Of a DNA stretch of 64,000 bases, positions 1-64,000 are shown in pieces; position 1 is the stretch's first letter, and each line of letters opens with the position of its first letter. Source of the stretch: a virus. Position numbers and translations under genes: made by a program. The stretch spans positions 1 through 64,000 of the IMG/VR virus record IMGVR_UViG_3300036817_000261; one strand, written 5' to 3'. Under the pieces are notes generated by a model. The model was not told the origin of the DNA. It worked only from the letters and a program-made list of their open reading frames with translations, and made no database searches.

Positions 1-1
1 A

Positions 2-3000
2 GCTAACTCGACCCCAGCCCAAGGGGCGCAGATGTTAGCCAATGACTTTAGTAACACGCTTTCTAAAGTAAGCCTTAACCCGGTTGATTGGGCTAAAGGA
101 CTCAACGATTTTAAGAATCAGTTAGGCGGCGGGGCCAACACGGTTTTACAGGCTCTAGGCGTACAGAACACGCTCACTTACCGGGATGATCTTTCGAACC
201 AGCTCAAGCAGGGCACCATCACTTCTGATCAGTACAGCCAGGGAACGCAGCTCTTAGATCAGATCGATAACATGCGATCATCCCAGGTCTTACGGGGCGG
301 GATGGGCATGGGCGAGAACCCCCAAAAAGCGCAACAGATCCAGAACGAAAACTCTGAGATCTCCCGGCTCTTCTTTCAAGCCGATCCCTCGTTTGCTCGT
401 TCGGCGGCTTCTAAAGCGATGTTAGAGACGCTCACTGGGACAGAGCATTCTCTGCAATCAATCGCCGCGATCCCCCAGCAGATCAGCGATTTTGATCCGA
501 CTAAGTATTTCACCGGGCACTCCAAGATGACTAATTGGAGTCCTGATGATCTTAAGGACTGGATCAATACTGAGCGCACTTTTAACGTGCAGCGGCAGGA
601 ACACGCCGCAGGCCAAGTGGATCCCTGGACGCAGGCATTTGCTAGCTGGAGCAACAATTTTCTAAAACGTGCCGGATTAGCGCCCCAGTACGCGGAGACC
701 CTTTCACCGGAAGATTTAGCGGCAGAAGGCCGACCGGTTTCCCCTGAGAAAATAGGCCAAGTCTCGACCCTGGCCTCAACTCTGGAAGCCTCGGCCTTAG
801 GCCGGATTCTGCCCTTGGGCGAGATTGGCGGGGCTTTTAGTGACGTGGGCTTAAAAGCCGGTGGCCTTGCGGCACAAGCGGTGCCCCAGGCAGCTAGACT
901 CGGCAGTAAATTGCTCAGTTCAAGGATTGGACAGTTCGTCACTAATCCGATTCTGATGGCTTTGCATTACCCGGAGCTGGCTCACGGCGATATCGGGCCG
1001 CTAGCTTGGGACGGGGCCAAGGAGCTAGCAACCTATGGAGCCCTGCGGGTTCTGGATAAGTTCGGGCCGCTCACGGCAGACATGTTTGAGCGGGCGGCTG
1101 AAAATAACTACGCGGGTGGCGGATTCTTAGCTCAAGGCGTTTCGCGCGGGCTGCGGCTAGGGGCCGATGCGGTTACTAACTCTTTTCCTTACGCACTCCT
1201 AACTAGCGGCGGCGATCCAGGCCAATTCTGGAGTAACCTCACTTCGCTCTCCGCTTTGCATGGCGCACTGGGCGCGCCGGGGGCGGCAGCGGGCACCGCC
1301 GCCGGAGGCTTGGGGGATTGGATCTTTGCTCGGGACGGCAATGTCAAACAAGTGCCGCCTCGCGCTTATCACGTCGACCCCGGCTTAGATAGTGAGTCGA
1401 TTGCTAATATTAACAATCTGGATCCGCATCTTAAAAACATTGTTACCCGGACCCAGGACGCAGCCGGTGATCATACTGATGTTTATGTGGTTAGCCCGCA
1501 GACCATGCAGGATTATCAACAGCGCTTTGGCGCGACTGGCCAGCAAACCCCGCGCGGGCTCTGGGTGCCCCCGGAATACACTGGTACAGGCCGCAGTGCG
1601 TCCTTTGTTGATGTTAACCATGTAGGAGAGGCTTTGGCCCACGAAGCCATGGGGCATCCGCTGTACTGGTTGATGAACAATGACGCCCGAGATCAGGTAG
1701 AGCAGGCGGCGGTTAAAGAGAATGATCCTAACCAATTTGTCCGAGATAATTACGGCCAGAATCAGGACTACGATTCGTTGCCGGATAATCCCAGTAAGGC
1801 AAACCCTGATCAGCTGAACAAGGCTCTGATTCGGCGAGAGATGGCAGTCGAAGCCATCGGCCAATATTGGAACGGGGGCTCAATCGAGCAATTCTACAAG
1901 AATAAACCGGGACTGGCTCGGTCGCTACGCTATGGCACAGGCTCAATTCTGGAGCGGTTAGGCATTCCTACTAAGACCTGGGAAAGCGAAACCACGATGG
2001 GGATTAACCCGGCTTTCGCTCCGGCCACCTTGATTGATGGCTATTACCGGGACCTGCTTAATCACCGGATCGTGAGGCCTAATAGTAATACCACCGGCAG
2101 CTGGCCCCAACAGGGCGGAGGCGGCGGCGCGGGTGGCGCTGGAGTCCCGCCAACTGGCGGTGGCGGAGGAGCGGGTGGGGCAGGCGGATTAGAGACAGCC
2201 AAACCGGCGAACGTGCTAGGGGTGAGTGGTGGGCCCGATGAGTCCGTCATCAAGGGGTTAATGAAACAAGGGTTCAATCGCCAACAGGCTACCGACTTCG
2301 CGGCCAAAGGCACCGTAAGTCCGACTCAGGGACAGGGACGATTAACTGCGCCAACTCCAGGCCCGGTTTCACCAACCACCGGACCTAGTGTGCCGGATAT
2401 CGAGCAGCGGGCTTACCAGATTGCGCAGCAACGTGAAGCTCAAGGAACCCCCGGCGATCAGCTCAGCGACTGGCATCAGGCGGAAGCTGAACTAAAAGCT
2501 GCCCCTACTAATCAGCCAGAACCACCGGCCCCTGGCACTCCGATCCATGATAGTGAGGAATATCACGGTGCTGTGGAAGACTTGGCGCGCCAAGGAGTTC
2601 CTCAAGGGGAGGCCCGCGCGGCAGTAGAAGGTCGGCAACCCAAGAGCTTGCGCGAGACCGGCGAAGCTGGGATCCGATTGCCGGTAACGCCTCCAGGGGG
2701 TCCGCAAGGCCCTGCACCGGCTGGCGGTGGCGGCGCAGCGATGCCGCCTGGGGAACAAGAACAAAGACAAACACCTCCAGAAACGCCTTCGGCCTTCATG
2801 CCGGAGCCGCCCCCGGCTCCTGGCCTGCCTCAGCCCAAAGGCGGCGCACCTGCGCCGGTCGTTGAACATCCGGCTCGCGACCAGCGCCAGAATGAAACGC
2901 CTCCAAGTGAGGAGCACCCGGTTCAAGAACACACGCCTGCAAGCGGTCACAAGTTAGTCGGTGTCATTGGCAGCGAGTTTGGCGAGGTCGATAACCCAGA

Positions 3001-6000
3001 GAGAGGTGGTTACACTGAGCCTAATTGGAATGTGGGCAAATGGGGCGACCGCATCGACGGAGAGAATAACCATGGGGTGGCACTGCCTCCAAGTATCTTG
3101 CGGCACTTGGGCTACACGGGCCAAAAGAATTACGGCCAGGAGTTTAATAGCAAGTACGAGGTCAGGGTTCACAATCCGAAAACCGGCGCGACCTCGACGG
3201 CCAGTTTGAAGGATATTGGCCCTGGGGCATCGACAGGCGCTTCCATCGACATGTTATGGGGCACTCGCAAAGACCTTGGATTTGATACCAATTTCAAGGG
3301 CGGCGTCAATTTCGAGGTCGTTGATAAAAAGACCGGCCAGACCGTTTATGCGCCGACCGGCCATGAAGTCGCTGAAGGCGGCGGTGGGCATGGCGGCAGT
3401 GGTGCGCCTGCTGGTTTTATGGGGATGGCAGGCGTAGGAGGTGAGCCTGGAGCCTTTAGTGGCTGGGGCGCGAATCAGCCCCCGGCAGCGCTTGGCAGCA
3501 AGGGCGGCGACATTGAAGAAGCTGAACGCATCGGTGCGCCTTATGGCGGCGGCGGTGAGGGCGGCGGCGGCGGCGGCGGCGGCACCTTCCAGGCTCCGCC
3601 AGCGGCTCCAGGGCGCTTTAGCGAAGCAGCTCAGCCAATGAGCCAAGCTATGCAGATGGCTGAGTTTACCGGCACCTACGGGGGCGGCTACGGCCAGGGC
3701 GGTTACGGTGGCACTATCCCTGGAATCCAGCCCATGGAGGCACCAGGGATCTCCTTCATGCCTGGGCGGCGCAAGATGGGTGGGATTGAGCCGGAAGGCG
3801 AAGGAGGCGAGCCCGGTGAGCAATCGACTCTCGGCGAGCCCAATGTGAAGGGTTTCAGCGATCTGATTCCTCATCTAGGCCAGGGGATCGAAGGCATTAA
3901 ACGCGCCCAGAAAATGCATGCGCAGCTGCTTTCACCCGATGACACGCGGGTCAAGAAGCAGGCCGACAACATGTTTAAGGGCGAGCACTTCGTTCAGGGC
4001 GACCCGGTCCACACGGCAGCTTTAGCGAATACGCCGCTTCCCGAAAGAGTGGCTCTGGCAGCGGGCCAGACGGCGATTGCCAATAAGCAGCCCATGCACA
4101 TCAGTTATGCGAGTGCGCCGCCGGACGCCGCCAAAGAATCGCCGGTTACGCGGGCAAGCCGAGAAGTTAACTATGATGCCTCGAGCCCACAGGCGCGGCT
4201 TTTAGGTCAGACCAATGCCCGGTTAGCAGGCCACTCTTTTATTCCGACTGCGCTAGGAGTATCACTGCCGCGTAAGAAAGGTGCACCTAATAACGGCTAC
4301 ATCCAGGGGATCAGTACCAGTGTGGCTGCGCACAACCATCATCAGCTAAATCAGGCCTTAAGTGAGATGGGCGAAGAGTCGCCTTATCCGAAACTCAACA
4401 GCCCAAAATTCCGTAATGACTTAAGCGGCTACGTCCAGAATTTGTTAGCTGGGCACAAAGGGACCGGGGACGCTTACATGCCGGGCACCGAAGAATTCCC
4501 TTCTCAGCCCGATAAAAACTATGTGCCGGTGCGGCTTAAAAAGAAGGAAGCCGATTTCCTCAATGCCGTGATTAACAATCAGGGCGCGCGGCACTCCAAG
4601 GCCATACAGGAGCTGGCGCGCAAAGGGGGCACCTTACTGAATGAGGAAGGGGAGACTAATCCGATCCGGCACGCCATTGACGCAAGACAGGCAGGGCTGC
4701 GCGGCGGGGGACCTGAAGAGATCGGAGATAAAGGGATCAAGGCCGCTGCCCAAGACCGGTGGAGTAAAGGCGCGCTCGAGCCCACGATCCGCACCTTTAA
4801 TACTGGACTGATTCACGCTTTACACGAAAGCCCGGAACACATTCCTGAAGAGATCCGGCCAAAGGTGCCCGGTTATCAGGAACTGACTCAGACTCTGGGC
4901 CGGGAACTGGGAGGGCCCAAGGGCAGACCGGACATCGGACTTGCGGCTGGCTTTATGCCACCGGCACTCTCCAAAGAAGAGCACGCGGAACTAACTGGCA
5001 ACATCCGCAAACAGTGGTTAGCGGGCAAGATCCGCACGCCGGAATACATGGAGCGGATCGGCGAGGTGCCCCAGCCCGGAGAACAGATGTCTGGGTTTAT
5101 GCCCATGGCGGGCAAACGAGCAGTCGGCTTCGGCCAAGCCAGAAAAGAGGGCCGCACTTTCGAGACTCCGCTGCCCGGCGGCGGCCAGCGCTTCGAGATC
5201 GATGACCGGGACATGGCTTTTAAACCGCCATCACGACCGGCGATAGCAGCGGGTGCTCGTAACGCCTTAGAAGAGCGTTATAACGCCGACAAAAATGGGC
5301 CTGGGGTGATGCCTTTAAGTGATGCCGTCCGGCACCCGGACCTATTCGAAAACTATCCCTGGCTGCGGCACACCAAGATCTCCATGGATCCTACGCTGCC
5401 GCACTACGGCCACTACGAACAGCCCTGGCTGGATCGGGAAGGCAACATGCGGGGGGATCACTTGGTTTTAAAAAACCCGACCGACAAAGAGACTCTGGCG
5501 CACGAGCTTCAGCATGCGGTCCAGCACTACGAGAAGTTCGCCGGAAAAGGGACTAACTCCGATTATATCTACGACCGGATGTACGGCGATGATGGGATCT
5601 GGGATGAGCTGCACAAACAGTGGAGTGCAGCTTACCCGGAACGGCCCAACATGAGTCAGTCGGAGTACGACCGTAACCAAGAGGAACGTTACGGCTGGAC
5701 TAAGCGGCGCATGAAAGAGATGGCCCAGGCCATGTACGAGATGGATCCGGGCGAGATTGAGGCGCGGGCAGCGGCTAGGCGGGCGCTCCGACTGACGCCG
5801 GAACAGCGCGAGGAAATGGAGGAGGAGACGGGAGCCAAGCTGCAACCAGAGACAACGCCTAAAGAAGATGTTTTAGAAGAGATGGGTCGCGCCGCCACTC
5901 ATGGCCGGATCGCCGGGACCATGTCGGGACGGCCTGGGGTGCCACAAAGCCCCGCCTATATGCCTGCCAAGCGACAGGAATTCAGGCCGACTAGCCCGGA

Positions 6001-7852
6001 GGATTTTATCGCTGCCCGCAACAAATCTAAACGGCCTCAGTTTCTCTCGCCCCTTGAGCCTGAAGACATCACGAATCACCAGCTTTACACTAATAAAGAA
6101 GGGACTGCTGGGGCCGCAGTAAGTCCCGAAGGGGATATTCAGAACGTGTTCAACAATGGAGGCGGCAAAGGCGCGGGCCAACGGGCCCTGGCGCATGCGA
6201 TTGGTAACGGTGGCCGCACCCTAGATGCCTATGATCCTTATTTGCCTTCGCTTTACCGGCAGTTCGGATTCAAGGAAACGGGCCGGATGAAGTTTAACCG
6301 CGACTACGCTCCGCCCAATTGGAATTTCGAAGAGGATGATGATCCAGATATTGCCTTTATGGCCCATCAAGGCTATCCTCCGGGCGGTGAACAAGCCGCA
6401 GTAGAACGAGCGAGCGGTCCACACGAAAACTGGTTACCGAATGAGCGCAGCACACAACAAGAGACCGACTGGGACCAAGCAAAGGAGCGCTCAAGAGGAG
6501 AAGTTTCTCGAGTCGCTGGAGAAGCACCTGGGCCGCAAGCTCTCGGAGCAAGAGAAGAATCTGGCGATCAAGCAGGCGGAGTCGGTGGGGGATCTGTAGA
6601 GCCTTCTTTCATGCCCGCCGCCAAGCGGGCGAGCGCCGGAGTCCGTAAACGCATTGGGGAGCGGCCATCCGATGAAGAGCAAGCCAAGATCTATGATCGG
6701 GTAGCTGGCCGCCTACAGAGAGAGGTCGATGGCTCTAAGGAGACCGTAGGCGCTATTCCTCTGCGGGCCGACCGGGGAAAGAAGGGCGAATTTAGAACCG
6801 ATTCCAAGGGCAATCCGCTCTACGAGAAAGAAAACTATGATCTGGCAAACGCTCCAATCCTGGGCAAAAAAGCTCTGGGATTTGATGAAAAAGGTTCTGT
6901 CAATAAAGCCCCAAAAGGGACAGTGGACAAGCTGGACAAGAACGATCTGCAGTACCTGAACCCCACCGACCGGCTCCGGGTGTCGCACCTCAACGAGTCG
7001 AGCGCGGTTAACACCTTCGCCGACAAACTGAGCAAGATGTACGAAAGCCTCAAGGATATCCCTGAGGTGATGCACGGCAAAGACTGGTACAACGAAACCG
7101 AGGGCCTGCTTAAAAAGCACTTCGGCGGGGACGCGGATCTCGTGGCTAACCTGCTCGCCGCTACCAGTGCCAATACCAACGTCAAGGTCAACTACAAGCT
7201 AGGGATGCAGGCTTATCACCAGCATTTGAGAGGCGATTTTGACCGGCATGCCGATCTCTACAACAAAGCCTACGACATGAAGCAGAAGGGCCAGCTCGCC
7301 CAGCATGTGCTGGACAACAAGCTCAACGGTCAAGATCAATTACCTAAGACCGAGGCCGAGGCCATGGCCCATTACATCAAGCACCATGATATTTTGCCCA
7401 GACAGGAGCACGGCCCGCTTTTTGGGATGAACTCGTTACCGGTCTTAAAGGTCCTGGCGCACACTTGGCACGAGGAAGTAGGAGGGCCCAAGACTCCCAA
7501 CTATGCCGGGAACCTTTCCGGTAAATCTTTGCAGGCGACCATTGATATGTGGGCTGCGCGCACCATGCGCAGGTTGGGTTATGAAGGCCAGACTAAGAAG
7601 CCCTGGCGGATCCAACCGGCGGCAGAGACCGGCGTCACTAACCCGGATTTTGGTTTGAGCCAGCTCGCCTTCCGCAAAGCTGCTGCGCAACACGGCCTTG
7701 AACCTCGACAGCTGCAGGCGATCCTTTGGTTTGCTGAACAAAAACATTGGCAGAAGCACGGCTGGGAGGAGGAGATTGATCCAGCCGAACGCGATTACCG
7801 GCCAGCCCTCAAAGAGTACCAGCAGCCCGAATGGGCTAAGAAGGCAGCTTGA
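2..7852 (+). CDS. giant multidomain phage polyvalent / internal virion protein (5' end probably outside the window)
   Basis: About 2600 residues. The first ATG is at 32, but the frame is open back to base 2, so the true start may lie upstream. Numbering here is from ATG 32. A zincin-like HEAMGH lies near residue 537. Pro/Gly-rich linkers follow. An RlpA-like double-psi beta-barrel segment spans about 975-1105 (KDIGPG, then a later IDML). A second zinc-protease motif, HELQH, is near 1824, with a following GEIEARAAARR as in phage zincin domains. A GNAT-like segment lies near 2040-2100 (LYRQFGFKETG), and a helical C-terminal domain covers about 2300-2606. This mosaic is typical of phage polyvalent proteins, which are often packaged and ejected with the DNA. 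That role is inference. A short FMP/YMP/FMG motif recurs eight times in or near linkers. Confidence 0.8.
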   Translation, partial: ANSTPAQGAQMLANDFSNTLSKVSLNPVDWAKGLNDFKNQLGGGANTVLQALGVQNTLTYRDDLSNQLKQGTITSDQYSQGTQLLDQIDNMRSSQVLRGGMGMGENPQKAQQIQNENSEISRLFFQADPSFARSAASKAMLETLTGTEHSLQSIAAIPQQISDFDPTKYFTGHSKMTNWSPDDLKDWINTERTFNVQRQEHAAGQVDPWTQAFASWSNNFLKRAGLAPQYAETLSPEDLAAEGRPVSPEKIGQVSTLASTLEASALGRILPLGEIGGAFSDVGLKAGGLAAQAVPQAARLGSKLLSSRIGQFVTNPILMALHYPELAHGDIGPLAWDGAKELATYGALRVLDKFGPLTADMFERAAENNYAGGGFLAQGVSRGLRLGADAVTNSFPYALLTSGGDPGQFWSNLTSLSALHGALGAPGAAAGTAAGGLGDWIFARDGNVKQVPPRAYHVDPGLDSESIANINNLDPHLKNIVTRTQDAAGDHTDVYVVSPQTMQDYQQRFGATGQQTPRGLWVPPEYTGTGRSASFVDVNHVGEALAHEAMGHPLYWLMNNDARDQVEQAAVKENDPNQFVRDNYGQNQDYDSLPDNPSKANPDQLNKALIRREMAVEAIGQYWNGGSIEQFYKNKPGLARSLRYGTGSILERLGIPTKTWESETTMGINPAFAPATLIDGYYRDLLNHRIVRPNSNTTGSWPQQGGGGGAGGAGVPPTGGGGGAGGAGGLETAKPANVLGVSGGPDESVIKGLMKQGFNRQQATDFAAKGTVSPTQGQGRLTAPTPGPVSPTTGPSVPDIEQRAYQIAQQREAQGTPGDQLSDWHQAEAELKAAPTNQPEPPAPGTPIHDSEEYHGAVEDLARQGVPQGEARAAVEGRQPKSLRETGEAGIRLPVTPPGGPQGPAPAGGGGAAMPPGEQEQRQTPPETPSAFMPEPPPAPGLPQPKGGAPAPVVEHPARDQRQNETPPSEEHPVQEHTPASGHKLVGVIGSEFGEVDNPERGGYTEPNWNVGKWGDRIDGENNHGVALPPSILRHLGYTGQKNYGQEFNSKYEVRVHNPKTGATSTASLKDIGPGASTGASIDMLWGTRKDLGFDTNFKGGVNFEVVDKKTGQTVYAPTGHEVAEGGGGHGGSGAPAGFMGMAGVGGEPGAFSGWGANQPPAALGSKGGDIEEAERIGAPYGGGGEGGGGGGGGTFQAPPAAPGRFSEAAQPMSQAMQMAEFTGTYGGGYGQGGYGGTIPGIQPMEAPGISFMPGRRKMGGIEPEGEGGEPGEQSTLGEPNVKGFSDLIPHLGQGIEGIKRAQKMHAQLLSPDDTRVKKQADNMFKGEHFVQGDPVHTAALANTPLPERVALAAGQTAIANKQPMHISYASAPPDAAKESPVTRASREVNYDASSPQARLLGQTNARLAGHSFIPTALGVSLPRKKGAPNNGYIQGISTSVAAHNHHQLNQALSEMGEESPYPKLNSPKFRNDLSGYVQNLLAGHKGTGDAYMPGTEEFPSQPDKNYVPVRLKKKEADFLNAVINNQGARHSKAIQELARKGGTLLNEEGETNPIRHAIDARQAGLRGGGPEEIGDKGIKAAAQDRWSKGALEPTIRTFNTGLIHALHESPEHIPEEIRPKVPGYQELTQTLGRELGGPKGRPDIGLAAGFMPPALSKEEHAELTGNIRKQWLAGKIRTPEYMERIGEVPQPGEQMSGFMPMAGKRAVGFGQARKEGRTFETPLPGGGQRFEIDDRDMAFKPPSRPAIAAGARNALEERYNADKNGPGVMPLSDAVRHPDLFENYPWLRHTKISMDPTLPHYGHYEQPWLDREGNMRGDHLVLKNPTDKETLAHELQHAVQHYEKFAGKGTNSDYIYDRMYGDDGIWDELHKQWSAAYPERPNMSQSEYDRNQEERYGWTKRRMKEMAQAMYEMDPGEIEARAAARRALRLTPEQREEMEEETGAKLQPETTPKEDVLEEMGRAATHGRIAGTMSGRPGVPQSPAYMPAKRQEFRPTSPEDFIAARNKSKRPQFLSPLEPEDITNHQLYTNKEGTAGAAVSPEGDIQNVFNNGGGKGAGQRALAHAIGNGGRTLDAYDPYLPSLYRQFGFKETGRMKFNRDYAPPNWNFEEDDDPDIAFMAHQGYPPGGEQAAVERASGPHENWLPNERSTQQETDWDQAKERSRGEVSRVAGEAPGPQALGAREESGDQAGGVGGGSVEPSFMPAAKRASAGVRKRIGERPSDEEQAKIYDRVAGRLQREVDGSKETVGAIPLRADRGKKGEFRTDSKGNPLYEKENYDLANAPILGKKALGFDEKGSVNKAPKGTVDKLDKNDLQYLNPTDRLRVSHLNESSAVNTFADKLSKMYESLKDIPEVMHGKDWYNETEGLLKKHFGGDADLVANLLAATSANTNVKVNYKLGMQAYHQHLRGDFDRHADLYNKAYDMKQKGQLAQHVLDNKLNGQDQLPKTEAEAMAHYIKHHDILPRQEHGPLFGMNSLPVLKVLAHTWHEEVGGPKTPNYAGNLSGKSLQATIDMWAARTMRRLGYEGQTKKPWRIQPAAETGVTNPDFGLSQLAFRKAAAQHGLEPRQLQAILWFAEQKHWQKHGWEEEIDPAERDYRPALKEYQQPEWAKKAA

Positions 7853-7883
7853 TTTTACACGCAAAAAAGGTTAATCTTCCTCT

Positions 7884-8366
7884 ATGGCTAAGCAAGAACC
7901 AGAGCAGCAACCCGGCATGGATGCGAGCCCTGAAGAGCAGGCTTCCATGGTGCACCTGGGCAAGATGATGGGCGACCCGCGCGACCAGTTTGACCGTGAC
8001 GTGGAAGGCCATCTGGCCAAGCTTTATCCGCACGAGGCAGGCTATGAGAAGATGCGCTCAGCCCAAGAAGGCGGCCAGGATCTGGGTCCCAGCGACATCG
8101 ATAAAGAGGAGGTGCAACAGCAACAGGGCCAAGCCAAGGCTCAAGCCGCGCAAGGGGCTCAGCAGGCTAGCCAAGCGCAGGCTCAGCAAACGCCCGTAAA
8201 CGCCCCACCAGCGCCCACGGGCCCAGCGGGTGTCAGTACACCCTATCCGGCTCAAAACGCGCCGCAGCCGCCTCCTAGCACGCAGGATACCGAGCCTAGC
8301 GTGCCCGGCATGCAGAGCCCGGCCTCTGAAGTTGGCCAATCACAACAGCCCCAAAATGGGGATTGA
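7884..8366 (+). CDS. Gln/Ala/Pro-rich hypothetical protein
   Basis: 160 residues, starting 31 bases after the giant gene on the same strand. The N-terminal 80 residues are charged and probably helical. From about residue 75 the protein is very rich in Gln, Ala and Pro and probably disordered. I see no enzyme motif. A strong terminator follows, so it is the last gene of the rightward unit. It may accompany the giant protein in the virion, but nothing in the sequence proves that. Function unknown. Confidence 0.75.
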   Translation: MAKQEPEQQPGMDASPEEQASMVHLGKMMGDPRDQFDRDVEGHLAKLYPHEAGYEKMRSAQEGGQDLGPSDIDKEEVQQQQGQAKAQAAQGAQQASQAQAQQTPVNAPPAPTGPAGVSTPYPAQNAPQPPPSTQDTEPSVPGMQSPASEVGQSQQPQNGD

Positions 8367-8430
8367 TTTCGCCACAAGCCGGTGACAGGCTTTCGGCTTA
8401 TAACGTGCGCTTTTTGCGTGCTTGCATTCA

Positions 8431-8475
8431 GGCCCGGTAGCGAAGATTGGGCTCTTCCTACCGGGTCCTTTTTTT
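8431..8475 (+). terminator. rho-independent terminator of the rightward unit
   Basis: The stem CCCGGTAG (8433-8440) pairs with CTACCGGG (8458-8465) and is followed by a run of seven T. It lies 65 bases after the stop of the Gln-rich gene. Confidence 0.85.
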
Positions 8476-8512
8476 AGCCGCACCAACATGCTATGCCCTA
8501 AGCATGTGCCCC

Positions 8513-8543
8513 AAAATAAAAAAGCCACCTAAGTTAAGGTGGC
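8513..8543 (-). terminator. rho-independent terminator of the leftward block
   Basis: Read leftward, the stem GCCACCT/AGGTGGC (8524-8530 with 8537-8543) runs into a T-rich tract. It faces the terminator at 8431-8475, marking a convergent boundary. Confidence 0.8.
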
Positions 8544-8644
8544 TAGAGGTGCGGCGTAAGTTTTGAGGCTTCAGGGCCCGTTCTTACCTTTCGGCAGATA
8601 TGCCCAGTGATCCAGAAGATCAACGCCGCATTAACGGAGTTTAT

Positions 8645-8968
8645 CTATTTCAACTTTTGGGCTCTGTCAAGCTCGCGTTCCAGTTCCGCAATCCGTTGCC
8701 GCGCCCGTCCCAGCTGCTCATCCTCCGCCGCCGCCGACTGCTCCGGCTCATGCTCGGCCCATTGTGCTTTAGTGGCCTCGATAAACTCGTACATCGCCCG
8801 CACCACATCCTCACGTTTCGCATTGGCCACGTAGTTCATCCGGCCGTCAGCTCCGAAGGGAAAACACAAGACCACAAAACCCCAGCCGACCGGCAGTTGC
8901 GCGTCCACCAGTTTGGATAGTGCCTGCATCTTCGCTCTGACTTCCAGATCTTCTTTTTCTAGTGCCAT
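8645..8968 (-). CDS. conserved phage protein of the PFGxxGRMNY type
   Basis: 107 residues. The centre carries WGFVVLCFPFGADGRMNY followed by a short helix with REDVV. This block is familiar from many phage and prophage proteins of unknown function (family recall, not searched). The C-terminal third is Glu/Arg-rich and predicted coiled coil. It is the last gene of the leftward block, before the terminator at 8543. Confidence 0.75.
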   Translation of the reverse strand: MALEKEDLEVRAKMQALSKLVDAQLPVGWGFVVLCFPFGADGRMNYVANAKREDVVRAMYEFIEATKAQWAEHEPEQSAAAEDEQLGRARQRIAELERELDRAQKLK

Positions 8969-8980
8969 AAAATGTATTTT

Positions 8981-9400
8981 CTAGCGGTTATCTCTGCGCC
9001 ATTGCCGGAGTGCGTGACCTACCCGGCGGCGGTCTTCCTCAGTTGCCTGCTTCATCCCAGTGGCCAGCCGGTCGCGTTTGGCTTCGGCTAACTGGGCTGG
9101 TTTTGTTTTCTGATGTTCGACCAGTCCCGGCGGCTTAGCCTGTTGAGAAGGGAGCCGGTTATAGCGCACCATGTTGCGGATGGCCGCCTTCCAGTCGCGG
9201 ATCTTTCTCCCGGTGAGCTTGAATCCGTTACTTAGCCAGTAATCGTAAATCGATTCGGCATCGCCTCTGGTAAAGCCGATCCGTAAAACTTCGCTAGTGA
9301 TTACATCCAGCGGCGGCATGCCTAGCGGACGATTAGAGTTTTCCAGCGAGGCCTCGACCTCGTTAATAAATTGCTGGCCGTTGTTAGTCGGCTTTTTCAT
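8981..9400 (-). CDS. DNA-binding-like protein, replisome-organiser C-terminal type
   Basis: 139 residues. The segment ESIYDYWLSNGFKLTGRKIR then DWKAAIRNM resembles the C-terminal helices of phage replication-initiation (DnaD/replisome organiser-like) proteins. The rest is basic and probably disordered. The start overlaps the stop of the preceding 48-residue gene as ATGA, so the two are translationally coupled. A replication role is inference. Confidence 0.7.
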   Translation of the reverse strand: MKKPTNNGQQFINEVEASLENSNRPLGMPPLDVITSEVLRIGFTRGDAESIYDYWLSNGFKLTGRKIRDWKAAIRNMVRYNRLPSQQAKPPGLVEHQKTKPAQLAEAKRDRLATGMKQATEEDRRRVGHALRQWRRDNR

Positions 9401-9543
9401 AGGATCTCGGCAAGACGCGCGCCAGAGTCGTTGTCCCGGCTGAGTTCCACTTCTTTAACTGCGGTTCCGTCGACAATCACCGGAACGTCGCCGTATTCGG
9501 CTAAGACTATTGTTAACTTGCAGATCAATTCGGATATTTTCAT
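9397..9543 (-). CDS. small conserved-type phage protein (48 aa)
   Basis: Starts MKISELICKLT and ends SGARLAEIL. It has the pattern of the common small phage proteins that begin with MKI(K)ELIEKL and continue with a short beta-rich part. The stop overlaps the next gene's ATG as ATGA (9397-9400), which supports it being real. No strong Shine-Dalgarno is visible. Function unknown. Confidence 0.7.
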   Translation of the reverse strand: MKISELICKLTIVLAEYGDVPVIVDGTAVKEVELSRDNDSGARLAEIL

Positions 9544-9897
9544 GGCTGGGTTCTTTGAAGCTACGTTTGTTAATACACTTCAGTAAACTATGAAATGGCT
9601 GCTCGTCGCTTCCCAGCTCCTCGCCTGCCAGCTACGCTGAGCGAAACGCTCAGCCTGAGCTGCCCATGGAACCCCTCCTACCTCCCCAAATAAAATGTAC
9701 CCTGGAGGATGAAGGATTCGATAGGGCAACTCAGCCAAAACGTCGGCCTCGAGTGCGGCTCGGTATGCAACCTGAAAGCTTCCCAAGCTGATTGCTATTT
9801 GGCAAAAAAAGACCGGCAAGTCAACCAAAGATTTTCAGGTTCCAAGTTGAGCTTGCCGGTAGATAAGGAGTTTAGGCCTTCCGACGACCTTTAAACC
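9544..9897. other. 354-base intergenic region with strong hairpins
   Basis: It lies between a leftward gene and a rightward one, so it should hold promoters for both directions. Two strong inverted repeats are visible: GCTGAGCG-AAA-CGCTCAGC at 9636-9654, and CCGGCAAG/CTTGCCGG at 9813-9859, which closes a larger structured loop. Open frames of 60-80 codons exist on both strands but have no convincing protein features, so I do not call them. Confidence 0.5.
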
Positions 9898-10404
9898 GTG
9901 CTAAAAGTAAAGTCAATGCAACGATTCGGTGACGAAGAAAAGCATGCTTTTTCTGAGGAGGACCTCCACGAGCGAGTGCGGGATGCCTACGGGCCCCAGT
10001 TCGCGGTCTTAGACGAAAGCGGCAACCCGGTTGAGGTGCAAACCCTGGAATGGGCGCGCTGGTTCGAACACAACGGCGGTCAGCGGATCATTCTCCGAGA
10101 CGAGGTCGAGAAGCACACGGTTTCGACGGTCTTCATCGGCATCAATATGAATTATGCGCCGGGCGCTGGAGCTATCTGGTTTGAGACCATGGTGTTTGCT
10201 CCCCGGCACATGACAATGATTTTTGGCCGCGAACGAATGGCCTGGGGCCCAGAGCTGTGGAGCAACAGGGCCAGGACCAAGGAAGAGGCGGAAGCCGCTC
10301 ACCGGCAGGGCCTACGCTTTTTAGAAGACCATCTAGCTAACTGTGGTTGTGGTTCGGAAGCTGGATCTCCTCCGGCGGATCCACCACCATCGAGACTGCC
10401 TTAG
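9898..10404 (+). CDS. conserved phage protein, IWFETMVF family
   Basis: 168 residues from a GTG at 9898. An ATG at 9916 (MQRFGDEE) is an equally good start, since neither has a clear Shine-Dalgarno. The centre has VSTVFIGINMNY then AIWFETMVF, a pattern I know from many phage proteins of unknown function (STVWLGxxHxF then PxxFETMVF). It is the only rightward gene inside the leftward block. It sits behind two strong leader hairpins, as a separately controlled moron-type gene would. Its 3' end overlaps the convergent gene at 10337-10615 by 68 bases. Confidence 0.75.
   Translation: MLKVKSMQRFGDEEKHAFSEEDLHERVRDAYGPQFAVLDESGNPVEVQTLEWARWFEHNGGQRIILRDEVEKHTVSTVFIGINMNYAPGAGAIWFETMVFAPRHMTMIFGRERMAWGPELWSNRARTKEEAEAAHRQGLRFLEDHLANCGCGSEAGSPPADPPPSRLP
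9938..9951. repeat. 14-bp perfect palindrome, copy 1
   Basis: AAAAGCATGCTTTT, inside the 5' part of the rightward gene. An identical copy is at 11638-11651 and a core copy is at 17162-17171. Confidence 0.6.
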
Positions 10405-10615
10405 CTTCTGCGAGGAGCTCCGCGTCATCGCTCCCGCGCTTATCGACCTCATGCAAGAGCCGGGTGATTAGCATCGCCCGCTTGTCCAGGCAGGCTACAA
10501 GGTCCGCAATGCTCTTGCGCAGATCTTTTTCCCGGCCCAGGGAGCGTGATAGCAGCCAGACCATGGTGGCAAAGCAGACGCAGTTTAAAAGCAGTAACGC
10601 ATCGATGGCGATCAT
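10337..10615 (-). CDS. small membrane-anchored coiled-coil protein
   Basis: 92 residues. The N-terminus (residues 2-24) is a single hydrophobic membrane segment. The rest is charged and helical with heptad character. The start overlaps the upstream nuclease gene's stop as ATGA (10612-10615). This topology, with no other motif, would fit an inner-membrane spanin or superinfection-type protein. Position among nucleic-acid genes argues against lysis, so I leave the function open. Confidence 0.65.
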   Translation of the reverse strand: MIAIDALLLLNCVCFATMVWLLSRSLGREKDLRKSIADLVACLDKRAMLITRLLHEVDKRGSDDAELLAEAKAVSMVVDPPEEIQLPNHNHS

Positions 10616-11022
10616 AGGAGGTTATAGAGATCGTTTTCACGGGCGGCTTGTTGGACTAAAAGGATCGCTTCTCCCGCTGAATATACTATGTGCCATTCGA
10701 TCCTTTGAGCTTCGCAGCAGATTCGGAATTCTTCCTGATCCGGTGAGAGCTCGCAACTGTAATCCCTTTTAAATTCGATCCACATGGAGTGCCCGTTGAT
10801 ACCGACAAAGAAGTCCGGCGTGCCCGGTGTAGCCTTACTAGCCGTGTGGGTGGCATGCCAGCAAATGGGAATCTTCCAGCCTTCACTTTTTTTAAGCAGG
10901 AGCCAGTTGGCGAATTGGGCCTGCTCTTTGCGCTCAGCGGTTGAACGCTTAGCCGATGGATGGACCTCGAGCTTGGGGTCCGGTGCGGTGGAAAAGCGCT
11001 CCCGGTCTTTTGGATCATTCAT
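10612..11022 (-). CDS. VRR-NUC domain nuclease
   Basis: 136 residues from the ATG at 11022, which overlaps the upstream stop by 8 bases (ATGAATGA). A longer start at 11091 would overlap the neighbour by 77 bases. The VRR-NUC core is clear: ATPGTPDFFVG with catalytic Asp70, then WIEFK with Glu83 and Lys85, then a conserved hydrophobic strand. VRR-NUC proteins are PD-(D/E)XK nucleases that cut branched or flapped DNA. It sits just downstream of the SF2 helicase, so recombination or replication-fork processing is likely (inference). Confidence 0.85.
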   Translation of the reverse strand: MNDPKDRERFSTAPDPKLEVHPSAKRSTAERKEQAQFANWLLLKKSEGWKIPICWHATHTASKATPGTPDFFVGINGHSMWIEFKRDYSCELSPDQEEFRICCEAQRIEWHIVYSAGEAILLVQQAARENDLYNLL

Positions 11023-11413
11023 CAAGGCGACGATGTGTGAAGGAACTATCCGGTCCCAGCCCATCCGAGAGTTTGCGCTTACCCAGGTCAATCTTCAAGA
11101 TCTGCGCGGCGGCTAGGCAAAGGTGGCGGAAGGTCTCGTCCAGCTCTTCCTGGGTGGGGTTCTCTTCGGGCCTGGGTAAGGGAAAGGCATCGGCCTCGGG
11201 CCGATAGATCCGGGGGACACTGGAGAACATGACGCCTCCGCCCATCATGGGCTGGATCTCTTCCAGGGGCCCCGGCCACATCTTAATGTGCCAGTGAGGA
11301 GAGGGAAAGAACTCGACGTTAAGCGGAGCGCCTAGGAACTTAACGCAGTAGTGATGCAGACTACCTGTCCAGGCCGAATACGTGTCGTAGAGGCGCTGTT
11401 CAGCATCGGTCAT
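11015..11413 (-). CDS. hypothetical protein
   Basis: 132 residues in the helicase-nuclease operon, with coupled starts and stops on both sides. The N-terminal half has many aromatic residues and His (PSPHWHIKMWPG). The C-terminal half is helical, with a stretch EELDETFRHLCLAAAQILK resembling short helical motifs in other phage proteins. No catalytic motif is recognised. Function unknown. Confidence 0.65.
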   Translation of the reverse strand: MTDAEQRLYDTYSAWTGSLHHYCVKFLGAPLNVEFFPSPHWHIKMWPGPLEEIQPMMGGGVMFSSVPRIYRPEADAFPLPRPEENPTQEELDETFRHLCLAAAQILKIDLGKRKLSDGLGPDSSFTHRRLDE

Positions 11414-11820
11414 GGATCAACCCAGCCGTAGGGCCCGGCATAGAACCACATCATGCCTTTGCCGTCGACCCTAGTCTTAATCGTTTGGCCGAGGCTCCAG
11501 GGCTGCGGCGGAAGAAGTTCCTTAGGCGGCTCTGGATAGGAGACCTTCATGTAGATCAAGGTCAGGTTCGCGGCAAGGAACCAGACGGCAAAACTAAAGA
11601 GCACAAAGAGGTGCGCTTGGTTTATTTTCCTGGGGACAAAAGCATGCTTTTTTTGCCGGTCGGCAGTGGCAGCTTGCCTTTGCCTCTCCCAGCTACCGAC
11701 CGGGCTACTAACTTCCCCCGCTACCGGGAAACGAACTTCTTCGCCCGTTTTCCGGCGCGGGACTAAATAACCGGGACTGACGCTTACTGCAAGCGTCTGT
11801 CGTTCTTGCGTATTTTCCAT
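11410..11820 (-). CDS. single-pass membrane protein
   Basis: 136 residues. The N-terminal 65 residues are polar and rich in Arg/Gln. One clear membrane helix lies at about 70-91 (LFVLFSFAVWFLAANLTLIY). A short Pro-rich external part ends in MMWFYAGPYGWVDP. The stop is coupled to the next gene by ATGA. The 5' end overlaps the helicase gene by 37 bases. A later in-frame start is possible but not obvious. Function unknown. Confidence 0.6.
   Translation of the reverse strand: MENTQERQTLAVSVSPGYLVPRRKTGEEVRFPVAGEVSSPVGSWERQRQAATADRQKKHAFVPRKINQAHLFVLFSFAVWFLAANLTLIYMKVSYPEPPKELLPPQPWSLGQTIKTRVDGKGMMWFYAGPYGWVDP
11638..11651. repeat. 14-bp perfect palindrome, copy 2
   Basis: AAAAGCATGCTTTT, identical to 9938-9951. 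It is inside the membrane-protein gene and encodes KHAF, the same four residues as copy 1. Confidence 0.6.
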
Positions 11821-13367
11821 ATGTCTGGGTTTACACCTTCACTTTCGGCAACAGGAGCCAAGTCGCGAATTTCAGCCCGGCCTTGATACCGGCGGCGACC
11901 AATGCAGAGTTTGATTTCTTCCGCGAGGCCCGCACTCGTAACGTTTTGCGTATCGATGCCCATTCGGCGGAGGACTTGGAGCGTGAAATTGGAGGGAGGA
12001 CGGCACTCGCCTTTGAAGACCGGTTCGTAAGTGAGGAGGCGGTGTTCGCCGGTTTGCGCTGCGAGATATTGATAATCCAGTCTGCCTTCGCGAAACCGGG
12101 CGGCGTTTGCAAGACGCCGCGCGATGGCCTCCTCTCTTTCCCGCTGGATAGCGGCTTTGATGGCGGCCAGAGAGTAGTCCTTGTTCTTCTTAGCCCGGCG
12201 CTCGATCTCTTCAGCTTCTTCTTGGTTCTCAGCGATTAAAAATGAAGGGGTGACTAAGTCGTGGTCATTGGAAAGCCACAGAGGATCGATTATGAGAGCG
12301 TCGGGTTTAGCACTGGCACGGATAGCTTCCAGACGGCCTGCGGTGCTTTCCTGGGCGTCTACAAGGCCCGGCAACGGCCTCGTAGACCTGCCCACGACTT
12401 GCTGATACAGGACTTTGGAGCGGGTCGGACGCAGACACAAAGTCGCGTCGCAGACTGGAAAATCGATGCCGGTGTGCAACAAATTCGAATTACTTAAGAG
12501 CGCAATCCGACCATCCTTAAAAGCCTGCAACTTCTGGGCTCGGTTAGGATCCTCGCCATCAACGTGGACGGCATTGATTCCGGCCTCAACGCAGGCCGCG
12601 ACAAACTTCTGCGAGCTGGCCACAAGCGGCAGGAAGGCCAGGATGTGACGCCGGGAATGTTCGCGGGCCAGCTCCTCCGCGATTTCTTTGAAATAAGGCA
12701 GGATCGCGTCCGCTGCGTCTTGGAGGTCGTAGTCTTTGCCTTCGACGCTCTGTTTGATGCGGACCTGGGCCAAACTGATCGCCGACTGCAGCTTAAAGAC
12801 GTGATCCGGGTTCACCAGCCAGCCTTCGTCCACCAGTTCGAACAAATTCTTTCTATAGGCTTCGGCCTCGAACACGTCGCGCAGGACCTTGGCATCGCTT
12901 CGGAACGGAGTGGCCGTGATGCCGCAAATAGAGGCGCTCTCAAAATAATTAAAGATGCGCTGCCAGCTATCCGCCATGGCCATGTGGGCCTCATCGGCGA
13001 AGATGTAGCTGAAGTGGTCGCGCGGGAAAGCTTCCAGCCGCTTGGTGCGGGACAGGGTCTGGACAGAGCCGATCACAACCGGCGCTTGGAGGGAGGCGTG
13101 AGATTCGGCTTTCTCGAGCTCTGGAACGAAACCCAACTGCTCAGTGAACGCATCAAAGGGCTGCGTGCATAGCTCGTTACGGTTGGCCAAAAATAAGACC
13201 CGGTTACGGTCCTTGCGCTCAAGAAGCGCCTTAGTGGTTCCGGCGGCGACTAAGGTTTTCCCGGCCCCGGTTGGCATGACAGCCAGACAAGTCCGGCTCT
13301 TTTGCCACTGGGCGAGGATCGCCTTAATCGCCTCGGTTTGATAAGGGCGAAAGGTCTTGGCTTGCAT
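11784..13367 (-). CDS. superfamily 2 DEAH-box helicase
   Basis: 527 residues. Motifs appear in order: Q-type FRPYQTEAI near 6, Walker A PTGAGKT at 32-38, DEAH at 125-128, ITATPFR at 150-156, and the C-terminal motif QQVVGRSTRP at 322-331. This is an SF2 DNA helicase/translocase of the RAD25/UvsW/type III restriction type. In phages these act in recombination-dependent replication and fork remodelling. The C-terminal 150 residues are charged and helical. The gene begins ATGCAAGCC, the start context shared by several operons here, and follows a TTGAC element. Confidence 0.92.
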   Translation of the reverse strand: MQAKTFRPYQTEAIKAILAQWQKSRTCLAVMPTGAGKTLVAAGTTKALLERKDRNRVLFLANRNELCTQPFDAFTEQLGFVPELEKAESHASLQAPVVIGSVQTLSRTKRLEAFPRDHFSYIFADEAHMAMADSWQRIFNYFESASICGITATPFRSDAKVLRDVFEAEAYRKNLFELVDEGWLVNPDHVFKLQSAISLAQVRIKQSVEGKDYDLQDAADAILPYFKEIAEELAREHSRRHILAFLPLVASSQKFVAACVEAGINAVHVDGEDPNRAQKLQAFKDGRIALLSNSNLLHTGIDFPVCDATLCLRPTRSKVLYQQVVGRSTRPLPGLVDAQESTAGRLEAIRASAKPDALIIDPLWLSNDHDLVTPSFLIAENQEEAEEIERRAKKNKDYSLAAIKAAIQREREEAIARRLANAARFREGRLDYQYLAAQTGEHRLLTYEPVFKGECRPPSNFTLQVLRRMGIDTQNVTSAGLAEEIKLCIGRRRYQGRAEIRDLAPVAESEGVNPDIWKIRKNDRRLQ

Positions 13368-13369
13368 CG

Positions 13370-13415
13370 AAAGAAAGCCTAAGGCTGTTCCGTTGATTTG
13401 TCAAGTGTATTACCA
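13370..13415 (-). promoter_or_regulatory. operon-start element (TTGAC family), copy e
   Basis: Read leftward, AATACACTTGACAAATCAAC stands 32 bases before the helicase ATG. The core is the inverted repeat TTGA-N4-TCAA at 13393-13404. It matches the copies before the genes starting at 20059, 21864, 22578 and 24393. TTGACA could be a -35 box, but no good -10 follows at the usual distance. Confidence 0.55.
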
Positions 13416-13567
13416 TCCTTCTTCTTCCCCCATCTGACATTAGCCGCCTTACTTCCAGAGGTGGAGCGGCGCTTGGTGACTCCTCCCTTTTTGCCCATCA
13501 GCCGCGCCCCTATCTGGCGCAGCCACTGGTCATTTAAGATCTTTCCGCAATGATAACATCTAGCCAC
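13379..13567 (-). CDS. small basic protein with a CxxC knuckle
   Basis: 62 residues starting at GTG 13567. The start is chosen because GGGAGG stands 8 bases upstream and the GTG overlaps the stop of the 102-residue gene by 8 bases. The N-terminus is VARCYHCGK, with a single CxxC, followed by a very basic Gly/Lys/Arg-rich tail with a GKKGG motif. Probably nucleic-acid-binding. Longer upstream starts would only read through the neighbour's shadow. Confidence 0.6.
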   Translation of the reverse strand: MARCYHCGKILNDQWLRQIGARLMGKKGGVTKRRSTSGSKAANVRWGKKKDGNTLDKSTEQP

Positions 13568-13868
13568 TCGAGTCGCCTCCCAGCTCGACCTCGATTCCTT
13601 GAGGAGGAGGGGTTGCCTTGGTGGATTCGGCCAGCTCGGATAGGTCGATGCGCCAGCCTCGGCGCTCGTGATCAGGGTTGCCAACTTCCAACCCGTTCTT
13701 TTTCCAGAACCGCAAAACGCCGTAACCGATAACTCGCACAAGCACCTGGGACTGCCGCCAGCCGATGATCTCGCCCTGCTCGGTCCTGAGGCTCGGCGGC
13801 TCGGGCACCTTGTCATACCAATAGGTGTCGATTATCAGGGCATGCCCGATCTCAAGTTTCTGCTTCAT
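13560..13868 (-). CDS. conserved phage hypothetical protein
   Basis: 102 residues starting MKQKLEIGHAL. It looks like a compact beta-rich domain with IIGWRQSQVLVRVIGYG and LRFWKKNGLEVGNP. It sits between two leftward genes, and its 5' flank is copy A of the 48-bp repeated element, which ends two bases before the start codon. That position would put the element in its leader. Function unknown. Confidence 0.65.
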   Translation of the reverse strand: MKQKLEIGHALIIDTYWYDKVPEPPSLRTEQGEIIGWRQSQVLVRVIGYGVLRFWKKNGLEVGNPDHERRGWRIDLSELAESTKATPPPQGIEVELGGDSSG

Positions 13869-13870
13869 TC

Positions 13871-13918
13871 GTTAAGAATTCGGAAGCTGTTTCGGTTGTT
13901 TTTGAACCACTTATGCAG
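13871..13918 (-). repeat. 48-bp conserved element, copy A
   Basis: Read leftward it ends AAACAGCTTCCGAATTCTTA, identical over about 21 bases with copy C at 44802-44848. The outer half (CATAAGTGGTTC) matches copy B at 24931-24978. It spans the stop codon of the 291-residue gene and runs to the next start. Confidence 0.8.
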
Positions 13919-14786
13919 CAATTTCGACCGTAATTCGGAGGTTCTCGATCTCCGCATAGGCTTTGCCACCCCGGCTCCGGGCGACATCTCCCAGCTCTCC
14001 CACCGTGGTTGAGAGATCAAATGCGGTTTCCTCGTACTGGACGGCTTTCTTGAGGGTCCAGCGTTTGATCACAATCCAGTAGGCGAGGTTTTTGACCATC
14101 TCGGTCTCGTTCTGGCTCCAGGCGATCAGATCCCGCTCACTCACCTTTGGGTTCTCGGCCCTAACGGCATCGGCGTACTCGTCGCCGCAAAGCCGCCGGA
14201 TCCGGTTCAAGGCTTTCTCCCCTTCCTCGCTCAAGACTGCCCCTCGGACCACGGCTCCGTTAGGCAACGTCGCATCCAGATCAATCTCAATCCCTTTAGG
14301 CAGAGGCTTAGGTTTGACGGCTCTGGTTTGATAGTCGCCGGTTTTAGTCCGGTGTTGTTCGACGGCGTCCCTGACCATGTCGTAACTGGCTACGGCCTGC
14401 TGTTTATCGCAAAAGTCTAGGATCTGCTGCCAGAGCCCAAGCATGCTCTCCGGCTTTTTGATTTTGATCAGCTCTACGACCTGACTCTGGGTGTAGGGCA
14501 ACTGGAGTTTTTGCTCTTTAATCAGCTCCAACGCGGGACTGGCGCGCATACAAAAGCGCGCCAGCCTATAGTCATATTTCAGACAGTGTTCGACGTATTC
14601 CTGAAAGTCATTTTTGCCCATCACCTCGAAGAGTTCGCCCTCTTCGATTTTGATCAGTTCCCTGCCAATGATTCGGATCGATTCGACCGTGTCCTTACTA
14701 GCTTTCGCTATCTTGAGTTCGCATTCGGCTAGCGCATCATGCCGTGTTTTAGTGGCATCTTTCTCTGCAAGAATAGTGTTACTCAT
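13911..14786 (-). CDS. hypothetical protein, DUF3102-like in pattern
   Basis: 291 residues, mostly helical and charged. The N-terminal third (DTVESIRIIGRELIKIEEG) resembles plasmid/phage proteins that carry a DUF3102-type or ParB-accessory segment: a helix, then an FxxYxxxxxxxYxxAxxxM block. I do not see a clear helix-turn-helix or catalytic site. It follows recT in the same direction with 15 bases between them. A DNA-binding role in replication or recombination is plausible but unproven. Confidence 0.6.
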   Translation of the reverse strand: MSNTILAEKDATKTRHDALAECELKIAKASKDTVESIRIIGRELIKIEEGELFEVMGKNDFQEYVEHCLKYDYRLARFCMRASPALELIKEQKLQLPYTQSQVVELIKIKKPESMLGLWQQILDFCDKQQAVASYDMVRDAVEQHRTKTGDYQTRAVKPKPLPKGIEIDLDATLPNGAVVRGAVLSEEGEKALNRIRRLCGDEYADAVRAENPKVSERDLIAWSQNETEMVKNLAYWIVIKRWTLKKAVQYEETAFDLSTTVGELGDVARSRGGKAYAEIENLRITVEIAA

Positions 14787-14801
14787 CCTGAAAGGATGAG
14801 T

Positions 14802-15935
14802 TTACACAGTCACCCAAGGTTTTGCAGTTTTATCGTAAGCGATTCTTTCTTCGATCGCTTTCAGGTCATCAAGCTGCTCTTTGGTAGCCTTGGCGATTTG
14901 TGCGTGTGCTGCCGGGACCCATTTGGACTCAACGAGTTGCATCTCAGCGGCGGTCAAGCTGCCGACCGTGCGACCTGCAAAGCTCTTGATGCCCTTGATC
15001 CCGTGGTCGACCCACCAGGGCTTCTCGGTTTCCTGCGGCGCTTGTTGCTGATCGGTTGGCGGGCTCATGTCAATGATGTCCTCCGGCAGGCCGGAGGGTG
15101 AAGCCGATGCAGCGCCCGTCGACTGAGAGGAACCCTCTTGGATAAAAGGGGTGACTTTTGGGTCCTGTCTCTGGGCCTCCTGATTACGCATCTGCGTCTC
15201 TTGGGGGAATTCTCTCTTGAGCTGGGATTCGAGCGGGGTCTGGGCCGCGCCTTGAGCTTGTGCGGCCTGCGAGTTGTTCCGGGCGGCGGCTTGGGCTTCT
15301 TCGCGGCTCTGCGCTTCCGCGTCAGCATCCACGAACTTGAGTGGCGGCAGTTGCTGCTCGATCGGGGCGTGCTGGGACGCGGCCAAATCTTCCAGTTCCT
15401 CAGTCGTGTAGAGACCCTTAAGGATGTCGGAGAATTCATCCCGCAGGCCGAAGCCCAGAGCCCGGTAATAGGTCATGCGTTTGGAGTACTGGGGCCAGAC
15501 CGGGTTACGGCTCCAGATCCCGGCCTGCTTCGCCTCTCTTACGCTGAAGGTGTAGTCATGCGGCTCGCCGCCCTGGCGCTGTAAGGTGACGGTACAGGTC
15601 AGGTCATCACCCTGGCCTTCCCAGACTTTCTTGTAGTCGGCGAGCTCCCCTTTCTGCCGGACCATCGCCAGGGCCAGATCGCCCATAATGCCGATCCGGT
15701 TATTAATGACCGTTAAACCGTCAATCGCCTGAAGCGGGCGCAGGCCCAGCTCAGCGCCTCTCGCCCAACAGATAATAAGTTGCTGGGGGGTCGTAAAGGC
15801 TTTGGGGGCAAAGCCCGATTGTAGATAGCACTGGGCGGCGCGGAACATGCCGTCAAGGTCCTCGAATTCAAAACCGCTACTCGGGTTGAATTTAACCGTT
15901 GCTCTGGATTCTTGTTCTTCGGTTTGGCTGCTCAT
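14802..15935 (-). CDS. recT: RecT-family single-strand annealing recombinase
   Basis: 377 residues. The core (about 30-180) has the RecT-type blocks ARGAELGLRPLQAIDGL, then FSVREAKQAGIW, and MTYYRALGFGLRDEF with the ILKGLYTTEEL ending of phage RecT-like annealases. The C-terminal 190 residues are Gln/Ala-rich and probably disordered, ending in a helical piece. RecT proteins bind single strands and anneal homologous DNA, usually with a partner exonuclease. The upstream coiled-coil gene is coupled by ATGA and may be that partner or an accessory. Confidence 0.85.
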   Translation of the reverse strand: MSSQTEEQESRATVKFNPSSGFEFEDLDGMFRAAQCYLQSGFAPKAFTTPQQLIICWARGAELGLRPLQAIDGLTVINNRIGIMGDLALAMVRQKGELADYKKVWEGQGDDLTCTVTLQRQGGEPHDYTFSVREAKQAGIWSRNPVWPQYSKRMTYYRALGFGLRDEFSDILKGLYTTEELEDLAASQHAPIEQQLPPLKFVDADAEAQSREEAQAAARNNSQAAQAQGAAQTPLESQLKREFPQETQMRNQEAQRQDPKVTPFIQEGSSQSTGAASASPSGLPEDIIDMSPPTDQQQAPQETEKPWWVDHGIKGIKSFAGRTVGSLTAAEMQLVESKWVPAAHAQIAKATKEQLDDLKAIEERIAYDKTAKPWVTV

Positions 15936-16687
15936 GAGATTCTGGACGCTGCTTTGATTGTTACACTTATGTCTTGTGTTACTTCAATGCCGGGAAGGGC
16001 CGGAGCATGGTCCGGCGCGATCTCCAGCTGGGCTCTAACAGCGTCCTGGCAAGCGAGAATGTCTACTTCAATTTTTAGCAAGCGTATGCACCCGGCTTTT
16101 ACCGTGGCCTCGGCGTTGATCAGCTTGAACTTAAAGGGGTGAGTCACGCGGCCCCCAGGCACCAATCCTTTCTCGGGCTCGATATTCATGGCGGCGACTT
16201 CCAGCTCAAGTCCGCGCTCTAACTCCGCCAGCTGCGCTGCTTGCGTCTGGCCGTCAGCCTGGAGCCGGTTCACTCTTTCCTCGTGCGCCTTTTCCTCGAG
16301 AGCTTTCTTGGCCCGGTCCAGCCGTTGTTCGTCTCGCTTTTTTGCCTCGAGCTGTTTCACGTAGCCTTTGAGAAGCTGGGCCAGCCGGTTCTCTTCAGCT
16401 TCCACTTTGCCGATCAGCTCTTTAGCGAGATCCTCAATTGAGGTCAGGACCGCTTCGAAGGGCCTTTTCGCGCCACGCTTCGCGTCATAGATCTCGCCAT
16501 GGGCGGCTTTGAGTTCTCCGGCAGCGCGCCGGGCGGCGGTGAAAGAGTCATCGTCTTTGACCTCGGTGATCTCTTTATTGATTCGCTCGGTCAGATCCAG
16601 AACACGTTTCCGGTCACTGGAGCGGATTTTGACAGAGACATCGCTGACGGTGAGAGGGTTCTCTCCGTAGTAGGGCGCTAGTTCCAT
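15932..16687 (-). CDS. coiled-coil protein coupled to recT
   Basis: 251 residues. Residues 30-180 are a long, highly charged coiled coil. A beta-rich C-terminal part follows (about 185-251). No nuclease motif is visible, so it is not a classical RecE or lambda Exo. Its stop overlaps the recT start as ATGA. Proteins of this shape (DUF1351-like by length and position) occur beside phage RecT genes and may be accessory. This is inference from context. Confidence 0.65.
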   Translation of the reverse strand: MELAPYYGENPLTVSDVSVKIRSSDRKRVLDLTERINKEITEVKDDDSFTAARRAAGELKAAHGEIYDAKRGAKRPFEAVLTSIEDLAKELIGKVEAEENRLAQLLKGYVKQLEAKKRDEQRLDRAKKALEEKAHEERVNRLQADGQTQAAQLAELERGLELEVAAMNIEPEKGLVPGGRVTHPFKFKLINAEATVKAGCIRLLKIEVDILACQDAVRAQLEIAPDHAPALPGIEVTQDISVTIKAASRIS

Positions 16688-17041
16688 TTAGTGAGTGGGA
16701 GTGGTTTGGGTCGCCTCGCTAGCAAACTGGGTCCAATAGGCGGTGACGGCATCCTCGAGGTTCTGAGCCTCTTGTAGGCGGATTGCCCTCATCATCGGAA
16801 AGTAGTCGGCGAGATTGGCTTTGGCGTGTTTCACGGCCCGGATCAGCATGAAGCGCATGCTTATCACGTCCCGGCGGCGGAAGTACTGGCCGTTTAAGAT
16901 CCGTCTCATGTTTCCGCGCTCGTTGCCACTTGAGACGGCGACAATGTTATCGTGCAGGGGAACGATGGCCTTAGCCAGCTCCTCTACCTCGGTCGAATTG
17001 TGACGGTAATGGACATGGGCATCCACTGTGCTCGTGATCAT
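16688..17041 (-). CDS. hypothetical protein, first gene of the recT operon
   Basis: 117 residues with no domain I recognise. It is helical, with a basic middle (RRILNGQYFRRRDVISMR). The stop directly abuts the next start (TAAATG). A 131-base non-coding gap lies upstream with a TATAAT box, so this gene probably opens the recT-helicase operon. Confidence 0.65.
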   Translation of the reverse strand: MITSTVDAHVHYRHNSTEVEELAKAIVPLHDNIVAVSSGNERGNMRRILNGQYFRRRDVISMRFMLIRAVKHAKANLADYFPMMRAIRLQEAQNLEDAVTAYWTQFASEATQTTPTH

Positions 17042-17126
17042 AACGTGCTTTCGTTCTGGCGACTAGAGGGAAGTCGCCTTGGGCTTATGCACAGGTTATA
17101 ACCTGCATCGCGCAATGCGCAACGCT

Positions 17127-17172
17127 TAAAAAGCAATGCTTTTATCGCTAAATTATAGTGGAAGCATGCTTT
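17127..17172 (-). promoter_or_regulatory. putative promoter with palindromic sites for the recT operon
   Basis: On the leftward strand a perfect TATAAT lies at 17157-17152, 111 bases before the start at 17041. It is flanked by AAAAGCAATGCTTTT (17129-17143) and AAGCATGCTT (17162-17171), palindromes related to the 14-bp repeat at 9938 and 11638. The -35 match is poor, so activation or repression through the palindromes is plausible. Confidence 0.5.
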
Positions 17173-17472
17173 TTACTGGAGATAGCCCTGGCCCCTAGCC
17201 CACCTGGGATCCGCGTGAATCTTGCGGTGGCACCAGAAACAGACCGCGAGGCAATGCTCAAAGTCTAGGAGCCGTTTGCCGATCCGGCCCCGGACGTGGT
17301 GCGCCTCGGTCGAGACCGCGCTTTTACAGATCTGACAGGACAGGTGCGCCCTCAGGAAGTTCAGCCGCTCTTCAGAGTACTTGCGCAGCTGGGTCCGGCG
17401 CAGCTTAGAAGCCCGGCGAAGGCCCCTGGAAGCCCGCAGGGGCGTCTTTCGCCGCAGGGGCGAGCGCTTCAT
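17173..17472 (-). CDS. HNH endonuclease
   Basis: 99 residues. A very basic N-terminus (residues 1-32) is followed by a zinc-knuckle HNH core: CQIC at 46-49, AHHVRGR at 57-63, then LAVCFWCHRKIH with the second Cys pair and His82/His86, then PRWARGQGYL. This is the small phage HNH type (NinG-like or terminase-associated). Here it lies upstream of the recT operon rather than by terminase. A role in recombination intermediates is inference. Confidence 0.85.
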   Translation of the reverse strand: MKRSPLRRKTPLRASRGLRRASKLRRTQLRKYSEERLNFLRAHLSCQICKSAVSTEAHHVRGRIGKRLLDFEHCLAVCFWCHRKIHADPRWARGQGYLQ

Positions 17473-17831
17473 ACCATGTAGACATACGGCACCGGCAGGG
17501 GCTCATTAAGAGGCCTCCAGAGATGGAGCGTGAAGGGATGGTCGTTGACGTAATCGGCCTTGGCCGGATGGAACTGGACAACCCAATCCTCATCGGCAAA
17601 AAAGGCTTCTTTCACCCGGCACATCACGTTCCAGCTGGGCATAATCTTTCTCTGGGCATTAGAGATTGAGAGGTGCTGCCAGCCCATGCCGTCGCCCAGC
17701 ATTATATGCCACATCTCCCCTTCCAGGGGTACGAGAAAAGCTCCGTTCCAACCGGCGGTTTCGTCAGAGCCGTACTGGCCCGTGCGAATGCGCCACCGGT
17801 TGGCCTTCAGCAGTTTCTCTAAACCCGTCAT
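17469..17831 (-). CDS. conserved phage protein, DUF7694-like
   Basis: 120 residues. The blocks NGAFLVPLEGEMWHIMLGDG, GWQHLSIS and then VVQFHPAKADYVN and FTLHLWRP match a phage-wide family I recall as DUF7694: Trp/His-rich and of unknown function. Starts and stops are coupled to both neighbours. Confidence 0.75.
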   Translation of the reverse strand: MTGLEKLLKANRWRIRTGQYGSDETAGWNGAFLVPLEGEMWHIMLGDGMGWQHLSISNAQRKIMPSWNVMCRVKEAFFADEDWVVQFHPAKADYVNDHPFTLHLWRPLNEPLPVPYVYMV

Positions 17832-18217
17832 GCTAGCCCCAATGACTCGAGCAGTTTCTGGGTGTTCTCGCTAGGGGTGCGCTGCGCTTTCGGAACTCGC
17901 GGACGGCGCGCCTGTCTCAAATTCCCGCCAAAGATGACCGGCGTTTTCTTTCGCTTAGGCCCTAACACTCTTTCAAAGGGTGTCCCATCCCGCATAGCCA
18001 GATATTCTTCATGGGTCGGAATAGGAAAACGGTCCAGATGGAACTGGAGAAAGTGCCCAAAGAATTTCTGCTTTCCACCGGCCCCAGCTCGTAATTTTTC
18101 CACGGTGTCTTTGCGCAGTACGCAGGTCACTTGGACGTAGTTGTCCGGGTTCAACTTTTTTGGGCGGCCGCTGTTCGTGCGTTTGCCGCCATGCCTTGGT
18201 TTACCATTCGTTGACAT
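17828..18217 (-). CDS. small basic hypothetical protein
   Basis: 129 residues. The N-terminus GGKRTNSGRPKK and the basic C-terminus suggest a DNA-binding or ribbon-helix-helix-like protein; a short predicted sheet and helix (YVQVTCVLRKDTVEKL) would fit. The stop overlaps the next ATG. A 297-base non-coding gap lies upstream with two strong hairpins, so it may start a transcript. Confidence 0.65.
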   Translation of the reverse strand: MSTNGKPRHGGKRTNSGRPKKLNPDNYVQVTCVLRKDTVEKLRAGAGGKQKFFGHFLQFHLDRFPIPTHEEYLAMRDGTPFERVLGPKRKKTPVIFGGNLRQARRPRVPKAQRTPSENTQKLLESLGLA

Positions 18218-18399
18218 ATTCGTGAGTAAAAAACCCTTAAAACCCTCGGGTCAGTAATATTGCCTGATTTGCCCTTGCGCAGCAAATAACTAATACCGGA
18301 GATGCGCGGAGGGCCGCCGGTCCAGTGTGGAGTTCCACGGTTTTGACGATTTAGCATTGCTAGTTTATTTTGTGGTGTTTCTGGGTCAGTACAAAGCAT

Positions 18400-18432
18400 A
18401 AGCGCCCCTGCCGTAAAAAAGTAGGGGCGCTT
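18400..18432. terminator. strong hairpin, possible terminator
   Basis: The 10-bp perfect stem AAGCGCCCCT/AGGGGCGCTT has a loop containing a run of six A (T on the other strand). Rightward it is followed by GATTTTG. It lies in the 18218-18514 gap, where I see no convincing gene. Confidence 0.5.
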
Positions 18433-18483
18433 GATTTTGGGCTCATCTGGCGCTAAGCCTGTCGGCGTTTACCGATGTGCATG

Positions 18484-18507
18484 GCGGGCCTCGGGTGAGG
18501 CCCGCCT
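18484..18507 (-). terminator. perfect hairpin just after a stop codon
   Basis: GGCGGGCCTC/GAGGCCCGCC (10 bp, loop GGGT) lies 8 bases past the end of the leftward gene at 18515. It has no T run, so it may attenuate, or stabilise the 3' end. Confidence 0.55.
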
Positions 18508-18514
18508 CTCGGGC

Positions 18515-18727
18515 CTAGTCCAGGGCCGGGATATCCGCCCCGTGGTGAGTGTAGCCGCAATGCGGACAGGGCCAGTAGTAAATCGGCACGTTGTTCCGGT
18601 AGATCAGCTCCCGAATAACTACCTCGGCACAGTTGGGGCAGTTGCCGGTTTCTTCAGCGCGGGGGAAGGGAATCTCTCGGTCTTCCGGGTTGTCAAGGAA
18701 GGCGTTTAGGTCGTCTTGGAGGCTCAT
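18515..18727 (-). CDS. zinc-ribbon protein
   Basis: 70 residues. Two knuckles, CPNC and CPHC, lie about 25 residues apart with a beta-hairpin between (IYRNNVPIYYWPCPHC), a small zinc ribbon. The N-terminus is acidic. The start is coupled to the 38-residue gene upstream by ATGA. Small zinc ribbons in phage early regions often bind host proteins or nucleic acid; here it is unassigned. Confidence 0.7.
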   Translation of the reverse strand: MSLQDDLNAFLDNPEDREIPFPRAEETGNCPNCAEVVIRELIYRNNVPIYYWPCPHCGYTHHGADIPALD

Positions 18728-18840
18728 TTTTTCCTTTTTGGTTGATGCTGCGGGCCCCGCTTTGGTTTCACCGGCTTCTCGAAACGCTCACGCGTTTGAG
18801 TATGCCAAGTCTTTTTGGAGCCAAAGTTGCGCAGCTTCAT
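18724..18840 (-). CDS. small very basic protein (38 aa)
   Basis: Starts MKLRNFGSKK and ends QPKRKK. Nearly 40 percent of residues are Lys, Arg or His. It shares ATGA with the next gene (18724-18727) and TAATG with the previous one (18840-18842), which strongly suggests real coupled translation. Probably nucleic-acid-binding. Confidence 0.6.
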   Translation of the reverse strand: MKLRNFGSKKTWHTQTRERFEKPVKPKRGPQHQPKRKK

Positions 18841-19100
18841 TAGTCAGCGATCCAGTTGAAGTAGAACCGGGGCATATGCACAAATTCGAGCGAGCCCTTT
18901 TGGCCGTCCGATTTGCGCTTGACGACAATGAAGGGAGCCCCAAAGCCGATGACCTCGAATTCCTCCGCCATCTCCTTTGTGGTCCATACTTTGCCGTACT
19001 GGGCCTCGAGTTCCGCGCGGCGCGCGTCTGCTTCTGGGTCCAGGCCTTGGTTTAGCTCGACGATGCGAGCCCGTCTGATGTTTTCTGTAGGATCTTCCAT
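18840..19100 (-). CDS. conserved phage protein, SLEFxHxPRFYFxW type
   Basis: 86 residues from ATG 19100 (MEDPTENIRR). The start is chosen because the upstream 53-residue gene ends 4 bases earlier. The C-terminal block FIVVKRKSDGQKGSLEF then PRFYFNW is a recurrent phage motif of unknown function. The N-terminal half is helical. Confidence 0.7.
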   Translation of the reverse strand: MEDPTENIRRARIVELNQGLDPEADARRAELEAQYGKVWTTKEMAEEFEVIGFGAPFIVVKRKSDGQKGSLEFVHMPRFYFNWIAD

Positions 19101-19104
19101 AAAG

Positions 19105-19266
19105 TTAACGTTTATTGAGCTGACGTTCATTGAGCTGTTCCATCTCGTTGTCGATTTCGTCGAATGCATCGCCCAGCACTTTCCAGAGGCCAGGATATTC
19201 AGTTGGATCTATTTTCTCTTGAGCTGCGCCAACTAGTTGCAGGGCTTGATTTAAGTCGGTGTTCAT
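19105..19266 (-). CDS. small acidic helical protein (53 aa)
   Basis: Starts MNTDLNQALQLVG. It is acidic and fully helical (DAFDEIDNEMEQLNERQL). It fills the space between two called genes on the same strand, with 4 bases to the next start and 40 bases after the previous stop. Function unknown. Confidence 0.6.
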   Translation of the reverse strand: MNTDLNQALQLVGAAQEKIDPTEYPGLWKVLGDAFDEIDNEMEQLNERQLNKR

Positions 19267-19306
19267 CTTGGTAGGTGGGGCGGCTCCTAGCGCCGCCCCT
19301 GGTTAG

Positions 19307-20059
19307 TTACGCTGCCATGCTGTCAGTATCCCAGTACTCACTGGCCAAGCCGCCGGAGGCGCGGTCTGCTGCCTCGCGCTGGGCTTCCAAGGCCTTGGCC
19401 TTGGCGATGATATCGTCTAGCCGGTTGGCCGTCGCGACCACTTGCGCGGCCGCCTGGGCCACCCGGTTAGCCCTCCTTTCCTCGCCTGCCATATCCTCGC
19501 GAGCCACCTCGGCCAGCTTGGCCGATACGAAGGTGGGCACGTTGGTGCAGGCGATGTCAGCCGGTCGCGTGACCAAGGCCGGTGCCGCTGGGGCAACCGG
19601 CGCTTCGATCACGTTCGCCTTGGAGGGGCGCGAGAAGAACCCGAAAGCCGCCTCCTTGGGCTCGACCGTCGCCGTGAAGCTCACGCGCAGGCCTTTGCAG
19701 TTGTAGCCCAGGCTCGAGGGAATCGTGCCCCAGACCTTCCAGCCTGCGTCCGACTGGACCAGCATCTTGTGGCAGCCGCCGAAGTTGCTCTCTTGGTACT
19801 TGGTGGAAAGGACCGTGCCAGTGACTTCGACCCGGCCTTGCGGCATCGGGCTGGTGACGACCACTGCGGCGCGCTCGGCTTGGCGCTCGGCATACTGAGT
19901 CAGGGAGCGGCGGAGTGCTGCCTCCTGGCGCTCGGTCAGCGAGCCGTAGCGCTCGAAGCTCGCCGCTAAGGACGAGTAGAAATTGTCGGTGCGACCGCGC
20001 GCGGCCAGTTCAGCGATGACGCGAGTCAGTTCCTCTCTCAGGGCTTGTTGTGCTTGCAT
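19307..20059 (-). CDS. hypothetical protein with an OB-like central domain
   Basis: 250 residues. An N-terminal helical part contains SLTERQEAALRRSL, a short motif often seen in phage and replication-linked proteins. A beta-rich domain lies at about 72-145 (VEVTGTVLSTKYQESNFGG, then GWKVWGTIPSSL, and FGFFSRPSKANV), whose pattern suggests an OB-like fold. An Ala/Pro linker and a C-terminal coiled coil follow. The gene starts ATGCAAGCA behind operon-start element d, with a good GGAGGA ribosome site. A nucleic-acid-binding role is inference. Confidence 0.65.
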   Translation of the reverse strand: MQAQQALREELTRVIAELAARGRTDNFYSSLAASFERYGSLTERQEAALRRSLTQYAERQAERAAVVVTSPMPQGRVEVTGTVLSTKYQESNFGGCHKMLVQSDAGWKVWGTIPSSLGYNCKGLRVSFTATVEPKEAAFGFFSRPSKANVIEAPVAPAAPALVTRPADIACTNVPTFVSAKLAEVAREDMAGEERRANRVAQAAAQVVATANRLDDIIAKAKALEAQREAADRASGGLASEYWDTDSMAA

Positions 20060-20063
20060 GTAG

Positions 20064-20107
20064 AGATCCTCCGCTATTCCACTTGATAAATCAAGCGAAT
20101 AATCAAG
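20064..20107 (-). promoter_or_regulatory. operon-start element (TTGAC family), copy d
   Basis: Read leftward: TTGATTATTCGCTTGATTTA, then TCAAG, the inverted repeat TTGA-N4-TCAA, and the ribosome site GGAGGATCTC before ATG 20059. Confidence 0.55.
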
Positions 20108-20125
20108 CTAAGGCAAAGAAAAGGT

Positions 20126-20184
20126 GCTGGCCCGCCACGGGTCTAGAAGTCCCGCCCAGTCTTCAGGCGACGGACCAGCATTTT
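20126..20184. terminator. long-loop hairpin in the 20060-20318 gap
   Basis: TGCTGG (20126-20131) pairs with CCAGCA (20173-20178), which is followed rightward by TTTTTG. The leftward side is also pyrimidine-rich. The gap has no gene. Confidence 0.35.
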
Positions 20185-20318
20185 TGTGCGGAGCGCCCAG
20201 AGGATAAAGGAACTCTGTCGCCCCGCTGCGTGGGTTGTCCCTCTCGTTAGCCCCGTTTTGGCAGCTGCCAGCTAGGGGAGGGTCTGCGTCAGCACTCCAC
20301 GCTGATCTAGACGCAAAG

Positions 20319-20681
20319 TTATTTGCCGGGCAATTTAACCAGCCCGGCGCGGGGCGCATAGTCCGAATAGACTTGGACGTCGCCGGGAGGCGCGACAAAG
20401 GGTTGCTGACGGTTGGCGCTCCAGAAGACCCAGCCGATGCCGACAAGGATCGCTACAACGACCCAGCCGCGAACGCTGGCCGGGAGGCAGGCGAGCAGGC
20501 CAACGAAGAGGCCGATGACGAGCCCGGCAATCAGGACAGGATGGCTGTGGTGGTTAGGCGCTGGCAGGCGCACCGGATTAGCTTGAGGCACGGCGCGCTG
20601 CAAATCGGAATCTTGGATCTGGACGTATTCGTACCGACCTTTGCCGGTGGCGATGTCGCGGATGTAAGCGGTGGTATTCAT
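20319..20681 (-). CDS. membrane protein with two hydrophobic segments
   Basis: 120 residues from ATG 20681 (MNTTAYIRD). An upstream extension would have no Shine-Dalgarno. The N-terminal 45 residues are polar. Two adjacent membrane helices lie at about 50-90 (LIAGLVIGLFVGLLACLP and VVVAILVGIGWVFW), with a polar tail. A small two-TM protein in an early region may alter the host membrane or exclude other phages; this is a guess from topology only. Confidence 0.65.
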   Translation of the reverse strand: MNTTAYIRDIATGKGRYEYVQIQDSDLQRAVPQANPVRLPAPNHHSHPVLIAGLVIGLFVGLLACLPASVRGWVVVAILVGIGWVFWSANRQQPFVAPPGDVQVYSDYAPRAGLVKLPGK

Positions 20682-20760
20682 TTTTCTTTTTGAAATGCAT
20701 TTACCGGGCACCCCCCCCGCTCGGAGGAGATGCCCGGCTCGCTGATGCAAGCAGCAAGTG

Positions 20761-21864
20761 TTAAGCGGCCAGGGCTAGGAGGCGTTGCCATTCGGGCTGC
20801 GCCAGCTCCACAACAGCCGCTCCGGCGCGTTCCAGCTCGGTAGCCCGGTCATAAGACTCGACCTTCTGCGAGAAGGCTGTAACGGCATTGTAGAGGCCGA
20901 AGCGGGTCAAATCGCCGCCTTCAATCAAGGCGCTCAAGACTCCCTTATTTTCGCCTTCGGTCAGGCCGATTTGTTTGCCGGTGAGGTTCACCAGTTTCAC
21001 CACGTCGACGTCGCTAATTTTTTCCTTGGCCGTGCCCTCGACTGTGTCAACCAGCTCGTTGAACCGGGCCGGATCGAATGCGTTAGTGACCACATCGCGG
21101 ACTTGGCTCATCAGGGCCGCGTTGGTCAGATTCTGGGTCTGAGCGGACAAGAGCGCCACCACATCCTCGCCCAGCAGATCATGCCGTGCGCCAACGTGAT
21201 ACTTCTTCATGGAGCGGGCCGCGAAGGTCGCCAGATTCGAGCAGAAGCTGTCATAGATCCCGGCTTGAATCGAGAGGGCACCGTGACCGACTTCGCTATT
21301 CGAGATCGTGATCGCGGGAGCCGCGATTCGCACAATCTTGTGCTGGCCATCGCCCATGAAGTTGCCGGTCTCAGCCAGCTTGCGGGAGACTGAGCGGTCC
21401 ACCACCTTGATGTACAGCTTTCGCTCGGTGACTTCACAGGACATGATGTCGAACCGACCGCCATCCAGAAGCAATGGCAACACGGTCTCGGCCAAATCCT
21501 CGTTCTCGATGGGGCGGAATTTGTCGGAGAGGAACGCGCGGGCTTTGCCGTCCAGGGTGCGCACCATGCGCTTCTGGCCGCTCGCTTTGCCCAGCCACGT
21601 ATTGACGTTAGTCGCCAAGAGTTCCGGGTTTTCGTAGCGCATCCGGTCGTAGTAAGCCGCCGGGATTTGCACGTACTGACCGATCTGGTCGTGGGTGATT
21701 TCGTTGATACCGAATTCCTCGTCACCGACTCGCAGGGTCGCGGTCTTGGTTTCGTTGAGGGCGAGCATGGTGAGCGCTTCGGCGCGGGCCACGTAATCGT
21801 GCTTGGCACCGGCTCTGCGTTGAATCTCTTCTGCTAACTGGACTAGGGTTCTACCTGATTTCAT
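20761..21864 (-). CDS. DUF932-like phage/plasmid protein
   Basis: 367 residues. The pattern (FGINEITHDQIGQYVQIPAA with YYDRM, then LLATNVNTWL, then AFLSDKFRPIENEDLAETVL, and TISNSEVGHGALSIQAG) matches the DUF932/phage-plasmid-like family widespread in phages and plasmids. Its function is unsettled; it often sits in replication or early regions. The start follows a leader of about 45 bases with a palindrome, behind operon-start element b. Full length for the family as far as can be judged. Confidence 0.75.
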   Translation of the reverse strand: MKSGRTLVQLAEEIQRRAGAKHDYVARAEALTMLALNETKTATLRVGDEEFGINEITHDQIGQYVQIPAAYYDRMRYENPELLATNVNTWLGKASGQKRMVRTLDGKARAFLSDKFRPIENEDLAETVLPLLLDGGRFDIMSCEVTERKLYIKVVDRSVSRKLAETGNFMGDGQHKIVRIAAPAITISNSEVGHGALSIQAGIYDSFCSNLATFAARSMKKYHVGARHDLLGEDVVALLSAQTQNLTNAALMSQVRDVVTNAFDPARFNELVDTVEGTAKEKISDVDVVKLVNLTGKQIGLTEGENKGVLSALIEGGDLTRFGLYNAVTAFSQKVESYDRATELERAGAAVVELAQPEWQRLLALAA

Positions 21865-21909
21865 TTGCTTGCTTGCTTTTCTTTTTTGGTTTCGCGGGGT
21901 TCTCCCGCT

Positions 21910-21960
21910 TGGCCGAGAGTCTCGGCTATTTATTTTGATATGTCAAATGCTTTTTCAAGA
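21910..21960 (-). promoter_or_regulatory. operon-start element (TTGAC family), copy b
   Basis: Read leftward: TTGAAAAAGCATTTGACATA with TCAA, then the palindrome CCGAGACTCTCGG (21913-21925), which is also present in imperfect form in copy a. The unit is followed by the DUF932-like gene. Confidence 0.6.
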
Positions 21961-22228
21961 GGCGTGCTAAGTACCACTTGGATGGCTCCCATTCATTGAC
22001 CATGACGTAGCCATGCTGCATCATGGGATAATCCCTCGAGAATGTTGGCTGCTCTGATTTGCGGCGAGAGAGCACGTCAGTTTTGCCATAGATCACATTG
22101 AGCGTGTCGCTGACTTTGCGCGGCTTTAGATCGAGGCGCTCGGCGATTTCTTTGACACTGAGCCCTTTCTCAGTGTCAAGATAGCGCTCTACCACTAGGT
22201 CGATGATCTGCTGGGCCAGTGGCGTCAT
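21926..22228 (-). CDS. winged-helix-like DNA-binding protein
   Basis: 100 residues from ATG 22228 (MTPLAQQIID), coupled by ATGA to the upstream stop. Residues about 20-45 are a helix-turn-helix (LSVKEIAERLDLKPRKVSDT) followed by a putative wing. It may be a small transcription regulator, possibly acting on the repeated operon elements nearby. No target is proven. Confidence 0.7.
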   Translation of the reverse strand: MTPLAQQIIDLVVERYLDTEKGLSVKEIAERLDLKPRKVSDTLNVIYGKTDVLSRRKSEQPTFSRDYPMMQHGYVMVNEWEPSKWYLARLLKKHLTYQNK

Positions 22229-22578
22229 AATCCTAAGCTGGCAAAGCGGGCGTTGATGGCGGCAGAGAGTTTGGTTTCGCGCCAGCCGCAACCCTCACAA
22301 ACGTAGGTTCTATTAAAGCCCAGGCCGCGAATGTGGACTTGGTCGCCGACCGACATGGAGCGCAGCCGGAGGGCCCGGTACTCGGGCTGGCTGATTAGCT
22401 CAGTGCCGTCGACGTGATTGCACTGGCGGAATACGACCTCTAAGGCCTCTTCGATGGTTTGGACCCGCTCCGGGCCGAAGCCATAGATGCGGTTAGGCAC
22501 GCTAAATTCGGAGTCACAATCAAAGGCCCGGTAATAGACGTGGGTGATTACCAGGGCTGGAAACGGAGTTGCTTGCAT
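22225..22578 (-). CDS. conserved phage protein with SVGD motif
   Basis: 117 residues from ATG 22578 (MQATPFPALV), in the ATGCAAGCA start context. It is beta-rich; the C-terminal part has SMSVGDQVHIRG then YVCEGCGWRE, with one CxxC. The SVGD block is common in small phage proteins of unknown function. It is preceded by operon-start element c. Confidence 0.7.
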   Translation of the reverse strand: MQATPFPALVITHVYYRAFDCDSEFSVPNRIYGFGPERVQTIEEALEVVFRQCNHVDGTELISQPEYRALRLRSMSVGDQVHIRGLGFNRTYVCEGCGWRETKLSAAINARFASLGL

Positions 22579-22579
22579 G

Positions 22580-22627
22580 GCTGGAAACCTCGGGCCTATT
22601 ACTTGAAAAGTCAAATGATATTTCAAG
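22580..22627 (-). promoter_or_regulatory. operon-start element (TTGAC family), copy c
   Basis: Read leftward: TTGAAATATCATTTGACTTT with TCAAG, the same order as copies a and b, ending 31 bases before ATG 22578. Confidence 0.6.
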
Positions 22628-22769
22628 GCCGCATTAGGGAGGGAGGACCAAGCTGCTTATCTCGGATGATCACAGCTTTCACTCTGCCATTCTCATCGAA
22701 TTGGAATTCCACCTCATAGCCCCGCAAGGTGAACTCATTATAGATGCGTTCTGCGTCTGCCCGGTTCAT
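22623..22769 (-). CDS. small hypothetical protein (48 aa)
   Basis: Starts MNRADAERIYNEFTLRGYEV, with a beta-hairpin-like centre (EFQFDENGRVKAVII). ATGA coupling to the membrane peptide gene upstream supports it. Function unknown. Confidence 0.6.
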   Translation of the reverse strand: MNRADAERIYNEFTLRGYEVEFQFDENGRVKAVIIRDKQLGPPSLMRP

Positions 22770-22864
22770 ATATAAAGGACAAGTCCCAGGCACATCAGGA
22801 AAAGGAGAATCGCGAACGCGAGACCTAGAAAAAGCAGGCTTTCTTTCATGTCATCAGGTGTCAT
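22766..22864 (-). CDS. 32-residue membrane peptide
   Basis: Starts MTPDDMKESL, then one continuous hydrophobic helix (LLFLGLAFAILLFLMCLGLV). The ATG at 22864 overlaps a 9-codon frame's stop, and an ATG at 22849 is an alternative. The stop is coupled to the 48-residue gene. Very short single-TM phage peptides often modulate host membrane enzymes; the function here is unknown. Confidence 0.55.
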   Translation of the reverse strand: MTPDDMKESLLFLGLAFAILLFLMCLGLVLYI

Positions 22865-22897
22865 AACGTCATGTCATCATTTGTAATCATGTCATCA
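22846..22897. repeat. three iterated copies of an 11-bp repeat
   Basis: TCATGTCATCA occurs at 22846-22856, 22869-22879 and 22887-22897 (spacings 23 and 18). It is partly coding, because the leftward frames here overlap. Confidence 0.6.
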
Positions 22898-22946
22898 AAA
22901 AGATGCCCTTTAAACGCACGAGGTTGGCGTCTGCCGCGCCGGACAT
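22887..22946 (-). CDS. 19-residue leader peptide candidate
   Basis: The frame MSGAADANLVRLKGIFLMT starts 14 bases after a TTGA-ATA-TCAA type inverted repeat (22960-22970) and an AGCGGAG sequence. Its stop is ATGA-coupled to a 9-codon frame (22861-22890), which is ATGA-coupled to the membrane peptide. This may be a leader or relay peptide; it is too short to judge by composition. Confidence 0.3.
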   Translation of the reverse strand: MSGAADANLVRLKGIFLMT

Positions 22947-23029
22947 GGGCTCCGCTATGTTGATATTCAACTTGCATAAAACGCCGCAAATCGCCAAATC
23001 GAGGGGTTCTCACGTTCTTTCGAAGTTAA

Positions 23030-23575
23030 TTACTTGTCAGCTGGTTTCTGATTAGCTGTCAGCTGTTGGAGTGCGGCCAGGAGCGGAATGACGCCTTTTA
23101 CGTCGATAGAGACGTCGCCACTATAATCAGTAAACTTGAACAGATTGTCATCATGCCACTTTCCTTTTGGCCCCGGCTTGATTCCCGTGATCTGAAAAAA
23201 CAGCTTGACCAAGTCGCCGCTGGCTTTGTTGCGTGCGTCTATTTTCTCTTTCTCTGCTTTCTTCTCAGCCTCTGCGCGTTCCTTTAGCGTCTGGATCTCG
23301 GCGTATGTGCCTTGGATATTGGTTGGGTCCAGGGTTCGCTCGAGATACCTCGCGCGCTCAGCTGGGTCGGCTGGAAGCAGCTCGGCTGGCACGTCTCGCT
23401 CATCGATGGCGCCGTGAACCTTATGGAGATAATCAGCAGCGGTCGCTTTGAGCTTCCGGCGCTTTAGATGGCTTTCTACGTACTCGACCTTGAAGCGAGC
23501 CAAGTACGTCTCTTTACTGTCTGTGTAAATGGTGACGGCGTAGACGGTGCCTGGATCTATCTGGGATGCTTGCAT
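23030..23575 (-). CDS. hypothetical protein with a coiled-coil middle
   Basis: 181 residues starting ATGCAAGCATCC, the shared operon start context. The N-terminal 45 residues are beta-rich (VYAVTIYTDSKETYLARF). A charged coiled coil follows at about 85-125 (IQTLKERAEAEKKAEKEK), then a C-terminal globular part with KWHDDNLFKFTDYSG. Unknown function. The TTGAC element is not evident directly upstream; a 54-residue gene is there instead. Confidence 0.65.
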   Translation of the reverse strand: MQASQIDPGTVYAVTIYTDSKETYLARFKVEYVESHLKRRKLKATAADYLHKVHGAIDERDVPAELLPADPAERARYLERTLDPTNIQGTYAEIQTLKERAEAEKKAEKEKIDARNKASGDLVKLFFQITGIKPGPKGKWHDDNLFKFTDYSGDVSIDVKGVIPLLAALQQLTANQKPADK

Positions 23576-23577
23576 AT

Positions 23578-23742
23578 TTAATGTTGAAGCAAGAAGGTTT
23601 CGACCCGCTTTAGGTCATCTTTGATGTCATCAACGTGCTGATCGCAAAGACCGAAACGCTTGTTTTCGAAATCGTCTTTCAATTCCGAAGCTGTCGCGAT
23701 TATTGAGTCGATGTATTTGATGTAGTCTAAGTGTGCGCTCAT
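23578..23742 (-). CDS. small helical protein (54 aa)
   Basis: Starts MSAHLDYIKYID at ATG 23742. It is all helical and acidic, with one Cys. It fits exactly between two genes (2- and 4-base gaps). Function unknown. Confidence 0.6.
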   Translation of the reverse strand: MSAHLDYIKYIDSIIATASELKDDFENKRFGLCDQHVDDIKDDLKRVETFLLQH

Positions 23743-23746
23743 ATTC

Positions 23747-23956
23747 TTATTTGAAGTAGGAAGCTGTAGCGTCTTGGACCCAGGACAGGGTGTCGGCTGG
23801 GCCACTGGTCTCCACCTTATTAGAGAGGTTCCCGATTACGCGATAAATCCACTTGTGCGGGAAACCAGCGACCGGTTGCCAGTTGCGTTCGATTGTTAGG
23901 GTGAATCGCTCACCTTGCTTTAGGTAGGTCCCGTTAGGTTGTCTTTTGAGTTTCAT
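23747..23956 (-). CDS. small beta-rich hypothetical protein
   Basis: 69 residues (MKLKRQPNGTYLKQGERFTL), predicted as an antiparallel sheet with Trp/Tyr in the core. The start overlaps the upstream stop by ATGA. Function unknown. Confidence 0.6.
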   Translation of the reverse strand: MKLKRQPNGTYLKQGERFTLTIERNWQPVAGFPHKWIYRVIGNLSNKVETSGPADTLSWVQDATASYFK

Positions 23957-24174
23957 AAAGGGATGTAGGAATCGCCGACTTTGCGGGCGGCGGAGAGGAT
24001 ATCATCAAAGCCTTCTCTGGATGAGAAATAGCCATCGGCGAACTTCACGCAGAGGCCGTCATATCTAAAGCAGCGCACCACCTTAGCCGGGACCGGCTTT
24101 TTGAAAGGAGGATCGTTGACCAGAACGAAGTCACCGGGCCGCAAGGCCCGGTGCAATTGGTCGAGCATTTTCAT
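23953..24174 (-). CDS. hypothetical protein with a KOW/SH3-like beta pattern
   Basis: 73 residues. GDFVLVNDPPFKKPVPAKVV then LCVKFADGYFSSREGFDDIL looks like a small SH3/KOW-type barrel. No binding partner is apparent. It is coupled to its downstream neighbour. Confidence 0.6.
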   Translation of the reverse strand: MKMLDQLHRALRPGDFVLVNDPPFKKPVPAKVVRCFRYDGLCVKFADGYFSSREGFDDILSAARKVGDSYIPL

Positions 24175-24393
24175 TTAGTCTTGAGTGCGGCAAGTGGAGT
24201 GTGTTGCGCCTGAAGGCAACACGTAGCGGATTCTGTTAGGCTCACCGGCATCGCTCCAGGTGCAGAGCATCGGAGAGATGATTCTGGAGGTGGCGCGCAG
24301 GCTGGGATGGCGGCTGCGGCAATAGATTTGCCAGTCGCGGATAGCGACTTGGCGAGCTTCGTGCTCTGGTTTGTAGATGTTATCTGCTTGCAT
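24175..24393 (-). CDS. small hypothetical protein, first gene of an operon
   Basis: 72 residues starting ATGCAAGCAGAT behind operon-start element a. It is basic, with two or three Cys near the C-terminus (CTWSDAGE, STCRTQD). No family recognised. It is followed with no gap by the next gene. Confidence 0.55.
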   Translation of the reverse strand: MQADNIYKPEHEARQVAIRDWQIYCRSRHPSLRATSRIISPMLCTWSDAGEPNRIRYVLPSGATHSTCRTQD

Positions 24394-24394
24394 G

Positions 24395-24443
24395 ACTGAG
24401 AGTCTCGGTCATGCGTTTTGAATTGTCAAATGCTATTTCAAGG
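24395..24443 (-). promoter_or_regulatory. operon-start element (TTGAC family), copy a
   Basis: Read leftward: TTGAAATAGCATTTGACAAT with TCAA, then an imperfect palindrome around GAGACTCTC directly before ATG 24393. Confidence 0.6.
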
Positions 24444-24644
24444 ATTGAGCAGAATGGCGAACATGGCCACTTCGTTGACTTTGCCGAAGCGGTTAGCGTT
24501 GCCTACGATCTTCATCGCATCGGGGAAGGAATAGCGCCCGGCCTCGAGCACAGAACGGGTGTAGCCATTGGCATGCGACTTCCACCAAGCGCCGTGCTCC
24601 TCCGACCAAACTAGGAAAAGCGGGTCATCATTGGTGTTGCTCAT
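24438..24644 (-). CDS. small hypothetical protein, Trp-rich
   Basis: 68 residues from ATG 24644. The central block LFLVWSEEHGAWWKSHANGY followed by SVLEAGRYSFPDAM is a familiar small phage pattern (WSxxHxxWW then YT, AGRYS). Unknown function. It overlaps the upstream gene by 17 bases. Confidence 0.7.
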   Translation of the reverse strand: MSNTNDDPLFLVWSEEHGAWWKSHANGYTRSVLEAGRYSFPDAMKIVGNANRFGKVNEVAMFAILLNP

Positions 24645-24924
24645 CAATCACCGCTTTCGCCTTGGCTACCGCATCTTCCAGTACCTTGGCTTTTTCTAGC
24701 ACAAAGAATTCGTACATCCGGTGCTGGAAGAACTCATTGTAGTCGCCCAGGTGGGCTGGAGGTCCCGAGTGCATGAAGTTCACCGTGGTGGCAGCCAGGG
24801 CCTGGAGCACATCAAAGATCTGGGCACCCACGATCGGGGCCGAATAACAGCGCCGGATGGTTTTGGTAAGCTCGAGGGCCAGCTCAGCGATCTTTTCCTC
24901 GTGTTGAGTAGTGATTCCGCTCAT
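24628..24924 (-). CDS. helical hypothetical protein
   Basis: 98 residues, mostly helical, with a His/Tyr-rich middle (GDYNEFFQHRMYEFFVLEK). Its 5' flank holds copy B of the 48-bp element in the opposite orientation. Function unknown. Confidence 0.6.
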   Translation of the reverse strand: MSGITTQHEEKIAELALELTKTIRRCYSAPIVGAQIFDVLQALAATTVNFMHSGPPAHLGDYNEFFQHRMYEFFVLEKAKVLEDAVAKAKAVIDEQHQ

Positions 24925-24930
24925 TTTTGC

Positions 24931-24978
24931 GTCATAAGTGGTTGAAAAACAGGCAAAACTCCTTCCGAATTCTTAAGG
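24931..24978 (+). repeat. 48-bp conserved element, copy B
   Basis: Reads GTCATAAGTGGTTGAAAAAC, then AGGCAAAACTCC, TTCCGAATTCTTAAGG. It fills the 57-base gap between two leftward genes, in the orientation opposite to them, so it need not act as their promoter. Confidence 0.8.
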
Positions 24979-24981
24979 AAT

Positions 24982-25386
24982 TCACCATTTCTGTCCGAAA
25001 TAGACGCGCAAAACTTGGTCGATACAGAGATCTGGATTGATCCGGCGCTGCCAGTGATGTTCCCAGGTGATAGTGCCAGCGATGGCTGCAACACTGGTAG
25101 GGCAATCAACGACGCCTTCGAACCAGCCGACTACGAGGCCATAGCCGGTGATAGGATGCTCGCCATTGACGCTAGCGACCTTGAATTGTGGATAGACGAA
25201 CGGCTCCCTGATGAGCGCGCACTCGTCCACATAGATAGCAACGCGGACGCCGCGCAGTGCGCCGCCAAACATGAGCTGCTGGACAAGGTCACAATCTAGA
25301 AGGTTGTGAATGTAGCGCTGGTCGGCCCAGTTCACGATCAGTGGCACAAGCTCGCATTTAAAGGGATCGATCACGATGGCCCTCAC
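24982..25386 (-). CDS. DUF3846-like protein
   Basis: About 134 residues from a GTG at 25386; ATG 25440 is an alternative. The pattern IVIDPFKCELVPLIV, then GGALRGVRVAIYVDE, ITGYGLVVG and TWEHHW is that of the phage/plasmid DUF3846-type family: a small alpha-beta domain of unknown function. No strong ribosome site is visible. The start lies only about 50 bases from the divergent gene at 25439. Confidence 0.65.
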   Translation of the reverse strand: MRAIVIDPFKCELVPLIVNWADQRYIHNLLDCDLVQQLMFGGALRGVRVAIYVDECALIREPFVYPQFKVASVNGEHPITGYGLVVGWFEGVVDCPTSVAAIAGTITWEHHWQRRINPDLCIDQVLRVYFGQKW

Positions 25387-25438
25387 CAACTTGACATCCG
25401 GCGGCGGAGCTGGTTCTCTTTTGTGGGTACAGGAAAGC

Positions 25439-26023
25439 ATGCCCGAACCTACTGACAACGACCCAGTTTTGCACGCACTAAATGCGGCCAAGGAGCGGCA
25501 GCGTGGAGTCATTGTTCCTATGCGCCTGCCTCCAGCCTCCACGTTGGCCCCAGATGCGCCAGCGCCTCACTTAGGTGATCTTATAGCGGAGATGGGCCCG
25601 CAACGCGTCCTAGACGCTCTCAAGGCCTGGGATATGCGCCTTGGCGGCAGGCCGATCAATGAGGTTGCGCACGAGTTCAATCTTTCGATTGAGGGAGCAA
25701 AGATCTTAATCAAGGAGGCGCATGAAGCAATCAAGGAAGACCTTAAAGAGTCGATTGAGCAAAACAGGAGCTTGGATCTGGCACGAATTGATGGGCTTTT
25801 ACAGACATGGTATCCCGCAGCCAAAGCGGGCGACGACAAAGCGGCGACGATTACCTTAAAATGTATTGAGCGCCGGGCCAAGCTCACCGGCACAGAGCCA
25901 GATGAGAGAGTGGACCGCACCCAGCCACGCAACGTGCTCGTATGGGTCCAGCAGCAGCTGCCCAGCATCAATAAGATTGTCGACAGCCTGCCGGTTGAAT
26001 TAGCGCCAGGAGCACCGTCATGA
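25439..26023 (+). CDS. helix-turn-helix protein, terminase-small-subunit-like
   Basis: 194 residues from ATG 25439, chosen because AGGAAAG stands just upstream; an ATG at 25376 lacks this. Residues about 45-100 carry an HTH-like helical pair (GRPINEVAHEFNLSIEGAKI). The block ARIDGLLQTWYPAAKAGDDK, then LKCIERRAKLTG, is a pattern seen in phage small-terminase-like and other HTH proteins. The large terminase is 20 kb away, so a packaging role is uncertain; it could be a regulator of the operon it opens. Confidence 0.65.
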   Translation: MPEPTDNDPVLHALNAAKERQRGVIVPMRLPPASTLAPDAPAPHLGDLIAEMGPQRVLDALKAWDMRLGGRPINEVAHEFNLSIEGAKILIKEAHEAIKEDLKESIEQNRSLDLARIDGLLQTWYPAAKAGDDKAATITLKCIERRAKLTGTEPDERVDRTQPRNVLVWVQQQLPSINKIVDSLPVELAPGAPS

Positions 26024-26280
26024 TCACAACGGACACGAGCAAGCGCAGCAGCAACATCAAGCAAGTGAGTTATGATGCTGCTAATCAGGCTTTAGAGATC
26101 ACCTTCAAATCTGGTGGCCGATACCGGTTTCACAATGTGAGCCCGCTGGATCACCAGAAGTTTTTAGACAGCAAGAGTTTGGGCAAGCATTTTAACCAGG
26201 AGTACTGGGGCAATAAACGGCACCCATCCCAAAAGCTCGAGGCCACTGACAACGAGAAGAGCGGGCCGCCGCCTAAATGA
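26020..26280 (+). CDS. KTSC domain protein
   Basis: 86 residues. The KTSC core is clear: SSNIKQVSYDAANQALEITF, then GGRYRFHNVSPLDHQKFLDS, and SLGKHFNQ. KTSC is a short beta domain named after lysyl-tRNA synthetase C-terminal-like sequences, common in phage and bacterial small proteins. Function undefined. Coupled to the gene before it by ATGA. Confidence 0.85.
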   Translation: MITTDTSKRSSNIKQVSYDAANQALEITFKSGGRYRFHNVSPLDHQKFLDSKSLGKHFNQEYWGNKRHPSQKLEATDNEKSGPPPK

Positions 26281-26471
26281 GCCTGGGCGACATGAGATGC
26301 GACCGGTGCGGCGAGCTGGAAGGCGCGCTATTCCGAGTCAATCAAGAAACCCCGCTGGACCAGGGCGGCTGGTGGTGCGAGGCCTGTCTGCACGAGGCCG
26401 GGCAGGATCTGGACGAGGAGACTTTGCGGTTAGTCAATATTTTAAGACGAGGCAACCGGCGCGATGACTGA
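26277..26471 (+). CDS. zinc-finger protein
   Basis: 64 residues with CDRC and CEAC about 27 residues apart (RCDRCGELEGALF and WWCEACLHEAG), a zinc ribbon. ATGA-coupled to its upstream neighbour and overlapping the next gene by 8 bases. Function unknown. Confidence 0.7.
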   Translation: MSLGDMRCDRCGELEGALFRVNQETPLDQGGWWCEACLHEAGQDLDEETLRLVNILRRGNRRDD

Positions 26472-26691
26472 GCCAGAATATCGAAAAGCACTCGATGCGT
26501 GTATAGAAGACGCGCGGGGCTCTAATGAGCAATGGAACAGGCGTTTTGTGGATGCTTTAGCAGCCCACAAATTGAAGCTGGTGCCGATTATCGATAATGG
26601 GCCGCCGAGCAAGGAGTACTATCGACAAGCGCCGCGACCCTATTCAATCGGTCAACCGTTTTGGCCTCCCAGCTACATTGAGGAGCTATGA
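26464..26691 (+). CDS. small hypothetical protein
   Basis: 75 residues. The N-terminal half is helical (EYRKALDACIEDARGS). The C-terminal half is Pro/Tyr-rich (EYYRQAPRPYSIGQPFWPPS). No family recognised. The stop is coupled to the next start by ATGA. Confidence 0.6.
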   Translation: MTEPEYRKALDACIEDARGSNEQWNRRFVDALAAHKLKLVPIIDNGPPSKEYYRQAPRPYSIGQPFWPPSYIEEL

Positions 26692-26915
26692 GTGAATTCG
26701 GCGAACACCTCGTAGATCATATCCAGGGCTTGGTTGACAGCCTCAATGATCTCAAAGCTGAGTGCCCGGACAAATACTTTCACACTCCGTACGAAACCCT
26801 GCACCTCCGGCTAGGAATGGCCTTAGAAAGCTACAAAAATGCCAGTAGAAGTCGACTTCCCCACCCGCTGCAAAAACCTCCGCAAACTGGTCAAGACGAT
26901 CGCAGCGGAGGTTAA
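26688..26915 (+). CDS. small hypothetical protein
   Basis: 75 residues. The first 55 are helical (LVDHIQGLVDSLNDLKAECP). The last 20 overlap the next gene in another frame and look unstructured. The overlap of 77 bases is unusually long for this operon. The 3' end may have been extended by loss of an earlier stop. Confidence 0.5.
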   Translation: MSEFGEHLVDHIQGLVDSLNDLKAECPDKYFHTPYETLHLRLGMALESYKNASRSRLPHPLQKPPQTGQDDRSGG

Positions 26916-27090
26916 TGACACTCATGGTCACTCGGTCTTTGGTGAGGATGACGAAGGCAAGCCCGAGAGCAACTACGATGAGATGGCGGCTAATCTGACG
27001 ATTTGCTACCGGCACTTAGAAGACGCGGCGATGCGGTTAGGCAAAGCCATCCAGGCCTATGATGGGGGCAAGAGCGTCTATGACAGCTGA
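26839..27090 (+). CDS. conserved-type phage protein, LEDAAMRLGKA motif
   Basis: 83 residues. The C-terminal TICYRHLEDAAMRLGKAIQA is a recurrent phage motif (xxHLExAxMRLGKA) of unknown function; the N-terminal part is helical. This motif makes it more credible than the overlapping tail of the preceding gene. Confidence 0.65.
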   Translation: MPVEVDFPTRCKNLRKLVKTIAAEVNDTHGHSVFGEDDEGKPESNYDEMAANLTICYRHLEDAAMRLGKAIQAYDGGKSVYDS

Positions 27091-27367
27091 AGAGTTCAGC
27101 CTGACACCAAGCCAGCGCGAGGATTTAACCCAGGTGATCATCCGGGTGATTCCGCCCGAGCTGCAAGATGACTGGAGCAAGCTTGGCGACTTTGAGCTTT
27201 TAATGACGGGGCTGATGGCCGCGTACGAAGATGGGCTGTCGCCGGAGCAGACGATGGAATGGCTCAGAGATCAACTAGGCATCAGCAGAGAAGCAGCGAT
27301 GTGCGCATTAGGCACATTGGCGGTGAACGCGATAGAGGTGCAGCAGAAGATGATTCAGCGAAATTAG
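27080..27367 (+). CDS. helical hypothetical protein
   Basis: 95 residues from ATG 27080 (MTAEEFSLTPSQR); an ATG at 27059 would overlap the previous gene by 32 bases. All helical, with no motif I can name. It ends the first run of this operon, before a 216-base gap. Confidence 0.6.
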   Translation: MTAEEFSLTPSQREDLTQVIIRVIPPELQDDWSKLGDFELLMTGLMAAYEDGLSPEQTMEWLRDQLGISREAAMCALGTLAVNAIEVQQKMIQRN

Positions 27368-27583
27368 AGGCGAGCCAGGGAGGATTCGAACCGCCATCTT
27401 AGGGCTTCCGCCCAACCATTTTAACCAGGGTTGCCGGTCGGAGGATTCGAGGCGTTTCATGATGTGATCAGCACCACTTGCCGCTCCGAGCTGCGCAGTC
27501 TCCCCCGTCTTGGCCACCACTTAAACTACTGGCTCGAGGAAGATTCTCGCAGATCCAAATCATTTGTCAATTAGATAATCAAA
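27368..27583. other. gap with tRNA-like T-arm fragments and a TTGAC-type site
   Basis: On the leftward strand TCGAATCCTCC occurs twice, 61 bases apart. One copy sits in a T-arm-like GGCGG-TTCGAAT-CCTCC. No complete cloverleaf can be drawn. At 27561-27583, read leftward, TTGATTATCTAATTGACAAA resembles the operon-start elements. A GTG-started leftward frame of 70 codons (27308-27520) crosses the gap; I do not call it. Confidence 0.35.
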
Positions 27584-27826
27584 ATGACGCTGATTAACGT
27601 TTACTGGACGCCTCGGATCAACATGCTAGTTGTGCTCTGCGACTGCGGGGAGATCCTGCACCGGCCTAGCAACTATTCGATGGTGCAATGCCCAGTGTGC
27701 CGGAGGGCGCAGTTATGGCATGACGGAGACCCCAAGCCAAAGAAAGGCCGTTGGAGTCAGCCGGTAATGACCAACATGGTATTGACTCGAGACTTCGATC
27801 CGGTTAAAGCCGAGGCAGCGAAATGA
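27584..27826 (+). CDS. zinc-ribbon protein
   Basis: 80 residues. VVLCDCGEILHRPSNY then VQCPVCRRAQLW forms a CxC/CxxC zinc ribbon. The rest is basic. It starts the second part of the rightward operon. Possibly nucleic-acid-binding; unassigned. Confidence 0.65.
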   Translation: MTLINVYWTPRINMLVVLCDCGEILHRPSNYSMVQCPVCRRAQLWHDGDPKPKKGRWSQPVMTNMVLTRDFDPVKAEAAK

Positions 27827-27833
27827 AGGTGGC

Positions 27834-28022
27834 GTGAGTTACAAAGACATTAAAAGCTTCGAGGCTGAGAACAAGGAGTTGAAGGAAATTCTTCAGCGAG
27901 TTGTTCACTACATTGAATACTTCAAAGTCCTTGAAGCTGGACCGATTTCTTGGGGCAGTGACGATTCCACGATGGGCCACGCCAGAGAGTGGATAAAGAA
28001 GGCAAAAGAGGCTTGCAAATGA
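27834..28022 (+). CDS. small helical protein
   Basis: 62 residues from a GTG at 27834 (SYKDIKSFEAENKELKEIL), amphipathic and probably coiled coil. The C-terminal part resembles small phage proteins ending in AREWIKKAKEA. ATGA-coupled to the next gene. Confidence 0.6.
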   Translation: MSYKDIKSFEAENKELKEILQRVVHYIEYFKVLEAGPISWGSDDSTMGHAREWIKKAKEACK

Positions 28023-28234
28023 TTCAGGAATTCGAGACTTGGAGCTGTCACATCTGCGGCCAGGAGCGCCCGGATGAATTGATAGGCGTCCTCAGTACCG
28101 ATGTGAGTGCTGAGCACAATCTAGCGGCTGGCACAATGACTCAAAACGTGCGTTACTGCACCGACAACCCAACCTGCCGCGAGGCGGCGACCACATACCG
28201 GTTCTTGCAGCGCAGGCATGAACGAAAGCTATGA
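28019..28234 (+). CDS. zinc-binding hypothetical protein
   Basis: 71 residues. One N-terminal CHIC knuckle and two later Cys (YCTDNPTCREA) form a plausible zinc site. This small-zinc-protein pattern (WSCHICGQERPDE, then VRYCTDNPTC) is familiar from phage early genes. Coupled on both sides. Confidence 0.7.
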   Translation: MIQEFETWSCHICGQERPDELIGVLSTDVSAEHNLAAGTMTQNVRYCTDNPTCREAATTYRFLQRRHERKL

Positions 28235-28521
28235 GCGATCAATTCGACACTAGCAAGTACGGCCAAATCCAGAAGCAGCAAGGAGCAGCGGAACAAATCG
28301 CAGCACGCGACACGCGCGAGCTGTTAGCGGATATGGCAAGCGAGCTAAAATTCAGTTATGCGATTCTGTGTAATGTACAAGCGCAGTTAGACAGAATCGA
28401 GAGAGTGGTCACCGGCAATCCGAGCCTGATGCAAGGCGAAGCTCACATTGGCTTGCAGCAAGAGCAGACTCCGCTAGGGCAGCAAACAGGCACTTTTGTT
28501 AGAGCCGATCAGAACTCGTGA
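28231..28521 (+). CDS. helical hypothetical protein
   Basis: 96 residues. The middle is amphipathic helix (DTRELLADMASELKFSYAIL); the ends are Gln-rich and disordered. No family recognised. It overlaps the next gene's GTG by GTGA. Confidence 0.6.
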   Translation: MSDQFDTSKYGQIQKQQGAAEQIAARDTRELLADMASELKFSYAILCNVQAQLDRIERVVTGNPSLMQGEAHIGLQQEQTPLGQQTGTFVRADQNS

Positions 28522-28889
28522 CAACGAATCTGTATTTCCAAGCTTTGCAAGCTGAGACCAAGGAACAAGCCTTGGCTTTCATACTGGCCCTAGTGAGCGA
28601 GGCCCAGAAAGCGGATCCCAAGCTGCCGTACGAGGAGGCGCTAATTCTGGTCAACGTGAACCTGGGCTACGACATCGGGTACTTGGGTGACGAAGCCAGA
28701 GCGCGCGCGCTTGAGCTGTACCCAGACGCCCAGCATCCGATCCTGGGCCGGGTCTTTGGTGATTTAGACGCAGACACGCTAATCGCCGCCGGGATGGCAT
28801 TTGCGAAGGGCGGGATAGACGCGGCTAGGCAGATAGTCAAAGACGCACGCGAACGTGGCCGAGGTCAGCCAGACGCACCATGCTCTTAG
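28518..28889 (+). CDS. hypothetical protein
   Basis: 123 residues from GTG 28518 (TTNLYFQALQ), with helical repeats and a Gly/Asp-containing turn (NLGYDIGYLGDEARARAL). The C-terminal part is Lys/Arg-rich. No motif I can name. Its 3' end overlaps the next gene by 10 bases. Confidence 0.6.
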   Translation: MTTNLYFQALQAETKEQALAFILALVSEAQKADPKLPYEEALILVNVNLGYDIGYLGDEARARALELYPDAQHPILGRVFGDLDADTLIAAGMAFAKGGIDAARQIVKDARERGRGQPDAPCS

Positions 28890-29062
28890 TTGCGATGAAT
28901 GACTTACGCGCAGCGCTGATTGAATGCCTCCATACTTACGGAGCCGAATGCGACTGGGTCGTAGATGAGAGCGAGCACGGCCTGAGTGTGAGTGTCCTGT
29001 ACCTCCAACCCCAGCCCGGACCACGAGAGCCGATCAGCAGGCACGCCGCCGAGTCAACATGA
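28880..29062 (+). CDS. small hypothetical protein
   Basis: 60 residues; an internal ATG at 28895 (MNDLRAALIE) is an alternative start. Mixed helix and strand (CDWVVDESEHGLSVSVLYLQ). Function unknown. Coupled to the next gene by ATGA. Confidence 0.5.
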   Translation: MLLVAMNDLRAALIECLHTYGAECDWVVDESEHGLSVSVLYLQPQPGPREPISRHAAEST

Positions 29063-29340
29063 AAATAAGTCCAGAACAGTTGGGCAAGCTCAGCTACAAA
29101 TGGGAAGCTTTCATGGAGCTGGAACTGGGGATGCGCCTGCCTTACATCTCCTTGATCTATGCGCCTGAAGGCGGCTTAGGCTTCTTCACCAACCGCACCT
29201 CGAATAAAGAGATCGAACAGATCCTGCAAGCCGCCCTAGAGGCGATCCGAACCGAGAGACGCTGGATCAGCCTGGAGGGCGAAGTCGTCGGCGAGTTGCC
29301 TATCCCCGAGCAGCCGAAGCAGCCGCACGCCGCCGAGTAA
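29059..29340 (+). CDS. hypothetical protein
   Basis: 93 residues with a helical N-terminus and a beta-hairpin (RLPYISLIYAPEGGLGFFTN). Nothing recognised. It shares the C-terminal AAE ending with the gene before it, which may be coincidence. Confidence 0.6.
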   Translation: MKISPEQLGKLSYKWEAFMELELGMRLPYISLIYAPEGGLGFFTNRTSNKEIEQILQAALEAIRTERRWISLEGEVVGELPIPEQPKQPHAAE

Positions 29341-29362
29341 ACCCGAAACCCTTATCATTCTC

Positions 29363-29572
29363 ATGCGAAGCCACGGCCTGCCTTCCAAGCTCGTGCCGTG
29401 CCTTGTGTGCCGCAAGCCTTACCGGCGCTCACCGGGTCGCGGCAACCGTCACTACTGCAGCCGCCGCTGCTACAAGATCTTTTGCCGCTTCTGCGCCGTC
29501 GCCCTCCGCGACGAAGTCCTTAGGAGCCAAATCCTCGGGCACGATTCTTCAGCCCTCGACCTCGCCGCCTGA
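29363..29572 (+). CDS. Cys/Arg-rich small zinc protein
   Basis: 69 residues. PCLVCRKPYRRSP then YCSRRCYKIFCRFC gives five or six Cys arranged as two treble-clef-like knuckles, strongly basic. Probably a nucleic-acid-binding zinc finger. A Met at 29363 opens it, 22 bases after the previous stop. Confidence 0.65.
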   Translation: MRSHGLPSKLVPCLVCRKPYRRSPGRGNRHYCSRRCYKIFCRFCAVALRDEVLRSQILGHDSSALDLAA

Positions 29573-29710
29573 TTGAGCGGCCCGCAATCGTGCTCTGGCC
29601 TCGTCTATGCGCCTCTGGGCGAGTCGTATGTCCTGCATCCAGTAGGGCTCTGCGCCCGCCTCGAGTTTGGGATCTGGTGTAAGTGGCTCTTGTTCAGGTA
29701 GTTCTGTCAT
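29549..29710 (-). CDS. small helical protein on the opposite strand
   Basis: 53 residues (MTELPEQEPLTPDPKLEAG) with a long charged helix (IRLAQRRIDEARARLRAAQ). It overlaps the convergent gene's end by 24 bases. A credible composition, but no ribosome site is visible. Confidence 0.5.
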   Translation of the reverse strand: MTELPEQEPLTPDPKLEAGAEPYWMQDIRLAQRRIDEARARLRAAQSGGEVEG

Positions 29711-30040
29711 AAGATCATACAATAGAGATCATGTAAAATAGGATGAGCCAGCCTGACGCGCGCCTGGAGCGGGGGCAGGTTCCCCACGTAGGGAGGCGAC
29801 CCTCCGCGCCTAGGGAGGGTCACCCTCCGAGCGTTACGCGGCGAAACACGAAGGGGGGCATTGCCCGCTGCAAGGGTGGTCAGACCGAGCGCGCCACCCA
29901 CGCTCGTGCTCATTTGCATTTTCTTGAAAAGACCCCCACCCGGCTCTTGGGAAAAGGGGACCCTATTTGGGAGGTGGTAGTACTGGCAATTTGTGGGCAC
30001 GGGATTCTAAGGTTGCTATGCGGAAGGATCCTAGTAAGTA
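29711..30040. other. 330-base GC-rich gap with tandem hairpins
   Basis: GGAGG-cgac-CCTCC (29792-29805) and GGAGGG-CCCTCC (29814-29828) sit side by side. The frames that run through have no convincing protein features. It ends in an AT-richer part just before ATG 30041. It may hold a divergent promoter or a structured RNA; I cannot tell which. Confidence 0.4.
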
Positions 30041-30454
30041 ATGAAAGTGTCAACAATAAGTAATCCCGAGGAAAAGAGGGCGCGTAACCGGGAAGCGGTG
30101 CGTCGGTATCGTGCCAATCCGAAGACGGCGTACAGTGCGGCGAGGCAGACGCGGGAGGCGCAGGCGAGGTGGCGTGAGCGGCAGAAAAAGAAAGGTAAGG
30201 CGAATGACAAGAGAGCATCTATTCAAAAGGGTCGAGGCAATGAGTGCGGTATTGCGAGAGCTACAGAAGGAACTGACAGGCCGGGAGTGGACGCATGTGC
30301 GGCACCTGCTCTCGATCTCGAGCATGACCCTGGAGGTACTTTTGTGCTACCTGAACAAGGAGCTGCAGAAGGAGCGGATGGGCTCGATGCCCAGGCAAGG
30401 ACAAGAGGCACAACCCTAAGACAGAAAGAAGGAATAGAGGTGGAAGGCTTTTAG
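30041..30454 (+). CDS. basic helical protein, probably shorter than the open frame
   Basis: 137 residues in the open frame. The first 65 are basic helix (MKVSTISNPEEKRARNREAV then RRYRANPKTAYSAARQTREA), typical of small phage DNA-binding proteins. The rest lies over the next gene in another frame and looks like shadow. Either the C-terminal part is a true overlap or the real end was lost by a frameshift near 30200. Confidence 0.45.
   Translation: MKVSTISNPEEKRARNREAVRRYRANPKTAYSAARQTREAQARWRERQKKKGKANDKRASIQKGRGNECGIARATEGTDRPGVDACAAPALDLEHDPGGTFVLPEQGAAEGADGLDAQARTRGTTLRQKEGIEVEGF
30204..30419 (+). CDS. helical hypothetical protein
   Basis: 71 residues from ATG 30204, with AAGG a few bases upstream. 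Residues 5-50 are amphipathic helix (MTREHLFKRVEAMSAVLREL, then TLEVLLCYLNKELQKE). This looks more like a real protein than the overlapping frame. Confidence 0.5.
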   Translation: MTREHLFKRVEAMSAVLRELQKELTGREWTHVRHLLSISSMTLEVLLCYLNKELQKERMGSMPRQGQEAQP

Positions 30455-30501
30455 GCACCCTTCGTTAATGCTTTTGGAGTTGCGGGGGTCTTCTTTTTCA
30501 T
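30451..30501 (-). CDS. 16-residue basic peptide
   Basis: MKKKTPATPKALTKGA, coupled by ATGA to the 34-residue gene before it. Too short to judge; noted because coupling is tight throughout this operon. Confidence 0.3.
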   Translation of the reverse strand: MKKKTPATPKALTKGA

Positions 30502-30602
30502 AGGTCGCACTGGATGCCTGGGGGCTCAAGGAGGGCCTCCAACTGGGTTTCAAGCTCTTTGAGGTCCGAGCTGGAGAGAACCGCTTTTTCCCAACGGATC
30601 AT
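30498..30602 (-). CDS. small hypothetical protein (34 aa)
   Basis: Starts MIRWEKAVLSSSDLKELETQ, a helix, and ends with a Cys. ATGA overlap with the zinc-ribbon gene upstream and with the peptide downstream. Function unknown. Confidence 0.5.
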   Translation of the reverse strand: MIRWEKAVLSSSDLKELETQLEALLEPPGIQCDL

Positions 30603-30799
30603 AAACGCGAGCGGCGCAGATGCTCCATCACTTCATCGTTCCAAGCCTTTTGGGCATCGGCTAAATCACTCCTGATTGGTCCCTGGTAAGCGCAATCCTT
30701 GCACTCAAGCCGCCACTCCAAGGAAGGCTTTTCGCCTCGATAAGCGGTAGTTAAATTATCCGAGCCGCATCTCAAACACGGCAGAGGCTCCTCGTTCAT
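30599..30799 (-). CDS. Lar-like zinc-ribbon protein
   Basis: 66 residues: PCLRCGSDNL, then CKDCAYQGP, then a short helix with AQKAWNDEV. Spacing and the terminal helix fit the Lar/restriction-alleviation-like zinc-ribbon family of phages. In lambdoid phages Lar relieves type I restriction; such a role here is only suggested by fold. Confidence 0.7.
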   Translation of the reverse strand: MNEEPLPCLRCGSDNLTTAYRGEKPSLEWRLECKDCAYQGPIRSDLADAQKAWNDEVMEHLRRSRL

Positions 30800-30806
30800 T
30801 TGACTT

Positions 30807-31118
30807 TCATTGCTGGCCCGGTACTCGGGTCGCCTGCTCCGCGCTCCCTGGCACGTTCATGTCGAACTCCATCTGCTTAGCAGTAAACCACACCGTCAGA
30901 CGGCTCCTGGCCTGTACCATTGCCCCTAGGGCAGCGGAGAGCTCGTCGCGTAAGCGCTCCTCGTTCCAGTTCCACATGGCTTCCGCCGCCAGCACCAAGC
31001 CCACCCAGAGACACTCGCGTTCCCTCCCTGGCTGGGTCATGTCGATTAAAATTAACATCGCTAGAACGATGTGCTGCTGCGTCGGTTCTCCGATGTCAAC
31101 TCCGGGGCGCTCGCTCAT
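30807..31118 (-). CDS. helical hypothetical protein
   Basis: 103 residues, helical, with many Trp/Glu residues (VLAAEAMWNWNEERLRDELS). No family recognised. It lies between the zinc ribbon and a small coiled-coil gene. Confidence 0.55.
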   Translation of the reverse strand: MSERPGVDIGEPTQQHIVLAMLILIDMTQPGRERECLWVGLVLAAEAMWNWNEERLRDELSAALGAMVQARSRLTVWFTAKQMEFDMNVPGSAEQATRVPGQQ

Positions 31119-31153
31119 TTAGGGTTGAGTACTGCCGTAAGTGTTGCCGGGAT

Positions 31154-31366
31154 TTATCGGGCGCTGGATGAGGGGGCGCTTCCTGTCACTGTCTCGGCTG
31201 ATTTAACTTCCACTCTAGCTAACTTCCACTCTAGCTGCGCCAGCCGTTCTTCCAAGTTCTCCAGCTGGGCCGTATGATTCTTCAAGAGGAGCCGTACCGT
31301 GTCGATGGCACCAAAGGTCTGCTCCCTCAAAATTCGTACTTCGCGAATGAGCGAGTCAGTGCTCAT
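31154..31366 (-). CDS. coiled-coil hypothetical protein
   Basis: 70 residues. Residues 1-50 form a heptad coiled coil (LIREVRILREQTFGAIDTV, then QLENLEERLAQLEW). A 16-base tandem duplication lies inside the 3' half (31204-31235) and shifts frame between the two copies. Start coupled by ATGA to the 172-residue gene. Confidence 0.6.
   Translation of the reverse strand: MSTDSLIREVRILREQTFGAIDTVRLLLKNHTAQLENLEERLAQLEWKLARVEVKSAETVTGSAPSSSAR
31204..31235. repeat. 16-bp tandem duplication
   Basis: TAACTTCCACTCTAGC occurs twice in direct succession. Sixteen is not a multiple of three, so the second copy is read in another frame in the small coiled-coil gene. Confidence 0.8.
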
Positions 31367-31881
31367 TGCAGGAGGGCTTTCATGTCTTCAGGACCCAGCT
31401 TACTGAAATCAATGGCCGCGTTTAAGAGCGCCCCGATCCAGCTCTCCATCCTCTTGGGATTATTCGCGCCAGCCCCCAGCTTCTCGCACTTGCCGCTTTC
31501 TCCCCGAATGATGTCCCAGCTCCAGAAATGCACCTCTTTTCCCCCGGTGCCGACTAAACAAAAAACGACCTCCTTGCGGTCAGGCCGGTCACGAGACCGC
31601 ACGAAAGGCGGCTGCTGCTGCACCGAAGTCCAGGCCTCACTGACAAAGCTCCAGGCCCGTGCGCCACCGCTAGCGATCTGTTTGCCTGCCTTCATCACCA
31701 TCGCTTTTTTCTCGGCGTCATCGCGCCACGGGCATCCGATGATCTCCACATTGCCATCCTCTTTCGCGACCACGATGGTCGGCATTACCGGTTCCCCCAG
31801 GCCGATCAGGACCTGGGCAACAAAATCGTGTGCCGTCTTGACCAGATTATCCACTACTTCAGCTTCTGTTTGCGTGCTCAT
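31363..31881 (-). CDS. conserved-type phage protein
   Basis: 172 residues. MPTIVVAKEDGNVEIIGCPW, then EKKAMVMKAGKQIASGGARA, AWSFVSEAWTS, and RDRPDRKEVVFCLVGT make up a phage protein pattern I have seen but cannot name: an alpha-beta domain of unknown function. Its start codon lies only 27 bases from the divergent start at 31909. Confidence 0.7.
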   Translation of the reverse strand: MSTQTEAEVVDNLVKTAHDFVAQVLIGLGEPVMPTIVVAKEDGNVEIIGCPWRDDAEKKAMVMKAGKQIASGGARAWSFVSEAWTSVQQQPPFVRSRDRPDRKEVVFCLVGTGGKEVHFWSWDIIRGESGKCEKLGAGANNPKRMESWIGALLNAAIDFSKLGPEDMKALLQ

Positions 31882-31890
31882 TCAACCCTT

Positions 31891-31914
31891 GGTATATCAT
31901 ACCCACCCATGGGT
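31891..31914. promoter_or_regulatory. divergent operator candidate with two inverted repeats
   Basis: GGTATATCATACC (31891-31903) and ACCCATGGGT (31905-31914) fill the gap between two divergent start codons. The second palindrome contains the ATG of the rightward gene. A dimeric repressor site is plausible. Confidence 0.5.
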
Positions 31915-32415
31915 CGTCCACCGGTCAGTGCCAAAGCCAAAGAGATAAACCGCAATAATGTCCGGCGCTGGAAAGAAAAGAACCCGGATCGGGTAAAAGC
32001 CCAGCGTGCCAGGGCACGGGCTCGGACACGAGTGGAGCGGGCTATCGAAATGCGCCGCACCGATCCAACCGGCGAGCTTGCCTACGGGCCAATCGATGGT
32101 GTAGACCGGGCTCCGGATGCAAAAGAACCCGATCTCCCTCTCGCTTGCTCTGACCCAGATTCTGGAGTTAGAGAAGGACTTGCAACTGATCAAGCCCCTA
32201 GGCCCGCTCTCGAGCCACCTCCTATGGACGACCCAACGCTATCTGCGAATTCTCGCTCTGCTTTACAAGGACGCACTGGTATCATCGAACCACCTGAACT
32301 GGCCGAAGGACTGGCCGAAGAACGTGAGCGGCTCAAAAACTTCCGGCTCCTCCAAGGCCTCCACGATATCCGCGCGAAAATCGCCAGAGAAAACGGGATA
32401 GAAATCGACCTGTGA
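31909..32415 (+). CDS. basic hypothetical protein, VSAKAKEINR type
   Basis: 168 residues. The N-terminus is strongly basic (NNVRRWKEKNPDRVKAQRAR), like phage DNA-binding or structural-scaffold helices. The centre is Pro/acidic and disordered, and the last 50 residues are again helical. The start is the ATG inside an ACCCATGGGT palindrome. No catalytic motif. The stop is coupled to a GTG. Confidence 0.6.
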   Translation: MGRPPVSAKAKEINRNNVRRWKEKNPDRVKAQRARARARTRVERAIEMRRTDPTGELAYGPIDGVDRAPDAKEPDLPLACSDPDSGVREGLATDQAPRPALEPPPMDDPTLSANSRSALQGRTGIIEPPELAEGLAEERERLKNFRLLQGLHDIRAKIARENGIEIDL

Positions 32416-32612
32416 AAGTCAAGCAGCAGGCCAAAATGATGGAGGCGCTTCCAGGTTGCCGCTGGGGAAAACCCGAGTCGAAAGATTCGACGGACGATAG
32501 CCGAGGTCGCGAATTGACGCCGGAGGTTGCGCTTAAGAACGGGGCGTCGGCACACGCCCACTCCATCACCTTACTGCCGGAATGGAAGCCGAAGTATGAA
32601 CGAGCTCATTGA
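32412..32612 (+). CDS. small hypothetical protein
   Basis: 66 residues from GTG 32412, coupled by GTGA to the upstream stop. Polar, partly basic, with no clear fold. It overlaps the next gene by 17 bases. Confidence 0.45.
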   Translation: MKVKQQAKMMEALPGCRWGKPESKDSTDDSRGRELTPEVALKNGASAHAHSITLLPEWKPKYERAH

Positions 32613-32826
32613 ATTTTTCTGTCCTGCCTGCGACCACCGGATCGTCATAGAACCAAACCCCTGGGAACTTTTCGAACCGGCCCAGTTGAACATGCTGATC
32701 TGGGACATGGAACAAGGCGGCCACGGGGAACACCCCATGTGCGAGGATGCCAGGGAGGCCTTAGTCGAAATGGAGGCTAGGAAAGACCGAGGTTGTGCAG
32801 GCTCCCCTGGCCCATCGAGCCGGTGA
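32596..32826 (+). CDS. zinc-ribbon-like small protein
   Basis: 76 residues from ATG 32596. FFCPACDHRIVIEPNPWELF carries one CxxC and a later Cys, with an Asp/Glu-rich end. Function unknown. The 3' end overlaps a convergent leftward gene by about 50 bases. Confidence 0.55.
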   Translation: MNELIEFFCPACDHRIVIEPNPWELFEPAQLNMLIWDMEQGGHGEHPMCEDAREALVEMEARKDRGCAGSPGPSSR

Positions 32827-33097
32827 CTGTGTCGGGCGAGGCGGCATCGCAAACTCCGCTGGTGATCGTGTAGCCGTAGGGCCCGCTGGTTGAGGGGAAG
32901 CTCATAGCCCGCAGGTTGTACGGTGGCACTCCCACCTTCTGGGTCCAGGCCGATGGCATCGGCTTAACCGGCTCGCCGCCGGGGCCCCGCACGTAGCGGG
33001 GATAGGGACTGGAAGGCCGGAAATGGACTAGCTGCACATTTGTATTCGGAGCTGGACGAAACGAGCCGAATACCGGTATTATGTTCGTTTGTGGCAT
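32777..33097 (-). CDS. Pro-rich hypothetical protein
   Basis: 106 residues from ATG 33097 (MPQTNIIPVFGSFRPAP). Rich in Pro, Tyr, Ser and Gly, like the small tail-associated proteins at 41.1-41.6 kb. The C-terminus ends in GSMGQGSLHN. The start overlaps the start of the divergent nuclease-like gene, so both must share one promoter region of a few bases, or one start lies elsewhere. Confidence 0.5.
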   Translation of the reverse strand: MPQTNIIPVFGSFRPAPNTNVQLVHFRPSSPYPRYVRGPGGEPVKPMPSAWTQKVGVPPYNLRAMSFPSTSGPYGYTITSGVCDAASPDTVTGSMGQGSLHNLGLS

Positions 33098-33534
33098 ATC
33101 AGAGAAAGATCTACGAGCCGAAATTGTGCTTAGGCTGCGGCAAGGAGTTTCAGCCGCGTAAAAACTACCACATTTATTGTTCACAGAAATGCGCGGAGCC
33201 AACTTACCGGCCAGACCGTTATCATTTTGAGAAATCCATCCCCAGCGGGACGGTGGGTGCCATTGGTGAGCTTTACGTGAGTCTCTGGCTCATGCGTAAT
33301 GGCTGGGACGTCTATCGAGCACTGAGTCCAGCTGCCAGCTGTGACATTGCGGCGATCAAAGAAAATCGCTTATATCGATTCGAGGTCCGCACAGGCTACC
33401 GCAATCGTGCCGGACAGGTGTGCTATCCCAAAAAATCTATACGAGCCGAAAACGTTGCGGTCGTCATCTACCCAGAACCAGAGCTTGTTTTCCTGCCGGA
33501 AACACCTCTGCCAGCAAAGATGCTTGAGAATTAA
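33091..33534 (+). CDS. PD-(D/E)XK-like endonuclease with a zinc-finger N-terminus
   Basis: 147 residues from GTG 33091; a TTG at 33040 is another option. The zinc-finger-like N-terminus (LCLGCGKEFQPRKNYHIYCS) is followed by GAIGELYVSLWLMRNGWDVY and SCDIAAI and RFEVRTGYRN, which together fit a PD-(D/E)XK nuclease core (Asp, then Glu-x-Arg/Lys). Resolvase-like or homing-like; the exact class is unclear. A perfect TATTAT lies 9 bases before the GTG, so the message might be nearly leaderless. Confidence 0.65.
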   Translation: MAYQRKIYEPKLCLGCGKEFQPRKNYHIYCSQKCAEPTYRPDRYHFEKSIPSGTVGAIGELYVSLWLMRNGWDVYRALSPAASCDIAAIKENRLYRFEVRTGYRNRAGQVCYPKKSIRAENVAVVIYPEPELVFLPETPLPAKMLEN

Positions 33535-33706
33535 TGAATCTTCGATTCTGGTCGACGCACATGAGGGCTCCTGGGGCATTGTAGGGGCTTGGCCAAGTCG
33601 TCTGAAAGGGAGCCGGTTTGCACGGCACAGGTTTCCAGCCACTGAACTTCGAGCACCCCGAATAGGGAGATTGGAAGAGGACCGACTGGACAAAGGGCCT
33701 GTTCAT
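33464..33706 (-). CDS. hypothetical protein overlapping a convergent gene
   Basis: 80 residues (MNRPFVQSVLFQSPYSG), rich in Pro, Phe, Ser and Tyr. The ATG overlaps the upstream gene's stop by ATGA, which supports it. The 3' third lies under the nuclease gene on the other strand. Function unknown. Confidence 0.4.
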   Translation of the reverse strand: MNRPFVQSVLFQSPYSGCSKFSGWKPVPCKPAPFQTTWPSPYNAPGALMCVDQNRRFINSQASLLAEVFPAGKQALVLGR

Positions 33707-34125
33707 AGCGTGAACCCGGCGATGGATGCTGCGCCACTGGCAGCAGCGGCGATCCCGCCCCAACCGGTCGCTTTAAACTTGGTCCGGTGCGGCAGGAACT
33801 TGATCAGGCGCTTCTGGACGGCGTGCTGGTTGCAGATCTCGATGGCATCGTGACGCTTCTTCTCTCCCGGCCAGCGGTTAATCTGCAGCCAGCCATCATG
33901 CCAGTCATAGAAAAAGCAGCGCCAATAGCGAAAGGTCGAGCCGATTGCCGCTCGTTCAATCCGATAGGACTCCCCGCATTCGTCGCCCTGGAAATCCAGC
34001 TCGATGCCGTCAGCCTGCGCGGCGGCATTGGCTAGCAGATTGCTGTAGTTGGCCTGCGCCTGCATGAGGGCATTGGCGTCGACCGGCGCTTGCGCCTGGG
34101 CATTGGCAAAGTTGTACTCATTCAT
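33703..34125 (-). CDS. hypothetical protein
   Basis: 140 residues from ATG 34123-34125 (MNEYNFANAQAQAPVDANAL). The N-terminus is Ala/Gln-rich helix. A Trp-rich middle (YRIERAAIGSTFRYWRCFFY then DWHDGWLQINRWPGE) is followed by a basic region and a small Ala/Gly hydrophobic end. The start overlaps the upstream stop by 8 bases (ATGAATGA). Function unknown. Confidence 0.6.
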   Translation of the reverse strand: MNEYNFANAQAQAPVDANALMQAQANYSNLLANAAAQADGIELDFQGDECGESYRIERAAIGSTFRYWRCFFYDWHDGWLQINRWPGEKKRHDAIEICNQHAVQKRLIKFLPHRTKFKATGWGGIAAAASGAASIAGFTL

Positions 34126-34336
34126 AGCCCACGATCTCCTTGCACTTCCAGCAGATGACGGCGCAGTAGGGCTGCTCATAGAACTCGATCCAGGGAAAGG
34201 TTTTCTTTAATCGCATCCCGCACGCGCCTCGCTGCACTTGGCCGCGCAGAAACGGATCGAAAGGTTCAGCGCCGCACTTGGGGCAGCGCCGGAAAGGAGG
34301 AAGAGTCCCCTCAAGGAGCTTGGATTCGATGGGCAT
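34118..34336 (-). CDS. zinc-ribbon protein
   Basis: 72 residues: RCPKCGAEPFDPFL, then a third Cys (ACGMRLKK), and VICWKCKEIVGYE form a four-Cys ribbon. Its leader holds a TTGAC element at 34465-34470 and a strong hairpin. Function unknown. Confidence 0.65.
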   Translation of the reverse strand: MPIESKLLEGTLPPFRRCPKCGAEPFDPFLRGQVQRGACGMRLKKTFPWIEFYEQPYCAVICWKCKEIVGYE

Positions 34337-34425
34337 CTTTCTCTTGGCTTACGCCAAAGCCCTGTGCTATTCAAGAGCTGAAAGAGCGAGGTCCTTAAAA
34401 CGAACTCGTGAAAACCGATCAGACA

Positions 34426-34463
34426 GAGGCTCGGAGCTGAGTGGCTTCGAGCCTCTTGTTTTA
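34426..34463 (+). terminator. terminator-like hairpin overlapping a TTGAC site
   Basis: GAGGCTCG/CGAGCCTC (8 bp) followed by TTGTTTTA rightward. Read leftward, TTGACAAT lies right behind it (34470-34463), as in the operon-start elements. It may therefore act as attenuator or operator for the leftward zinc-ribbon gene. Confidence 0.5.
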
Positions 34464-34538
34464 TTGTCAAGTAGTTATTTCTTCCGAGGGAGACAGTGCT
34501 GTTCTCCCAGGGCAACTTGGAAAACTAACATTTCCATT

Positions 34539-34553
34539 ATGGTAAATTACCAT
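34539..34553. promoter_or_regulatory. perfect 15-bp palindrome abutting a start codon
   Basis: ATGGTAA-A-TTACCAT ends one base before the ATG at 34554. Likely an operator, or a ribosome-site block, for that gene. Confidence 0.5.
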
Positions 34554-34781
34554 ATGACAACGTTAGAAAAACCTATCACTCGCAAGACCCGGCGTAACTT
34601 CATGCACTACCGGCGTCCGCTCATCGTGACGTTAACTCCGGGTGATTTGTTAACTATCCGAGAACATCGCTGCAAACGGTTAGTTTACATTGACCTGCAC
34701 GCTCTCTATGTCGAGGCCCTGCGCAGAACTATCGCCGCCGAGAAACGTGATAAGAAAAAGCAGAGGAGACGAAAAAGTTAG
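34554..34781 (+). CDS. small basic hypothetical protein
   Basis: 75 residues (MTTLEKPITRKTRRNF). Beta-rich front (MHYRRPLIVTLTPGDLLTIR) and a basic helical tail with Lys/Arg. Possibly DNA-binding, perhaps autoregulated through the palindrome at its start. It is alone on this strand; a hairpin follows its stop. No family recognised. Confidence 0.6.
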   Translation: MTTLEKPITRKTRRNFMHYRRPLIVTLTPGDLLTIREHRCKRLVYIDLHALYVEALRRTIAAEKRDKKKQRRRKS

Positions 34782-34805
34782 GGCCCCGTTTCAGCGGAGC
34801 CCTAA
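34778..34805 (+). terminator. hairpin spanning the stop codon
   Basis: TTAGGGC/GCCCTAA with an extra CCG/CGG inside; no T run. It overlaps the stop of the small basic gene and may end its transcript. Confidence 0.4.
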
Positions 34806-34872
34806 CCATGTGCTCAAATGCTATGCCAGACAAAGAAGCTAACTCGACCTCTAAGCCTCGGGCATCCAACTG

Positions 34873-35238
34873 TCAAGAGGTTGCTGGTGCAGTTGAGGGC
34901 GGAGCCGACGCTGGCGGGGTCGTGGCCGGAGGCGGATTAGCCGCCAGCGCATTTGTGATGGCTTGCTGGGCGCTTGCCAAGAGTGTCGGGTTGGGGGCGA
35001 GCTGGCTTTGGAGTTGGGCAATCGTCGCGTTGGCGGCGGTCACAGCGGCTTGATCAGTGGTCTCTGCCTTGAGGGCAGCGTTGATAGCATCGATTAAGGC
35101 TTGGACAACAGAATCATCAATAGTCATTTGGTCTAGTTTCCGGTTGATGGCTTTTAGCTCGTTGTGGATGGACTGCAATTGCTCAAACACAGCATCCACT
35201 CTGTGATTGAGGGCATTTAAAGTGAACTGTTCGCTCAC
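34873..35238 (-). CDS. coiled-coil hypothetical protein
   Basis: 121 residues: an N-terminal coiled coil (VDAVFEQLQSIHNELKAINR, then KLDQMTIDD), a helical Ala-rich middle, and a Pro/Ala/Ser/Thr-rich tail. It ends the tail/lysis leftward block and is coupled to the 76-residue gene by ATGA. It could be virion-associated or a lysis accessory; unproven. Confidence 0.65.
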   Translation of the reverse strand: MSEQFTLNALNHRVDAVFEQLQSIHNELKAINRKLDQMTIDDSVVQALIDAINAALKAETTDQAAVTAANATIAQLQSQLAPNPTLLASAQQAITNALAANPPPATTPPASAPPSTAPATS

Positions 35239-35465
35239 GATTTTGGCGGTTTGGAAGGGGCGGCCGTGCCCTGCGGCGGCACAAAGGTCAGGCCTTTAAT
35301 GATGCCGTCCAGTATGGTCTTAGCGCCGGTCGTCGCGTCCGTCGCGATAGTAACAGCGGGACCAATAGTTGGGATCAGGCCGGTGACCGCGCCTGCGGTT
35401 TGTTCAAACTTTTGAATAGAGGCCAGCACGTTATCTGCGTCTTGGAGTAATTGGGCGAATGTCAT
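35235..35465 (-). CDS. small hydrophobic protein, lysis-module candidate
   Basis: 76 residues. An N-terminal helix is followed by a mildly hydrophobic segment (AGAVTGLIPTIGPAVTIATD) that could enter a membrane, then a Pro-rich tail. It sits between a spanin-like gene and a coiled-coil gene. Holin-like behaviour is possible, but the hydrophobic stretch is weak. Confidence 0.55.
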   Translation of the reverse strand: MTFAQLLQDADNVLASIQKFEQTAGAVTGLIPTIGPAVTIATDATTGAKTILDGIIKGLTFVPPQGTAAPSKPPKS

Positions 35466-35977
35466 TTTATCTTCTTCTTGTGTCTGTTTGGGGTTGGAGT
35501 CGGAGCGGCTCCGAAAATGGAAGTAGTGATCCGCTCCAGTAACGGTTTAGGTTTTAGCACCGGAATAGCGGCTTTGACAGTCTGACGTGTGTGAAGCGCA
35601 CTCTGCTCGGCATTCTGCGCCGCAGCGTGCGCACTGACTGCGCTGGCTTGGGTCGAGCGTACAGCATCAAGGATCTGCACGGTTTGATTGCCGACTTCGG
35701 TCTTAACGTCATTCATGGTCGCCAGGGCCTTGTCTTGAAACTCGCGATTAGACTGGCGGGCTTGATGCGCTGCAAAGAACTCCAGTTCGCGGGCTAACCT
35801 TTCTTCGCCGAGGGCTCCTTCCAAATATTGGATCTCGGTCGCCTGCTGTTTAAGCAAATGCTCCATCCCGCTTCTAGTGGACTCCAGCTTTTCGCTAGTG
35901 AAGTAATATCCAAGCCAGACTGCTGCCACCACCACCACCAGAAACACAGTCGATAGTGCACGGCCACTGAGCCGCAT
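35462..35977 (-). CDS. spanin-like membrane-anchored coiled-coil protein
   Basis: 171 residues from ATG 35977, with AGAAGG about 10 bases upstream. One N-terminal membrane helix (residues 6-25, STVFLVVVVAAVWLGYYF), then a long periplasmic-type coiled coil (about 35-140) and a Pro/basic tail. This is the topology of an i-spanin (Rz-like), which links inner to outer membrane at lysis. Lengths and context (endolysin on the same strand) agree, but no Rz1-like lipoprotein is evident. Confidence 0.6.
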   Translation of the reverse strand: MRLSGRALSTVFLVVVVAAVWLGYYFTSEKLESTRSGMEHLLKQQATEIQYLEGALGEERLARELEFFAAHQARQSNREFQDKALATMNDVKTEVGNQTVQILDAVRSTQASAVSAHAAAQNAEQSALHTRQTVKAAIPVLKPKPLLERITTSIFGAAPTPTPNRHKKKIK

Positions 35978-36008
35978 TCTCGGTTTACCTTCTCTGCCCA
36001 ATTTTTCG

Positions 36009-36173
36009 CTAGTGGTAACCCCGTGCGAAAAGAGCCATGACGATAACGAATGCAACAACGAAGAGGACCATACCGAAGGTGTTGTCGTCATGGGCGTAAG
36101 CTCGCTCGATTTCACTAAAGGTATCGGTTAGTTGTGTCTCGTTTACCCCTACCCAGTGATTTACAGGAGTCAC
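36009..36173 (-). CDS. small membrane protein (54 aa)
   Basis: Starts at GTG 36173, which overlaps the 281-residue gene's stop as GTGA. A polar N-terminus is followed by one strong membrane helix at residues 32-49 (FGMVLFVVAFVIVMALF). Holin or antiholin candidate; the single helix would fit a class III holin, or simply a small membrane anchor. The next gene starts 32 bases later. Confidence 0.55.
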   Translation of the reverse strand: MTPVNHWVGVNETQLTDTFSEIERAYAHDDNTFGMVLFVVAFVIVMALFARGYH

Positions 36174-37015
36174 TTATGATCATCGCCACTCGGGTGCTGA
36201 CTAACATTAGGTTGAAAAAATGGAGCACCGGGAAATTCCGGCATGTGTGCTCCCAGGTCATGCAAGGAATTCCACATCATACCGTTAGTTCGCTGCTGGT
36301 CGCTAAACTGGACATTGCGTACCTGTCCGTCCGCGTTGAATTGGGTTTCGACTTCGGTAAATTTTTGGTCAGTCCATGAGCTGATGCCGCGCACCTCTTT
36401 TGCTAGATCCGATACGGCTGCCTCCAGATGGGCCAGCTGAATCTTTTGATCGGCCCGGTCCTGAATCGAAGTCGAGTTCTGCTGGGTCACTTGCGCCTTG
36501 AACTCTGGGTAACCAGTAATCGCAGTGGCGATTGTCGAAATCGCATTCGAGTTCTGATTAACTTCGCTTTGTAGTTTGGAGCTGACCTCGTTGATCCTGT
36601 TCTGCGTCTCACTGCGCTGAGCTGTGTTCTCAGAGGTGATTAATTGCCGGGTGGCTTCTGCGGCCTGATTATTAAACCACGTAAAAACGACGAACAATGT
36701 GCCGCATACTGCCGATACGCTAACGATGTTGTATTTGCGGTTCCCCTCAAGACTTTCAATTTTTGTCTTGGCTTCGCGTTGCTGGTCCTTGATGCCCTCG
36801 AGCTTGTCGCGTTGCTGATCCTTGATGCCCTCGAGTCTATCGGCAATGAGTTTTTCAGTCCGGTCATCGCGGCCCTGGCTTGCTGTGCCTTGGTTGCGCA
36901 CCAGCTCGTTGAGCATGGACTCAATCCGGTCACTCTTATCCTCGCTGGATTTAAGCCGCGCCTCGATCCCGGCCATCCGGTTAACCAGCTCTATAACGGT
37001 AGACTCTTCTGGCAT
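36170..37015 (-). CDS. membrane-anchored coiled-coil protein
   Basis: 281 residues. An N-terminal coiled coil (1-90) contains an internal repeat of LEGIKDQQR, twice. A single membrane segment lies near 97-115 (SVSAVCGTLFVVFTWF), then a second long coiled coil and a disordered C-terminus. It may be a virion or membrane protein acting at infection or lysis. It is placed in the lysis-like cluster only by position. Confidence 0.6.
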   Translation of the reverse strand: MPEESTVIELVNRMAGIEARLKSSEDKSDRIESMLNELVRNQGTASQGRDDRTEKLIADRLEGIKDQQRDKLEGIKDQQREAKTKIESLEGNRKYNIVSVSAVCGTLFVVFTWFNNQAAEATRQLITSENTAQRSETQNRINEVSSKLQSEVNQNSNAISTIATAITGYPEFKAQVTQQNSTSIQDRADQKIQLAHLEAAVSDLAKEVRGISSWTDQKFTEVETQFNADGQVRNVQFSDQQRTNGMMWNSLHDLGAHMPEFPGAPFFQPNVSQHPSGDDHK

Positions 37016-37028
37016 CCGTGCCTTAGGT

Positions 37029-37265
37029 TTATCCAGACTGAGGCAAAGGCCAAGTTTGCTGCGCGCTAAAGATGTCGGTCAGATAAACCGGCGGCGGCAG
37101 GAAAGCCTCAGTCTGCGACCCCGGCGGATAGATCGATGCGTAAGGCGGCATCACGAAGGGACCTTCCTCCGGGTTGATGATGGCCCCCTTAATCGCCTGA
37201 ACTTGGTTCTGGCCGCAGTAAGGCTTTACTGGGTTCCGGCCAGTGTAAGGATCTGGGGGGTTCAG
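37029..37265 (-). CDS. proline-rich tail-associated protein with an unusual start or frameshift
   Basis: The frame holds DPYTGRNPVKPYCGQNQ and PEEGPFVMPPYASIYPPG, resembling the PYNGQNQ-type motif in the fibre gene at 37443-38891 and the small gene at 41309. Yet no ATG, GTG or TTG precedes that part. Either a CTG at 37265 starts it, or a -1 frameshift joins it to the 56-residue gene upstream at G AAA AAG (near 37270), or only the C-terminal 41 residues are made from GTG 37154, which has a strong GGAGGAAGG before it. Confidence 0.5.
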   Translation of the reverse strand: MNPPDPYTGRNPVKPYCGQNQVQAIKGAIINPEEGPFVMPPYASIYPPGSQTEAFLPPPVYLTDIFSAQQTWPLPQSG

Positions 37266-37432
37266 AACTTTTTCAAGGTCTTGGCGAGTCGCGCCCGCTC
37301 CCCGACCTTGCCTCCCTTCGCGGCAGCTTTATCTAATTTCTTAGCTGGTATCTTCTGTCCTTTTGGAACTCCCAGATCCTTGTGTAAGGCCCCAGGCTTC
37401 TTGATTGCACCTTTGATCCAATTCTTTGCCAT
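37262..37432 (-). CDS. small basic phage protein, MAKNWIKGAIKKPGALH type
   Basis: 56 residues. MAKNWIKGAIKKPGALHKDL, then KIPAKKLDKAAAKGGK and RARLAKTLKKF belong to a small, common tailed-phage family (MxxNWIxxAIKKPGALxxxLG), usually found by head or tail genes. Function unknown. It ends KTLKKF-stop with a G AAA AAG site a few bases before the stop; see the frameshift finding. Confidence 0.75.
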   Translation of the reverse strand: MAKNWIKGAIKKPGALHKDLGVPKGQKIPAKKLDKAAAKGGKVGERARLAKTLKKF

Positions 37433-37442
37433 AACAATGCTC

Positions 37443-38891
37443 CTATTTCGTTGGTGAATAAATCGAGGGTTGTGCGTCCAGAGCCACGGCTAGAGGCACC
37501 GCATAGACGTTGCCGGTGTCGTTGTCCAGAATGATCAGGTTGTTGCCCTGGATGTATATCCTGACCTGGGCCGGTGGCGGCCCTGGCGTGACCACTATGG
37601 GGTTCCCGACACCGATTGTGCCTTGGCCTACTGGCCCATAGCCAGGACCGCTGTAGCGGTCGCCTACGGTGTTCAGAGCCGGATCCGAAGGACGGGGCCC
37701 CAGCTCCATTGGAGGCGCTGGGCCTACTGCGGTGATGAGGCCGGTCTGGTTCTGGCCGTTGTAAGGCGGGAAAGGCACATTCCCAGGGCCGAATTCCCGA
37801 ACCGGCACTGTGGGTGGTCCCGCTGGAAAGCTGATCGGTAAAAAGGGAGGGTTCCCGCCAACTGGGCCGGGCGGCGGCGGCGTAGGCGATTGGATGGTTA
37901 CATTGGCGACTCCAGCGAAGGACATGTTCCCGCTGAGTGATAGGTTGATTGGGTTACCTATCTGGGCGACACCGCTCATCCCCATCGACCCTTGGAGGGT
38001 TAAGGGCATGCCAACTTGTGGCGAGGCCAGCCCGGTCATGGCCATGGCACCCGTTAACTGAACTCCTGTTTGCCAAACAGCCTGTCCGGCGAGACCCATC
38101 GAGCCGGTCAAGACGGGACCCAGCAAGAAGCTCAGCGCGGCCACCCCCGTAAGCAGCGAAGCACCCGTCAGGTCGGTTTCAACACTCAGGGTCAAGGACA
38201 AGGCCCCTGTCATCCCCATGGAGCCAGAGACCGTGGGAGTTATGCTGCCGCCTCCTGAAGATCCCTGTAATCCGACAATCGCAGAACCGAAAACCCCGCT
38301 AGTTGAGGTGAAAACGCAAGCCACGCCACTTTGCGGAGATGCGACAATCTCGTAGGAGAATCCGCTATGGTTTGTCGGTGTGAATAAAAAATTAGCGTTA
38401 AAGGGAGCCGCTGCGGCAGTGCAGGAGCCTGCGGGACTGCAACCAACGATGATAATATCGTTAGATCCTGCGGTCGTAATGCTGGGCGTTGTCGGGTTGG
38501 TTGTAGCGCTGCCACTGTTGCCAGCAGGCGTTCCGTCAAGAGTGACGCTTACCGGCATACCAGAGAGTTCCATCACGACGACGTCTTGCCCTCCAGTCGG
38601 CGTACCGCTAAGGCTCACCGTAACGGTAGGCGTTGTGCCACCTAGAATATTAGGAGCAGCCCAAATTTCGACGTGCCCATAGCTAGCAGTCCCAGGCTGA
38701 GCGATAATTTTCGAAAAAGTGCCTGCGCCAGTCGAAAGCGTGATTCCAGTAACCGTGAGAGGCGAAGCGCCAAAGCAGAAAGATATAACTACGAGAGTGT
38801 TCCCGTTGGTGGTCGTTCCAATCGCGCCGGTTACAGTATTGCCTGCAATCGTGTGGATATCTGCAACTGCCTGAGCTAGAGCAATAGCCAT
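37443..38891 (-). CDS. repetitive tail fibre / adhesin protein
   Basis: 482 residues. An N-terminal beta-sandwich-like part (about 1-200, Ig-like pattern) is followed by at least five short repeats near 215-335 of the form (L)xGSMGMxGxA: SGSMGMTGALSL, LTGSMGLAGQAV, LTGAMAMTGLAS, LQGSMGMSGVAQ, LSGNMSFAGVAN. A Pro/Gly region (FPPYNGQNQTG, then MELGPRPSD) and a short C-terminal beta domain follow. The same GSMxFSGLA unit ends the next gene, so the two probably share a structural or assembly module. A host-binding role is inferred from repeat type and context. Confidence 0.7.
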   Translation of the reverse strand: MAIALAQAVADIHTIAGNTVTGAIGTTTNGNTLVVISFCFGASPLTVTGITLSTGAGTFSKIIAQPGTASYGHVEIWAAPNILGGTTPTVTVSLSGTPTGGQDVVVMELSGMPVSVTLDGTPAGNSGSATTNPTTPSITTAGSNDIIIVGCSPAGSCTAAAAPFNANFLFTPTNHSGFSYEIVASPQSGVACVFTSTSGVFGSAIVGLQGSSGGGSITPTVSGSMGMTGALSLTLSVETDLTGASLLTGVAALSFLLGPVLTGSMGLAGQAVWQTGVQLTGAMAMTGLASPQVGMPLTLQGSMGMSGVAQIGNPINLSLSGNMSFAGVANVTIQSPTPPPPGPVGGNPPFLPISFPAGPPTVPVREFGPGNVPFPPYNGQNQTGLITAVGPAPPMELGPRPSDPALNTVGDRYSGPGYGPVGQGTIGVGNPIVVTPGPPPAQVRIYIQGNNLIILDNDTGNVYAVPLAVALDAQPSIYSPTK

Positions 38892-38898
38892 AATATTC

Positions 38899-40242
38899 CT
38901 AGTGCGAAATCCGAGCCACGATCAGTTTACTAGGGCCGCCCATTCCTCCTGAGCTCGGATTTACAATGCCGGGACTTGCTAGCCCACTAAAAGCCATGCT
39001 TCCGACAACCACGATAGGCAACGTGCCACCACCACCCTGCGTACGATTGATCAACGGGTGCGGATAGGTGTAGGGAACATAAGCAAAGTTGTTCTGTGCC
39101 CCTGCGGCTTTCTGATAAATGTTTAGATTTGTCGGAATTGAACCCTGTGCGCCTAAATCAATGAAGTTGGTCCCGGCTACAACATTGCTGGAGCCCGACC
39201 CAGAAGGCATCGCGATGGTGCTAGCACCCACACCATTGTTCCACAAATAATAGGGCGAATTGGTATTCGATGCCGTAATCGATCCAACGACAATGCCAGC
39301 TCCTGGCCCATAACTAGGTGGCGTGTTGGTGTAATCAGAATAGAAATTTATTGTGCCTGCACCGAGGTTGGGACCACCCGCAGTTACATTGTTGTAAATG
39401 AAGCCGGATCCCCCTCGCAGAATCATGAAGTTGGCTTGGTTCTGACTAGGCGGCACGTAGAAGGTATTGCTATAGATCTCAATCCACCGGGCACTGACGT
39501 TGACGTTGCCGTGCTGATCGATGGAACTAAAATTCAAATAGTTATACCGGAAGACTGATCTGCATCCATAGTAACCTTCGGTGATCTTGTTAAATGGCGA
39601 GGTTTGCGAGCAGACGCATCTGCAATTCTCGACATAGAGCATCTGGTTGGTGCCCGGAATAATATCATCTACCCAGCCAGCAGTAGACTGATAACCAGTC
39701 CCTTGGTTATGGATGGTTTCAGATGCTCCGCCATTAGTGAAGGTGCAATGATCCACTAACCCATAACCGTTGCCGTCAAACTCCATGAAGACAACGTCCT
39801 GGGTGCCAGCGCTGAAAGAACAATTATCGATCCTGAAAAGATCGTTAGCTGAACTCCCTGTCATTTTTATCGAGCAGGGATTGAATGTCGTGCCGTAAGT
39901 GACCGAAAGACCGAAGGCTATCCCAGAAATCCTAAGATAGTTTCCGCTTGAGCCTGGATTAACCAGAAACGGAACCCCGCTGGTCGAGTTCCAGTTAATG
40001 ATGGTAGGAAGCGACCCGACATTCCCTTGATCGCCGATGCCACCGAGACTATAACTCGACCCAATGATCGAGATGCTTTTTGTGAACGAGACTCCGGTCG
40101 ACCAGCTAAAGGTGCCGGTCGGAAGCGTTATAACATCGCCATCAGAGGCGAAAGTATTGACTATGTACTGGACACCCTGTGTTCCAGAAACATAGCCGCC
40201 GCTTCCTCCGGTGTCCGCTCCGTTGCTATTCCAAGTAGCCAC
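38899..40242 (-). CDS. beta-helix tail spike, pectate-lyase-like
   Basis: 447 residues. The N-terminus (GVQYIVNTFASDGDVITLPT) and a long run of short Gly/Asn-rich strands are typical of right-handed parallel beta-helix tail spikes (pectate-lyase-type depolymerases). The C-terminal region contains GSMAFSGLASPG, matching the repeat of the adjacent fibre. No catalytic site can be assigned without structure. It likely binds or cuts a surface polysaccharide. Confidence 0.7.
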   Translation of the reverse strand: MATWNSNGADTGGSGGYVSGTQGVQYIVNTFASDGDVITLPTGTFSWSTGVSFTKSISIIGSSYSLGGIGDQGNVGSLPTIINWNSTSGVPFLVNPGSSGNYLRISGIAFGLSVTYGTTFNPCSIKMTGSSANDLFRIDNCSFSAGTQDVVFMEFDGNGYGLVDHCTFTNGGASETIHNQGTGYQSTAGWVDDIIPGTNQMLYVENCRCVCSQTSPFNKITEGYYGCRSVFRYNYLNFSSIDQHGNVNVSARWIEIYSNTFYVPPSQNQANFMILRGGSGFIYNNVTAGGPNLGAGTINFYSDYTNTPPSYGPGAGIVVGSITASNTNSPYYLWNNGVGASTIAMPSGSGSSNVVAGTNFIDLGAQGSIPTNLNIYQKAAGAQNNFAYVPYTYPHPLINRTQGGGGTLPIVVVGSMAFSGLASPGIVNPSSGGMGGPSKLIVARISH

Positions 40243-40247
40243 ATTCT

Positions 40248-40724
40248 TTAATAGAGGGTGAAAGTAACTCCCGCCGGGCCTGGGGACGCTGCTGCTAGGA
40301 TAACCTGAACGGTAAGCCCGACAGGTTGAGCCGTCGCCAGATCAATAAAGAAGTCCACGTTGCCACCAGTCGGTCCGACCGTGTCGCAGAATCCGAGCGC
40401 CCCGAGGGTCTGAGCGGTCCCGGCGACTCCGGGCTGAGTAATAGTGTTGGTGTTCTTGAAGACTACGCCTGTGCTGCTGGCATAGGCGGTGATTGTCCAC
40501 GACGCCGTGGGACTGGCCCCCATTGACTGCCGGGCATAAGCCGTATCGCTAGAGGTGAGCCATTCAACGCCGGTTGTGGGGGATTTAGCGGCTGCCGTGA
40601 AGTTGTTAGTATAAAGCGCACACCAAAGACCTGAGGGAATCGGGTACGCTCCAGTCGTGATACCGGTAATCGTGTTTACTAGGCTAGCGTCTGCCGCAGC
40701 CGTAAAGCCTGAACCTGCTGCCAT
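40248..40724 (-). CDS. tail-fibre-like beta protein
   Basis: 158 residues, Gly/Thr/Ala-rich beta structure throughout. SLVNTITGITTGAYPIPSGL and YARQSMGASPTASWTITA resemble phage tail-fibre or spike head-binding domains that pair with larger fibres. Part of the fibre operon. Receptor role inferred. Confidence 0.65.
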   Translation of the reverse strand: MAAGSGFTAAADASLVNTITGITTGAYPIPSGLWCALYTNNFTAAAKSPTTGVEWLTSSDTAYARQSMGASPTASWTITAYASSTGVVFKNTNTITQPGVAGTAQTLGALGFCDTVGPTGGNVDFFIDLATAQPVGLTVQVILAAASPGPAGVTFTLY

Positions 40725-40727
40725 AAT

Positions 40728-40907
40728 TTAGTACTTTCGTTCTTCTCTTGTCCGGCGTTCGTTTTCGTAGATGTACTCAGGAGTAATTACCTCACCTACC
40801 TGTTTGCCTGTCTTTTCCTCGACAAAGAGGATGTGACAACCACCCTTCATCCGGCTGCCGGACGGACGCGGAGGAGGAGTTGGTTCGTTAACAATTTCTG
40901 TACTCAT
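40728..40907 (-). CDS. small hypothetical protein (59 aa)
   Basis: MSTEIVNEPTPPPRPSGSRM, then a beta-hairpin (HILFVEEKTGKQVGEVITPE) and a basic tail. Its ATG overlaps the preceding gene's stop as ATGA. Probably a minor virion protein; function unknown. Confidence 0.6.
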   Translation of the reverse strand: MSTEIVNEPTPPPRPSGSRMKGGCHILFVEEKTGKQVGEVITPEYIYENERRTREERKY

Positions 40908-41095
40908 AAAAGATCGCTCTTTTCGCTGACTGAATGCCGTCCGATCTGGGCGAGCATATTCTTGGCTAGTTCCTTACGCATGTAGCGTGTCGGCACGCCT
41001 TGGGCCTCAATTCGAAGCCAGTCGCCCTCCTCATAAAATTTGAGGACGGGCTCTTCGAGCCTGACTTTTGGTTGTCTCGGTATGACTAAATCCAT
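40904..41095 (-). CDS. small beta/alpha hypothetical protein
   Basis: 63 residues from ATG 41095 (MDLVIPRQPKVRLEEPVLKF), since a longer frame would overlay the gene before it. It shares TAATG with the preceding gene and ATGA with the next. Function unknown. Confidence 0.6.
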   Translation of the reverse strand: MDLVIPRQPKVRLEEPVLKFYEEGDWLRIEAQGVPTRYMRKELAKNMLAQIGRHSVSEKSDLL

Positions 41096-41304
41096 TACGG
41101 TCCTCCTCCGATGGTTTGCACGACAGTTGGCGTGATCACTTGGCCGTAACCGTCGATGTAACTTCCAGCCGGGAAAGTTCCTATTGGCGCGGGCGTCCCA
41201 GCAACCGGGCCGCTCTCCCATCTGGTGACCGGATATCCGCCCGAAGGCGGAGGCCATGTGGGGAAAGGCGGCAGGCCGGGCTGGCCCATATTGTTAGTAG
41301 CCAT
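41095..41304 (-). CDS. Pro/Gly-rich small protein, paralogue of the next gene
   Basis: 69 residues. LPPFPTWPPPSGGYPVTRWE, then SGPVAGTPAPIG, closely follows the first half of the 102-residue protein (FPTWPPPSGGAPFPTPETG, GPVAAPHS). Probably a duplicated structural element of the tail or lysis block. Confidence 0.65.
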   Translation of the reverse strand: MATNNMGQPGLPPFPTWPPPSGGYPVTRWESGPVAGTPAPIGTFPAGSYIDGYGQVITPTVVQTIGGGP

Positions 41305-41308
41305 AAAT

Positions 41309-41617
41309 TTACATTCCTGTTGATCCCGGCCCCATGATCGGCGGCGGGCTGATCATCGAGATCTTGGGATCGGCTTTCAGGGGCCCAACCTCCATGGGCC
41401 GGTTCAGTGGCGGAAGCTGCTGGGGCTGGTTTTGGCCGTTACTGCCTAGGGCATAAAGCTGCGGATACTTGATCCCGTTAAAAGGCGGGAAGGGCTTTAC
41501 CGTCGGGATGGTCGTCGGTTGCGGTAAGCCGCTGTGAGGTGCCGCGACTGGCCCCGTTTCCGGGGTCGGGAACGGCGCGCCTCCTGATGGTGGTGGCCAT
41601 GTTGGGAATGTACTCAT
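41309..41617 (-). CDS. Pro-rich tail-block protein
   Basis: 102 residues. It starts MSTFPTWPPPSGG, shared with the gene before it, and has a PFNGIKYPQLYALGSNGQNQ segment that also appears (as PPYNGQNQ) in the fibre gene. Disordered; possibly a linker or assembly factor. Function unknown. Confidence 0.65.
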   Translation of the reverse strand: MSTFPTWPPPSGGAPFPTPETGPVAAPHSGLPQPTTIPTVKPFPPFNGIKYPQLYALGSNGQNQPQQLPPLNRPMEVGPLKADPKISMISPPPIMGPGSTGM

Positions 41618-41621
41618 AGTT

Positions 41622-42290
41622 TTATTTCGCTAGCGGGGTTGGGTCAGGCGCGAGGCCACTGGCCCATTCGGCTTTTAGCCGGGTTTCATCGAAATCGTAA
41701 ACATTAACGTCGCAGGTGCCTTTTACTCCGGCCACGGTGTGAGGAATGGGCCCGCTCGAGCCGTCAGTAAACTGCCAGAGCCAGTAAGTTTTCCAGGCTT
41801 TGGGCAAGACGGCCCTAGTCGAATACTGAGCTAGCCACAGCCGGTGAGCACTCCAGAAAGTGTCGATGTTAGCTGCCAATGTTTCTTTGATCAGGTTTCC
41901 CGAATAAAGAACCCCATGGTTAGGCCGCTTCAGCGTGGCTTCGACTCCGGTAAGCCATTGCTCAGCCTGGACTACTGACATGGTTTTATTGGCGTTGTTC
42001 TCAAAGTCTAAACAGAAGAGATCTTGAGCCCCAGGCTTAGCGAATAAAAGGAAGTTATCGATCTGGCTCTGGACCGGGCTCGAGTCCCCGAAATGATAGG
42101 CTCCCCATAAAAGCCCAGCTTCGGTGGCCGCTTCGCGCGCCTCATCGTAACTGACATCATGATAGCTTTCGCCTTCAGTGGCTTTCCAGATAACCCCGAC
42201 GCATCCGGCCTGGGCTAAGGCTTTCAGGTTACAAGGCCATTCGTAGTGGCTTAGGTCCGGCAGAAAAACTTGGTTCTTTTTCCAGGTCAT
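41622..42290 (-). CDS. GH25 endolysin (lysozyme)
   Basis: 222 residues. Glycoside hydrolase family 25 markers are present: PDLSHYE with Asp12, GVIWKATEG at about 32-40, GAYHF near 63-67, LDFENN with the paired acids Asp95 and Glu97, and TYWLWQFTDG and DVNVYDFDE near the end. GH25 enzymes cleave the beta-1,4 bond between MurNAc and GlcNAc. Full length for the family without a separate binding domain. No signal peptide, so a holin or other release is needed. Confidence 0.93.
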   Translation of the reverse strand: MTWKKNQVFLPDLSHYEWPCNLKALAQAGCVGVIWKATEGESYHDVSYDEAREAATEAGLLWGAYHFGDSSPVQSQIDNFLLFAKPGAQDLFCLDFENNANKTMSVVQAEQWLTGVEATLKRPNHGVLYSGNLIKETLAANIDTFWSAHRLWLAQYSTRAVLPKAWKTYWLWQFTDGSSGPIPHTVAGVKGTCDVNVYDFDETRLKAEWASGLAPDPTPLAK

Positions 42291-42292
42291 GT

Positions 42293-43912
42293 TTACGTTT
42301 TAATGATGTAATTGATGGCCAAGTAAGGCGGGATGTTGTTATGCGCTGTGCCGCTGCCAGTATTGGCAAGAGCGGCGAAACCGGGATTACTATTAAAGGC
42401 GAGCGACCGGTCGGAACCGGCAGTAGTACCTGCGCTAGGCCCACCGGTATTAGCAAAAGCGGCATTAGTCTGGCTAGCGTAATAAGTATTTCCAGCTGGT
42501 ATATTGTCAGAACTTGTTTCTGTAGTTTGTGCGCCTTGCGCCAGCGCAACTCCTCCGCCCGGAGTTCCATAACCGCTAGCAAAATGCGCAGTAATCCTAT
42601 GAGAGTGAGCAGCTTGTGGAGGCCAAGCATGGTAGTGGTCCATCCCGTGCGTATGGCCTTGCATACTGTGCAGGTGGTCCACTCCAGAGCAGAAATGGGC
42701 GTGCCCCAAATCCGTGTGACTATGCGCCGCCAATTCCGCAATAGTGAGCACGTGAGTCGCTTCGCCGCCTTTGCTAGCTAAAGGATAACTAGCGCCAGCG
42801 CCTATGGGGAAATTGCCATTACTAAAGTCAGGCAGAGCAAAGGTCGAGCTGCCATCGCCCGCCCCGAAAGTGGTGGAAATGATCGAGAAAAGAGCGGCAA
42901 AAGTCGTGCGGGAAACGAGAGCTCCATTGCACAAAAGATAACCACCCGGCGCAGTGGGAGTAGGCCACATAAACATGGCCCCGGTCGGTGCCACCCCCAC
43001 GAGTCCTTGCGGACCTTGCGGCCCGGCTGGCCCAACAATTCCCATTGGGCCTTGCGGGCCGGTCGCAGAGACATTGTTACCGATCGGCAGGACGGTGCCT
43101 TGGGGCGCGCCGCCGGGATAGCCCTGATTAACCAGAGCCATCGAGTTGTTAGTATTGTTAACACTCTGGACCGAGAAATAATCGCCTGCTTGGATAAAGA
43201 CGATCTGGCCTGCTGCAAAAGGAGTCGAGTTTTGGACAAAGGCCGTCGCGGCATTTCCTACTGCCGGAACCGTGAAAGCCTGGGTCAGAGTCGAGAAGAC
43301 ACTCGCTCCGGCCACCCCTTGGGGGCCCGGAGGACCGCTTGGGCCAGCAATTCCTTGCGCTCCGCTTGGGCCTCGTAAGTTAGCTGCGCTAACGCTCACG
43401 CCAGCGCCGATCATGATGCCGCAGGGCGTGTTAGTAGGATCTCCGCTGTTAGTGATCTGGACCGTGTTCGGACCCAGGGGCGAACCCGTTACAGTGAAAG
43501 TTCCAGCGCCGGGGATAAAGATCAGGGCCCCGGCTATCATCCAAGAAGTGTCAGTGACAATGATCGTGTAGGGCACGTCCCCGACACAGGGGATCGTCAT
43601 TGTCTGCTGCAGAATACTGATCGCGTTCTTGCCCGCCGGGCCCTGCGGGCCCCTGCCGCCTGCTAACCCCGGAGGCCCGATCTGACCTTGAGGCCCCGGC
43701 AACCCGAATCCTGCCTCGCCCTGTGGGCCAGGAGGCCCGCGCAAGACATCTACAAAACTCCAGACAGGAGGCGTACCGGGAGGGGACGAGGGTTGTGCTG
43801 CATCCCAAAAGCCTCCGTTATCGAGCGTATAACCCAGGTCGCCGACCTTGACGGTGACACCATCGATAGGAGGCAGCTGCGCCTGCGAAGCGACCTTAAA
43901 AAAGTTGGACAC
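42293..43912 (-). CDS. collagen-like tail fibre with collar domain
   Basis: 539 residues, GTG start at 43912. Collagen-like Gly-x-y stretches recur: GPPGPQGEAGFGLPGPQGQI (about 60-80), others near 180-205 and 275-300. Then comes the phage tail-collar domain (PTPTAPGGYLLCNGALVSRT, FGAGDGSSTFALPDF). A His-rich segment (HSHTDLGHAHF) follows, as in many collar fibres. The collagen parts would be trimeric stalks, the collar a compact tip domain. It is the promoter-proximal gene of the leftward tail block. Confidence 0.85.
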   Translation of the reverse strand: MSNFFKVASQAQLPPIDGVTVKVGDLGYTLDNGGFWDAAQPSSPPGTPPVWSFVDVLRGPPGPQGEAGFGLPGPQGQIGPPGLAGGRGPQGPAGKNAISILQQTMTIPCVGDVPYTIIVTDTSWMIAGALIFIPGAGTFTVTGSPLGPNTVQITNSGDPTNTPCGIMIGAGVSVSAANLRGPSGAQGIAGPSGPPGPQGVAGASVFSTLTQAFTVPAVGNAATAFVQNSTPFAAGQIVFIQAGDYFSVQSVNNTNNSMALVNQGYPGGAPQGTVLPIGNNVSATGPQGPMGIVGPAGPQGPQGLVGVAPTGAMFMWPTPTAPGGYLLCNGALVSRTTFAALFSIISTTFGAGDGSSTFALPDFSNGNFPIGAGASYPLASKGGEATHVLTIAELAAHSHTDLGHAHFCSGVDHLHSMQGHTHGMDHYHAWPPQAAHSHRITAHFASGYGTPGGGVALAQGAQTTETSSDNIPAGNTYYASQTNAAFANTGGPSAGTTAGSDRSLAFNSNPGFAALANTGSGTAHNNIPPYLAINYIIKT

Positions 43913-44004
43913 TCTCTTTTGGAGCGGGAGGAGAGAGGAAAGCCAGCTTAGTCGTTCTTCAAGAGCTTCACTTTAGGCTGCGGGAGGAGTAAAAGTCCAG
44001 TGCT

Positions 44005-44301
44005 ATGAATACACTTAATGAGTTGCTTACCGTATTAGGTGATACCCAAAAGCTGAGCGCCGGGTATCTCACCCCAGTCGGTTCACCTAATCCTACTGCG
44101 CTCCAAACCCTGATCGCACTGCGCAAGCAATTCGATCCTTGGGTCCTCCTTCAGAACCCGCTCGCCAAACCGGTGAGCCTCTTGACACCCGCTTGGGTAG
44201 GCAGTTTAGGGGCAGGCCAGGACGCAATCTTTTTAGAAGATGTGCAAGGCCGGATTGATACCAGTCACACGCCAAAACCGGCTTACATCTTTGTTTCGTG
44301 A
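44005..44301 (+). CDS. hypothetical protein
   Basis: 98 residues, partly helical with Leu-rich stretches (MNTLNELLTVLGDTQKLSAG). First rightward gene of the head block, 92 bases from the divergent fibre gene. The ribosome site GGGAGGAG is about 17 bases upstream, too far to be ideal. Function unknown. Confidence 0.55.
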   Translation: MNTLNELLTVLGDTQKLSAGYLTPVGSPNPTALQTLIALRKQFDPWVLLQNPLAKPVSLLTPAWVGSLGAGQDAIFLEDVQGRIDTSHTPKPAYIFVS

Positions 44302-44337
44302 TTGCATTTTTAAAACAGAGGAGCACTCTGCAATCAA

Positions 44338-44538
44338 ATGCCCAATAAGCCTAAAGGGACGATTAAGGGCCACCCCATCACCAAAGCCCAACAGCGCCTA
44401 TTCGGGACTGCTCGCGGGATGCAAGAAAGTGGCCGCTCGTCCAAATCGGCAGCTGGCAAGATCGCCAAAGACATTGCGCCCAGCGATCTTCACAAAATCG
44501 CGCAAAAACCCAAAAGCGGATACAGAAAGAAGAAGTAA
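44338..44538 (+). CDS. small basic phage protein
   Basis: 66 residues. MPNKPKGTIKGHPITKAQQR and GTARGMQESGRSSKSAAGKI are of the small basic type often found just before terminase or head genes. No defined function. Confidence 0.6.
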   Translation: MPNKPKGTIKGHPITKAQQRLFGTARGMQESGRSSKSAAGKIAKDIAPSDLHKIAQKPKSGYRKKK

Positions 44539-44540
44539 GC

Positions 44541-44723
44541 ATGGCCAAGAAAGCACCTCCAAAACGCAAGAGCAGCTCTAAATCTAAAGCTCCACCCCCA
44601 GCTCCATTCCCAATGGCTCGTGGAGGCGGCAAGAAACCCAAGGGCAAAGCACCTAAGATGCCGACCCTTGGCGGAAACTTGACCGGTCTGGGCGGGACCG
44701 GCGCAAGCGGCATGATTCCTTAG
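44541..44723 (+). CDS. Lys/Pro-rich hypothetical protein
   Basis: 60 residues, disordered and basic (MAKKAPPKRKSSSKSKAPPP). Stop at 44723, just before a large hairpin. Function unknown. Confidence 0.5.
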   Translation: MAKKAPPKRKSSSKSKAPPPAPFPMARGGGKKPKGKAPKMPTLGGNLTGLGGTGASGMIP

Positions 44724-44733
44724 ATTTTATTAA

Positions 44734-44798
44734 GCCCCGGAAGTGGCTATAATAACTGAGCCGTTGTCCCGTGGCTCTTTAATCTAACGGGGCATTTT
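44734..44798 (+). terminator. branched terminator-like structure
   Basis: GCCCCG (44734-44739) pairs with CGGGGC (44788-44793), followed by ATTTT; an inner GAGCC/GGCTC hairpin sits within. Located after the Lys-rich gene. A TATAAT lies inside the loop region but has no partner -35. Confidence 0.55.
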
Positions 44799-44801
44799 CG
44801 T

Positions 44802-44848
44802 GTCGTAAATAGCTGAAAATCAGGGAAAACAGCTTCCGAATTCTTAAG
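44802..44848 (+). repeat. 48-bp conserved element, copy C
   Basis: Ends AAAACAGCTTCCGAATTCTT, shared with copy A over 21 bases. It lies just after the structure at 44734-44798 and about 45 bases before ATG 44895, in the same orientation as that gene. Confidence 0.8.
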
Positions 44849-44861
44849 CTTTATCCACTTG

Positions 44862-44892
44862 ACGCCACCCGGCCCCACTTCTAGGGTGGCGT
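44862..44892 (+). promoter_or_regulatory. hairpin abutting a start codon
   Basis: ACGCCACCC/GGGTGGCGT, 9 bp, ends two bases before ATG 44895, so it could sequester the start. Any ribosome-binding site must lie inside or upstream of it. Confidence 0.5.
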
Positions 44893-44894
44893 TC

Positions 44895-45164
44895 ATGCGT
44901 TCTGATTCTTTTACGAACGTCTCTTTTCCACACGAGAAAAGAGATCTTCTCCGAAGTGCCGTCGCGCACTACGAATTTGGCAATCCGACCAATTTCTTCC
45001 GAATCTGCGGGCTGCTTTTAATCGAAGCCTACGAACAGGAAGCCGCCCTGGACCGGCCCCTGGGATTCCGCAAGAACGGAGTGTCAATTGCTAAGCTTCA
45101 GCAGCTTTATGCTAAAGACAAAACCCAGAAAACAACCATCCATCCCAATGAAACGCAGGACTAG
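44895..45164 (+). CDS. helical hypothetical protein
   Basis: 89 residues from ATG 44895 (MRSDSFTNVSFPHEKRDLLR), helical. An earlier in-frame codon at 44859 would lie inside the hairpin. Function unknown. It precedes the gene at 45148 with a 17-base overlap. Confidence 0.5.
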   Translation: MRSDSFTNVSFPHEKRDLLRSAVAHYEFGNPTNFFRICGLLLIEAYEQEAALDRPLGFRKNGVSIAKLQQLYAKDKTQKTTIHPNETQD

Positions 45165-45672
45165 GCCTTCGAGGACCCAGCACCGGATGTTTAAAGGCAT
45201 CCCGGTCAGAGAAGCTCGCGCCTCAATCCACGTTCAACCCAACCAGAAAGACATTGACGGCGCAACCCAGGAGTCGCCGGTTAACTGCGCTTACGCCCGC
45301 TGTATCAGGCGCGTCCTCGACGCACCCAGTGTCTTCGTCTTTAAGACGATAGCCTACATCCAGACACTGGACGAAGCAGGCCAGCCACTCATGGAGCGTT
45401 ACACTGTCAAGAAGTACGCCCGCGAATACCTGATGCGGTTTGATCATGGAGAGAAAGTGCCGCCGGGCGGCTTTGTGTTTCACCGGCCTAACCGGTCGGT
45501 GACCTTGACCTATAAACAGAAACAAGGGGCAATCGCGCGCCAGGAAGGCAGATACTCGCCCAGGGTGAGCACAGGCCCCAAAGTCAAACAGCGACAATTC
45601 AGTATGCGTAACGGCAAAGGCTGCGTGCACCTTTTCGGAACGGAGGATCAGATTAAAATCTGGGCGACATGA
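45148..45672 (+). CDS. hypothetical protein
   Basis: 174 residues from ATG 45148; ATG 45187 (MFKGIPVREA) is an alternative. Basic, mixed alpha/beta, with several His/Phe-rich strands (KVPPGGFVFHRPNRSVTLTY). ATGA-coupled to the next gene. No family recognised; it may be an accessory in the packaging module. Confidence 0.55.
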   Translation: MKRRTRPSRTQHRMFKGIPVREARASIHVQPNQKDIDGATQESPVNCAYARCIRRVLDAPSVFVFKTIAYIQTLDEAGQPLMERYTVKKYAREYLMRFDHGEKVPPGGFVFHRPNRSVTLTYKQKQGAIARQEGRYSPRVSTGPKVKQRQFSMRNGKGCVHLFGTEDQIKIWAT

Positions 45673-45980
45673 GCACTAAAAAGTCTCCTTTTGACGATCT
45701 GGATGAGGACATGAAAAAGATGACAATCGATGTCGCCGTGATGCTGACCGCACTGGCCCAACGATTGCCACCGGCCAGCGAAAAGCTTCACCAGTTAGTG
45801 AGTGAGCATTTCACTAGGACCTACAATCTGCCTAACAGCGCGAAGTATGCGTTGCGCCACGCACTGGATCAGCTATGGGGGTCTGACTGGGAAGCCACCG
45901 TCTCAAAACGCGGACTGCGGCTAATCACCAGATTCGAGCCCATGCAAGGTGGAAACGGAGAAGCCAAGATCATCAAATGA
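45669..45980 (+). CDS. helical hypothetical protein before terminase
   Basis: 103 residues, helical (MKKMTIDVAVMLTALAQRLP). ATGA overlap with the gene before and the gene after. A small-terminase role would fit the position, but there is no HTH. Confidence 0.5.
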   Translation: MSTKKSPFDDLDEDMKKMTIDVAVMLTALAQRLPPASEKLHQLVSEHFTRTYNLPNSAKYALRHALDQLWGSDWEATVSKRGLRLITRFEPMQGGNGEAKIIK

Positions 45981-46318
45981 GCAGGTTGGCCCAAGGGCTA
46001 AAACTCACTATCGATCTGGAATTCGGCTCAAATCGACAATGGCTGAGTCTCACGCTGGAGGACGAGATGAATCTGACACGAGCGCAGGTCAACTGCCCGG
46101 TTCTGTGCACGACGCTGGACCGAGCATATCATCTGCGGGAGGGCCTAGTGATCGGGATGCGCCGCCTGATGCAGGAAGCTTTCGATCAGGATTTGATCTC
46201 CGACTACCCTGGCGAGTTGATGACAGTCTGGAAACAACCGCAAGAGCTTCAGGAGCCTACACTCAGCACTTTGTTGGACGAGTCTATCCCATCCTTGACC
46301 GATCTGGGATCGCTATAG
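45977..46318 (+). CDS. hypothetical protein before terminase
   Basis: 113 residues. The N-terminal half is beta-rich, the C-terminal half helical (VLCTTLDRAYHLREGLVIGM). No motif I recognise. Directly upstream of the large terminase with 48 bases between them. Confidence 0.55.
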   Translation: MSRLAQGLKLTIDLEFGSNRQWLSLTLEDEMNLTRAQVNCPVLCTTLDRAYHLREGLVIGMRRLMQEAFDQDLISDYPGELMTVWKQPQELQEPTLSTLLDESIPSLTDLGSL

Positions 46319-46366
46319 CTCTTTTTTCTAATCTCAAGTTCGCCTATTTCGTGGTAGAGCTTGCCA

Positions 46367-48178
46367 ATGGATTTGGTGCAGTTTCGTCGCGACTGCGGTG
46401 AAGGGACCGATGAAGAGTTAGTTAAAGCAGTCTATCAGGTCGACGCCACTGTCCAGAGCCCGGACCAAGCCAAGAGCTGGATCTGGGCTCTGATTAAGCG
46501 GCTCCTAGAAACTGAGCGCTACGGTGCCGCCGGAATGATTCTTTGGGGTGGGGCCCTCTTTAATTACGGGCCTGGGGCCGTCAGACAGCTGATCCAAAAA
46601 GTTCGCACCACCCAGAATTTGATCGTTCTGGGTGGTGCTGCTTTAGGGAAAACCTACACGCTCATTTGCTACCTTTTACTGGACTGGATCCGTGACCCAG
46701 AATACACCGAAATCAAAATCATCTCGACGACCGGCGGGCATGCGAAGAGTCAGAGTTTCTCGACGCTGCAACGTCTTTACCAAAACGCGATCGTCCCACT
46801 TCCGGGGCTGGCCATGGATATGTTTGTCGGCCTTAACCCTAAGGACAGACACTCCGCGATCACCCTCGTGGCAATCCCACAGGGCGAAGATGGTAAAGGT
46901 GTTCTCCAAGGTTTTCACCCAGTCCCCAGAAGCCGCGTTCATCCGACCTTCGGAGCTATGTCGCGCATCCGGGCGCTTCTGGACGAGGCGGAGGAAATTC
47001 CTTCAGGCGTATGGGAAGGCGTGGCAAATCTTCTCGCGAGTGCCTGGGGCGCTGAAGCAGTCAAGGTCTGCTGTGCTACCAACCCGCGAGACGTCACGAG
47101 CAAGCTCGCGCAACTGGCGGAGCCACCACAGGGCTGGACGCAGGTCGACCTCGACAAGGATAAGGAATGGTACTCGAGCGAAAGGTGGAACGTACTACGA
47201 CTCGATGGGGCTGATTGCGAAAACGTCCAAGAACGGCAGTTAGTTTTCCCCGGCTTCCTCACCTGGGACGGTTATCAGACCTATGCTCTGGAGCTAGGCG
47301 GCCAGTCGCCCCGCTACCTGACTTTCGGGCGCGGCATGTATCCGCTCTCGGCCTTCCAGAACACGCTGATTCCCTACTCGCTCTTAGAGCCGGTTATCGG
47401 CCAATTCCTTTTCGATGGGCGCACGGTGGGAGCCGCCGGGATCGATCTGGCGAGCGAAGGTGGGGACCGGATTATTCTGGTAGTCGGCAAATACGGGCGA
47501 GCGGTCGGGTTCACTCCTTTGCGCGGCGTTCCCATCATGTTTAAGAAGCCGCGTTACGTGGTCCAGATCGATCAGTACTATGAAATGCCAAAGGAGAAAA
47601 CGATAGCACTTGCTACCAGCCTGGAAGTTAGGTGCAAAGGTCTCAATATCCATCCTGACTGGATCACGGTCGACCGCACCGGAGTCGGGACCGGTGTTCA
47701 CGATGCCATGTGCGAACAGTGGAGCGGCACTATCCGGGGAATTATGTGGGGTGCTGAATCGGGCGCGCGCAAGCTCCTGGCTGATGACCACGATTTCTCG
47801 GTTGAGATCTATGACGGGATCACGACCGAGATGCATATGCGGGTGCGCAAGTATCTCGAGTTTGGCCTCATGTGTATCCATCCCCAGGTGCAGACCACCC
47901 AGCTATTCAAGGAACTCTCCAGCCGCCGCTTCCAGCCTTCCGGCAAAGGCCCATCGGGCAAACCGCGCATTCGTCTTGAGCCCAAGAAAGAGTTTAAAAA
48001 GCGGCTGGGCTGGTCGCCGGACATCGGCGACGGGTTAGTGCAGTTAGTTCATGGCTGCGCGTTAAACGGCCCGGAGAAGGCCTCTATGATTGGAAACAAA
48101 CGCCCGGCGCTTTTGCCGGATTCCAACATCGGCCCGCGCGAACGCACGGCTTACATCGACTTCAGTCAGGATCTCTAG
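46367..48178 (+). CDS. terL: large terminase subunit
   Basis: 603 residues from ATG 46367. The N-terminal ATPase has Walker A-like GGAALGKTY near 89-97 and Walker B ALLDEAEE around 204-211 (Asp206, Glu207), then CCATNPRD as the coupling-motif region. The nuclease half has GIDLASEGGDR with Asp360, then WITVDRTGVGTGVHDAM and a late IGDGLVQLVHG, the acidic metal-site pattern of terminase nucleases. It cuts and pumps the DNA into the prohead. The order terminase-portal-scaffold-capsid follows directly. Confidence 0.9.
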   Translation: MDLVQFRRDCGEGTDEELVKAVYQVDATVQSPDQAKSWIWALIKRLLETERYGAAGMILWGGALFNYGPGAVRQLIQKVRTTQNLIVLGGAALGKTYTLICYLLLDWIRDPEYTEIKIISTTGGHAKSQSFSTLQRLYQNAIVPLPGLAMDMFVGLNPKDRHSAITLVAIPQGEDGKGVLQGFHPVPRSRVHPTFGAMSRIRALLDEAEEIPSGVWEGVANLLASAWGAEAVKVCCATNPRDVTSKLAQLAEPPQGWTQVDLDKDKEWYSSERWNVLRLDGADCENVQERQLVFPGFLTWDGYQTYALELGGQSPRYLTFGRGMYPLSAFQNTLIPYSLLEPVIGQFLFDGRTVGAAGIDLASEGGDRIILVVGKYGRAVGFTPLRGVPIMFKKPRYVVQIDQYYEMPKEKTIALATSLEVRCKGLNIHPDWITVDRTGVGTGVHDAMCEQWSGTIRGIMWGAESGARKLLADDHDFSVEIYDGITTEMHMRVRKYLEFGLMCIHPQVQTTQLFKELSSRRFQPSGKGPSGKPRIRLEPKKEFKKRLGWSPDIGDGLVQLVHGCALNGPEKASMIGNKRPALLPDSNIGPRERTAYIDFSQDL

Positions 48179-48243
48179 TCTAGACTTGACCTGCCCTTTG
48201 GGCGTATAGATCTCGCTATTGGCGTTTCTTGCACACCCATAGA

Positions 48244-48534
48244 ATGAGATCCATCCCAGCTTTCAGTAAAAAATCTTCACCGGGCCCCACAGTTGGCGGC
48301 AACGGTCAGCGCAGTGGTTTCACTGAGCACGTAAAATCAACTAACGCGGGCAAAAAGAAGGCAGTCCCGCACATGGCGGCGACCTATCCAACCGCCTCGA
48401 CCTTGAACCGCACGACCGGTCGATCGAAAGCCCCTGCCTTTAACAACGAGCATTCCGGCAAAGCGGCTAAGAGTGTTGCGGCCTTTTCTCACAAATCAGT
48501 CAAGGGAACTCCCAAAAGAACTCCTGGCCATTAA
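48244..48534 (+). CDS. basic disordered small protein
   Basis: 96 residues from ATG 48244 (MRSIPAFSKKSSPGPTVG). Rich in Lys, Ser, Pro and Gly; probably unstructured. Between terminase and a Cys-rich gene. Function unknown. Confidence 0.5.
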   Translation: MRSIPAFSKKSSPGPTVGGNGQRSGFTEHVKSTNAGKKKAVPHMAATYPTASTLNRTTGRSKAPAFNNEHSGKAAKSVAAFSHKSVKGTPKRTPGH

Positions 48535-49169
48535 TGGCAGTTGAATATGGTATTGTTACCAGCGTGGTCCCGCCCGGTGGCTGGCACTACGTGCAGCGGT
48601 TAGCAAGCGGTCAGGATCATAAGATCATTGGATTTAGCTTTGAACAGTTAATCGAAAACATTCTCGATTTCCGCAGACGGCACCTCGAATGGTGCGGAGC
48701 GGAAAATGCTAACGTCGAAGCCGTCCGAGCTGACTTAAAGGCTTACTACTGCGCGAACTTCCGGCAAAATTGCGCAGACTCCCACCCGGCACCGCAAAAG
48801 GCGCTGGGGATCGCTATTAACCGGCGCGACCAACCTCGCCCCATTGACCGGGCTGGTAACTGGTTAGCCGAAGTGGCTGGCTCCAAGCACGAGTTTCTCG
48901 ACTCAGGGCTGGCCGGTCATCGTGCGCAGATCTGCGCCCAGTGCACCTTCAATATCCGCTGGGAAACACCGTGTGCCCCTTGCAACGAAACCATTCAGGT
49001 CCGGTTGCAGAACTTCCTTGGTAACCTGCGAACGCCTCTGGATCGCCAGCTGCACATGTGCCGCGTCTATGGCCATGTGAACAGCGCGGCAGTCTGGATG
49101 CAGAACACTCAATCTCACGCTTCTTATCCCCCTCCAGCGCATTGCTGGAAGCAACAAAATGGCCAGTGA
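48534..49169 (+). CDS. Cys-rich zinc-binding protein
   Basis: 211 residues. The C-terminal half has AQICAQCTFNIRW and CAPCNETIQVRLQN, two knuckles of a zinc-binding domain, then HMCRVYGH. The N-terminal 60 residues are alpha/beta. Located between terminase and portal; similar small zinc proteins near packaging genes may be packaging or assembly accessories. No defined family. Its end overlaps the portal start by 11 bases. Confidence 0.65.
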   Translation: MAVEYGIVTSVVPPGGWHYVQRLASGQDHKIIGFSFEQLIENILDFRRRHLEWCGAENANVEAVRADLKAYYCANFRQNCADSHPAPQKALGIAINRRDQPRPIDRAGNWLAEVAGSKHEFLDSGLAGHRAQICAQCTFNIRWETPCAPCNETIQVRLQNFLGNLRTPLDRQLHMCRVYGHVNSAAVWMQNTQSHASYPPPAHCWKQQNGQ

Positions 49170-51639
49170 TAACGTTACCGAATCTTTTGGAGGGGAGCAG
49201 TTAGGCCGCTTTAACACCCCCCGTTTTGGAGAGAACTCCACAGAGGTCGTAAATAAGCCGATCGCGACCGCTCAGCAGGCTTTCGAGGTCTTCCAGCGGC
49301 TCCAGCGCGACAATCAGGCAAGGGCCAACCGCAACAAGTTGATCAGCGACCAGTACAACGGAGCGACTCCCTTTGATCAGAAAAAGCTGGATGCCAACGC
49401 ACAGGGCTGGCGTGCGAATTTCTCCACTCTGGTACTGTCGACATTTGTTGACCGTGTCACACCACGGCTGACCGATGCCGTGCACGGTATGAAATACCTG
49501 ACGGCGAGCCAGCTGCCCGACTCTTTCATCAACGCGACCAATAAAACAGAAAAATTCCGAGAGCGGACGACTGAGCAGCTTAGAAGCTGGAACGGCTGGG
49601 TCGACTATGTCGAGCAGGTAGCGACCGAGAACGTGCTTTACGGTTACACCGCAGGAGTCCAGATGGACGAATTCGAGTGGAGGCCGCAGACCTTCCGCCA
49701 GGAGGACACGCTTTTCGATGAACAAGCTCCGCAGTTGGCGGAGAAGCTGCCGGTCTTTGTGGTCAAAGCTAATTATTACATCCACGAAGCGTGCGCGATA
49801 ATTGAAGACGCCGACTCGGCAGAGAAAGCCGGTTACAACGTCAGTAATATTAAGGCCGCTATCGAAAAAGCTGCGCCACCTTACGATTCGTTTGTCTATA
49901 ACCCCCGGCAGCTCAGTGACATGGTCCGCGAAGGGAATTTGTACTATTCCTTCCATCGTTCGAGCAAGATGATTGAGACAGCTCACGTCTTTGTCAAGTG
50001 CTATGACAACACAGTTGACCATTTTTGGGTGAACCGGAACGGCAGCAAGCGCTCTAATTCTAACCGCTCCAAGCCCATGGAGAAGAGCCCCTCCCAGACT
50101 GAGACCGTACCGGGCGAGCCCCGGCCCATGGAGCAGGATCCTTACGAGCTGGGCTACTTCGAAGCCGTGGCTGAAGCGATGGATGATGTGATCACCCTTT
50201 TCAGTTTCCAGGCGGGCAATAACAGACTTTTTGGTAGTAAGGGAATCGGGCGGTTGCTCTACAACATCAGCTTGGCGCTAGAGAAAGCGCGCATGAGTTT
50301 TATCGATGCGATGTACATCTCAGGGCTCTTGGTCGGCCAAGCCGAGGAGTCAATTATCGGGCGGCTCCAGCCCCATGTGCGCTCGCCTTTCTTGATTATC
50401 CCAGAAGGCTTTTCGCTGCTGATGCAGCAGTTCCGGGTCGACATCAATAACTGGCTGGGCCTGGATCAGAAGCTCTCCAACACGGCAGAAATTATTGCCG
50501 GAGCCTTCCTGCCTCAACAACAGCAGATCTCTAACAATGGTCAGCAGGTGCAAACTGCTACCCAGAGTTCGATTGACGTAGTCAAAGAGGAAGAAGTTAA
50601 AGACGGGATGATGAACCGGTGGTGGGTCCAGTTCACGCGCGGGGTCAGCTCCATGCAGCGCCGGATCTATTCCAAGACCAATTTGCGCGCCGCCATGAAA
50701 CAGCGCAAAGCGCGCCTGAAGTCCACCGATACCGGTAAGACCATCATTTTCAGTGACCTCTACGACATGATGATGTCGGTTGACGATGACACTAAAAAAC
50801 AATTTGATAGGGCCCCGGATTTAGGGGACGCCGATCAGGCAAGCGTCGAGACCATCATACAGCTTATGGACGATGGGCTTTCGATCCAAGAGATTATCAT
50901 CCTGGCGCACGAACCGGCCACCCAGTTTACGCAGCACGCTGGAAGAGACGACGACATGATGTTCATGCAGTTCTATCAGTTGGCCAAAGGCAATCCCAAC
51001 TTCGATCAGTCGAAGTTAGACGAGCAGGCCGCAAACCGGATGATCGGCTTCCAGAACGCGAAAGAACTCTATGTGCCCCAGCCGGGGCAGACCACTGACA
51101 TCGAAGCTCAGCGTAACCAGCAGATGGAATGGGCAACCATGTTAGGATCCGGTATCGGAGTCCAAGTAAGCCAGCGCGACCCGCATATGCAGCATTTCCA
51201 GACCATTGTTCCGGCAGTCGCTGACCATCTCAAGATCGCAAGCCAGATGCCGCCGGTTCAGGTGCCTAAGGACCTCCTCAACGCCTGCAAATTGGGCGCG
51301 ACGCACGCCGAGGCCCACCTCCAGGCGATGATGCAATCGGGGGCGAATGAGCGCCAGCTTAAACCTCAGATCCTGCAAATGAAGGATCTGGAGAAAATGT
51401 ACAATGAGTTAAACCAAAAGATTATGCAGGCCGAGCAGATGGCCGCACAGATGCAGGCAATGGCGCAGCAAAACGCCGGAGTGGCCGGAATGGGAGCACC
51501 CCCACAACAGCCGCCAATGGGCCCCAGCGGGCCGATGGGGATCCCCCTGGGTGGAAATGCTGCCGGGATGGGATTAGGAGCTGGAGGAGGCGCTAATGGC
51601 GCTAGCGGCATGCCTATGGCGGCGGGAGGAGGACAATGA
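49159..51639 (+). CDS. portal protein
   Basis: 826 residues, large, directly after terminase and before the scaffold, which is the usual portal place. Starts ASDNVTESFGGEQLGRF; a helical N-terminal third contains NKLISDQYNG, followed by mixed domains with YEAVAEAMDD and a NRWWVQF segment; a Gln/Ala-rich C-terminal region (KIMQAEQMAAQMQAMAQQ) ends in a Gly/Met tail. In podoviruses the portal is this long and forms the ring for DNA entry and tail attachment. Assigned by size, composition and position. Confidence 0.7.
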   Translation: MASDNVTESFGGEQLGRFNTPRFGENSTEVVNKPIATAQQAFEVFQRLQRDNQARANRNKLISDQYNGATPFDQKKLDANAQGWRANFSTLVLSTFVDRVTPRLTDAVHGMKYLTASQLPDSFINATNKTEKFRERTTEQLRSWNGWVDYVEQVATENVLYGYTAGVQMDEFEWRPQTFRQEDTLFDEQAPQLAEKLPVFVVKANYYIHEACAIIEDADSAEKAGYNVSNIKAAIEKAAPPYDSFVYNPRQLSDMVREGNLYYSFHRSSKMIETAHVFVKCYDNTVDHFWVNRNGSKRSNSNRSKPMEKSPSQTETVPGEPRPMEQDPYELGYFEAVAEAMDDVITLFSFQAGNNRLFGSKGIGRLLYNISLALEKARMSFIDAMYISGLLVGQAEESIIGRLQPHVRSPFLIIPEGFSLLMQQFRVDINNWLGLDQKLSNTAEIIAGAFLPQQQQISNNGQQVQTATQSSIDVVKEEEVKDGMMNRWWVQFTRGVSSMQRRIYSKTNLRAAMKQRKARLKSTDTGKTIIFSDLYDMMMSVDDDTKKQFDRAPDLGDADQASVETIIQLMDDGLSIQEIIILAHEPATQFTQHAGRDDDMMFMQFYQLAKGNPNFDQSKLDEQAANRMIGFQNAKELYVPQPGQTTDIEAQRNQQMEWATMLGSGIGVQVSQRDPHMQHFQTIVPAVADHLKIASQMPPVQVPKDLLNACKLGATHAEAHLQAMMQSGANERQLKPQILQMKDLEKMYNELNQKIMQAEQMAAQMQAMAQQNAGVAGMGAPPQQPPMGPSGPMGIPLGGNAAGMGLGAGGGANGASGMPMAAGGGQ

Positions 51640-51896
51640 TCCCTCCGATGTGGACGGCCAGCGATGCCGCCGCTATCAACGATTTCCTGAATTCCAGACA
51701 AGGAATCCGGTGGTTAGCCGCCTTGATGACGATGAAACCCAAAGTCGACATCACCAAAGGCACCGAGATCGGAGCGATGAGCGGGGCTTACGTCGCCGGA
51801 TATGAGCACCTCCTTAATGAGGTCATCCCTAGCACTCGTGCGGTCAGAACCGAAGAGACCACGAGTTTGAAACCGATAGACATGACGAGAGATTAG
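51636..51896 (+). CDS. small helical protein
   Basis: 86 residues (MIPPMWTASDAAAINDFLNS), helical with a Gly-rich turn. Between portal and scaffold, with ATGA coupling to the portal stop. Likely a minor structural or assembly protein; unknown. Confidence 0.6.
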   Translation: MIPPMWTASDAAAINDFLNSRQGIRWLAALMTMKPKVDITKGTEIGAMSGAYVAGYEHLLNEVIPSTRAVRTEETTSLKPIDMTRD

Positions 51897-51898
51897 CT

Positions 51899-53209
51899 AT
51901 GGCTGATGACGCACCAATTTCCACCACGGTCCCTGAGACAGTAACGGTCGATCTCGGGGTTGATAAAGGCCAGTTGGGGGACCTCAATAAATCCTTTTCA
52001 GACTTCTGGGGTGAACAAGACACGGGCGAAGCCGCGCCTCCGGTTAAAGAAGCAGCTCCGGCGGCTCCGGCAGCGCCAGAAACGCCAACTAAAGAGGTCA
52101 CACCGCAAGAGGAAGTTTCGCCAAAGGAGACCGTACCGGCCACAGGAACAGCCCCAGAACCGGTGGACATCGATAAGCTCGAGTTGACCGGCACTTACAC
52201 GCCCAGGCCCGAGCACGCTGAGCAGTTTAAAAAGATCAAGGAACTGTGGAAGACTGACCAGCGCAGGGCTAATGAGGCCTTGCAGAAGGCCCAGGCGATG
52301 GAGCAGGAGTTGGCCCAGGCGCGCCAGAACAGCTGGACGCCGGAGACTCGAGCAGATTATGAGAATGCGGTCCAGATCCGCCGCCGGTTCGACTTCATGT
52401 CGGACCCGGAATTCCTGAAGCAATTCCACACGCCGGTTCGGAGTCAGTTTGAACGGATCTTAGATGATGCGGTCAATGTCTTGCCCGACAGAGCCGCCGC
52501 TCAACAGTGGGCTCAGCACATCAAAGCCAACTTCGGGCCGGACGCAGTCAACCGGGACTGGTGGCTTAACAGTGTAGTGGCCAAGGTGCCCAATGAGCTA
52601 GACAGGACTACTCTTCTTAATTCGGTTAGTAAACTCTTAGACCTGCAGAAGGACCGGGATAGCGAGATCACCCGGCGCACCAACGACAAAGCCAGCTTCG
52701 ACAACTGGATTAACGAGAAGTCCCAACGAACGGCCCAGCAGGTCGAATCTGAGATCATGGCTGAGATCGGCGAACAGGAAAAACGGATCTCCCAAGTGAT
52801 GCCGGTCGATGTTAGTCAAGCCAAGACCAGCGAAGAGCGCGCCGCCATGGAGGCGCATAACGCCCGATTTCAGAAGCTCAACGATTTCTTTGTTTCTCAG
52901 GTTAAAGATATTTCCCAGCACGGCCCGCGCGCCTGGGTGCGGGTGGCAGTCGAGGCGACCCGGAGCCAGATCATGAATGAGCAGATAATCAACTTAGAGA
53001 AAGAAAACAAGGAACTCAAAGCCGAGCGCGATCAGTACAAAACTGACTTAGAGAAAATCACCGGGGCCCGGCGCAAGCTCGCGCAGACCACCCACACCCA
53101 AGCTTCCGGGGAGCCCAAGAAAAATGGGCAAGGGCTCAGTATCAAAGATCTCGGAGACCCCCGTAAATCCATGCAGAATTTCTGGGACGAGGTCGATAAG
53201 AACACATGA
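51899..53209 (+). CDS. capsid scaffolding protein
   Basis: 436 residues. Acidic, Pro/Ala/Glu-rich N-terminal half (AAPAAPAAPETPTKEVTPQE) followed by helical and coiled-coil parts (LEKENKELKAERDQYKTDLE). A disordered, acidic then coiled-coil architecture directly before the capsid module is typical of scaffolding proteins, which fill the prohead and leave before packaging. The stop is coupled to the HNH gene's ATG as ATGA. Confidence 0.75.
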   Translation: MADDAPISTTVPETVTVDLGVDKGQLGDLNKSFSDFWGEQDTGEAAPPVKEAAPAAPAAPETPTKEVTPQEEVSPKETVPATGTAPEPVDIDKLELTGTYTPRPEHAEQFKKIKELWKTDQRRANEALQKAQAMEQELAQARQNSWTPETRADYENAVQIRRRFDFMSDPEFLKQFHTPVRSQFERILDDAVNVLPDRAAAQQWAQHIKANFGPDAVNRDWWLNSVVAKVPNELDRTTLLNSVSKLLDLQKDRDSEITRRTNDKASFDNWINEKSQRTAQQVESEIMAEIGEQEKRISQVMPVDVSQAKTSEERAAMEAHNARFQKLNDFFVSQVKDISQHGPRAWVRVAVEATRSQIMNEQIINLEKENKELKAERDQYKTDLEKITGARRKLAQTTHTQASGEPKKNGQGLSIKDLGDPRKSMQNFWDEVDKNT

Positions 53210-53644
53210 ATATCGCTGATCTTCCCCCACAGATCCGGTCCAAGATCCTAGTTGACGATTGTTGGATCTGGAACGGCGGAGTCACCCCCAAACGGTTACG
53301 GAAAGATTAAATGGAAACGTCGATCACTTGGTCTCCATCGAGTGGTCTATGAACTGTTGGTAAGTCCAATACCACAAGGAAAATTATTGCATCACAAATG
53401 TCGGAATCGACGTTGCTGTAATCCCGAACACTTAGAGGTCCTGACCCCGCTTGAGCATCAGCATCTTGAGGGATCACGCAGGAATATCGAAAAAAGCAGT
53501 TGCCTTCTAGGTCATCCTTTCGATCAGGAAAACACTTACTTTTACCGTGGCAAAAGAGAGTGTCGCAGTTGCCGCAGACAAGCAAACCGACGCTACGGAG
53601 AGAGGAAGAAACAATGCCAATTAATACGGATGCCGCAGCTATAG
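53206..53644 (+). pseudogene. HNH homing-type endonuclease, split by a frameshift
   Basis: Read from ATG 53206 (ATGA overlap with the scaffold stop), the frame encodes RSKILVDDCWIWNGG and soon stops. The conserved continuation NGYGKIKWKRRSL, then HRVVYE, GKLLHHKC, CCNPEHLEVLT is one base over, in the +1 frame. The join falls in GTCACCCCCAAACGG near 53281-53292, next to homopolymer runs. The C-terminal zinc-like part (ECRSCRRQANRRYG) is intact to 53644. So the gene is dead, a sequencing or assembly error, or needs a +1 shift at CCC-A. It overlaps the next gene's start at 53614. Confidence 0.8.
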
Positions 53645-54996
53645 AAGCCAAATATGGTGGCAAGACCGGCCCAGTCCAGTCGCCTCCGACCGCAGAATTT
53701 TATTATCCCGGTAGTGGAGAACCACCGCCAAAGGGGGCGGGTACGCACCAGATCCCGCAGGGAACGCCAGTTCCTGAAGGCAAATACGTCAGCCAAGTGG
53801 TCGGTCGCGGCATGCAAGTCATGCCTCCGCAGCAATACCAGCCTAACCAGCCCCAGATCGCCATAGTGCCGCCCCAGCCAACTAACCGGACTTCCCTTGG
53901 CACCATCGTTGAACCCCTTCCCCAGATGGTGATTCCGACTAACACCAATCCCATGGTTGCGGCAGAACCGGAGCCGCCAAAAGAGCAAGTAAAGCAGCCT
54001 GCGCCAAAGCCAGAGCGTAAGCTCGATCTGGCCAAGGAGATCTGTGACCACATCTGGGAAATGGGCGGGGAGAAAAGCGACGAAGCCCAAAAGTTCTACG
54101 AGCGTTCGAGTACGACCTTAAAGAATTGGATGGCCAATCCAGCCACGATCCCATTGGGTGCCGTCCTCAAATTCATGCACCGCACGCCGGGCATTAAGGA
54201 GGCGATCCTTGAAGAGCTCGAGCCCCACTTTGAGGCCAATGGCCAGGACAATTGGGTGACGAGCGCCCCTAACCGGACCAAGACCAATGTGATGATTTGC
54301 TCTGCCGTGCTCGACCGGCCAACGCTGCCCTTCACGACGGTCCTGGGCTATCTCACTAAGAAGTACGAACTGGGGTTCACCTTCCAGGCCGACACGATGA
54401 TTCACCGGTCGCGGAACATGCTAGCAAAACGTTTTTTAGATTCGGGCTGCTTATGGAGTCTGTGGATCGATGCCGACATTGCTCCCCCAATTGCTAACCC
54501 AGACTGGTATCGCTGGATAACCAACTGCACTACTGTGCCGCAGGAGTACTGTGGTTATGATGTGCTGGCACGTATGCTTGGGCAGTCCAAGGCCGTTCTG
54601 GGCGGCGTCTATGCCAGCCGCCGCTGGCATGGTGCGCTCGTGGTACAGCCTGAAATCAATCCGCGCACACACGAAGATAAACTGTTGTGTAACGAGATCC
54701 GGCGCGGCACAGCACGCGGCTTGGCTGAGGTTGATTGGATAGGATTTGGTTGTGCTCTGGTCCATCGGGAAGTCTTCTTGGAAGTGCAGCGTAACTTTCC
54801 GCAGCTGGCTCCGCAAACTGAACAGGCTCCCTGGCGCTATTTCCAGCCCGAAGGCGACGAAGGCGAAGATGAGGCTTTCTGCCGCCGGGTGCGGGCATGC
54901 GGGATCCCGATCTGGTTAGATACGCAGCTCATTTGTGGCCACATCGGTTCAATGGCTTTCTTGCCGGAACACACCAACCCAGTCCTTGCCTTATGA
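53614..54996 (+). CDS. glycosyltransferase-like protein with an N-terminal extension
   Basis: 460 residues from ATG 53614, with AGAGGAAG upstream. The first 130 residues are Pro/Gln-rich and disordered, then a helical block (LAKEICDHIWEMGGEKSDEA). The GT-A-like domain has ADTMIHRSRNMLAKRF, then LWIDADI with the metal-binding DAD (about 286-288), VDWIGFGCALVHREVF, and GEDEAFCRRVRACG. Probably transfers a sugar to a phage or host target. It lies in an island between scaffold and capsid. Confidence 0.7.
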   Translation: MPINTDAAAIEAKYGGKTGPVQSPPTAEFYYPGSGEPPPKGAGTHQIPQGTPVPEGKYVSQVVGRGMQVMPPQQYQPNQPQIAIVPPQPTNRTSLGTIVEPLPQMVIPTNTNPMVAAEPEPPKEQVKQPAPKPERKLDLAKEICDHIWEMGGEKSDEAQKFYERSSTTLKNWMANPATIPLGAVLKFMHRTPGIKEAILEELEPHFEANGQDNWVTSAPNRTKTNVMICSAVLDRPTLPFTTVLGYLTKKYELGFTFQADTMIHRSRNMLAKRFLDSGCLWSLWIDADIAPPIANPDWYRWITNCTTVPQEYCGYDVLARMLGQSKAVLGGVYASRRWHGALVVQPEINPRTHEDKLLCNEIRRGTARGLAEVDWIGFGCALVHREVFLEVQRNFPQLAPQTEQAPWRYFQPEGDEGEDEAFCRRVRACGIPIWLDTQLICGHIGSMAFLPEHTNPVLAL

Positions 54997-55388
54997 AACG
55001 TCGCTCGTTTTTGCAGATGCTTGCCGCTTTAGCGGGAATCCCGTTCCTGCCTAGAACAGCGGCTAAGCCGGTCGGCCAGAATTCACTTGCTGGCCCGTTT
55101 TGTCCCCCAGGCTTCCAGGGTCCGATTGGTCCCGCAAGTTTAGGAGTTCCGGTCGGCACCATCCAGCCTTACATGGGCAAGCATGCGCCTCTTGGCTGGT
55201 TGCAATGTGATGGCAGAGTGATATCAGCTCACGAGTTCCCGGCATTGCACGCAGTGATCGGCAAACCCGGCAAAATCCCTTTCGCGTTGCCTGAGATGCG
55301 TCCCAACCTCGGCCTCGGCGTTAGCCACCAGCAAGGCTTCCAGCCCTATAGCGATTTCACTACTCTCCAGTACATAATTAAGACATGA
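54993..55388 (+). CDS. tail-collar domain protein with Tat-type signal peptide
   Basis: 131 residues from ATG 54993 (ATGA overlap). The N-terminus MKRRSFLQMLAALAGIPFLP is a twin-arginine signal (RRSFLQ, hydrophobic, then an AKP-type end). The rest is a collar-like domain: VPVGTIQPYMGKHAPLGWLQ, CDGRVISAHEFPALHAVIGK, then FALPEMRPNLG. A collar domain exported through Tat is unusual; it could be displayed on the infected cell or be a fused signal with no export. In a glycosyltransferase island. Confidence 0.75.
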   Translation: MKRRSFLQMLAALAGIPFLPRTAAKPVGQNSLAGPFCPPGFQGPIGPASLGVPVGTIQPYMGKHAPLGWLQCDGRVISAHEFPALHAVIGKPGKIPFALPEMRPNLGLGVSHQQGFQPYSDFTTLQYIIKT

Positions 55389-56677
55389 AGCTCGACGTTT
55401 TCTACGTCACCTACCGGAACGACCTGTGCTGGGTCGTCTATTCAGCACAGCTTTTATTTAAGTACCTGAAAGCTGATTTCAGGGTCCACATTGTAGCGGA
55501 GCCCGACTGCGAAGAGATCTGTTCAACTTGGGGCCTGCCGTCAACCACCTTTCATTACGTTGCGCCCTGGCCGGACGGTTACGCCTTTGCGATGTATCAG
55601 AAGTCGATAGCAGATACTTACTCTGATGCTGACTACATCATGATTCTGGACTCAGATCACATGCTGATGCGCCCGGCCCAGCTCGAAAGCTTCATGGACG
55701 GCACCAAGCCGATCATCCGCTACAAAGAGTGGAACGATGATCCTAACGATGGATCCTTAATCGAGGGCAAGAAGCAGTGGGGGCCTCCAACCGAGCGCAC
55801 GCTGGGAATACCGCTGGATCGGGATTATATGCGCGGGCCTCCCTTTATCTTCGCTCGTAAGACTTTTGCTCGCGTGCGGGAGCGGGTTGAAGAGGTGACC
55901 GGGTTGCCATTCCATGATGCCGTCTACTCGAATAAACCCTACGACTATCGGACATTCCTCACCCATCCCAAAGTCTACTGCGATTATGAGGCCCTGGGGC
56001 TCTATGCGGCCAAGTTCGAACCTCATGATTACACCTTAGTGCACCAGCCGCCCAATGACGACTGGCCTTTCCGGGTTTTCTGGAGTTACGGCGATTGGAC
56101 GCAAGAGACGCGGGATCTGCTAGACAGTTTACTATATCGGCCAGAGCCATTCGATGGCGATATCTATGTCCAGACTCGAGTCGCCAGCCTTGTTAGTAAA
56201 CACGCCGTCGCTACCATCGTAGAGACCGGCACCTGCCGGGGCGATTCGACTAGGATCATGTCCCAGATGGCTCCTGTGGTCACGATGGAGCTTAACCCGG
56301 AGTTCTATCGCGCCACTAAGGACATGCCCAATGTGACCCGGCTCCAGGGCGATTCGGCTCAGCTTCTACCGAAGCTCCTGCCGGGAATCGCCGAGCCGAT
56401 TCTATTCTATCTGGACGCCCACTGGGGCGCTCACAGCCCACTCTTAGAAGAGCTGCAGGCTATCCGGCAGTGCCAGAAGCCTCCGGTTATCATCATTCAC
56501 GATTTCCAGAACCCTTACCGGGACGACCTGGGATACGACACCTGGGACATTGGCCCCTACACCATGGAGCTGATTGAACCCATACTGGAGCAGATCTACC
56601 CCAATGGCTATCTGCACCATCACAACATCGAAGCCTGCGGCCTACGGCGGGGGGTCGTCTACATCGAACCAGCATGA
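55385..56677 (+). CDS. bifunctional glycosyltransferase-methyltransferase-like protein
   Basis: 430 residues. The N-terminal half looks like a GT-A transferase with YIMILDSDHMLM (DSD near 89-91) and a conserved RGPPFIFARK. The C-terminal half (about 270-430) has the SAM-like VETGTCRGDS (from 280), VTMELNPEFY, LQGDSAQLLP, and FYLDAHWGAH. So one protein may add and methylate a sugar, or the two domains may act on different sites. Coupled by ATGA to the collar gene and to the next one. Confidence 0.75.
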   Translation: MKLDVFYVTYRNDLCWVVYSAQLLFKYLKADFRVHIVAEPDCEEICSTWGLPSTTFHYVAPWPDGYAFAMYQKSIADTYSDADYIMILDSDHMLMRPAQLESFMDGTKPIIRYKEWNDDPNDGSLIEGKKQWGPPTERTLGIPLDRDYMRGPPFIFARKTFARVRERVEEVTGLPFHDAVYSNKPYDYRTFLTHPKVYCDYEALGLYAAKFEPHDYTLVHQPPNDDWPFRVFWSYGDWTQETRDLLDSLLYRPEPFDGDIYVQTRVASLVSKHAVATIVETGTCRGDSTRIMSQMAPVVTMELNPEFYRATKDMPNVTRLQGDSAQLLPKLLPGIAEPILFYLDAHWGAHSPLLEELQAIRQCQKPPVIIIHDFQNPYRDDLGYDTWDIGPYTMELIEPILEQIYPNGYLHHHNIEACGLRRGVVYIEPA

Positions 56678-56871
56678 TCACTAGTCTTCTCTACCTTGTT
56701 ATCGCAGCCATTGTTCTAGGGCTAATCTGGTGGGTCTGCACCCAGCTACCGTTTATGGCCCCTTTCGCACACATCATTCAGGTGCTGTGTGTCGTAGTCT
56801 TTGTCATCTACGTCATTTACATTCTAATCGGCTTTATCGGAGCGGGAGGTCACGCCGCAGTGCCGCGATGA
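56674..56871 (+). CDS. two-TM small membrane protein
   Basis: 65 residues with two membrane helices (SLLYLVIAAIVLGLIWWV, and IIQVLCVVVFVIYVIYILIG). It resembles small Thivi_2564-type phage/prophage membrane proteins and also a class II holin. In this island it may anchor or translocate something for the glycosyltransferases; holin function cannot be excluded. ATGA-coupled on both sides. Confidence 0.65.
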   Translation: MITSLLYLVIAAIVLGLIWWVCTQLPFMAPFAHIIQVLCVVVFVIYVIYILIGFIGAGGHAAVPR

Positions 56872-57683
56872 TCTCGCTGACGTTGCAGTGCTGCCCCTAC
56901 GACGTGGAAGCAGCCATCGAGCTGACCCGCTTAATTGTTAAGACTCAAAAGGAACGCAAGGCCGGAGCAGAGTTTTTCTTAATCTACCGCAAGGATTGTC
57001 CGACCGGCATCATTAAAGAGTTCCAAGCAATCGCAGGCCAGAAGTTTAAAGCCCTGGCCTGTGTCGCCCGCAACCACGACACCGGCTGGCCGGGCGGCTC
57101 CAACATGCTCGCGGCCAGCGCCTTTATCGAGATGGAGATCCTGCGCCGGAACGACACCGCCAGGAACGAAGCCTTTCTGCTTTTTGAGCCGGACTGTATC
57201 CCGATGGCCGAGGACTGGATAGAACAGCTCTCGAGCGAATGGGACCGGGCTAAAGCCCTAGGCAAAGAGGCGACTGGTCACTGGCACCAACAGGGCGATG
57301 GCAGCACCCTCCACATGAACGGCAACGCGATTTTCCGGTTCGACTACTTTGAGCGCCACCCGACCACAATAGTCGGCTGCGGCACCCAAGGGTGGGATTA
57401 CTGGTTCAGAGACCGGATCATCCCGATTAGCTGTGACACCTATGCGATCTACCAGCTTTACCAGCGCCAATCGATCACGATAGAGGAATTGGCCACGGTT
57501 ACGAAGCACGGTCGCCGACCGGCGCTGCTTCACGGGATCAAGGATTCGAGTGGCCGCAAAGCTGCCGAGGAGCTGATTTTTCCGTCACAAGTGCCTGAAA
57601 AACAGCAAAATTCTTTACTTATTCTTAAGGAAGAGGTGCCAGACGCACAAAATGTGCTTGCACCGATGCCTGTTGAGGAGTAA
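56868..57683 (+). CDS. glycosyltransferase-like protein
   Basis: 271 residues from ATG 56868. The N-terminus MISLTLQCCPYDVEAAIELT is followed by FFLIYRKDCPTGIIKEF, WPGGSNMLAASAF, and LLFEPDCIPMAEDW, where EPDC is a DxD-like site. A third GT-like gene in the same island. The 3' end contains copy D of the 48-bp element, which encodes SQVPEKQQNSLLILKE. Confidence 0.65.
   Translation: MISLTLQCCPYDVEAAIELTRLIVKTQKERKAGAEFFLIYRKDCPTGIIKEFQAIAGQKFKALACVARNHDTGWPGGSNMLAASAFIEMEILRRNDTARNEAFLLFEPDCIPMAEDWIEQLSSEWDRAKALGKEATGHWHQQGDGSTLHMNGNAIFRFDYFERHPTTIVGCGTQGWDYWFRDRIIPISCDTYAIYQLYQRQSITIEELATVTKHGRRPALLHGIKDSSGRKAAEELIFPSQVPEKQQNSLLILKEEVPDAQNVLAPMPVEE
57583..57630 (+). repeat. 48-bp conserved element, copy D (divergent)
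   Basis: GTCACAAGTGCCTGAAAAAC, AGCAAAATTC, then TTATTCTTAAGG. It has a one-base gap relative to copies A-C and lies in coding sequence near the 3' end of the last glycosyltransferase-like gene. Confidence 0.6.
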
Positions 57684-57758
57684 GCCAAAAACTGCAGTTC
57701 GGCAGAATCTGCTCTCTTTTTCTGCCAAGGCCTGTCACCGGGGCCTCTAGAGTTGTTC

Positions 57759-57809
57759 GGGGTGCGTTAAGGGAATCAAGCTGGCGGGCGAGCCAGGAAA
57801 CCGCACCCC
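57759..57809 (+). promoter_or_regulatory. structured leader of the capsid gene
   Basis: GGGGTGCG (57759-57766) pairs with CGCACCCC (57802-57809). Inside are TTAAGGGAATC, a hairpin CTGGC/GCCAG and AGCCAGGAAACC, whose order recalls parts of a cobalamin riboswitch. A further TGCCT/AGGCA hairpin follows, and no Shine-Dalgarno precedes ATG 57852. Likely controls translation or RNA stability; the riboswitch resemblance is partial. Confidence 0.5.
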
Positions 57810-57851
57810 AATTCTGCCTTTTTACAGGCAACATCTCTAGATCATAACGTT

Positions 57852-59093
57852 ATGGGCGACTGTATTGTAACCCCGGTCCAGGCCGTTGACTTTGCTAACA
57901 GAGACAACAACAGGCTGGTCGGGCAGATCACAACTCTCATTATGCGGCGCGCGCCGTACAATGACACTCTCGATGGCGGCGTTTTCGAGAACGCTATTTC
58001 CGATCAGCAACGCAACGTAGTCGTTGAACGACCGATTCTGGGCCAGTCACTGGTTCTACCAGAATACATCAACGACACCGATTCCTGCGGCACCTTTGGA
58101 CAGATCGCGCAAGTCGGCACGACCGAATATGTAACTCGGTTAGGTACGCTTAGAGGTCGCGGCCCGAAGGTTTGCGTAAAGCAAATGCGCAGTGCGTTCC
58201 AGAACTCATATGTCGCAGTTCAAGACTCACTCCAAAAGCAGTTACTCTATCTGGCTAACTGCGACGTGCGTTCTCAGCTGTTTTTACATAGCGGCGTTAA
58301 GGTTAAGATTAACCAGGGCCGCACGTTTGAGCAGATGGTCAACGGCGATGTGCAGATGATTGACGTTCCCGTCAATGACTCGACGCCGCCGGATGCAAAC
58401 CTGACCTTCTCGTTCCTGCAGTACTTGTTAGTTTTCGCACATGAAACTTTACTGTGCGAGAGCTTCGAATCCGAGAAGGGAACGGTAGCTAAATTCATCG
58501 GCGCACAGACGCAATTGAACGTCTTCCGCGATGAACTCAATGTTCACCAAGACTTGCAGTACCTAACTACTGGCCGCTACGAGCTTGGTAATGAGTCCAT
58601 AACCGGGTACTCCTGGGAAGGACCCTATAGAGGCATTGCATTTGGCATTGATCAGCAGCCTCTCAGGTTCAACCAGTTCACCGTCTTAAACGGCCAGCTG
58701 ATTCCACAGTTCATCGAGCCCGAGATTGCGGTGCCGGTGACCACGGGCTTCGGCGCGCGGACTAACCCAGCGTGGCTCTACGCTCAGTACGAGGTTGGTT
58801 TCCTCATGTTCGCCAACTCGTTCCGCCGGTTAGTTCCCGAGCAATACTTAGGAGTTGGTGATTGGAAATTTCCGGCTCAATTCGCACAAGGCGAATTGGA
58901 GTTCACGGTCATCCGCGACAACGACTGCAACACCTACGGCGATTACGGCTACCACATCTATCAGATGATCCGAGCCTATCGCCCGGAGCGCCCTCATGCC
59001 GTGATTCCCATCATGTACAAGAGGTGCAACCCGACCTTCAACTTCCTAACCTGCCCGAGCTATCCTGGCTCTGCTAGCGGTTACGCGATGTAA
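57852..59093 (+). CDS. probable major capsid protein
   Basis: 413 residues, directly after the scaffold and glycosyltransferase island, followed by a strong terminator, as for a highly expressed capsid gene. The sequence is a smooth alpha/beta mix with few charged runs (VNGDVQMIDVPVNDSTPPDA and others) and no enzyme motif. No single residue proves it is the capsid; the position and single-gene unit are the evidence. Its leader lacks a Shine-Dalgarno. Confidence 0.7.
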   Translation: MGDCIVTPVQAVDFANRDNNRLVGQITTLIMRRAPYNDTLDGGVFENAISDQQRNVVVERPILGQSLVLPEYINDTDSCGTFGQIAQVGTTEYVTRLGTLRGRGPKVCVKQMRSAFQNSYVAVQDSLQKQLLYLANCDVRSQLFLHSGVKVKINQGRTFEQMVNGDVQMIDVPVNDSTPPDANLTFSFLQYLLVFAHETLLCESFESEKGTVAKFIGAQTQLNVFRDELNVHQDLQYLTTGRYELGNESITGYSWEGPYRGIAFGIDQQPLRFNQFTVLNGQLIPQFIEPEIAVPVTTGFGARTNPAWLYAQYEVGFLMFANSFRRLVPEQYLGVGDWKFPAQFAQGELEFTVIRDNDCNTYGDYGYHIYQMIRAYRPERPHAVIPIMYKRCNPTFNFLTCPSYPGSASGYAM

Positions 59094-59099
59094 TCAAAT

Positions 59100-59131
59100 C
59101 AGGGCGGCGTCAAAGCCGCCCTGTTAGTTTT
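59100..59131 (+). terminator. rho-independent terminator after the capsid gene
   Basis: CAGGGCGGC/GCCGCCCTG, nine perfect pairs, then TTAGTTTT. Placed 7 bases after the stop. Confidence 0.9.
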
Positions 59132-59247
59132 CCACCGGGAGGGGTCGGGAGTGGCCTTTAAACCCAAAACAGAAAGGAAACGCCAATTAGTTTTTCTTCA
59201 AGAAACTAAAAAGAAAGTTCACGGCAATTCCTGGCCCCTCATTTTTT

Positions 59248-59583
59248 ATGAGCAAAACAATCGATCTCGGTAAAAGGCCTTCTGAGCTGGAGGACTCTAT
59301 CATGCCCAGCAACAAAAAGGATGAGCCTTACTATCCTGACCTCTACATCGATAGCGATGATCCGAAGTTAGCTGACATCCCCGACAAAGGGGAGTGCATG
59401 ATCAAGTATCGAGTGTGCAGCCGGACGCACCGGGAGGAAGGAAAGGATAAGGACAAGAAGCACTCCTGCTCAGTCCGCTTAGAGATCATGTCGATCACCC
59501 CTCCTGAAAAGGAGAAGAAGAAAAACGGCAGCTACGGCGAGGACGCCCGCAAAAGCTTTGGTGACTATTTCAAAGGCAAATGA
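59248..59583 (+). CDS. hypothetical head-associated protein
   Basis: 111 residues: YYPDLYIDSDDPKLADIPDK and GECMIKYRVCSRTHREEGKD. Charged, with a PDLYI... pattern seen in small proteins after phage capsid genes, some of which decorate or stabilise the head. Leader sequence contains TTAGTTT/AAACTAA and GAGGGG/CCCCTC inverted repeats. Confidence 0.6.
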   Translation: MSKTIDLGKRPSELEDSIMPSNKKDEPYYPDLYIDSDDPKLADIPDKGECMIKYRVCSRTHREEGKDKDKKHSCSVRLEIMSITPPEKEKKKNGSYGEDARKSFGDYFKGK

Positions 59584-61454
59584 TTATCGCAAGTGAAGTC
59601 TTTAATCAGGTTGGCCGGGTGCTAGGCACCTGCGACGACGGCTACGTCTATGACGTCTTAACTCGAGCGGTCGAGTTGCTCGCCAACAAGCCCACTAAAA
59701 CTAACATCCTGTGGGATCCGATGCTGATCTATGTCGATATCCCCATTGTCCAGAATTACTACGTCTGTCTTCCGCCCCACGTCGAAAAGCCGGTTAAAGT
59801 TAACATCAATAAGCAGCCAAGCTTCACCCGGAACCAGTTCTTTGAGTTCAGTATCAACGGGCCCGGCAGCCAGGACCCGGAATCAGGCTTTAGCTGGCAA
59901 GATCGAGGCTGGAACTGTTTGCAGAAGCCCTGGCCCGCCAGTGGCGACTACCTTTTTATTGGTTCGACTAACGCAAACGACAACAACACCCAGGTCCTAG
60001 TCAACATCATCAACCAAGATCATTCGACTACGTGGTTGACCGTCTTTATCGGCCAAGCCACGACAGTTAAAGCCTACGGGATTCAGGAAGTTTCTAAGCC
60101 GGTCACTCAAGGCACCCTGCAGCTCTATTCGGGGCCTTTCATCATCCAGTCAAAGCTTGTGGCTAACTGGGGACCCACGGTGCTCTATCCCCAGTTTGAA
60201 TGGATCAAACTCTCGCAGGCCGGAGTCAGTGCGAAGATCTTAGCTCGCCGCCGGACCTATAAAATCACTTCTTCAACCGATGTCATCCCCCTCTCCAACC
60301 GCCAAGCCATCATAACCTCCTGCATCGCCATCAAAGCCTACGACACCCTCAACTGGGACGACGCAGCAACCGCAGAGCAGAATGCTTTTCGATTTCTGGA
60401 CGAGGATCAAGCAGCCCGGAACCTCTTCCAGAGAGTTTCCAACATGGCCGAAACCACTCCGACGCTTAATCTCCAGATCAACACCCGAGACGCGATCATC
60501 GTTGCCGACATCTACGACTTCGCCTGCGACGTCTTCGGCCCCATAGGCCAGCAGAAGATTTTCGACCGGATGACCGAGGCAATCGAGTTGCTGGCTAACC
60601 TCGGGCCTAACTGGGACCCCTTGATTGGTTACGTGGATATCCAGACCTGGGATTCCTTCTATGTGACGCTCCCCTACTACGTGGATCAGGTTTTGGCCAT
60701 CAATGTGAATAAGTCGGTCGGCACCTTTCGTAATGAGTGGTTCGAATTCCACATGAACGGGTTGGGCCAAGACAACGATAATGCCGATGCGGTGGGCTCA
60801 AACCGCCCCTGCGGCGGCTGGGAAGAGGTGGGAGAGTTCCCATGCGCCTTTCCTTTATTCAGCCCGGCTTACTTGGTAGCGCAGCCGGTGAGCGCGGGCG
60901 ACAACGGGATCCTTATCCGAGCCTGGGGGATCGATCAGAATGATCTTCCGATCATGTCGGTCTCGGACGGTCGCCCAGGGGCCAGGATAAGTTGTGAGCA
61001 AACCGGCTACGACCTCTCGGATCAATCGGTCCCCTACAAGCGGGTTGACCGGATAGTGATCGAGGGAGCCAACCAGGGTTTCATCACCCTTTACGCAACC
61101 GATGGGACCCAACTATTGCAGAATTTAGGAACGTTCTGGCCGGGCGTCCCAGAGCCTCGGTTCCGGGTGATCAGGATCGGGCAAAAAGCGGTCACGATCC
61201 GCATGCGCTACAAGAAGCGGTGGCTCAAAATCTCAAGCCTTACTGACCCCATTCACATGCGCAGCCGTTCTGCCATGTTTAATGCGCTGCGCTCGATCCA
61301 GACGTCCACCACTGACCCTAATAGCGCCCAGGCCCTCCTTATGGCCGCAAAGACGCAGCTCAACCAAGAATGGCGCGCCACTCACCCGCAGGACGACTTA
61401 AGCCTGCAATTTGATCCATCGATCTGGGGAGGTTCGATGATCACGATGCCATGA
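59580..61454 (+). CDS. tail/head-completion-like protein with an internal duplication
   Basis: 624 residues. Residues about 8-180 (VLTRAVELLANK, WDPMLIYVDIP, YVCLPPHVEKP, FFEFSINGPG) are repeated at about 315-410 (RMTEAIELLANL, WDPLIGYVDIQ, YVTLPYYVDQV, WFEFHMNGLG). So it is two like domains fused. In this place, podovirus phages carry tail tubular or adaptor proteins. The two halves may give the protein a pseudo-dimeric form. Function assigned by context only. Confidence 0.65.
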   Translation: MIIASEVFNQVGRVLGTCDDGYVYDVLTRAVELLANKPTKTNILWDPMLIYVDIPIVQNYYVCLPPHVEKPVKVNINKQPSFTRNQFFEFSINGPGSQDPESGFSWQDRGWNCLQKPWPASGDYLFIGSTNANDNNTQVLVNIINQDHSTTWLTVFIGQATTVKAYGIQEVSKPVTQGTLQLYSGPFIIQSKLVANWGPTVLYPQFEWIKLSQAGVSAKILARRRTYKITSSTDVIPLSNRQAIITSCIAIKAYDTLNWDDAATAEQNAFRFLDEDQAARNLFQRVSNMAETTPTLNLQINTRDAIIVADIYDFACDVFGPIGQQKIFDRMTEAIELLANLGPNWDPLIGYVDIQTWDSFYVTLPYYVDQVLAINVNKSVGTFRNEWFEFHMNGLGQDNDNADAVGSNRPCGGWEEVGEFPCAFPLFSPAYLVAQPVSAGDNGILIRAWGIDQNDLPIMSVSDGRPGARISCEQTGYDLSDQSVPYKRVDRIVIEGANQGFITLYATDGTQLLQNLGTFWPGVPEPRFRVIRIGQKAVTIRMRYKKRWLKISSLTDPIHMRSRSAMFNALRSIQTSTTDPNSAQALLMAAKTQLNQEWRATHPQDDLSLQFDPSIWGGSMITMP

Positions 61455-61455
61455 T

Positions 61456-63303
61456 ATGGCTGCGCAGAACTACCAGATTATCTTGGACGGCCAGTATGTG
61501 GGCGGAGTTGATTCGCTGCTCTATCCGACTGACTTAGCTCAAGGCACCTACGCCTGGACAGTCAACACGGTTAACCGGGGTGGCATCGTGCAAACCCGGC
61601 CCGGTAAACGGCGCATCGTGTCTTTCTGTGGCAGGCGCGGCCAAGGCCATTACTGGGTCCGCACAATTGATGACCTCAACTACGAAATGGTGGCCATTGA
61701 CGGCAAGGTTTACTGGGCAATAGCACCACTGGCTCAAGGCGGCAGCGCCTGGACCCAGCTAGCCGGAGTTAGTTTTAATCCTGATGCCCAATGGATCTAC
61801 TTCTCGAATTCGGTCCAGGCCCTCAAATACGATGACGCTAACAACATCGTTGTTTTACCCAATCCAAAGAATGTCGTCTTCATGCAGGACGGCACCAGCC
61901 AGCCCTGCTACTGGGATTTGAGCGACTTTTCTAGCGGGATTGTCAACGAGAGCTATGTGACGGGCAACCCGCGCAAGCCCATGCCGATCGGCACGGCTAT
62001 GCTTTGGCAGGATAACCGGCTCTGGTTAGCTCAAAATGAGTTAGTTTTTGCGAGCGATCTGCTTTACGGCGCTAGTTTCACCGAAGAAGGATATCTGGCC
62101 AGCCAGACGGGCTTCCGTTTCCCGCGCAAGGTCGTAAACCTCTACCCAGCGCCGGTCCAGGGAGTCAATGTCTACACCGATAGCTCTTTCCATGCGCTCC
62201 AGAGCTTTATTCAGGACCGGACCACTTGGTCAACCACTCCTAATTTCCAGAGCGATATTAACTTGGAAATCGGCCTCGTGGGGCCCTTCGCTTATGGGCT
62301 CTTGCACGGCATGCCCTGGTTAATGACCCACCGGGGGATCATCAGCTATGACCGGGCACTCACCACTAACCTCTCCACGGTGATTCTGACGGCGGATGGT
62401 GAAATGCAGCGCTCTAAGGACTTACTCGCCCCGGATATCAGCGGGATCACGCTTGGAGTCTGGGAAAACATCCTGCTAGTCGCAGTTCCGGCCAGCGCCC
62501 TCCAGAACCGGCACACTTGGATCATGGACGCCGGGATTGCCGAGAAACTCAATAACACTCAAGGGGCCTGTTGGAGCGGCATCTGGGTGGGAACTTTTCC
62601 TATTCAGTTTACTAGCCCGATCGTGAATGGCACCCAGCATAACTACGAGCTGGCTTATTCTGGAGGTTTCCTTGCTCTCAACGCTGGGGACAGCCCCAGC
62701 CCGCAGCCGGAAGGTACTATGGCCCTCCAGGCTAATATCCATCTGTGGGAAAACTTCATTCCTAATCAGATCGATAATAACGAGACCGATGTTAGCTGCA
62801 GCTTTGAGACCAAGGCTTTCACGCTGACAACCGACGACTACTACCGGTTCGTTTTCGCCGAATTCATGATTATTAACTTAAAAGGAGTGGTCCCGGTGCA
62901 GGTTTATGTGACGGGCCTTGCCGGGAACTATCAGCCGCTTTTTTCGACGAGCTTGCGGGCCGACGTGGGGCCCTGGGGCAACCCCAGTCTCGAGACAGTC
63001 CTTTACTACGTCGCTGAGGGCCGCACGACCGAGTTTGAGAACTATCGCAAACAGGTCCGGCACATGCGGACTAAAGAGTTCGTGGTCAACGAAGAGAATA
63101 ATACGAGCGACGGCGCGGCCTGTGTCGAGATTGGTCGCCCGGATGGGATCGATAAAGCTTTCCAGATAATGATCCAGTGGCAGGGCCGGATGGGCATCCG
63201 CATGATCAAATTCTTTTACGACCGGCAGCTGCAATCGCCCCAGGGTGTTTGCCCGGTCGACGAGTCCACCACCCCGCACATTGTTTTGGAGGCAACCGCA
63301 TGA
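61456..63303 (+). CDS. tail tubular B-like protein
   Basis: 615 residues, beta-rich with repeated short strands suggestive of a propeller-like body (VNRGGIVQTRPGKRRIVSFC, QALKYDDANNIVVLP, LWQDNRLWLAQNELVFASDL, and NLYPAPVQGVNVYTDSSF). It follows the duplicated gene, as tail tubular A and B follow each other in podoviruses. A tail nozzle role is inferred, with no signature motif. Confidence 0.6.
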   Translation: MAAQNYQIILDGQYVGGVDSLLYPTDLAQGTYAWTVNTVNRGGIVQTRPGKRRIVSFCGRRGQGHYWVRTIDDLNYEMVAIDGKVYWAIAPLAQGGSAWTQLAGVSFNPDAQWIYFSNSVQALKYDDANNIVVLPNPKNVVFMQDGTSQPCYWDLSDFSSGIVNESYVTGNPRKPMPIGTAMLWQDNRLWLAQNELVFASDLLYGASFTEEGYLASQTGFRFPRKVVNLYPAPVQGVNVYTDSSFHALQSFIQDRTTWSTTPNFQSDINLEIGLVGPFAYGLLHGMPWLMTHRGIISYDRALTTNLSTVILTADGEMQRSKDLLAPDISGITLGVWENILLVAVPASALQNRHTWIMDAGIAEKLNNTQGACWSGIWVGTFPIQFTSPIVNGTQHNYELAYSGGFLALNAGDSPSPQPEGTMALQANIHLWENFIPNQIDNNETDVSCSFETKAFTLTTDDYYRFVFAEFMIINLKGVVPVQVYVTGLAGNYQPLFSTSLRADVGPWGNPSLETVLYYVAEGRTTEFENYRKQVRHMRTKEFVVNEENNTSDGAACVEIGRPDGIDKAFQIMIQWQGRMGIRMIKFFYDRQLQSPQGVCPVDESTTPHIVLEATA

Positions 63304-63488
63304 GCAGCCCGCCTACACCTCCCAGCCAGGGAGTAGTTCATCTGGTGCCGCAAACCGGCATGCCGCCGGTCTACCAGAAACGTTCCAGGGAACTCATCTA
63401 TGACGCTCTGCAAATGGACGTGAGATTCATCAAGAATCCCTTCGGCCCGCAGCTCCTGATCTTGTCACGACCTAACCATCACTGGTAG
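63300..63488 (+). CDS. small hypothetical protein
   Basis: 62 residues (MSSPPTPPSQGVVHLVPQTG), Pro-rich start then helical. ATGA overlap with the tail gene before it. Probably a minor tail protein. Confidence 0.6.
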   Translation: MSSPPTPPSQGVVHLVPQTGMPPVYQKRSRELIYDALQMDVRFIKNPFGPQLLILSRPNHHW

Positions 63489-63491
63489 CCC

Positions 63492-64000
63492 ATGCCTATT
63501 TTCTCAGGTTACATTTCTTATGCGCCGTTTCCCGAAGGGTTCCAGGGAGACATGGACGAGACTTTCCAGCAGAGCGGCCAGCTGGCGATTATCTTCATCA
63601 GCGGGAACTTCTTAACCGGCCTCTATTATCCGATTGGGACAACTCCTGCTCCGACTTTGCCTACTAACGATGTAGGCCCGATTGCATCGAACGGCCAATG
63701 GTACTTCTGGGACCCGGTGACCGGCCAGTATCTGCCGCAATCGACCAGTGTCAGGCCCGCGAAGAATTACGCGAAGAACGCGATCTATCAAATCCAGCAG
63801 CTGGGCAGCTCGATCAATCTTTCCTCTGCCGGAGTTAATAAAACCTACGACATGGTTTTAAGCCGGGTGACCCAGCCCAATGTTTTAGAGATCACTTTGG
63901 ACACGGGCCCGGCAGCAAGCGCGGACACGGATTTTATTGGGAGCGCCATCAAATACACGGTCGCGCCTGCTAACATAACTCCGCTCGCGGCCACCGATAT
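63492..64000 (+). CDS. tail protein, cut by the right window edge
   Basis: Starts MPIFSGYISYAPFPEGFQGD three bases after the previous stop and is open to base 64000 (169 complete codons). Beta-rich with GNFLTGLYYPIGTTP and LSRVTQPNVLEITLDTG. In line with the other tail genes; the function cannot be told from this fragment. Confidence 0.65.
   Translation, partial: MPIFSGYISYAPFPEGFQGDMDETFQQSGQLAIIFISGNFLTGLYYPIGTTPAPTLPTNDVGPIASNGQWYFWDPVTGQYLPQSTSVRPAKNYAKNAIYQIQQLGSSINLSSAGVNKTYDMVLSRVTQPNVLEITLDTGPAASADTDFIGSAIKYTVAPANITPLAATD

Follow-up and report, generated by a model that had tools for sequence, protein, structure and literature searches.

Dispersed start-associated elements in an uncultivated soil phage: probable leaderless promoters overlaid by a phage-specific dyad

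Repeated elements and the genes they head

The DNA analysed here, hereafter the window, comprises positions 1-64,000 of IMG/VR record IMGVR_UViG_3300036817_000261 (74,105 bp in all). It belongs to a soil phage known from metagenomes only, and alignments of the terminase and capsid proteins against species genomes and annotated phages disclosed neither a host nor a named relative. On its minus strand are five copies, at 13404, 20094, 21946, 22614 and 24429, of an element with approximately 53 nt in common, which stand at the heads of left-running gene groups, all five ahead of gene starts (Table 1). These are the main copies that a sequence-only reading of the window had placed before the starts at 13367, 20059, 21864, 22578 and 24393. 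Past the boxes noted in that reading the element continues up to the start codon and takes in a conserved hexamer spaced at 17 bp. Among the genes so headed are a DNA helicase gene, with orthologues in eight relatives of this phage, and a DUF932-like gene; by eye, the products of element-led genes in two of the relatives, G018 (61732) and G007 (25180), resemble the latter.

Table 1. Elements A to E, their parts and the genes discussed (window positions)
Feature	Position	Strand	Left arm TTGA	-35	TCAA	-10	ATGCAAGC from	Remarks
Element A	13360..13418	(-)		TTGACA 13399-13404	13393-13396	TAGGCT 13376-13381	13367	before helicase gene 11784-13367; left arm absent
Element B	20052..20108	(-)	20103-20106	TTGATT 20089-20094	20083-20086	GAGGAT 20066-20071	20059	before gene 19307-20059
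Element C	21908..21960	(-)	21955-21958	TTGACA 21941-21946	21935-21938	GAGACT 21918-21923		before DUF932-like gene 20761-21864
Element D	22571..22628	(-)	22623-22626	TTGACT 22609-22614	22603-22606	GAGGTT 22586-22591	22578	before gene 22225-22578; operon runs on into winged-helix gene
Element E	24386..24443	(-)	24438-24441	TTGACA 24424-24429	24418-24421	GAGACT 24401-24406	24393	before gene 24175-24393
DNA helicase gene	11784..13367	(-)						behind element A; phrog_16 E=1.2e-75
DUF932-like gene	20761..21864	(-)						behind element C; phrog_1362 E=1.6e-44; Pfam DUF932 E=0.004, below cut-off
Helix-turn-helix (winged-helix) protein, 100 aa	21926..22228	(-)						in element D operon; candidate regulator

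Using leave-one-out matrices on the 74,105-bp record, each copy was the top remaining match, at 13-52 bits, the best non-copy scoring 3-7 bits. The 64 kb contain the motif TTGANNNNTCAA six times where 0.99 would be expected, and none of 100 shuffles reached six; five occurrences are the element copies and the sixth (14009) lies inside gene 13911-14786. TTGAN4TCAA-N22..25-ATGCAAG was found four times and in none of 300 shuffles, and TTGAN8TTGAN4TCAA also four times (mean in shuffles, 0.013). When pre-start sequences were compared blindly in pairs, element pairs ranked first in the window phage, G001, G013 and G014 and not in G018, G006 or G007, the margin over shifted controls being small except in G013 and the window phage. 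Scans of viral contigs for exact patterns gave mostly chance matches among the matches listed.

The sequence-only reading had described the copies as tandem TTGA boxes. Its exact motif, CATTTGACnnnTCAA, is present at 21946, 22614 and 24429 and at those three only; copy 20094 has CGCTTGAT instead, and copy 13404 has CACTTGAC, with no TTGA upstream. The distance of 30-40 bases that it gave to the ATG holds for four copies, in which the TTG box starts 35-37 nt upstream, and becomes 82 nt for the ATG at 21864. Its observation that four of the headed genes begin with ATGCAAGC (Table 1), as does the gene at 23575, was correct, although the last has no element upstream. The weaker copies that it listed did not survive scoring: those at 27561 and 34465 stand at background level (-3.4 and -2.5 bits), and at 22960 the sequence departs from the full element. 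A hairpin resembling an intrinsic terminator precedes 34465. Near 27.4 kb no tRNA or Rfam element was found at default settings.

Promoter register and an overlying dyad

It had further been stated that no standard -10 follows the TTGACA box. A poor but registered -10 was found exactly 17 bp past TTGAC in all five copies, reading GAGRNT or TAGGCT in the window. In four of them it lies 6-8 nt ahead of the ATG, and therefore the transcript is likely to start at or near the start codon. The register holds across phages: when spacings of 8 to 29 bp were compared in 20 elements from five phages, the mean -10 matrix score had a sharp peak of +1.33 at 17 bp and was about -1.9 or lower elsewhere. Of the 20, 11 have A2 and T6 of the -10 at 17 bp as against 0-4 at other spacings, and in 18 the ATG follows 5-9 nt past the -10. 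Across nine records of the group, E. coli-like promoters whose -10 ends 5-9 nt ahead of an ATG number 37, with 10.1 expected. The gene start ATGCA is found at 14/18 element starts, compared with 6.5% of 626 other genes. With TTGA(C/T) and a NANNNT-type -10 separated by 17 bp, the window copies conform to the sigma70 type (-35 TTGACA, TATAAT-like -10, 16-18 bp), even though their individual -10s are weak and a consensus scan for sigma70 promoters called none of the five. Among the proteins scanned no phage-encoded sigma factor was recognised; the helix-turn-helix protein in the element D operon has weak sigma-r4-like matches.

From the register and spacing we infer promoter activity and start sites as follows. 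The promoter, with its -35 TTGAC(A/T), 17-bp spacer and degenerate -10, would be read by a sigma70-type RNA polymerase, and transcription would start at the A of the ATG or within a few bases of it. Judged by the distance from -10 to ATG, the first genes behind four elements are likely to have leaderless mRNAs, starting AUGCAAGC. At the predicted start site of element C there is no start codon, and the gene at 21864 would have a leader of about 45 nt.

Superimposed on this frame is a dyad of 24-26 bp, TTGAA-N12..14-TTCAA, whose centre coincides with the upstream edge of the -35 hexamer and which may alternatively be viewed as two tandem 12-bp units, (TTGAnnnnTCAy)(TTGAnnnnTCAA); it is the putative operator. 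The outer arms are perfect in elements B (CTTGAT/ATCAAG) and D (CTTGAAA/TTTCAAG). Set against every TTGA site in the respective genome, the outer dyad is enriched at the elements of the window phage (Fisher P = 3e-6), G013 (4e-5), G014 (1e-5), G018 (1e-3) and G001 (8e-4), values which are optimistic because the copies within one genome are homologous. In four phages it ranks first or close to first among dyads. As in operators generally, it lies over the promoter and recurs at promoters that would be co-regulated. The sequence-only reading had offered a phage promoter or a repressor operator for the leftward region; both appear to be right together, and the window elements are probably sigma70-type promoters, dispersed and leaderless, subject to an operator that is specific to the phage and presumably serves a repressor.

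Operator turnover among relatives and the choice between readings

The relatives, whose capsid proteins are 93-99.5% identical to that of the window phage, have two to six equivalent promoters apiece and share the promoter register and leaderless spacing and, in most cases, ATGCA. The dyad changes. TTGAA-N12-TTCAA is the type of the window phage, G013, G014 and G018. G001 has a perfect AACGGA-N16-TCCGTT with its axis in the same place; the full dyad is there at one site out of four, and within G001 no exact AACGGAAATA or TCCGTTNGCA is found outside the elements. In G007 the dyad is TTTCCTAATTAGGAAA, centred at -7, 0, +9, +9 and +21 relative to the -35, and two promoters have TATAAT; in G006 GGTACC units are located in the spacer. 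Conservation in related phages, proposed beforehand as the refuting test, was found for the promoter frame; the TTGA/TCAA boxes are retained in G013, G014 and G018 and not fully in G001.

These comparisons speak against two of the alternatives, each of which we regard as unlikely. The first is that the elements are phage-specific promoters only, the additional TTGA and TCAA boxes being promoter parts (UP-like or alternative-sigma signals) with no separate operator. The central TTGA does serve as the -35, an A/T-rich stretch lies just upstream, and a weak -10 could indicate a special sigma or an activator. Against this, where the window phage and G001 have orthologous promoters, the outer arms are replaced while the -35, -10 and ATGCAAG stay. 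The orthologue of element A (G001 587(-)) reads TTGACA-17-TAAGAT-8-ATGCAAGC, and that of element E (G001 10678(-)) retains the -35, GAGACT and ATGCAAG with both operator arms different. In G007, moreover, the dyad shifts relative to the promoter.

The second, to which we give a similarly small chance, is that a phage activator bound to the boxes around the -35 makes up for the poor -10. The window-phage -10s match only 2-3 of six consensus positions, and the place of the dyad over the -35 is fixed in the window phage, G013, G014 and the dyad-bearing G001 site. Activators usually require a fixed place, however, and both the range of dyad positions and the TATAAT promoters in G007 argue against one. 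The varying place in G007 and G006 shows dyad and promoter to be separable, and fits a blocking repressor.

Whose protein would read the dyad is less clear-cut. The helix-turn-helix protein of the element D operon contains the sole DNA-binding domain that Pfam recognises among 71 early proteins of the window (best match HTH_20, E=2.2e-4, below its cut-off); its HTH matches are weak, as are LexA DNA-binding-domain-like ones (E 0.03), and the predicted fold is of low confidence, with helices at residues 25-32 and 36-47. It is only a candidate for the dyad-binding regulator, and as a shared regulator it was rejected, no relative of it having been found in other phages, including those with the TTGA operator. 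In 109 early-region proteins of G001, G007, G013, G014 and G018 Pfam recognised neither an HTH nor an RHH regulator, and it gave no regulator common to these and the window's 71. An RHH-like protein of G006 (RHH_1, E=0.011, below cut-off; no PDB fold match) was not accepted as an autorepressor and is kept as a lead only. This lack of a conserved phage regulator recognisable by Pfam in the early region would suit a host-encoded one, LexA-like or FNR-like for example, with operator differences mirroring different hosts, and helicase and recombination genes would be appropriate to damage control. We nevertheless think a host regulator improbable; the window contains no exact copy of TTGAT-N4-ATCAA, which has the true FNR spacing, and an FNR/CRP box was rejected, the TTGA-N4-TCAA found here being 2 bp shorter.

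Two further explanations are very improbable. An RNA hairpin or terminator formed at the start codon by palindromes around GAGACTCTC has in its favour the -10 dyads of copies 21946 and 24429 (7/8 paired, P 0.012 each), the CGTAAGATCTCTTACG of G001 587 and a terminator-like appearance on the plus strand, but it is not general (P 0.16-0.93 in other phages) and would not be transcribed if the start is the ATG. A translation signal, as first proposed for the cluster K SAS, would account for an element ending at the start codon and for GGAGG or GAGG as a Shine-Dalgarno 8-11 nt ahead of the ATG at 20059 and 22578, but other elements read TAGGCT, TAAGAT, GATATA, TACAGT or TTTACT there, which fits a -10, and TTGAC and the 17-bp register are left unexplained.

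We favour, with fair though not strong confidence, a compound site as the best explanation: a leaderless promoter plus repressor-type operator controlling a phage early regulon. From the dyads and their turnover we infer protein binding, and repression over activation. A dimeric phage regulator on the dyad would block polymerase at all sites at once, and therefore the dispersed left-running operons would respond as one regulon. In the relatives the promoter frame is retained and the operator letters exchanged, as would be expected if each phage's regulator had its own specificity. More tentatively, and with the balance somewhat against it, these uncultivated soil phages, a group whose capsid proteins are almost identical, may possess a heteroimmunity-like system with no recognisable CI-type repressor, in which the operator of an early regulon on dispersed leaderless promoters is rewritten per lineage at all or most sites (TTGAA/TTCAA, AACGGA/TCCGTT, TTTCCTAATTAGGAAA, GGTACC), the promoter frame and AUGCA start are kept, and the reader is a fast-changing phage regulator.

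Relation to known systems

An unlabelled repeat thus becomes a testable regulon map, indicating where early transcripts should begin in a phage group for which comparisons of capsid and terminase found no relative in annotated phage records or species genomes. The letters of a mirror-symmetric site differ per relative, as if regulatory passwords had been switched, and this naturally occurring set of replaced operators, all on one constant promoter frame, offers a direct way to study the joint change of operator and regulator specificity.

Lambda has tripartite operators located at its two divergent promoters; the window phage differs in having one dyad per operon start, at five dispersed promoters, and no recognised CI/Cro pair. 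Lambdoid early operators (lambda/434/P22 CI-Cro) nevertheless resemble the present sites in overlapping the promoter (-35/-10) and in that, within homologous circuitry, their letters differ between related phages (see also PMC6550527). A -10 motif adjacent to open reading frames is known from Deinococcus-Thermus (PMC12340547) and leaderless genes from bacteria (PMC3160421); the -10 a few nt ahead of the ATG is common to both and to our elements, but those patterns are genome-wide features of hosts and ours concerns phage early genes with a -35, an operator and ATGCAAG.

The closest known systems are three in mycobacteriophages. Cluster K ESAS are multi-copy inverted repeats with 17-bp arms adjoining the 13-bp SAS GGGATAGGAGCCC, for which DNA-binding proteins of differing specificities were thought likely by the authors (PMC3203893). 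They too accompany start codons within a single group of phages and have a consensus that varies by subgroup; the window elements differ in their arms of 5-6 bp and an evident -35/-10 frame in register with the dyad, and identity was rejected (GGGATAGGAGCCC has one match with two mismatches in the window against 2.07 expected). The repressor sites of cluster A (L5/Bxb1) are dispersed, some in early promoters, with a phage-specific consensus that gives heteroimmunity, and the stoperators are asymmetric, 13-14 bp long, monomer-bound, 20-30 per genome and mostly away from promoters (PMC6550527). Dispersal, promoter location and phage-specific consensus are shared, whereas ours are dyads, about five per genome and at promoters; with five dyad-bearing copies, all before gene starts, a stoperator system was rejected. 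Cluster O has predicted leaderless SigA promoters (PL1/PR2) and separate 17-bp dyad repeats (PMC4351075), which are mostly off promoters; the window phage adds a case in which putative operator and predicted leaderless start coincide.

Element copies, predicted promoter register and starts

All five TTGA/TCAA copies which the sequence-only reading had placed before left-running genes were found, on the minus strand. The window has six occurrences of TTGANNNNTCAA where 0.99 would be expected, and none of 100 shuffles had as many; the sixth, at 14009, falls within gene 13911-14786. The joint patterns of the element are far above chance expectation in the window, and in leave-one-out recovery with a 53-nt matrix each omitted copy was the top remaining site of the 74,105-bp record (13-52 bits, all else ≤7 bits). 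The element extends further than that reading gave, through a hexamer at 17 bp and, in four copies, to the start codon. The three weak copies named beside these (22960, 27561, 34465) are at background level in score or fail to match the element over its full length. Open reading frames supplied the gene starts, the record is a metagenomic contig, and all results rest on sequence inference.

When aligned on TTGAC the five copies have in common a hexamer at exactly 17 bp. At this spacing the -10 score, taken across 20 elements of five phages, is +1.33; every other spacing from 8 to 29 gives about -1.9 or lower. A standard promoter scan accepted none of the five window copies, whose hexamers are weak.

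Four of the five copies carry ATGCAAGC 6-8 nt past the hexamer, so placed that the transcript is predicted to begin at or near the start codon. Copy 21946 has no start codon at that place; its gene starts at 21864, giving a leader of about 45 nt. In nine group records there are 37 E. coli-like promoters with 5-9 nt between the end of the -10 and an ATG, where 10.1 would be expected, and ATGCA opens 14 of 18 element-led genes vs 6.5% of 626 others. According to a passage in PMC9031893, citing Martin-Farmer and Janssen (1999), CA repeats directly 3' of the start codon raise translation of leaderless mRNA; that ATGCAAGC might act likewise is a guess.

Features of the window and of related contigs (window positions unless a contig is named)
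Feature	Position	Strand	Detail
Element, -35 box	13404	minus	TAGGCT at 17 bp
Element, -35 box	20094	minus	GAGGAT at 17 bp
Element, -35 box	21946	minus	GAGACT at 17 bp
Element, -35 box	22614	minus	GAGGTT at 17 bp
Element, -35 box	24429	minus	GAGACT at 17 bp
Helix-turn-helix protein	21926-22228
Second repeat family	13867-13934	plus	family pattern TTAAGAATTCGGAAG...CACTTATG
Second repeat family	24914-24981	minus
Second repeat family	44793-44848	minus
tRNA-like stretch	27367-27520	minus	GGCGGTTCGAATCCTCCCTGGCTCGCC
Terminator-like hairpin	34400-34560	plus	GAGGCTCG..CGAGCCTC with TTGTTTTATT
Basic protein, 75 aa	34554-34781		TATGGTAAATTACCATA at its start
phrog_645 match	25376-26023	plus	named RNase E, E=9.5e-16
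Open reading frame, 2606 aa	32-7852	plus	scattered PHROG matches of unknown function only
Putative major capsid protein	57852-59093
Further start-associated promoter family, G018	L123:15839-19000 (G018 55839, 58155, 58999)	plus	TTGAAAA-N10-TTTTCA beside TTG(A/C/T)-17-(TATAAC-like)-ATG
Element-headed divergent gene, G013	L125:4720-5688	minus	PAPS-reductase-like (SGGKDS) domain

Dyads and candidate regulators

Viral contigs of the same group were obtained through terminase searches; those compared are few and some are fragmentary. The putative major capsid protein, assigned by conservation and position without a family match, is 93-99.5% identical among them. Elements of the window-phage architecture number four in G001 (collinear with the window phage, ca. 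70-85% nucleotide identity), six in G014, three in G013 and two in G018; G007 and G006 have the same architecture with a different dyad.

The outer dyad is the strongest symmetry common to the window phage, G013, G014 and G018; its arms lie near -13 and +7 relative to the -35, its axis at the upstream edge of that box. Compared with every TTGA site in the respective genome it is significant, at P values that are optimistic, the copies being homologous. Site 7539 of G001 has AACGGA-N16-TCCGTT on the same axis, and the elements are the only places in G001 with exact AACGGAAATA or TCCGTTNGCA. Orthologous pairs are informative: the sequence preceding the 24393 gene is CCTTGAAATAGCATTTGACAATTCAA...GAGACT...ATGCAAGC in the window phage and CCTTAAGAATAAGCACTTGACAAATCCGTT...GAGACT...ATGCAAGT in G001, with promoter and start kept and both arms changed. 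Five promoters of G007 carry the 16-bp dyad TTTCCTAATTAGGAAA, placed upstream of the -35, across it or behind it; in G006 the spacer of TTGAGT-17-TATRRT promoters is filled with repeated GGTACC-type units. Since the dyad shifts position while the promoter frame is kept, the sites are best read as putative repressor operators; activation through them would be less likely.

The helix-turn-helix protein has the sole DNA-binding domain recognised in the window's early region, and the 22614 element stands at the head of the operon that includes its gene. Its top structural matches, weak and from a low-confidence model, are LexA DNA-binding domains. A search for relatives in other phages found none, and this candidate may therefore serve at most the window phage; a host protein is possible as regulator of the dyads. 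One of the G006 promoters with GGTACC-type units faces a gene that weakly matches the CopG-type ribbon-helix-helix family.

Further features

The second repeat family (56-68 nt, ca. 80% alike; two copies in the same orientation, one inverted) may represent a further promoter, a terminator or a recombination element; its exact core strings were found in the window phage only, among the relatives searched. The tRNA-like stretch, downstream of the weak TTGACA site at 27561, gave no tRNA by ARAGORN (default settings) or Rfam and could be a tRNA remnant or attachment site. The palindrome at the start of the basic protein follows the hairpin, and this protein is kept in G001. The phrog_645-matching protein, conserved in every relative having that region, is encoded 20 kb away from the large terminase, in the opposite direction to the leftward cluster; by sequence it is possibly small terminase-like. 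The early proteins of G013, G014 and G018 include a Ku-domain protein.

Comparison with known systems

Nearest in kind are the extended start-associated sequences (ESAS) of cluster K mycobacteriophages (PMC3203893), inverted repeats linked to starts with subgroup-specific consensus; the core of the cluster K start-associated sequence is absent from the window. In cluster O (PMC4351075) leaderless SigA promoters are predicted, with dyads separate from them. None of the cluster K, A and O systems combines all the defining features of the window-phage elements, the cluster A operators (PMC6550527) being nearest in logic.
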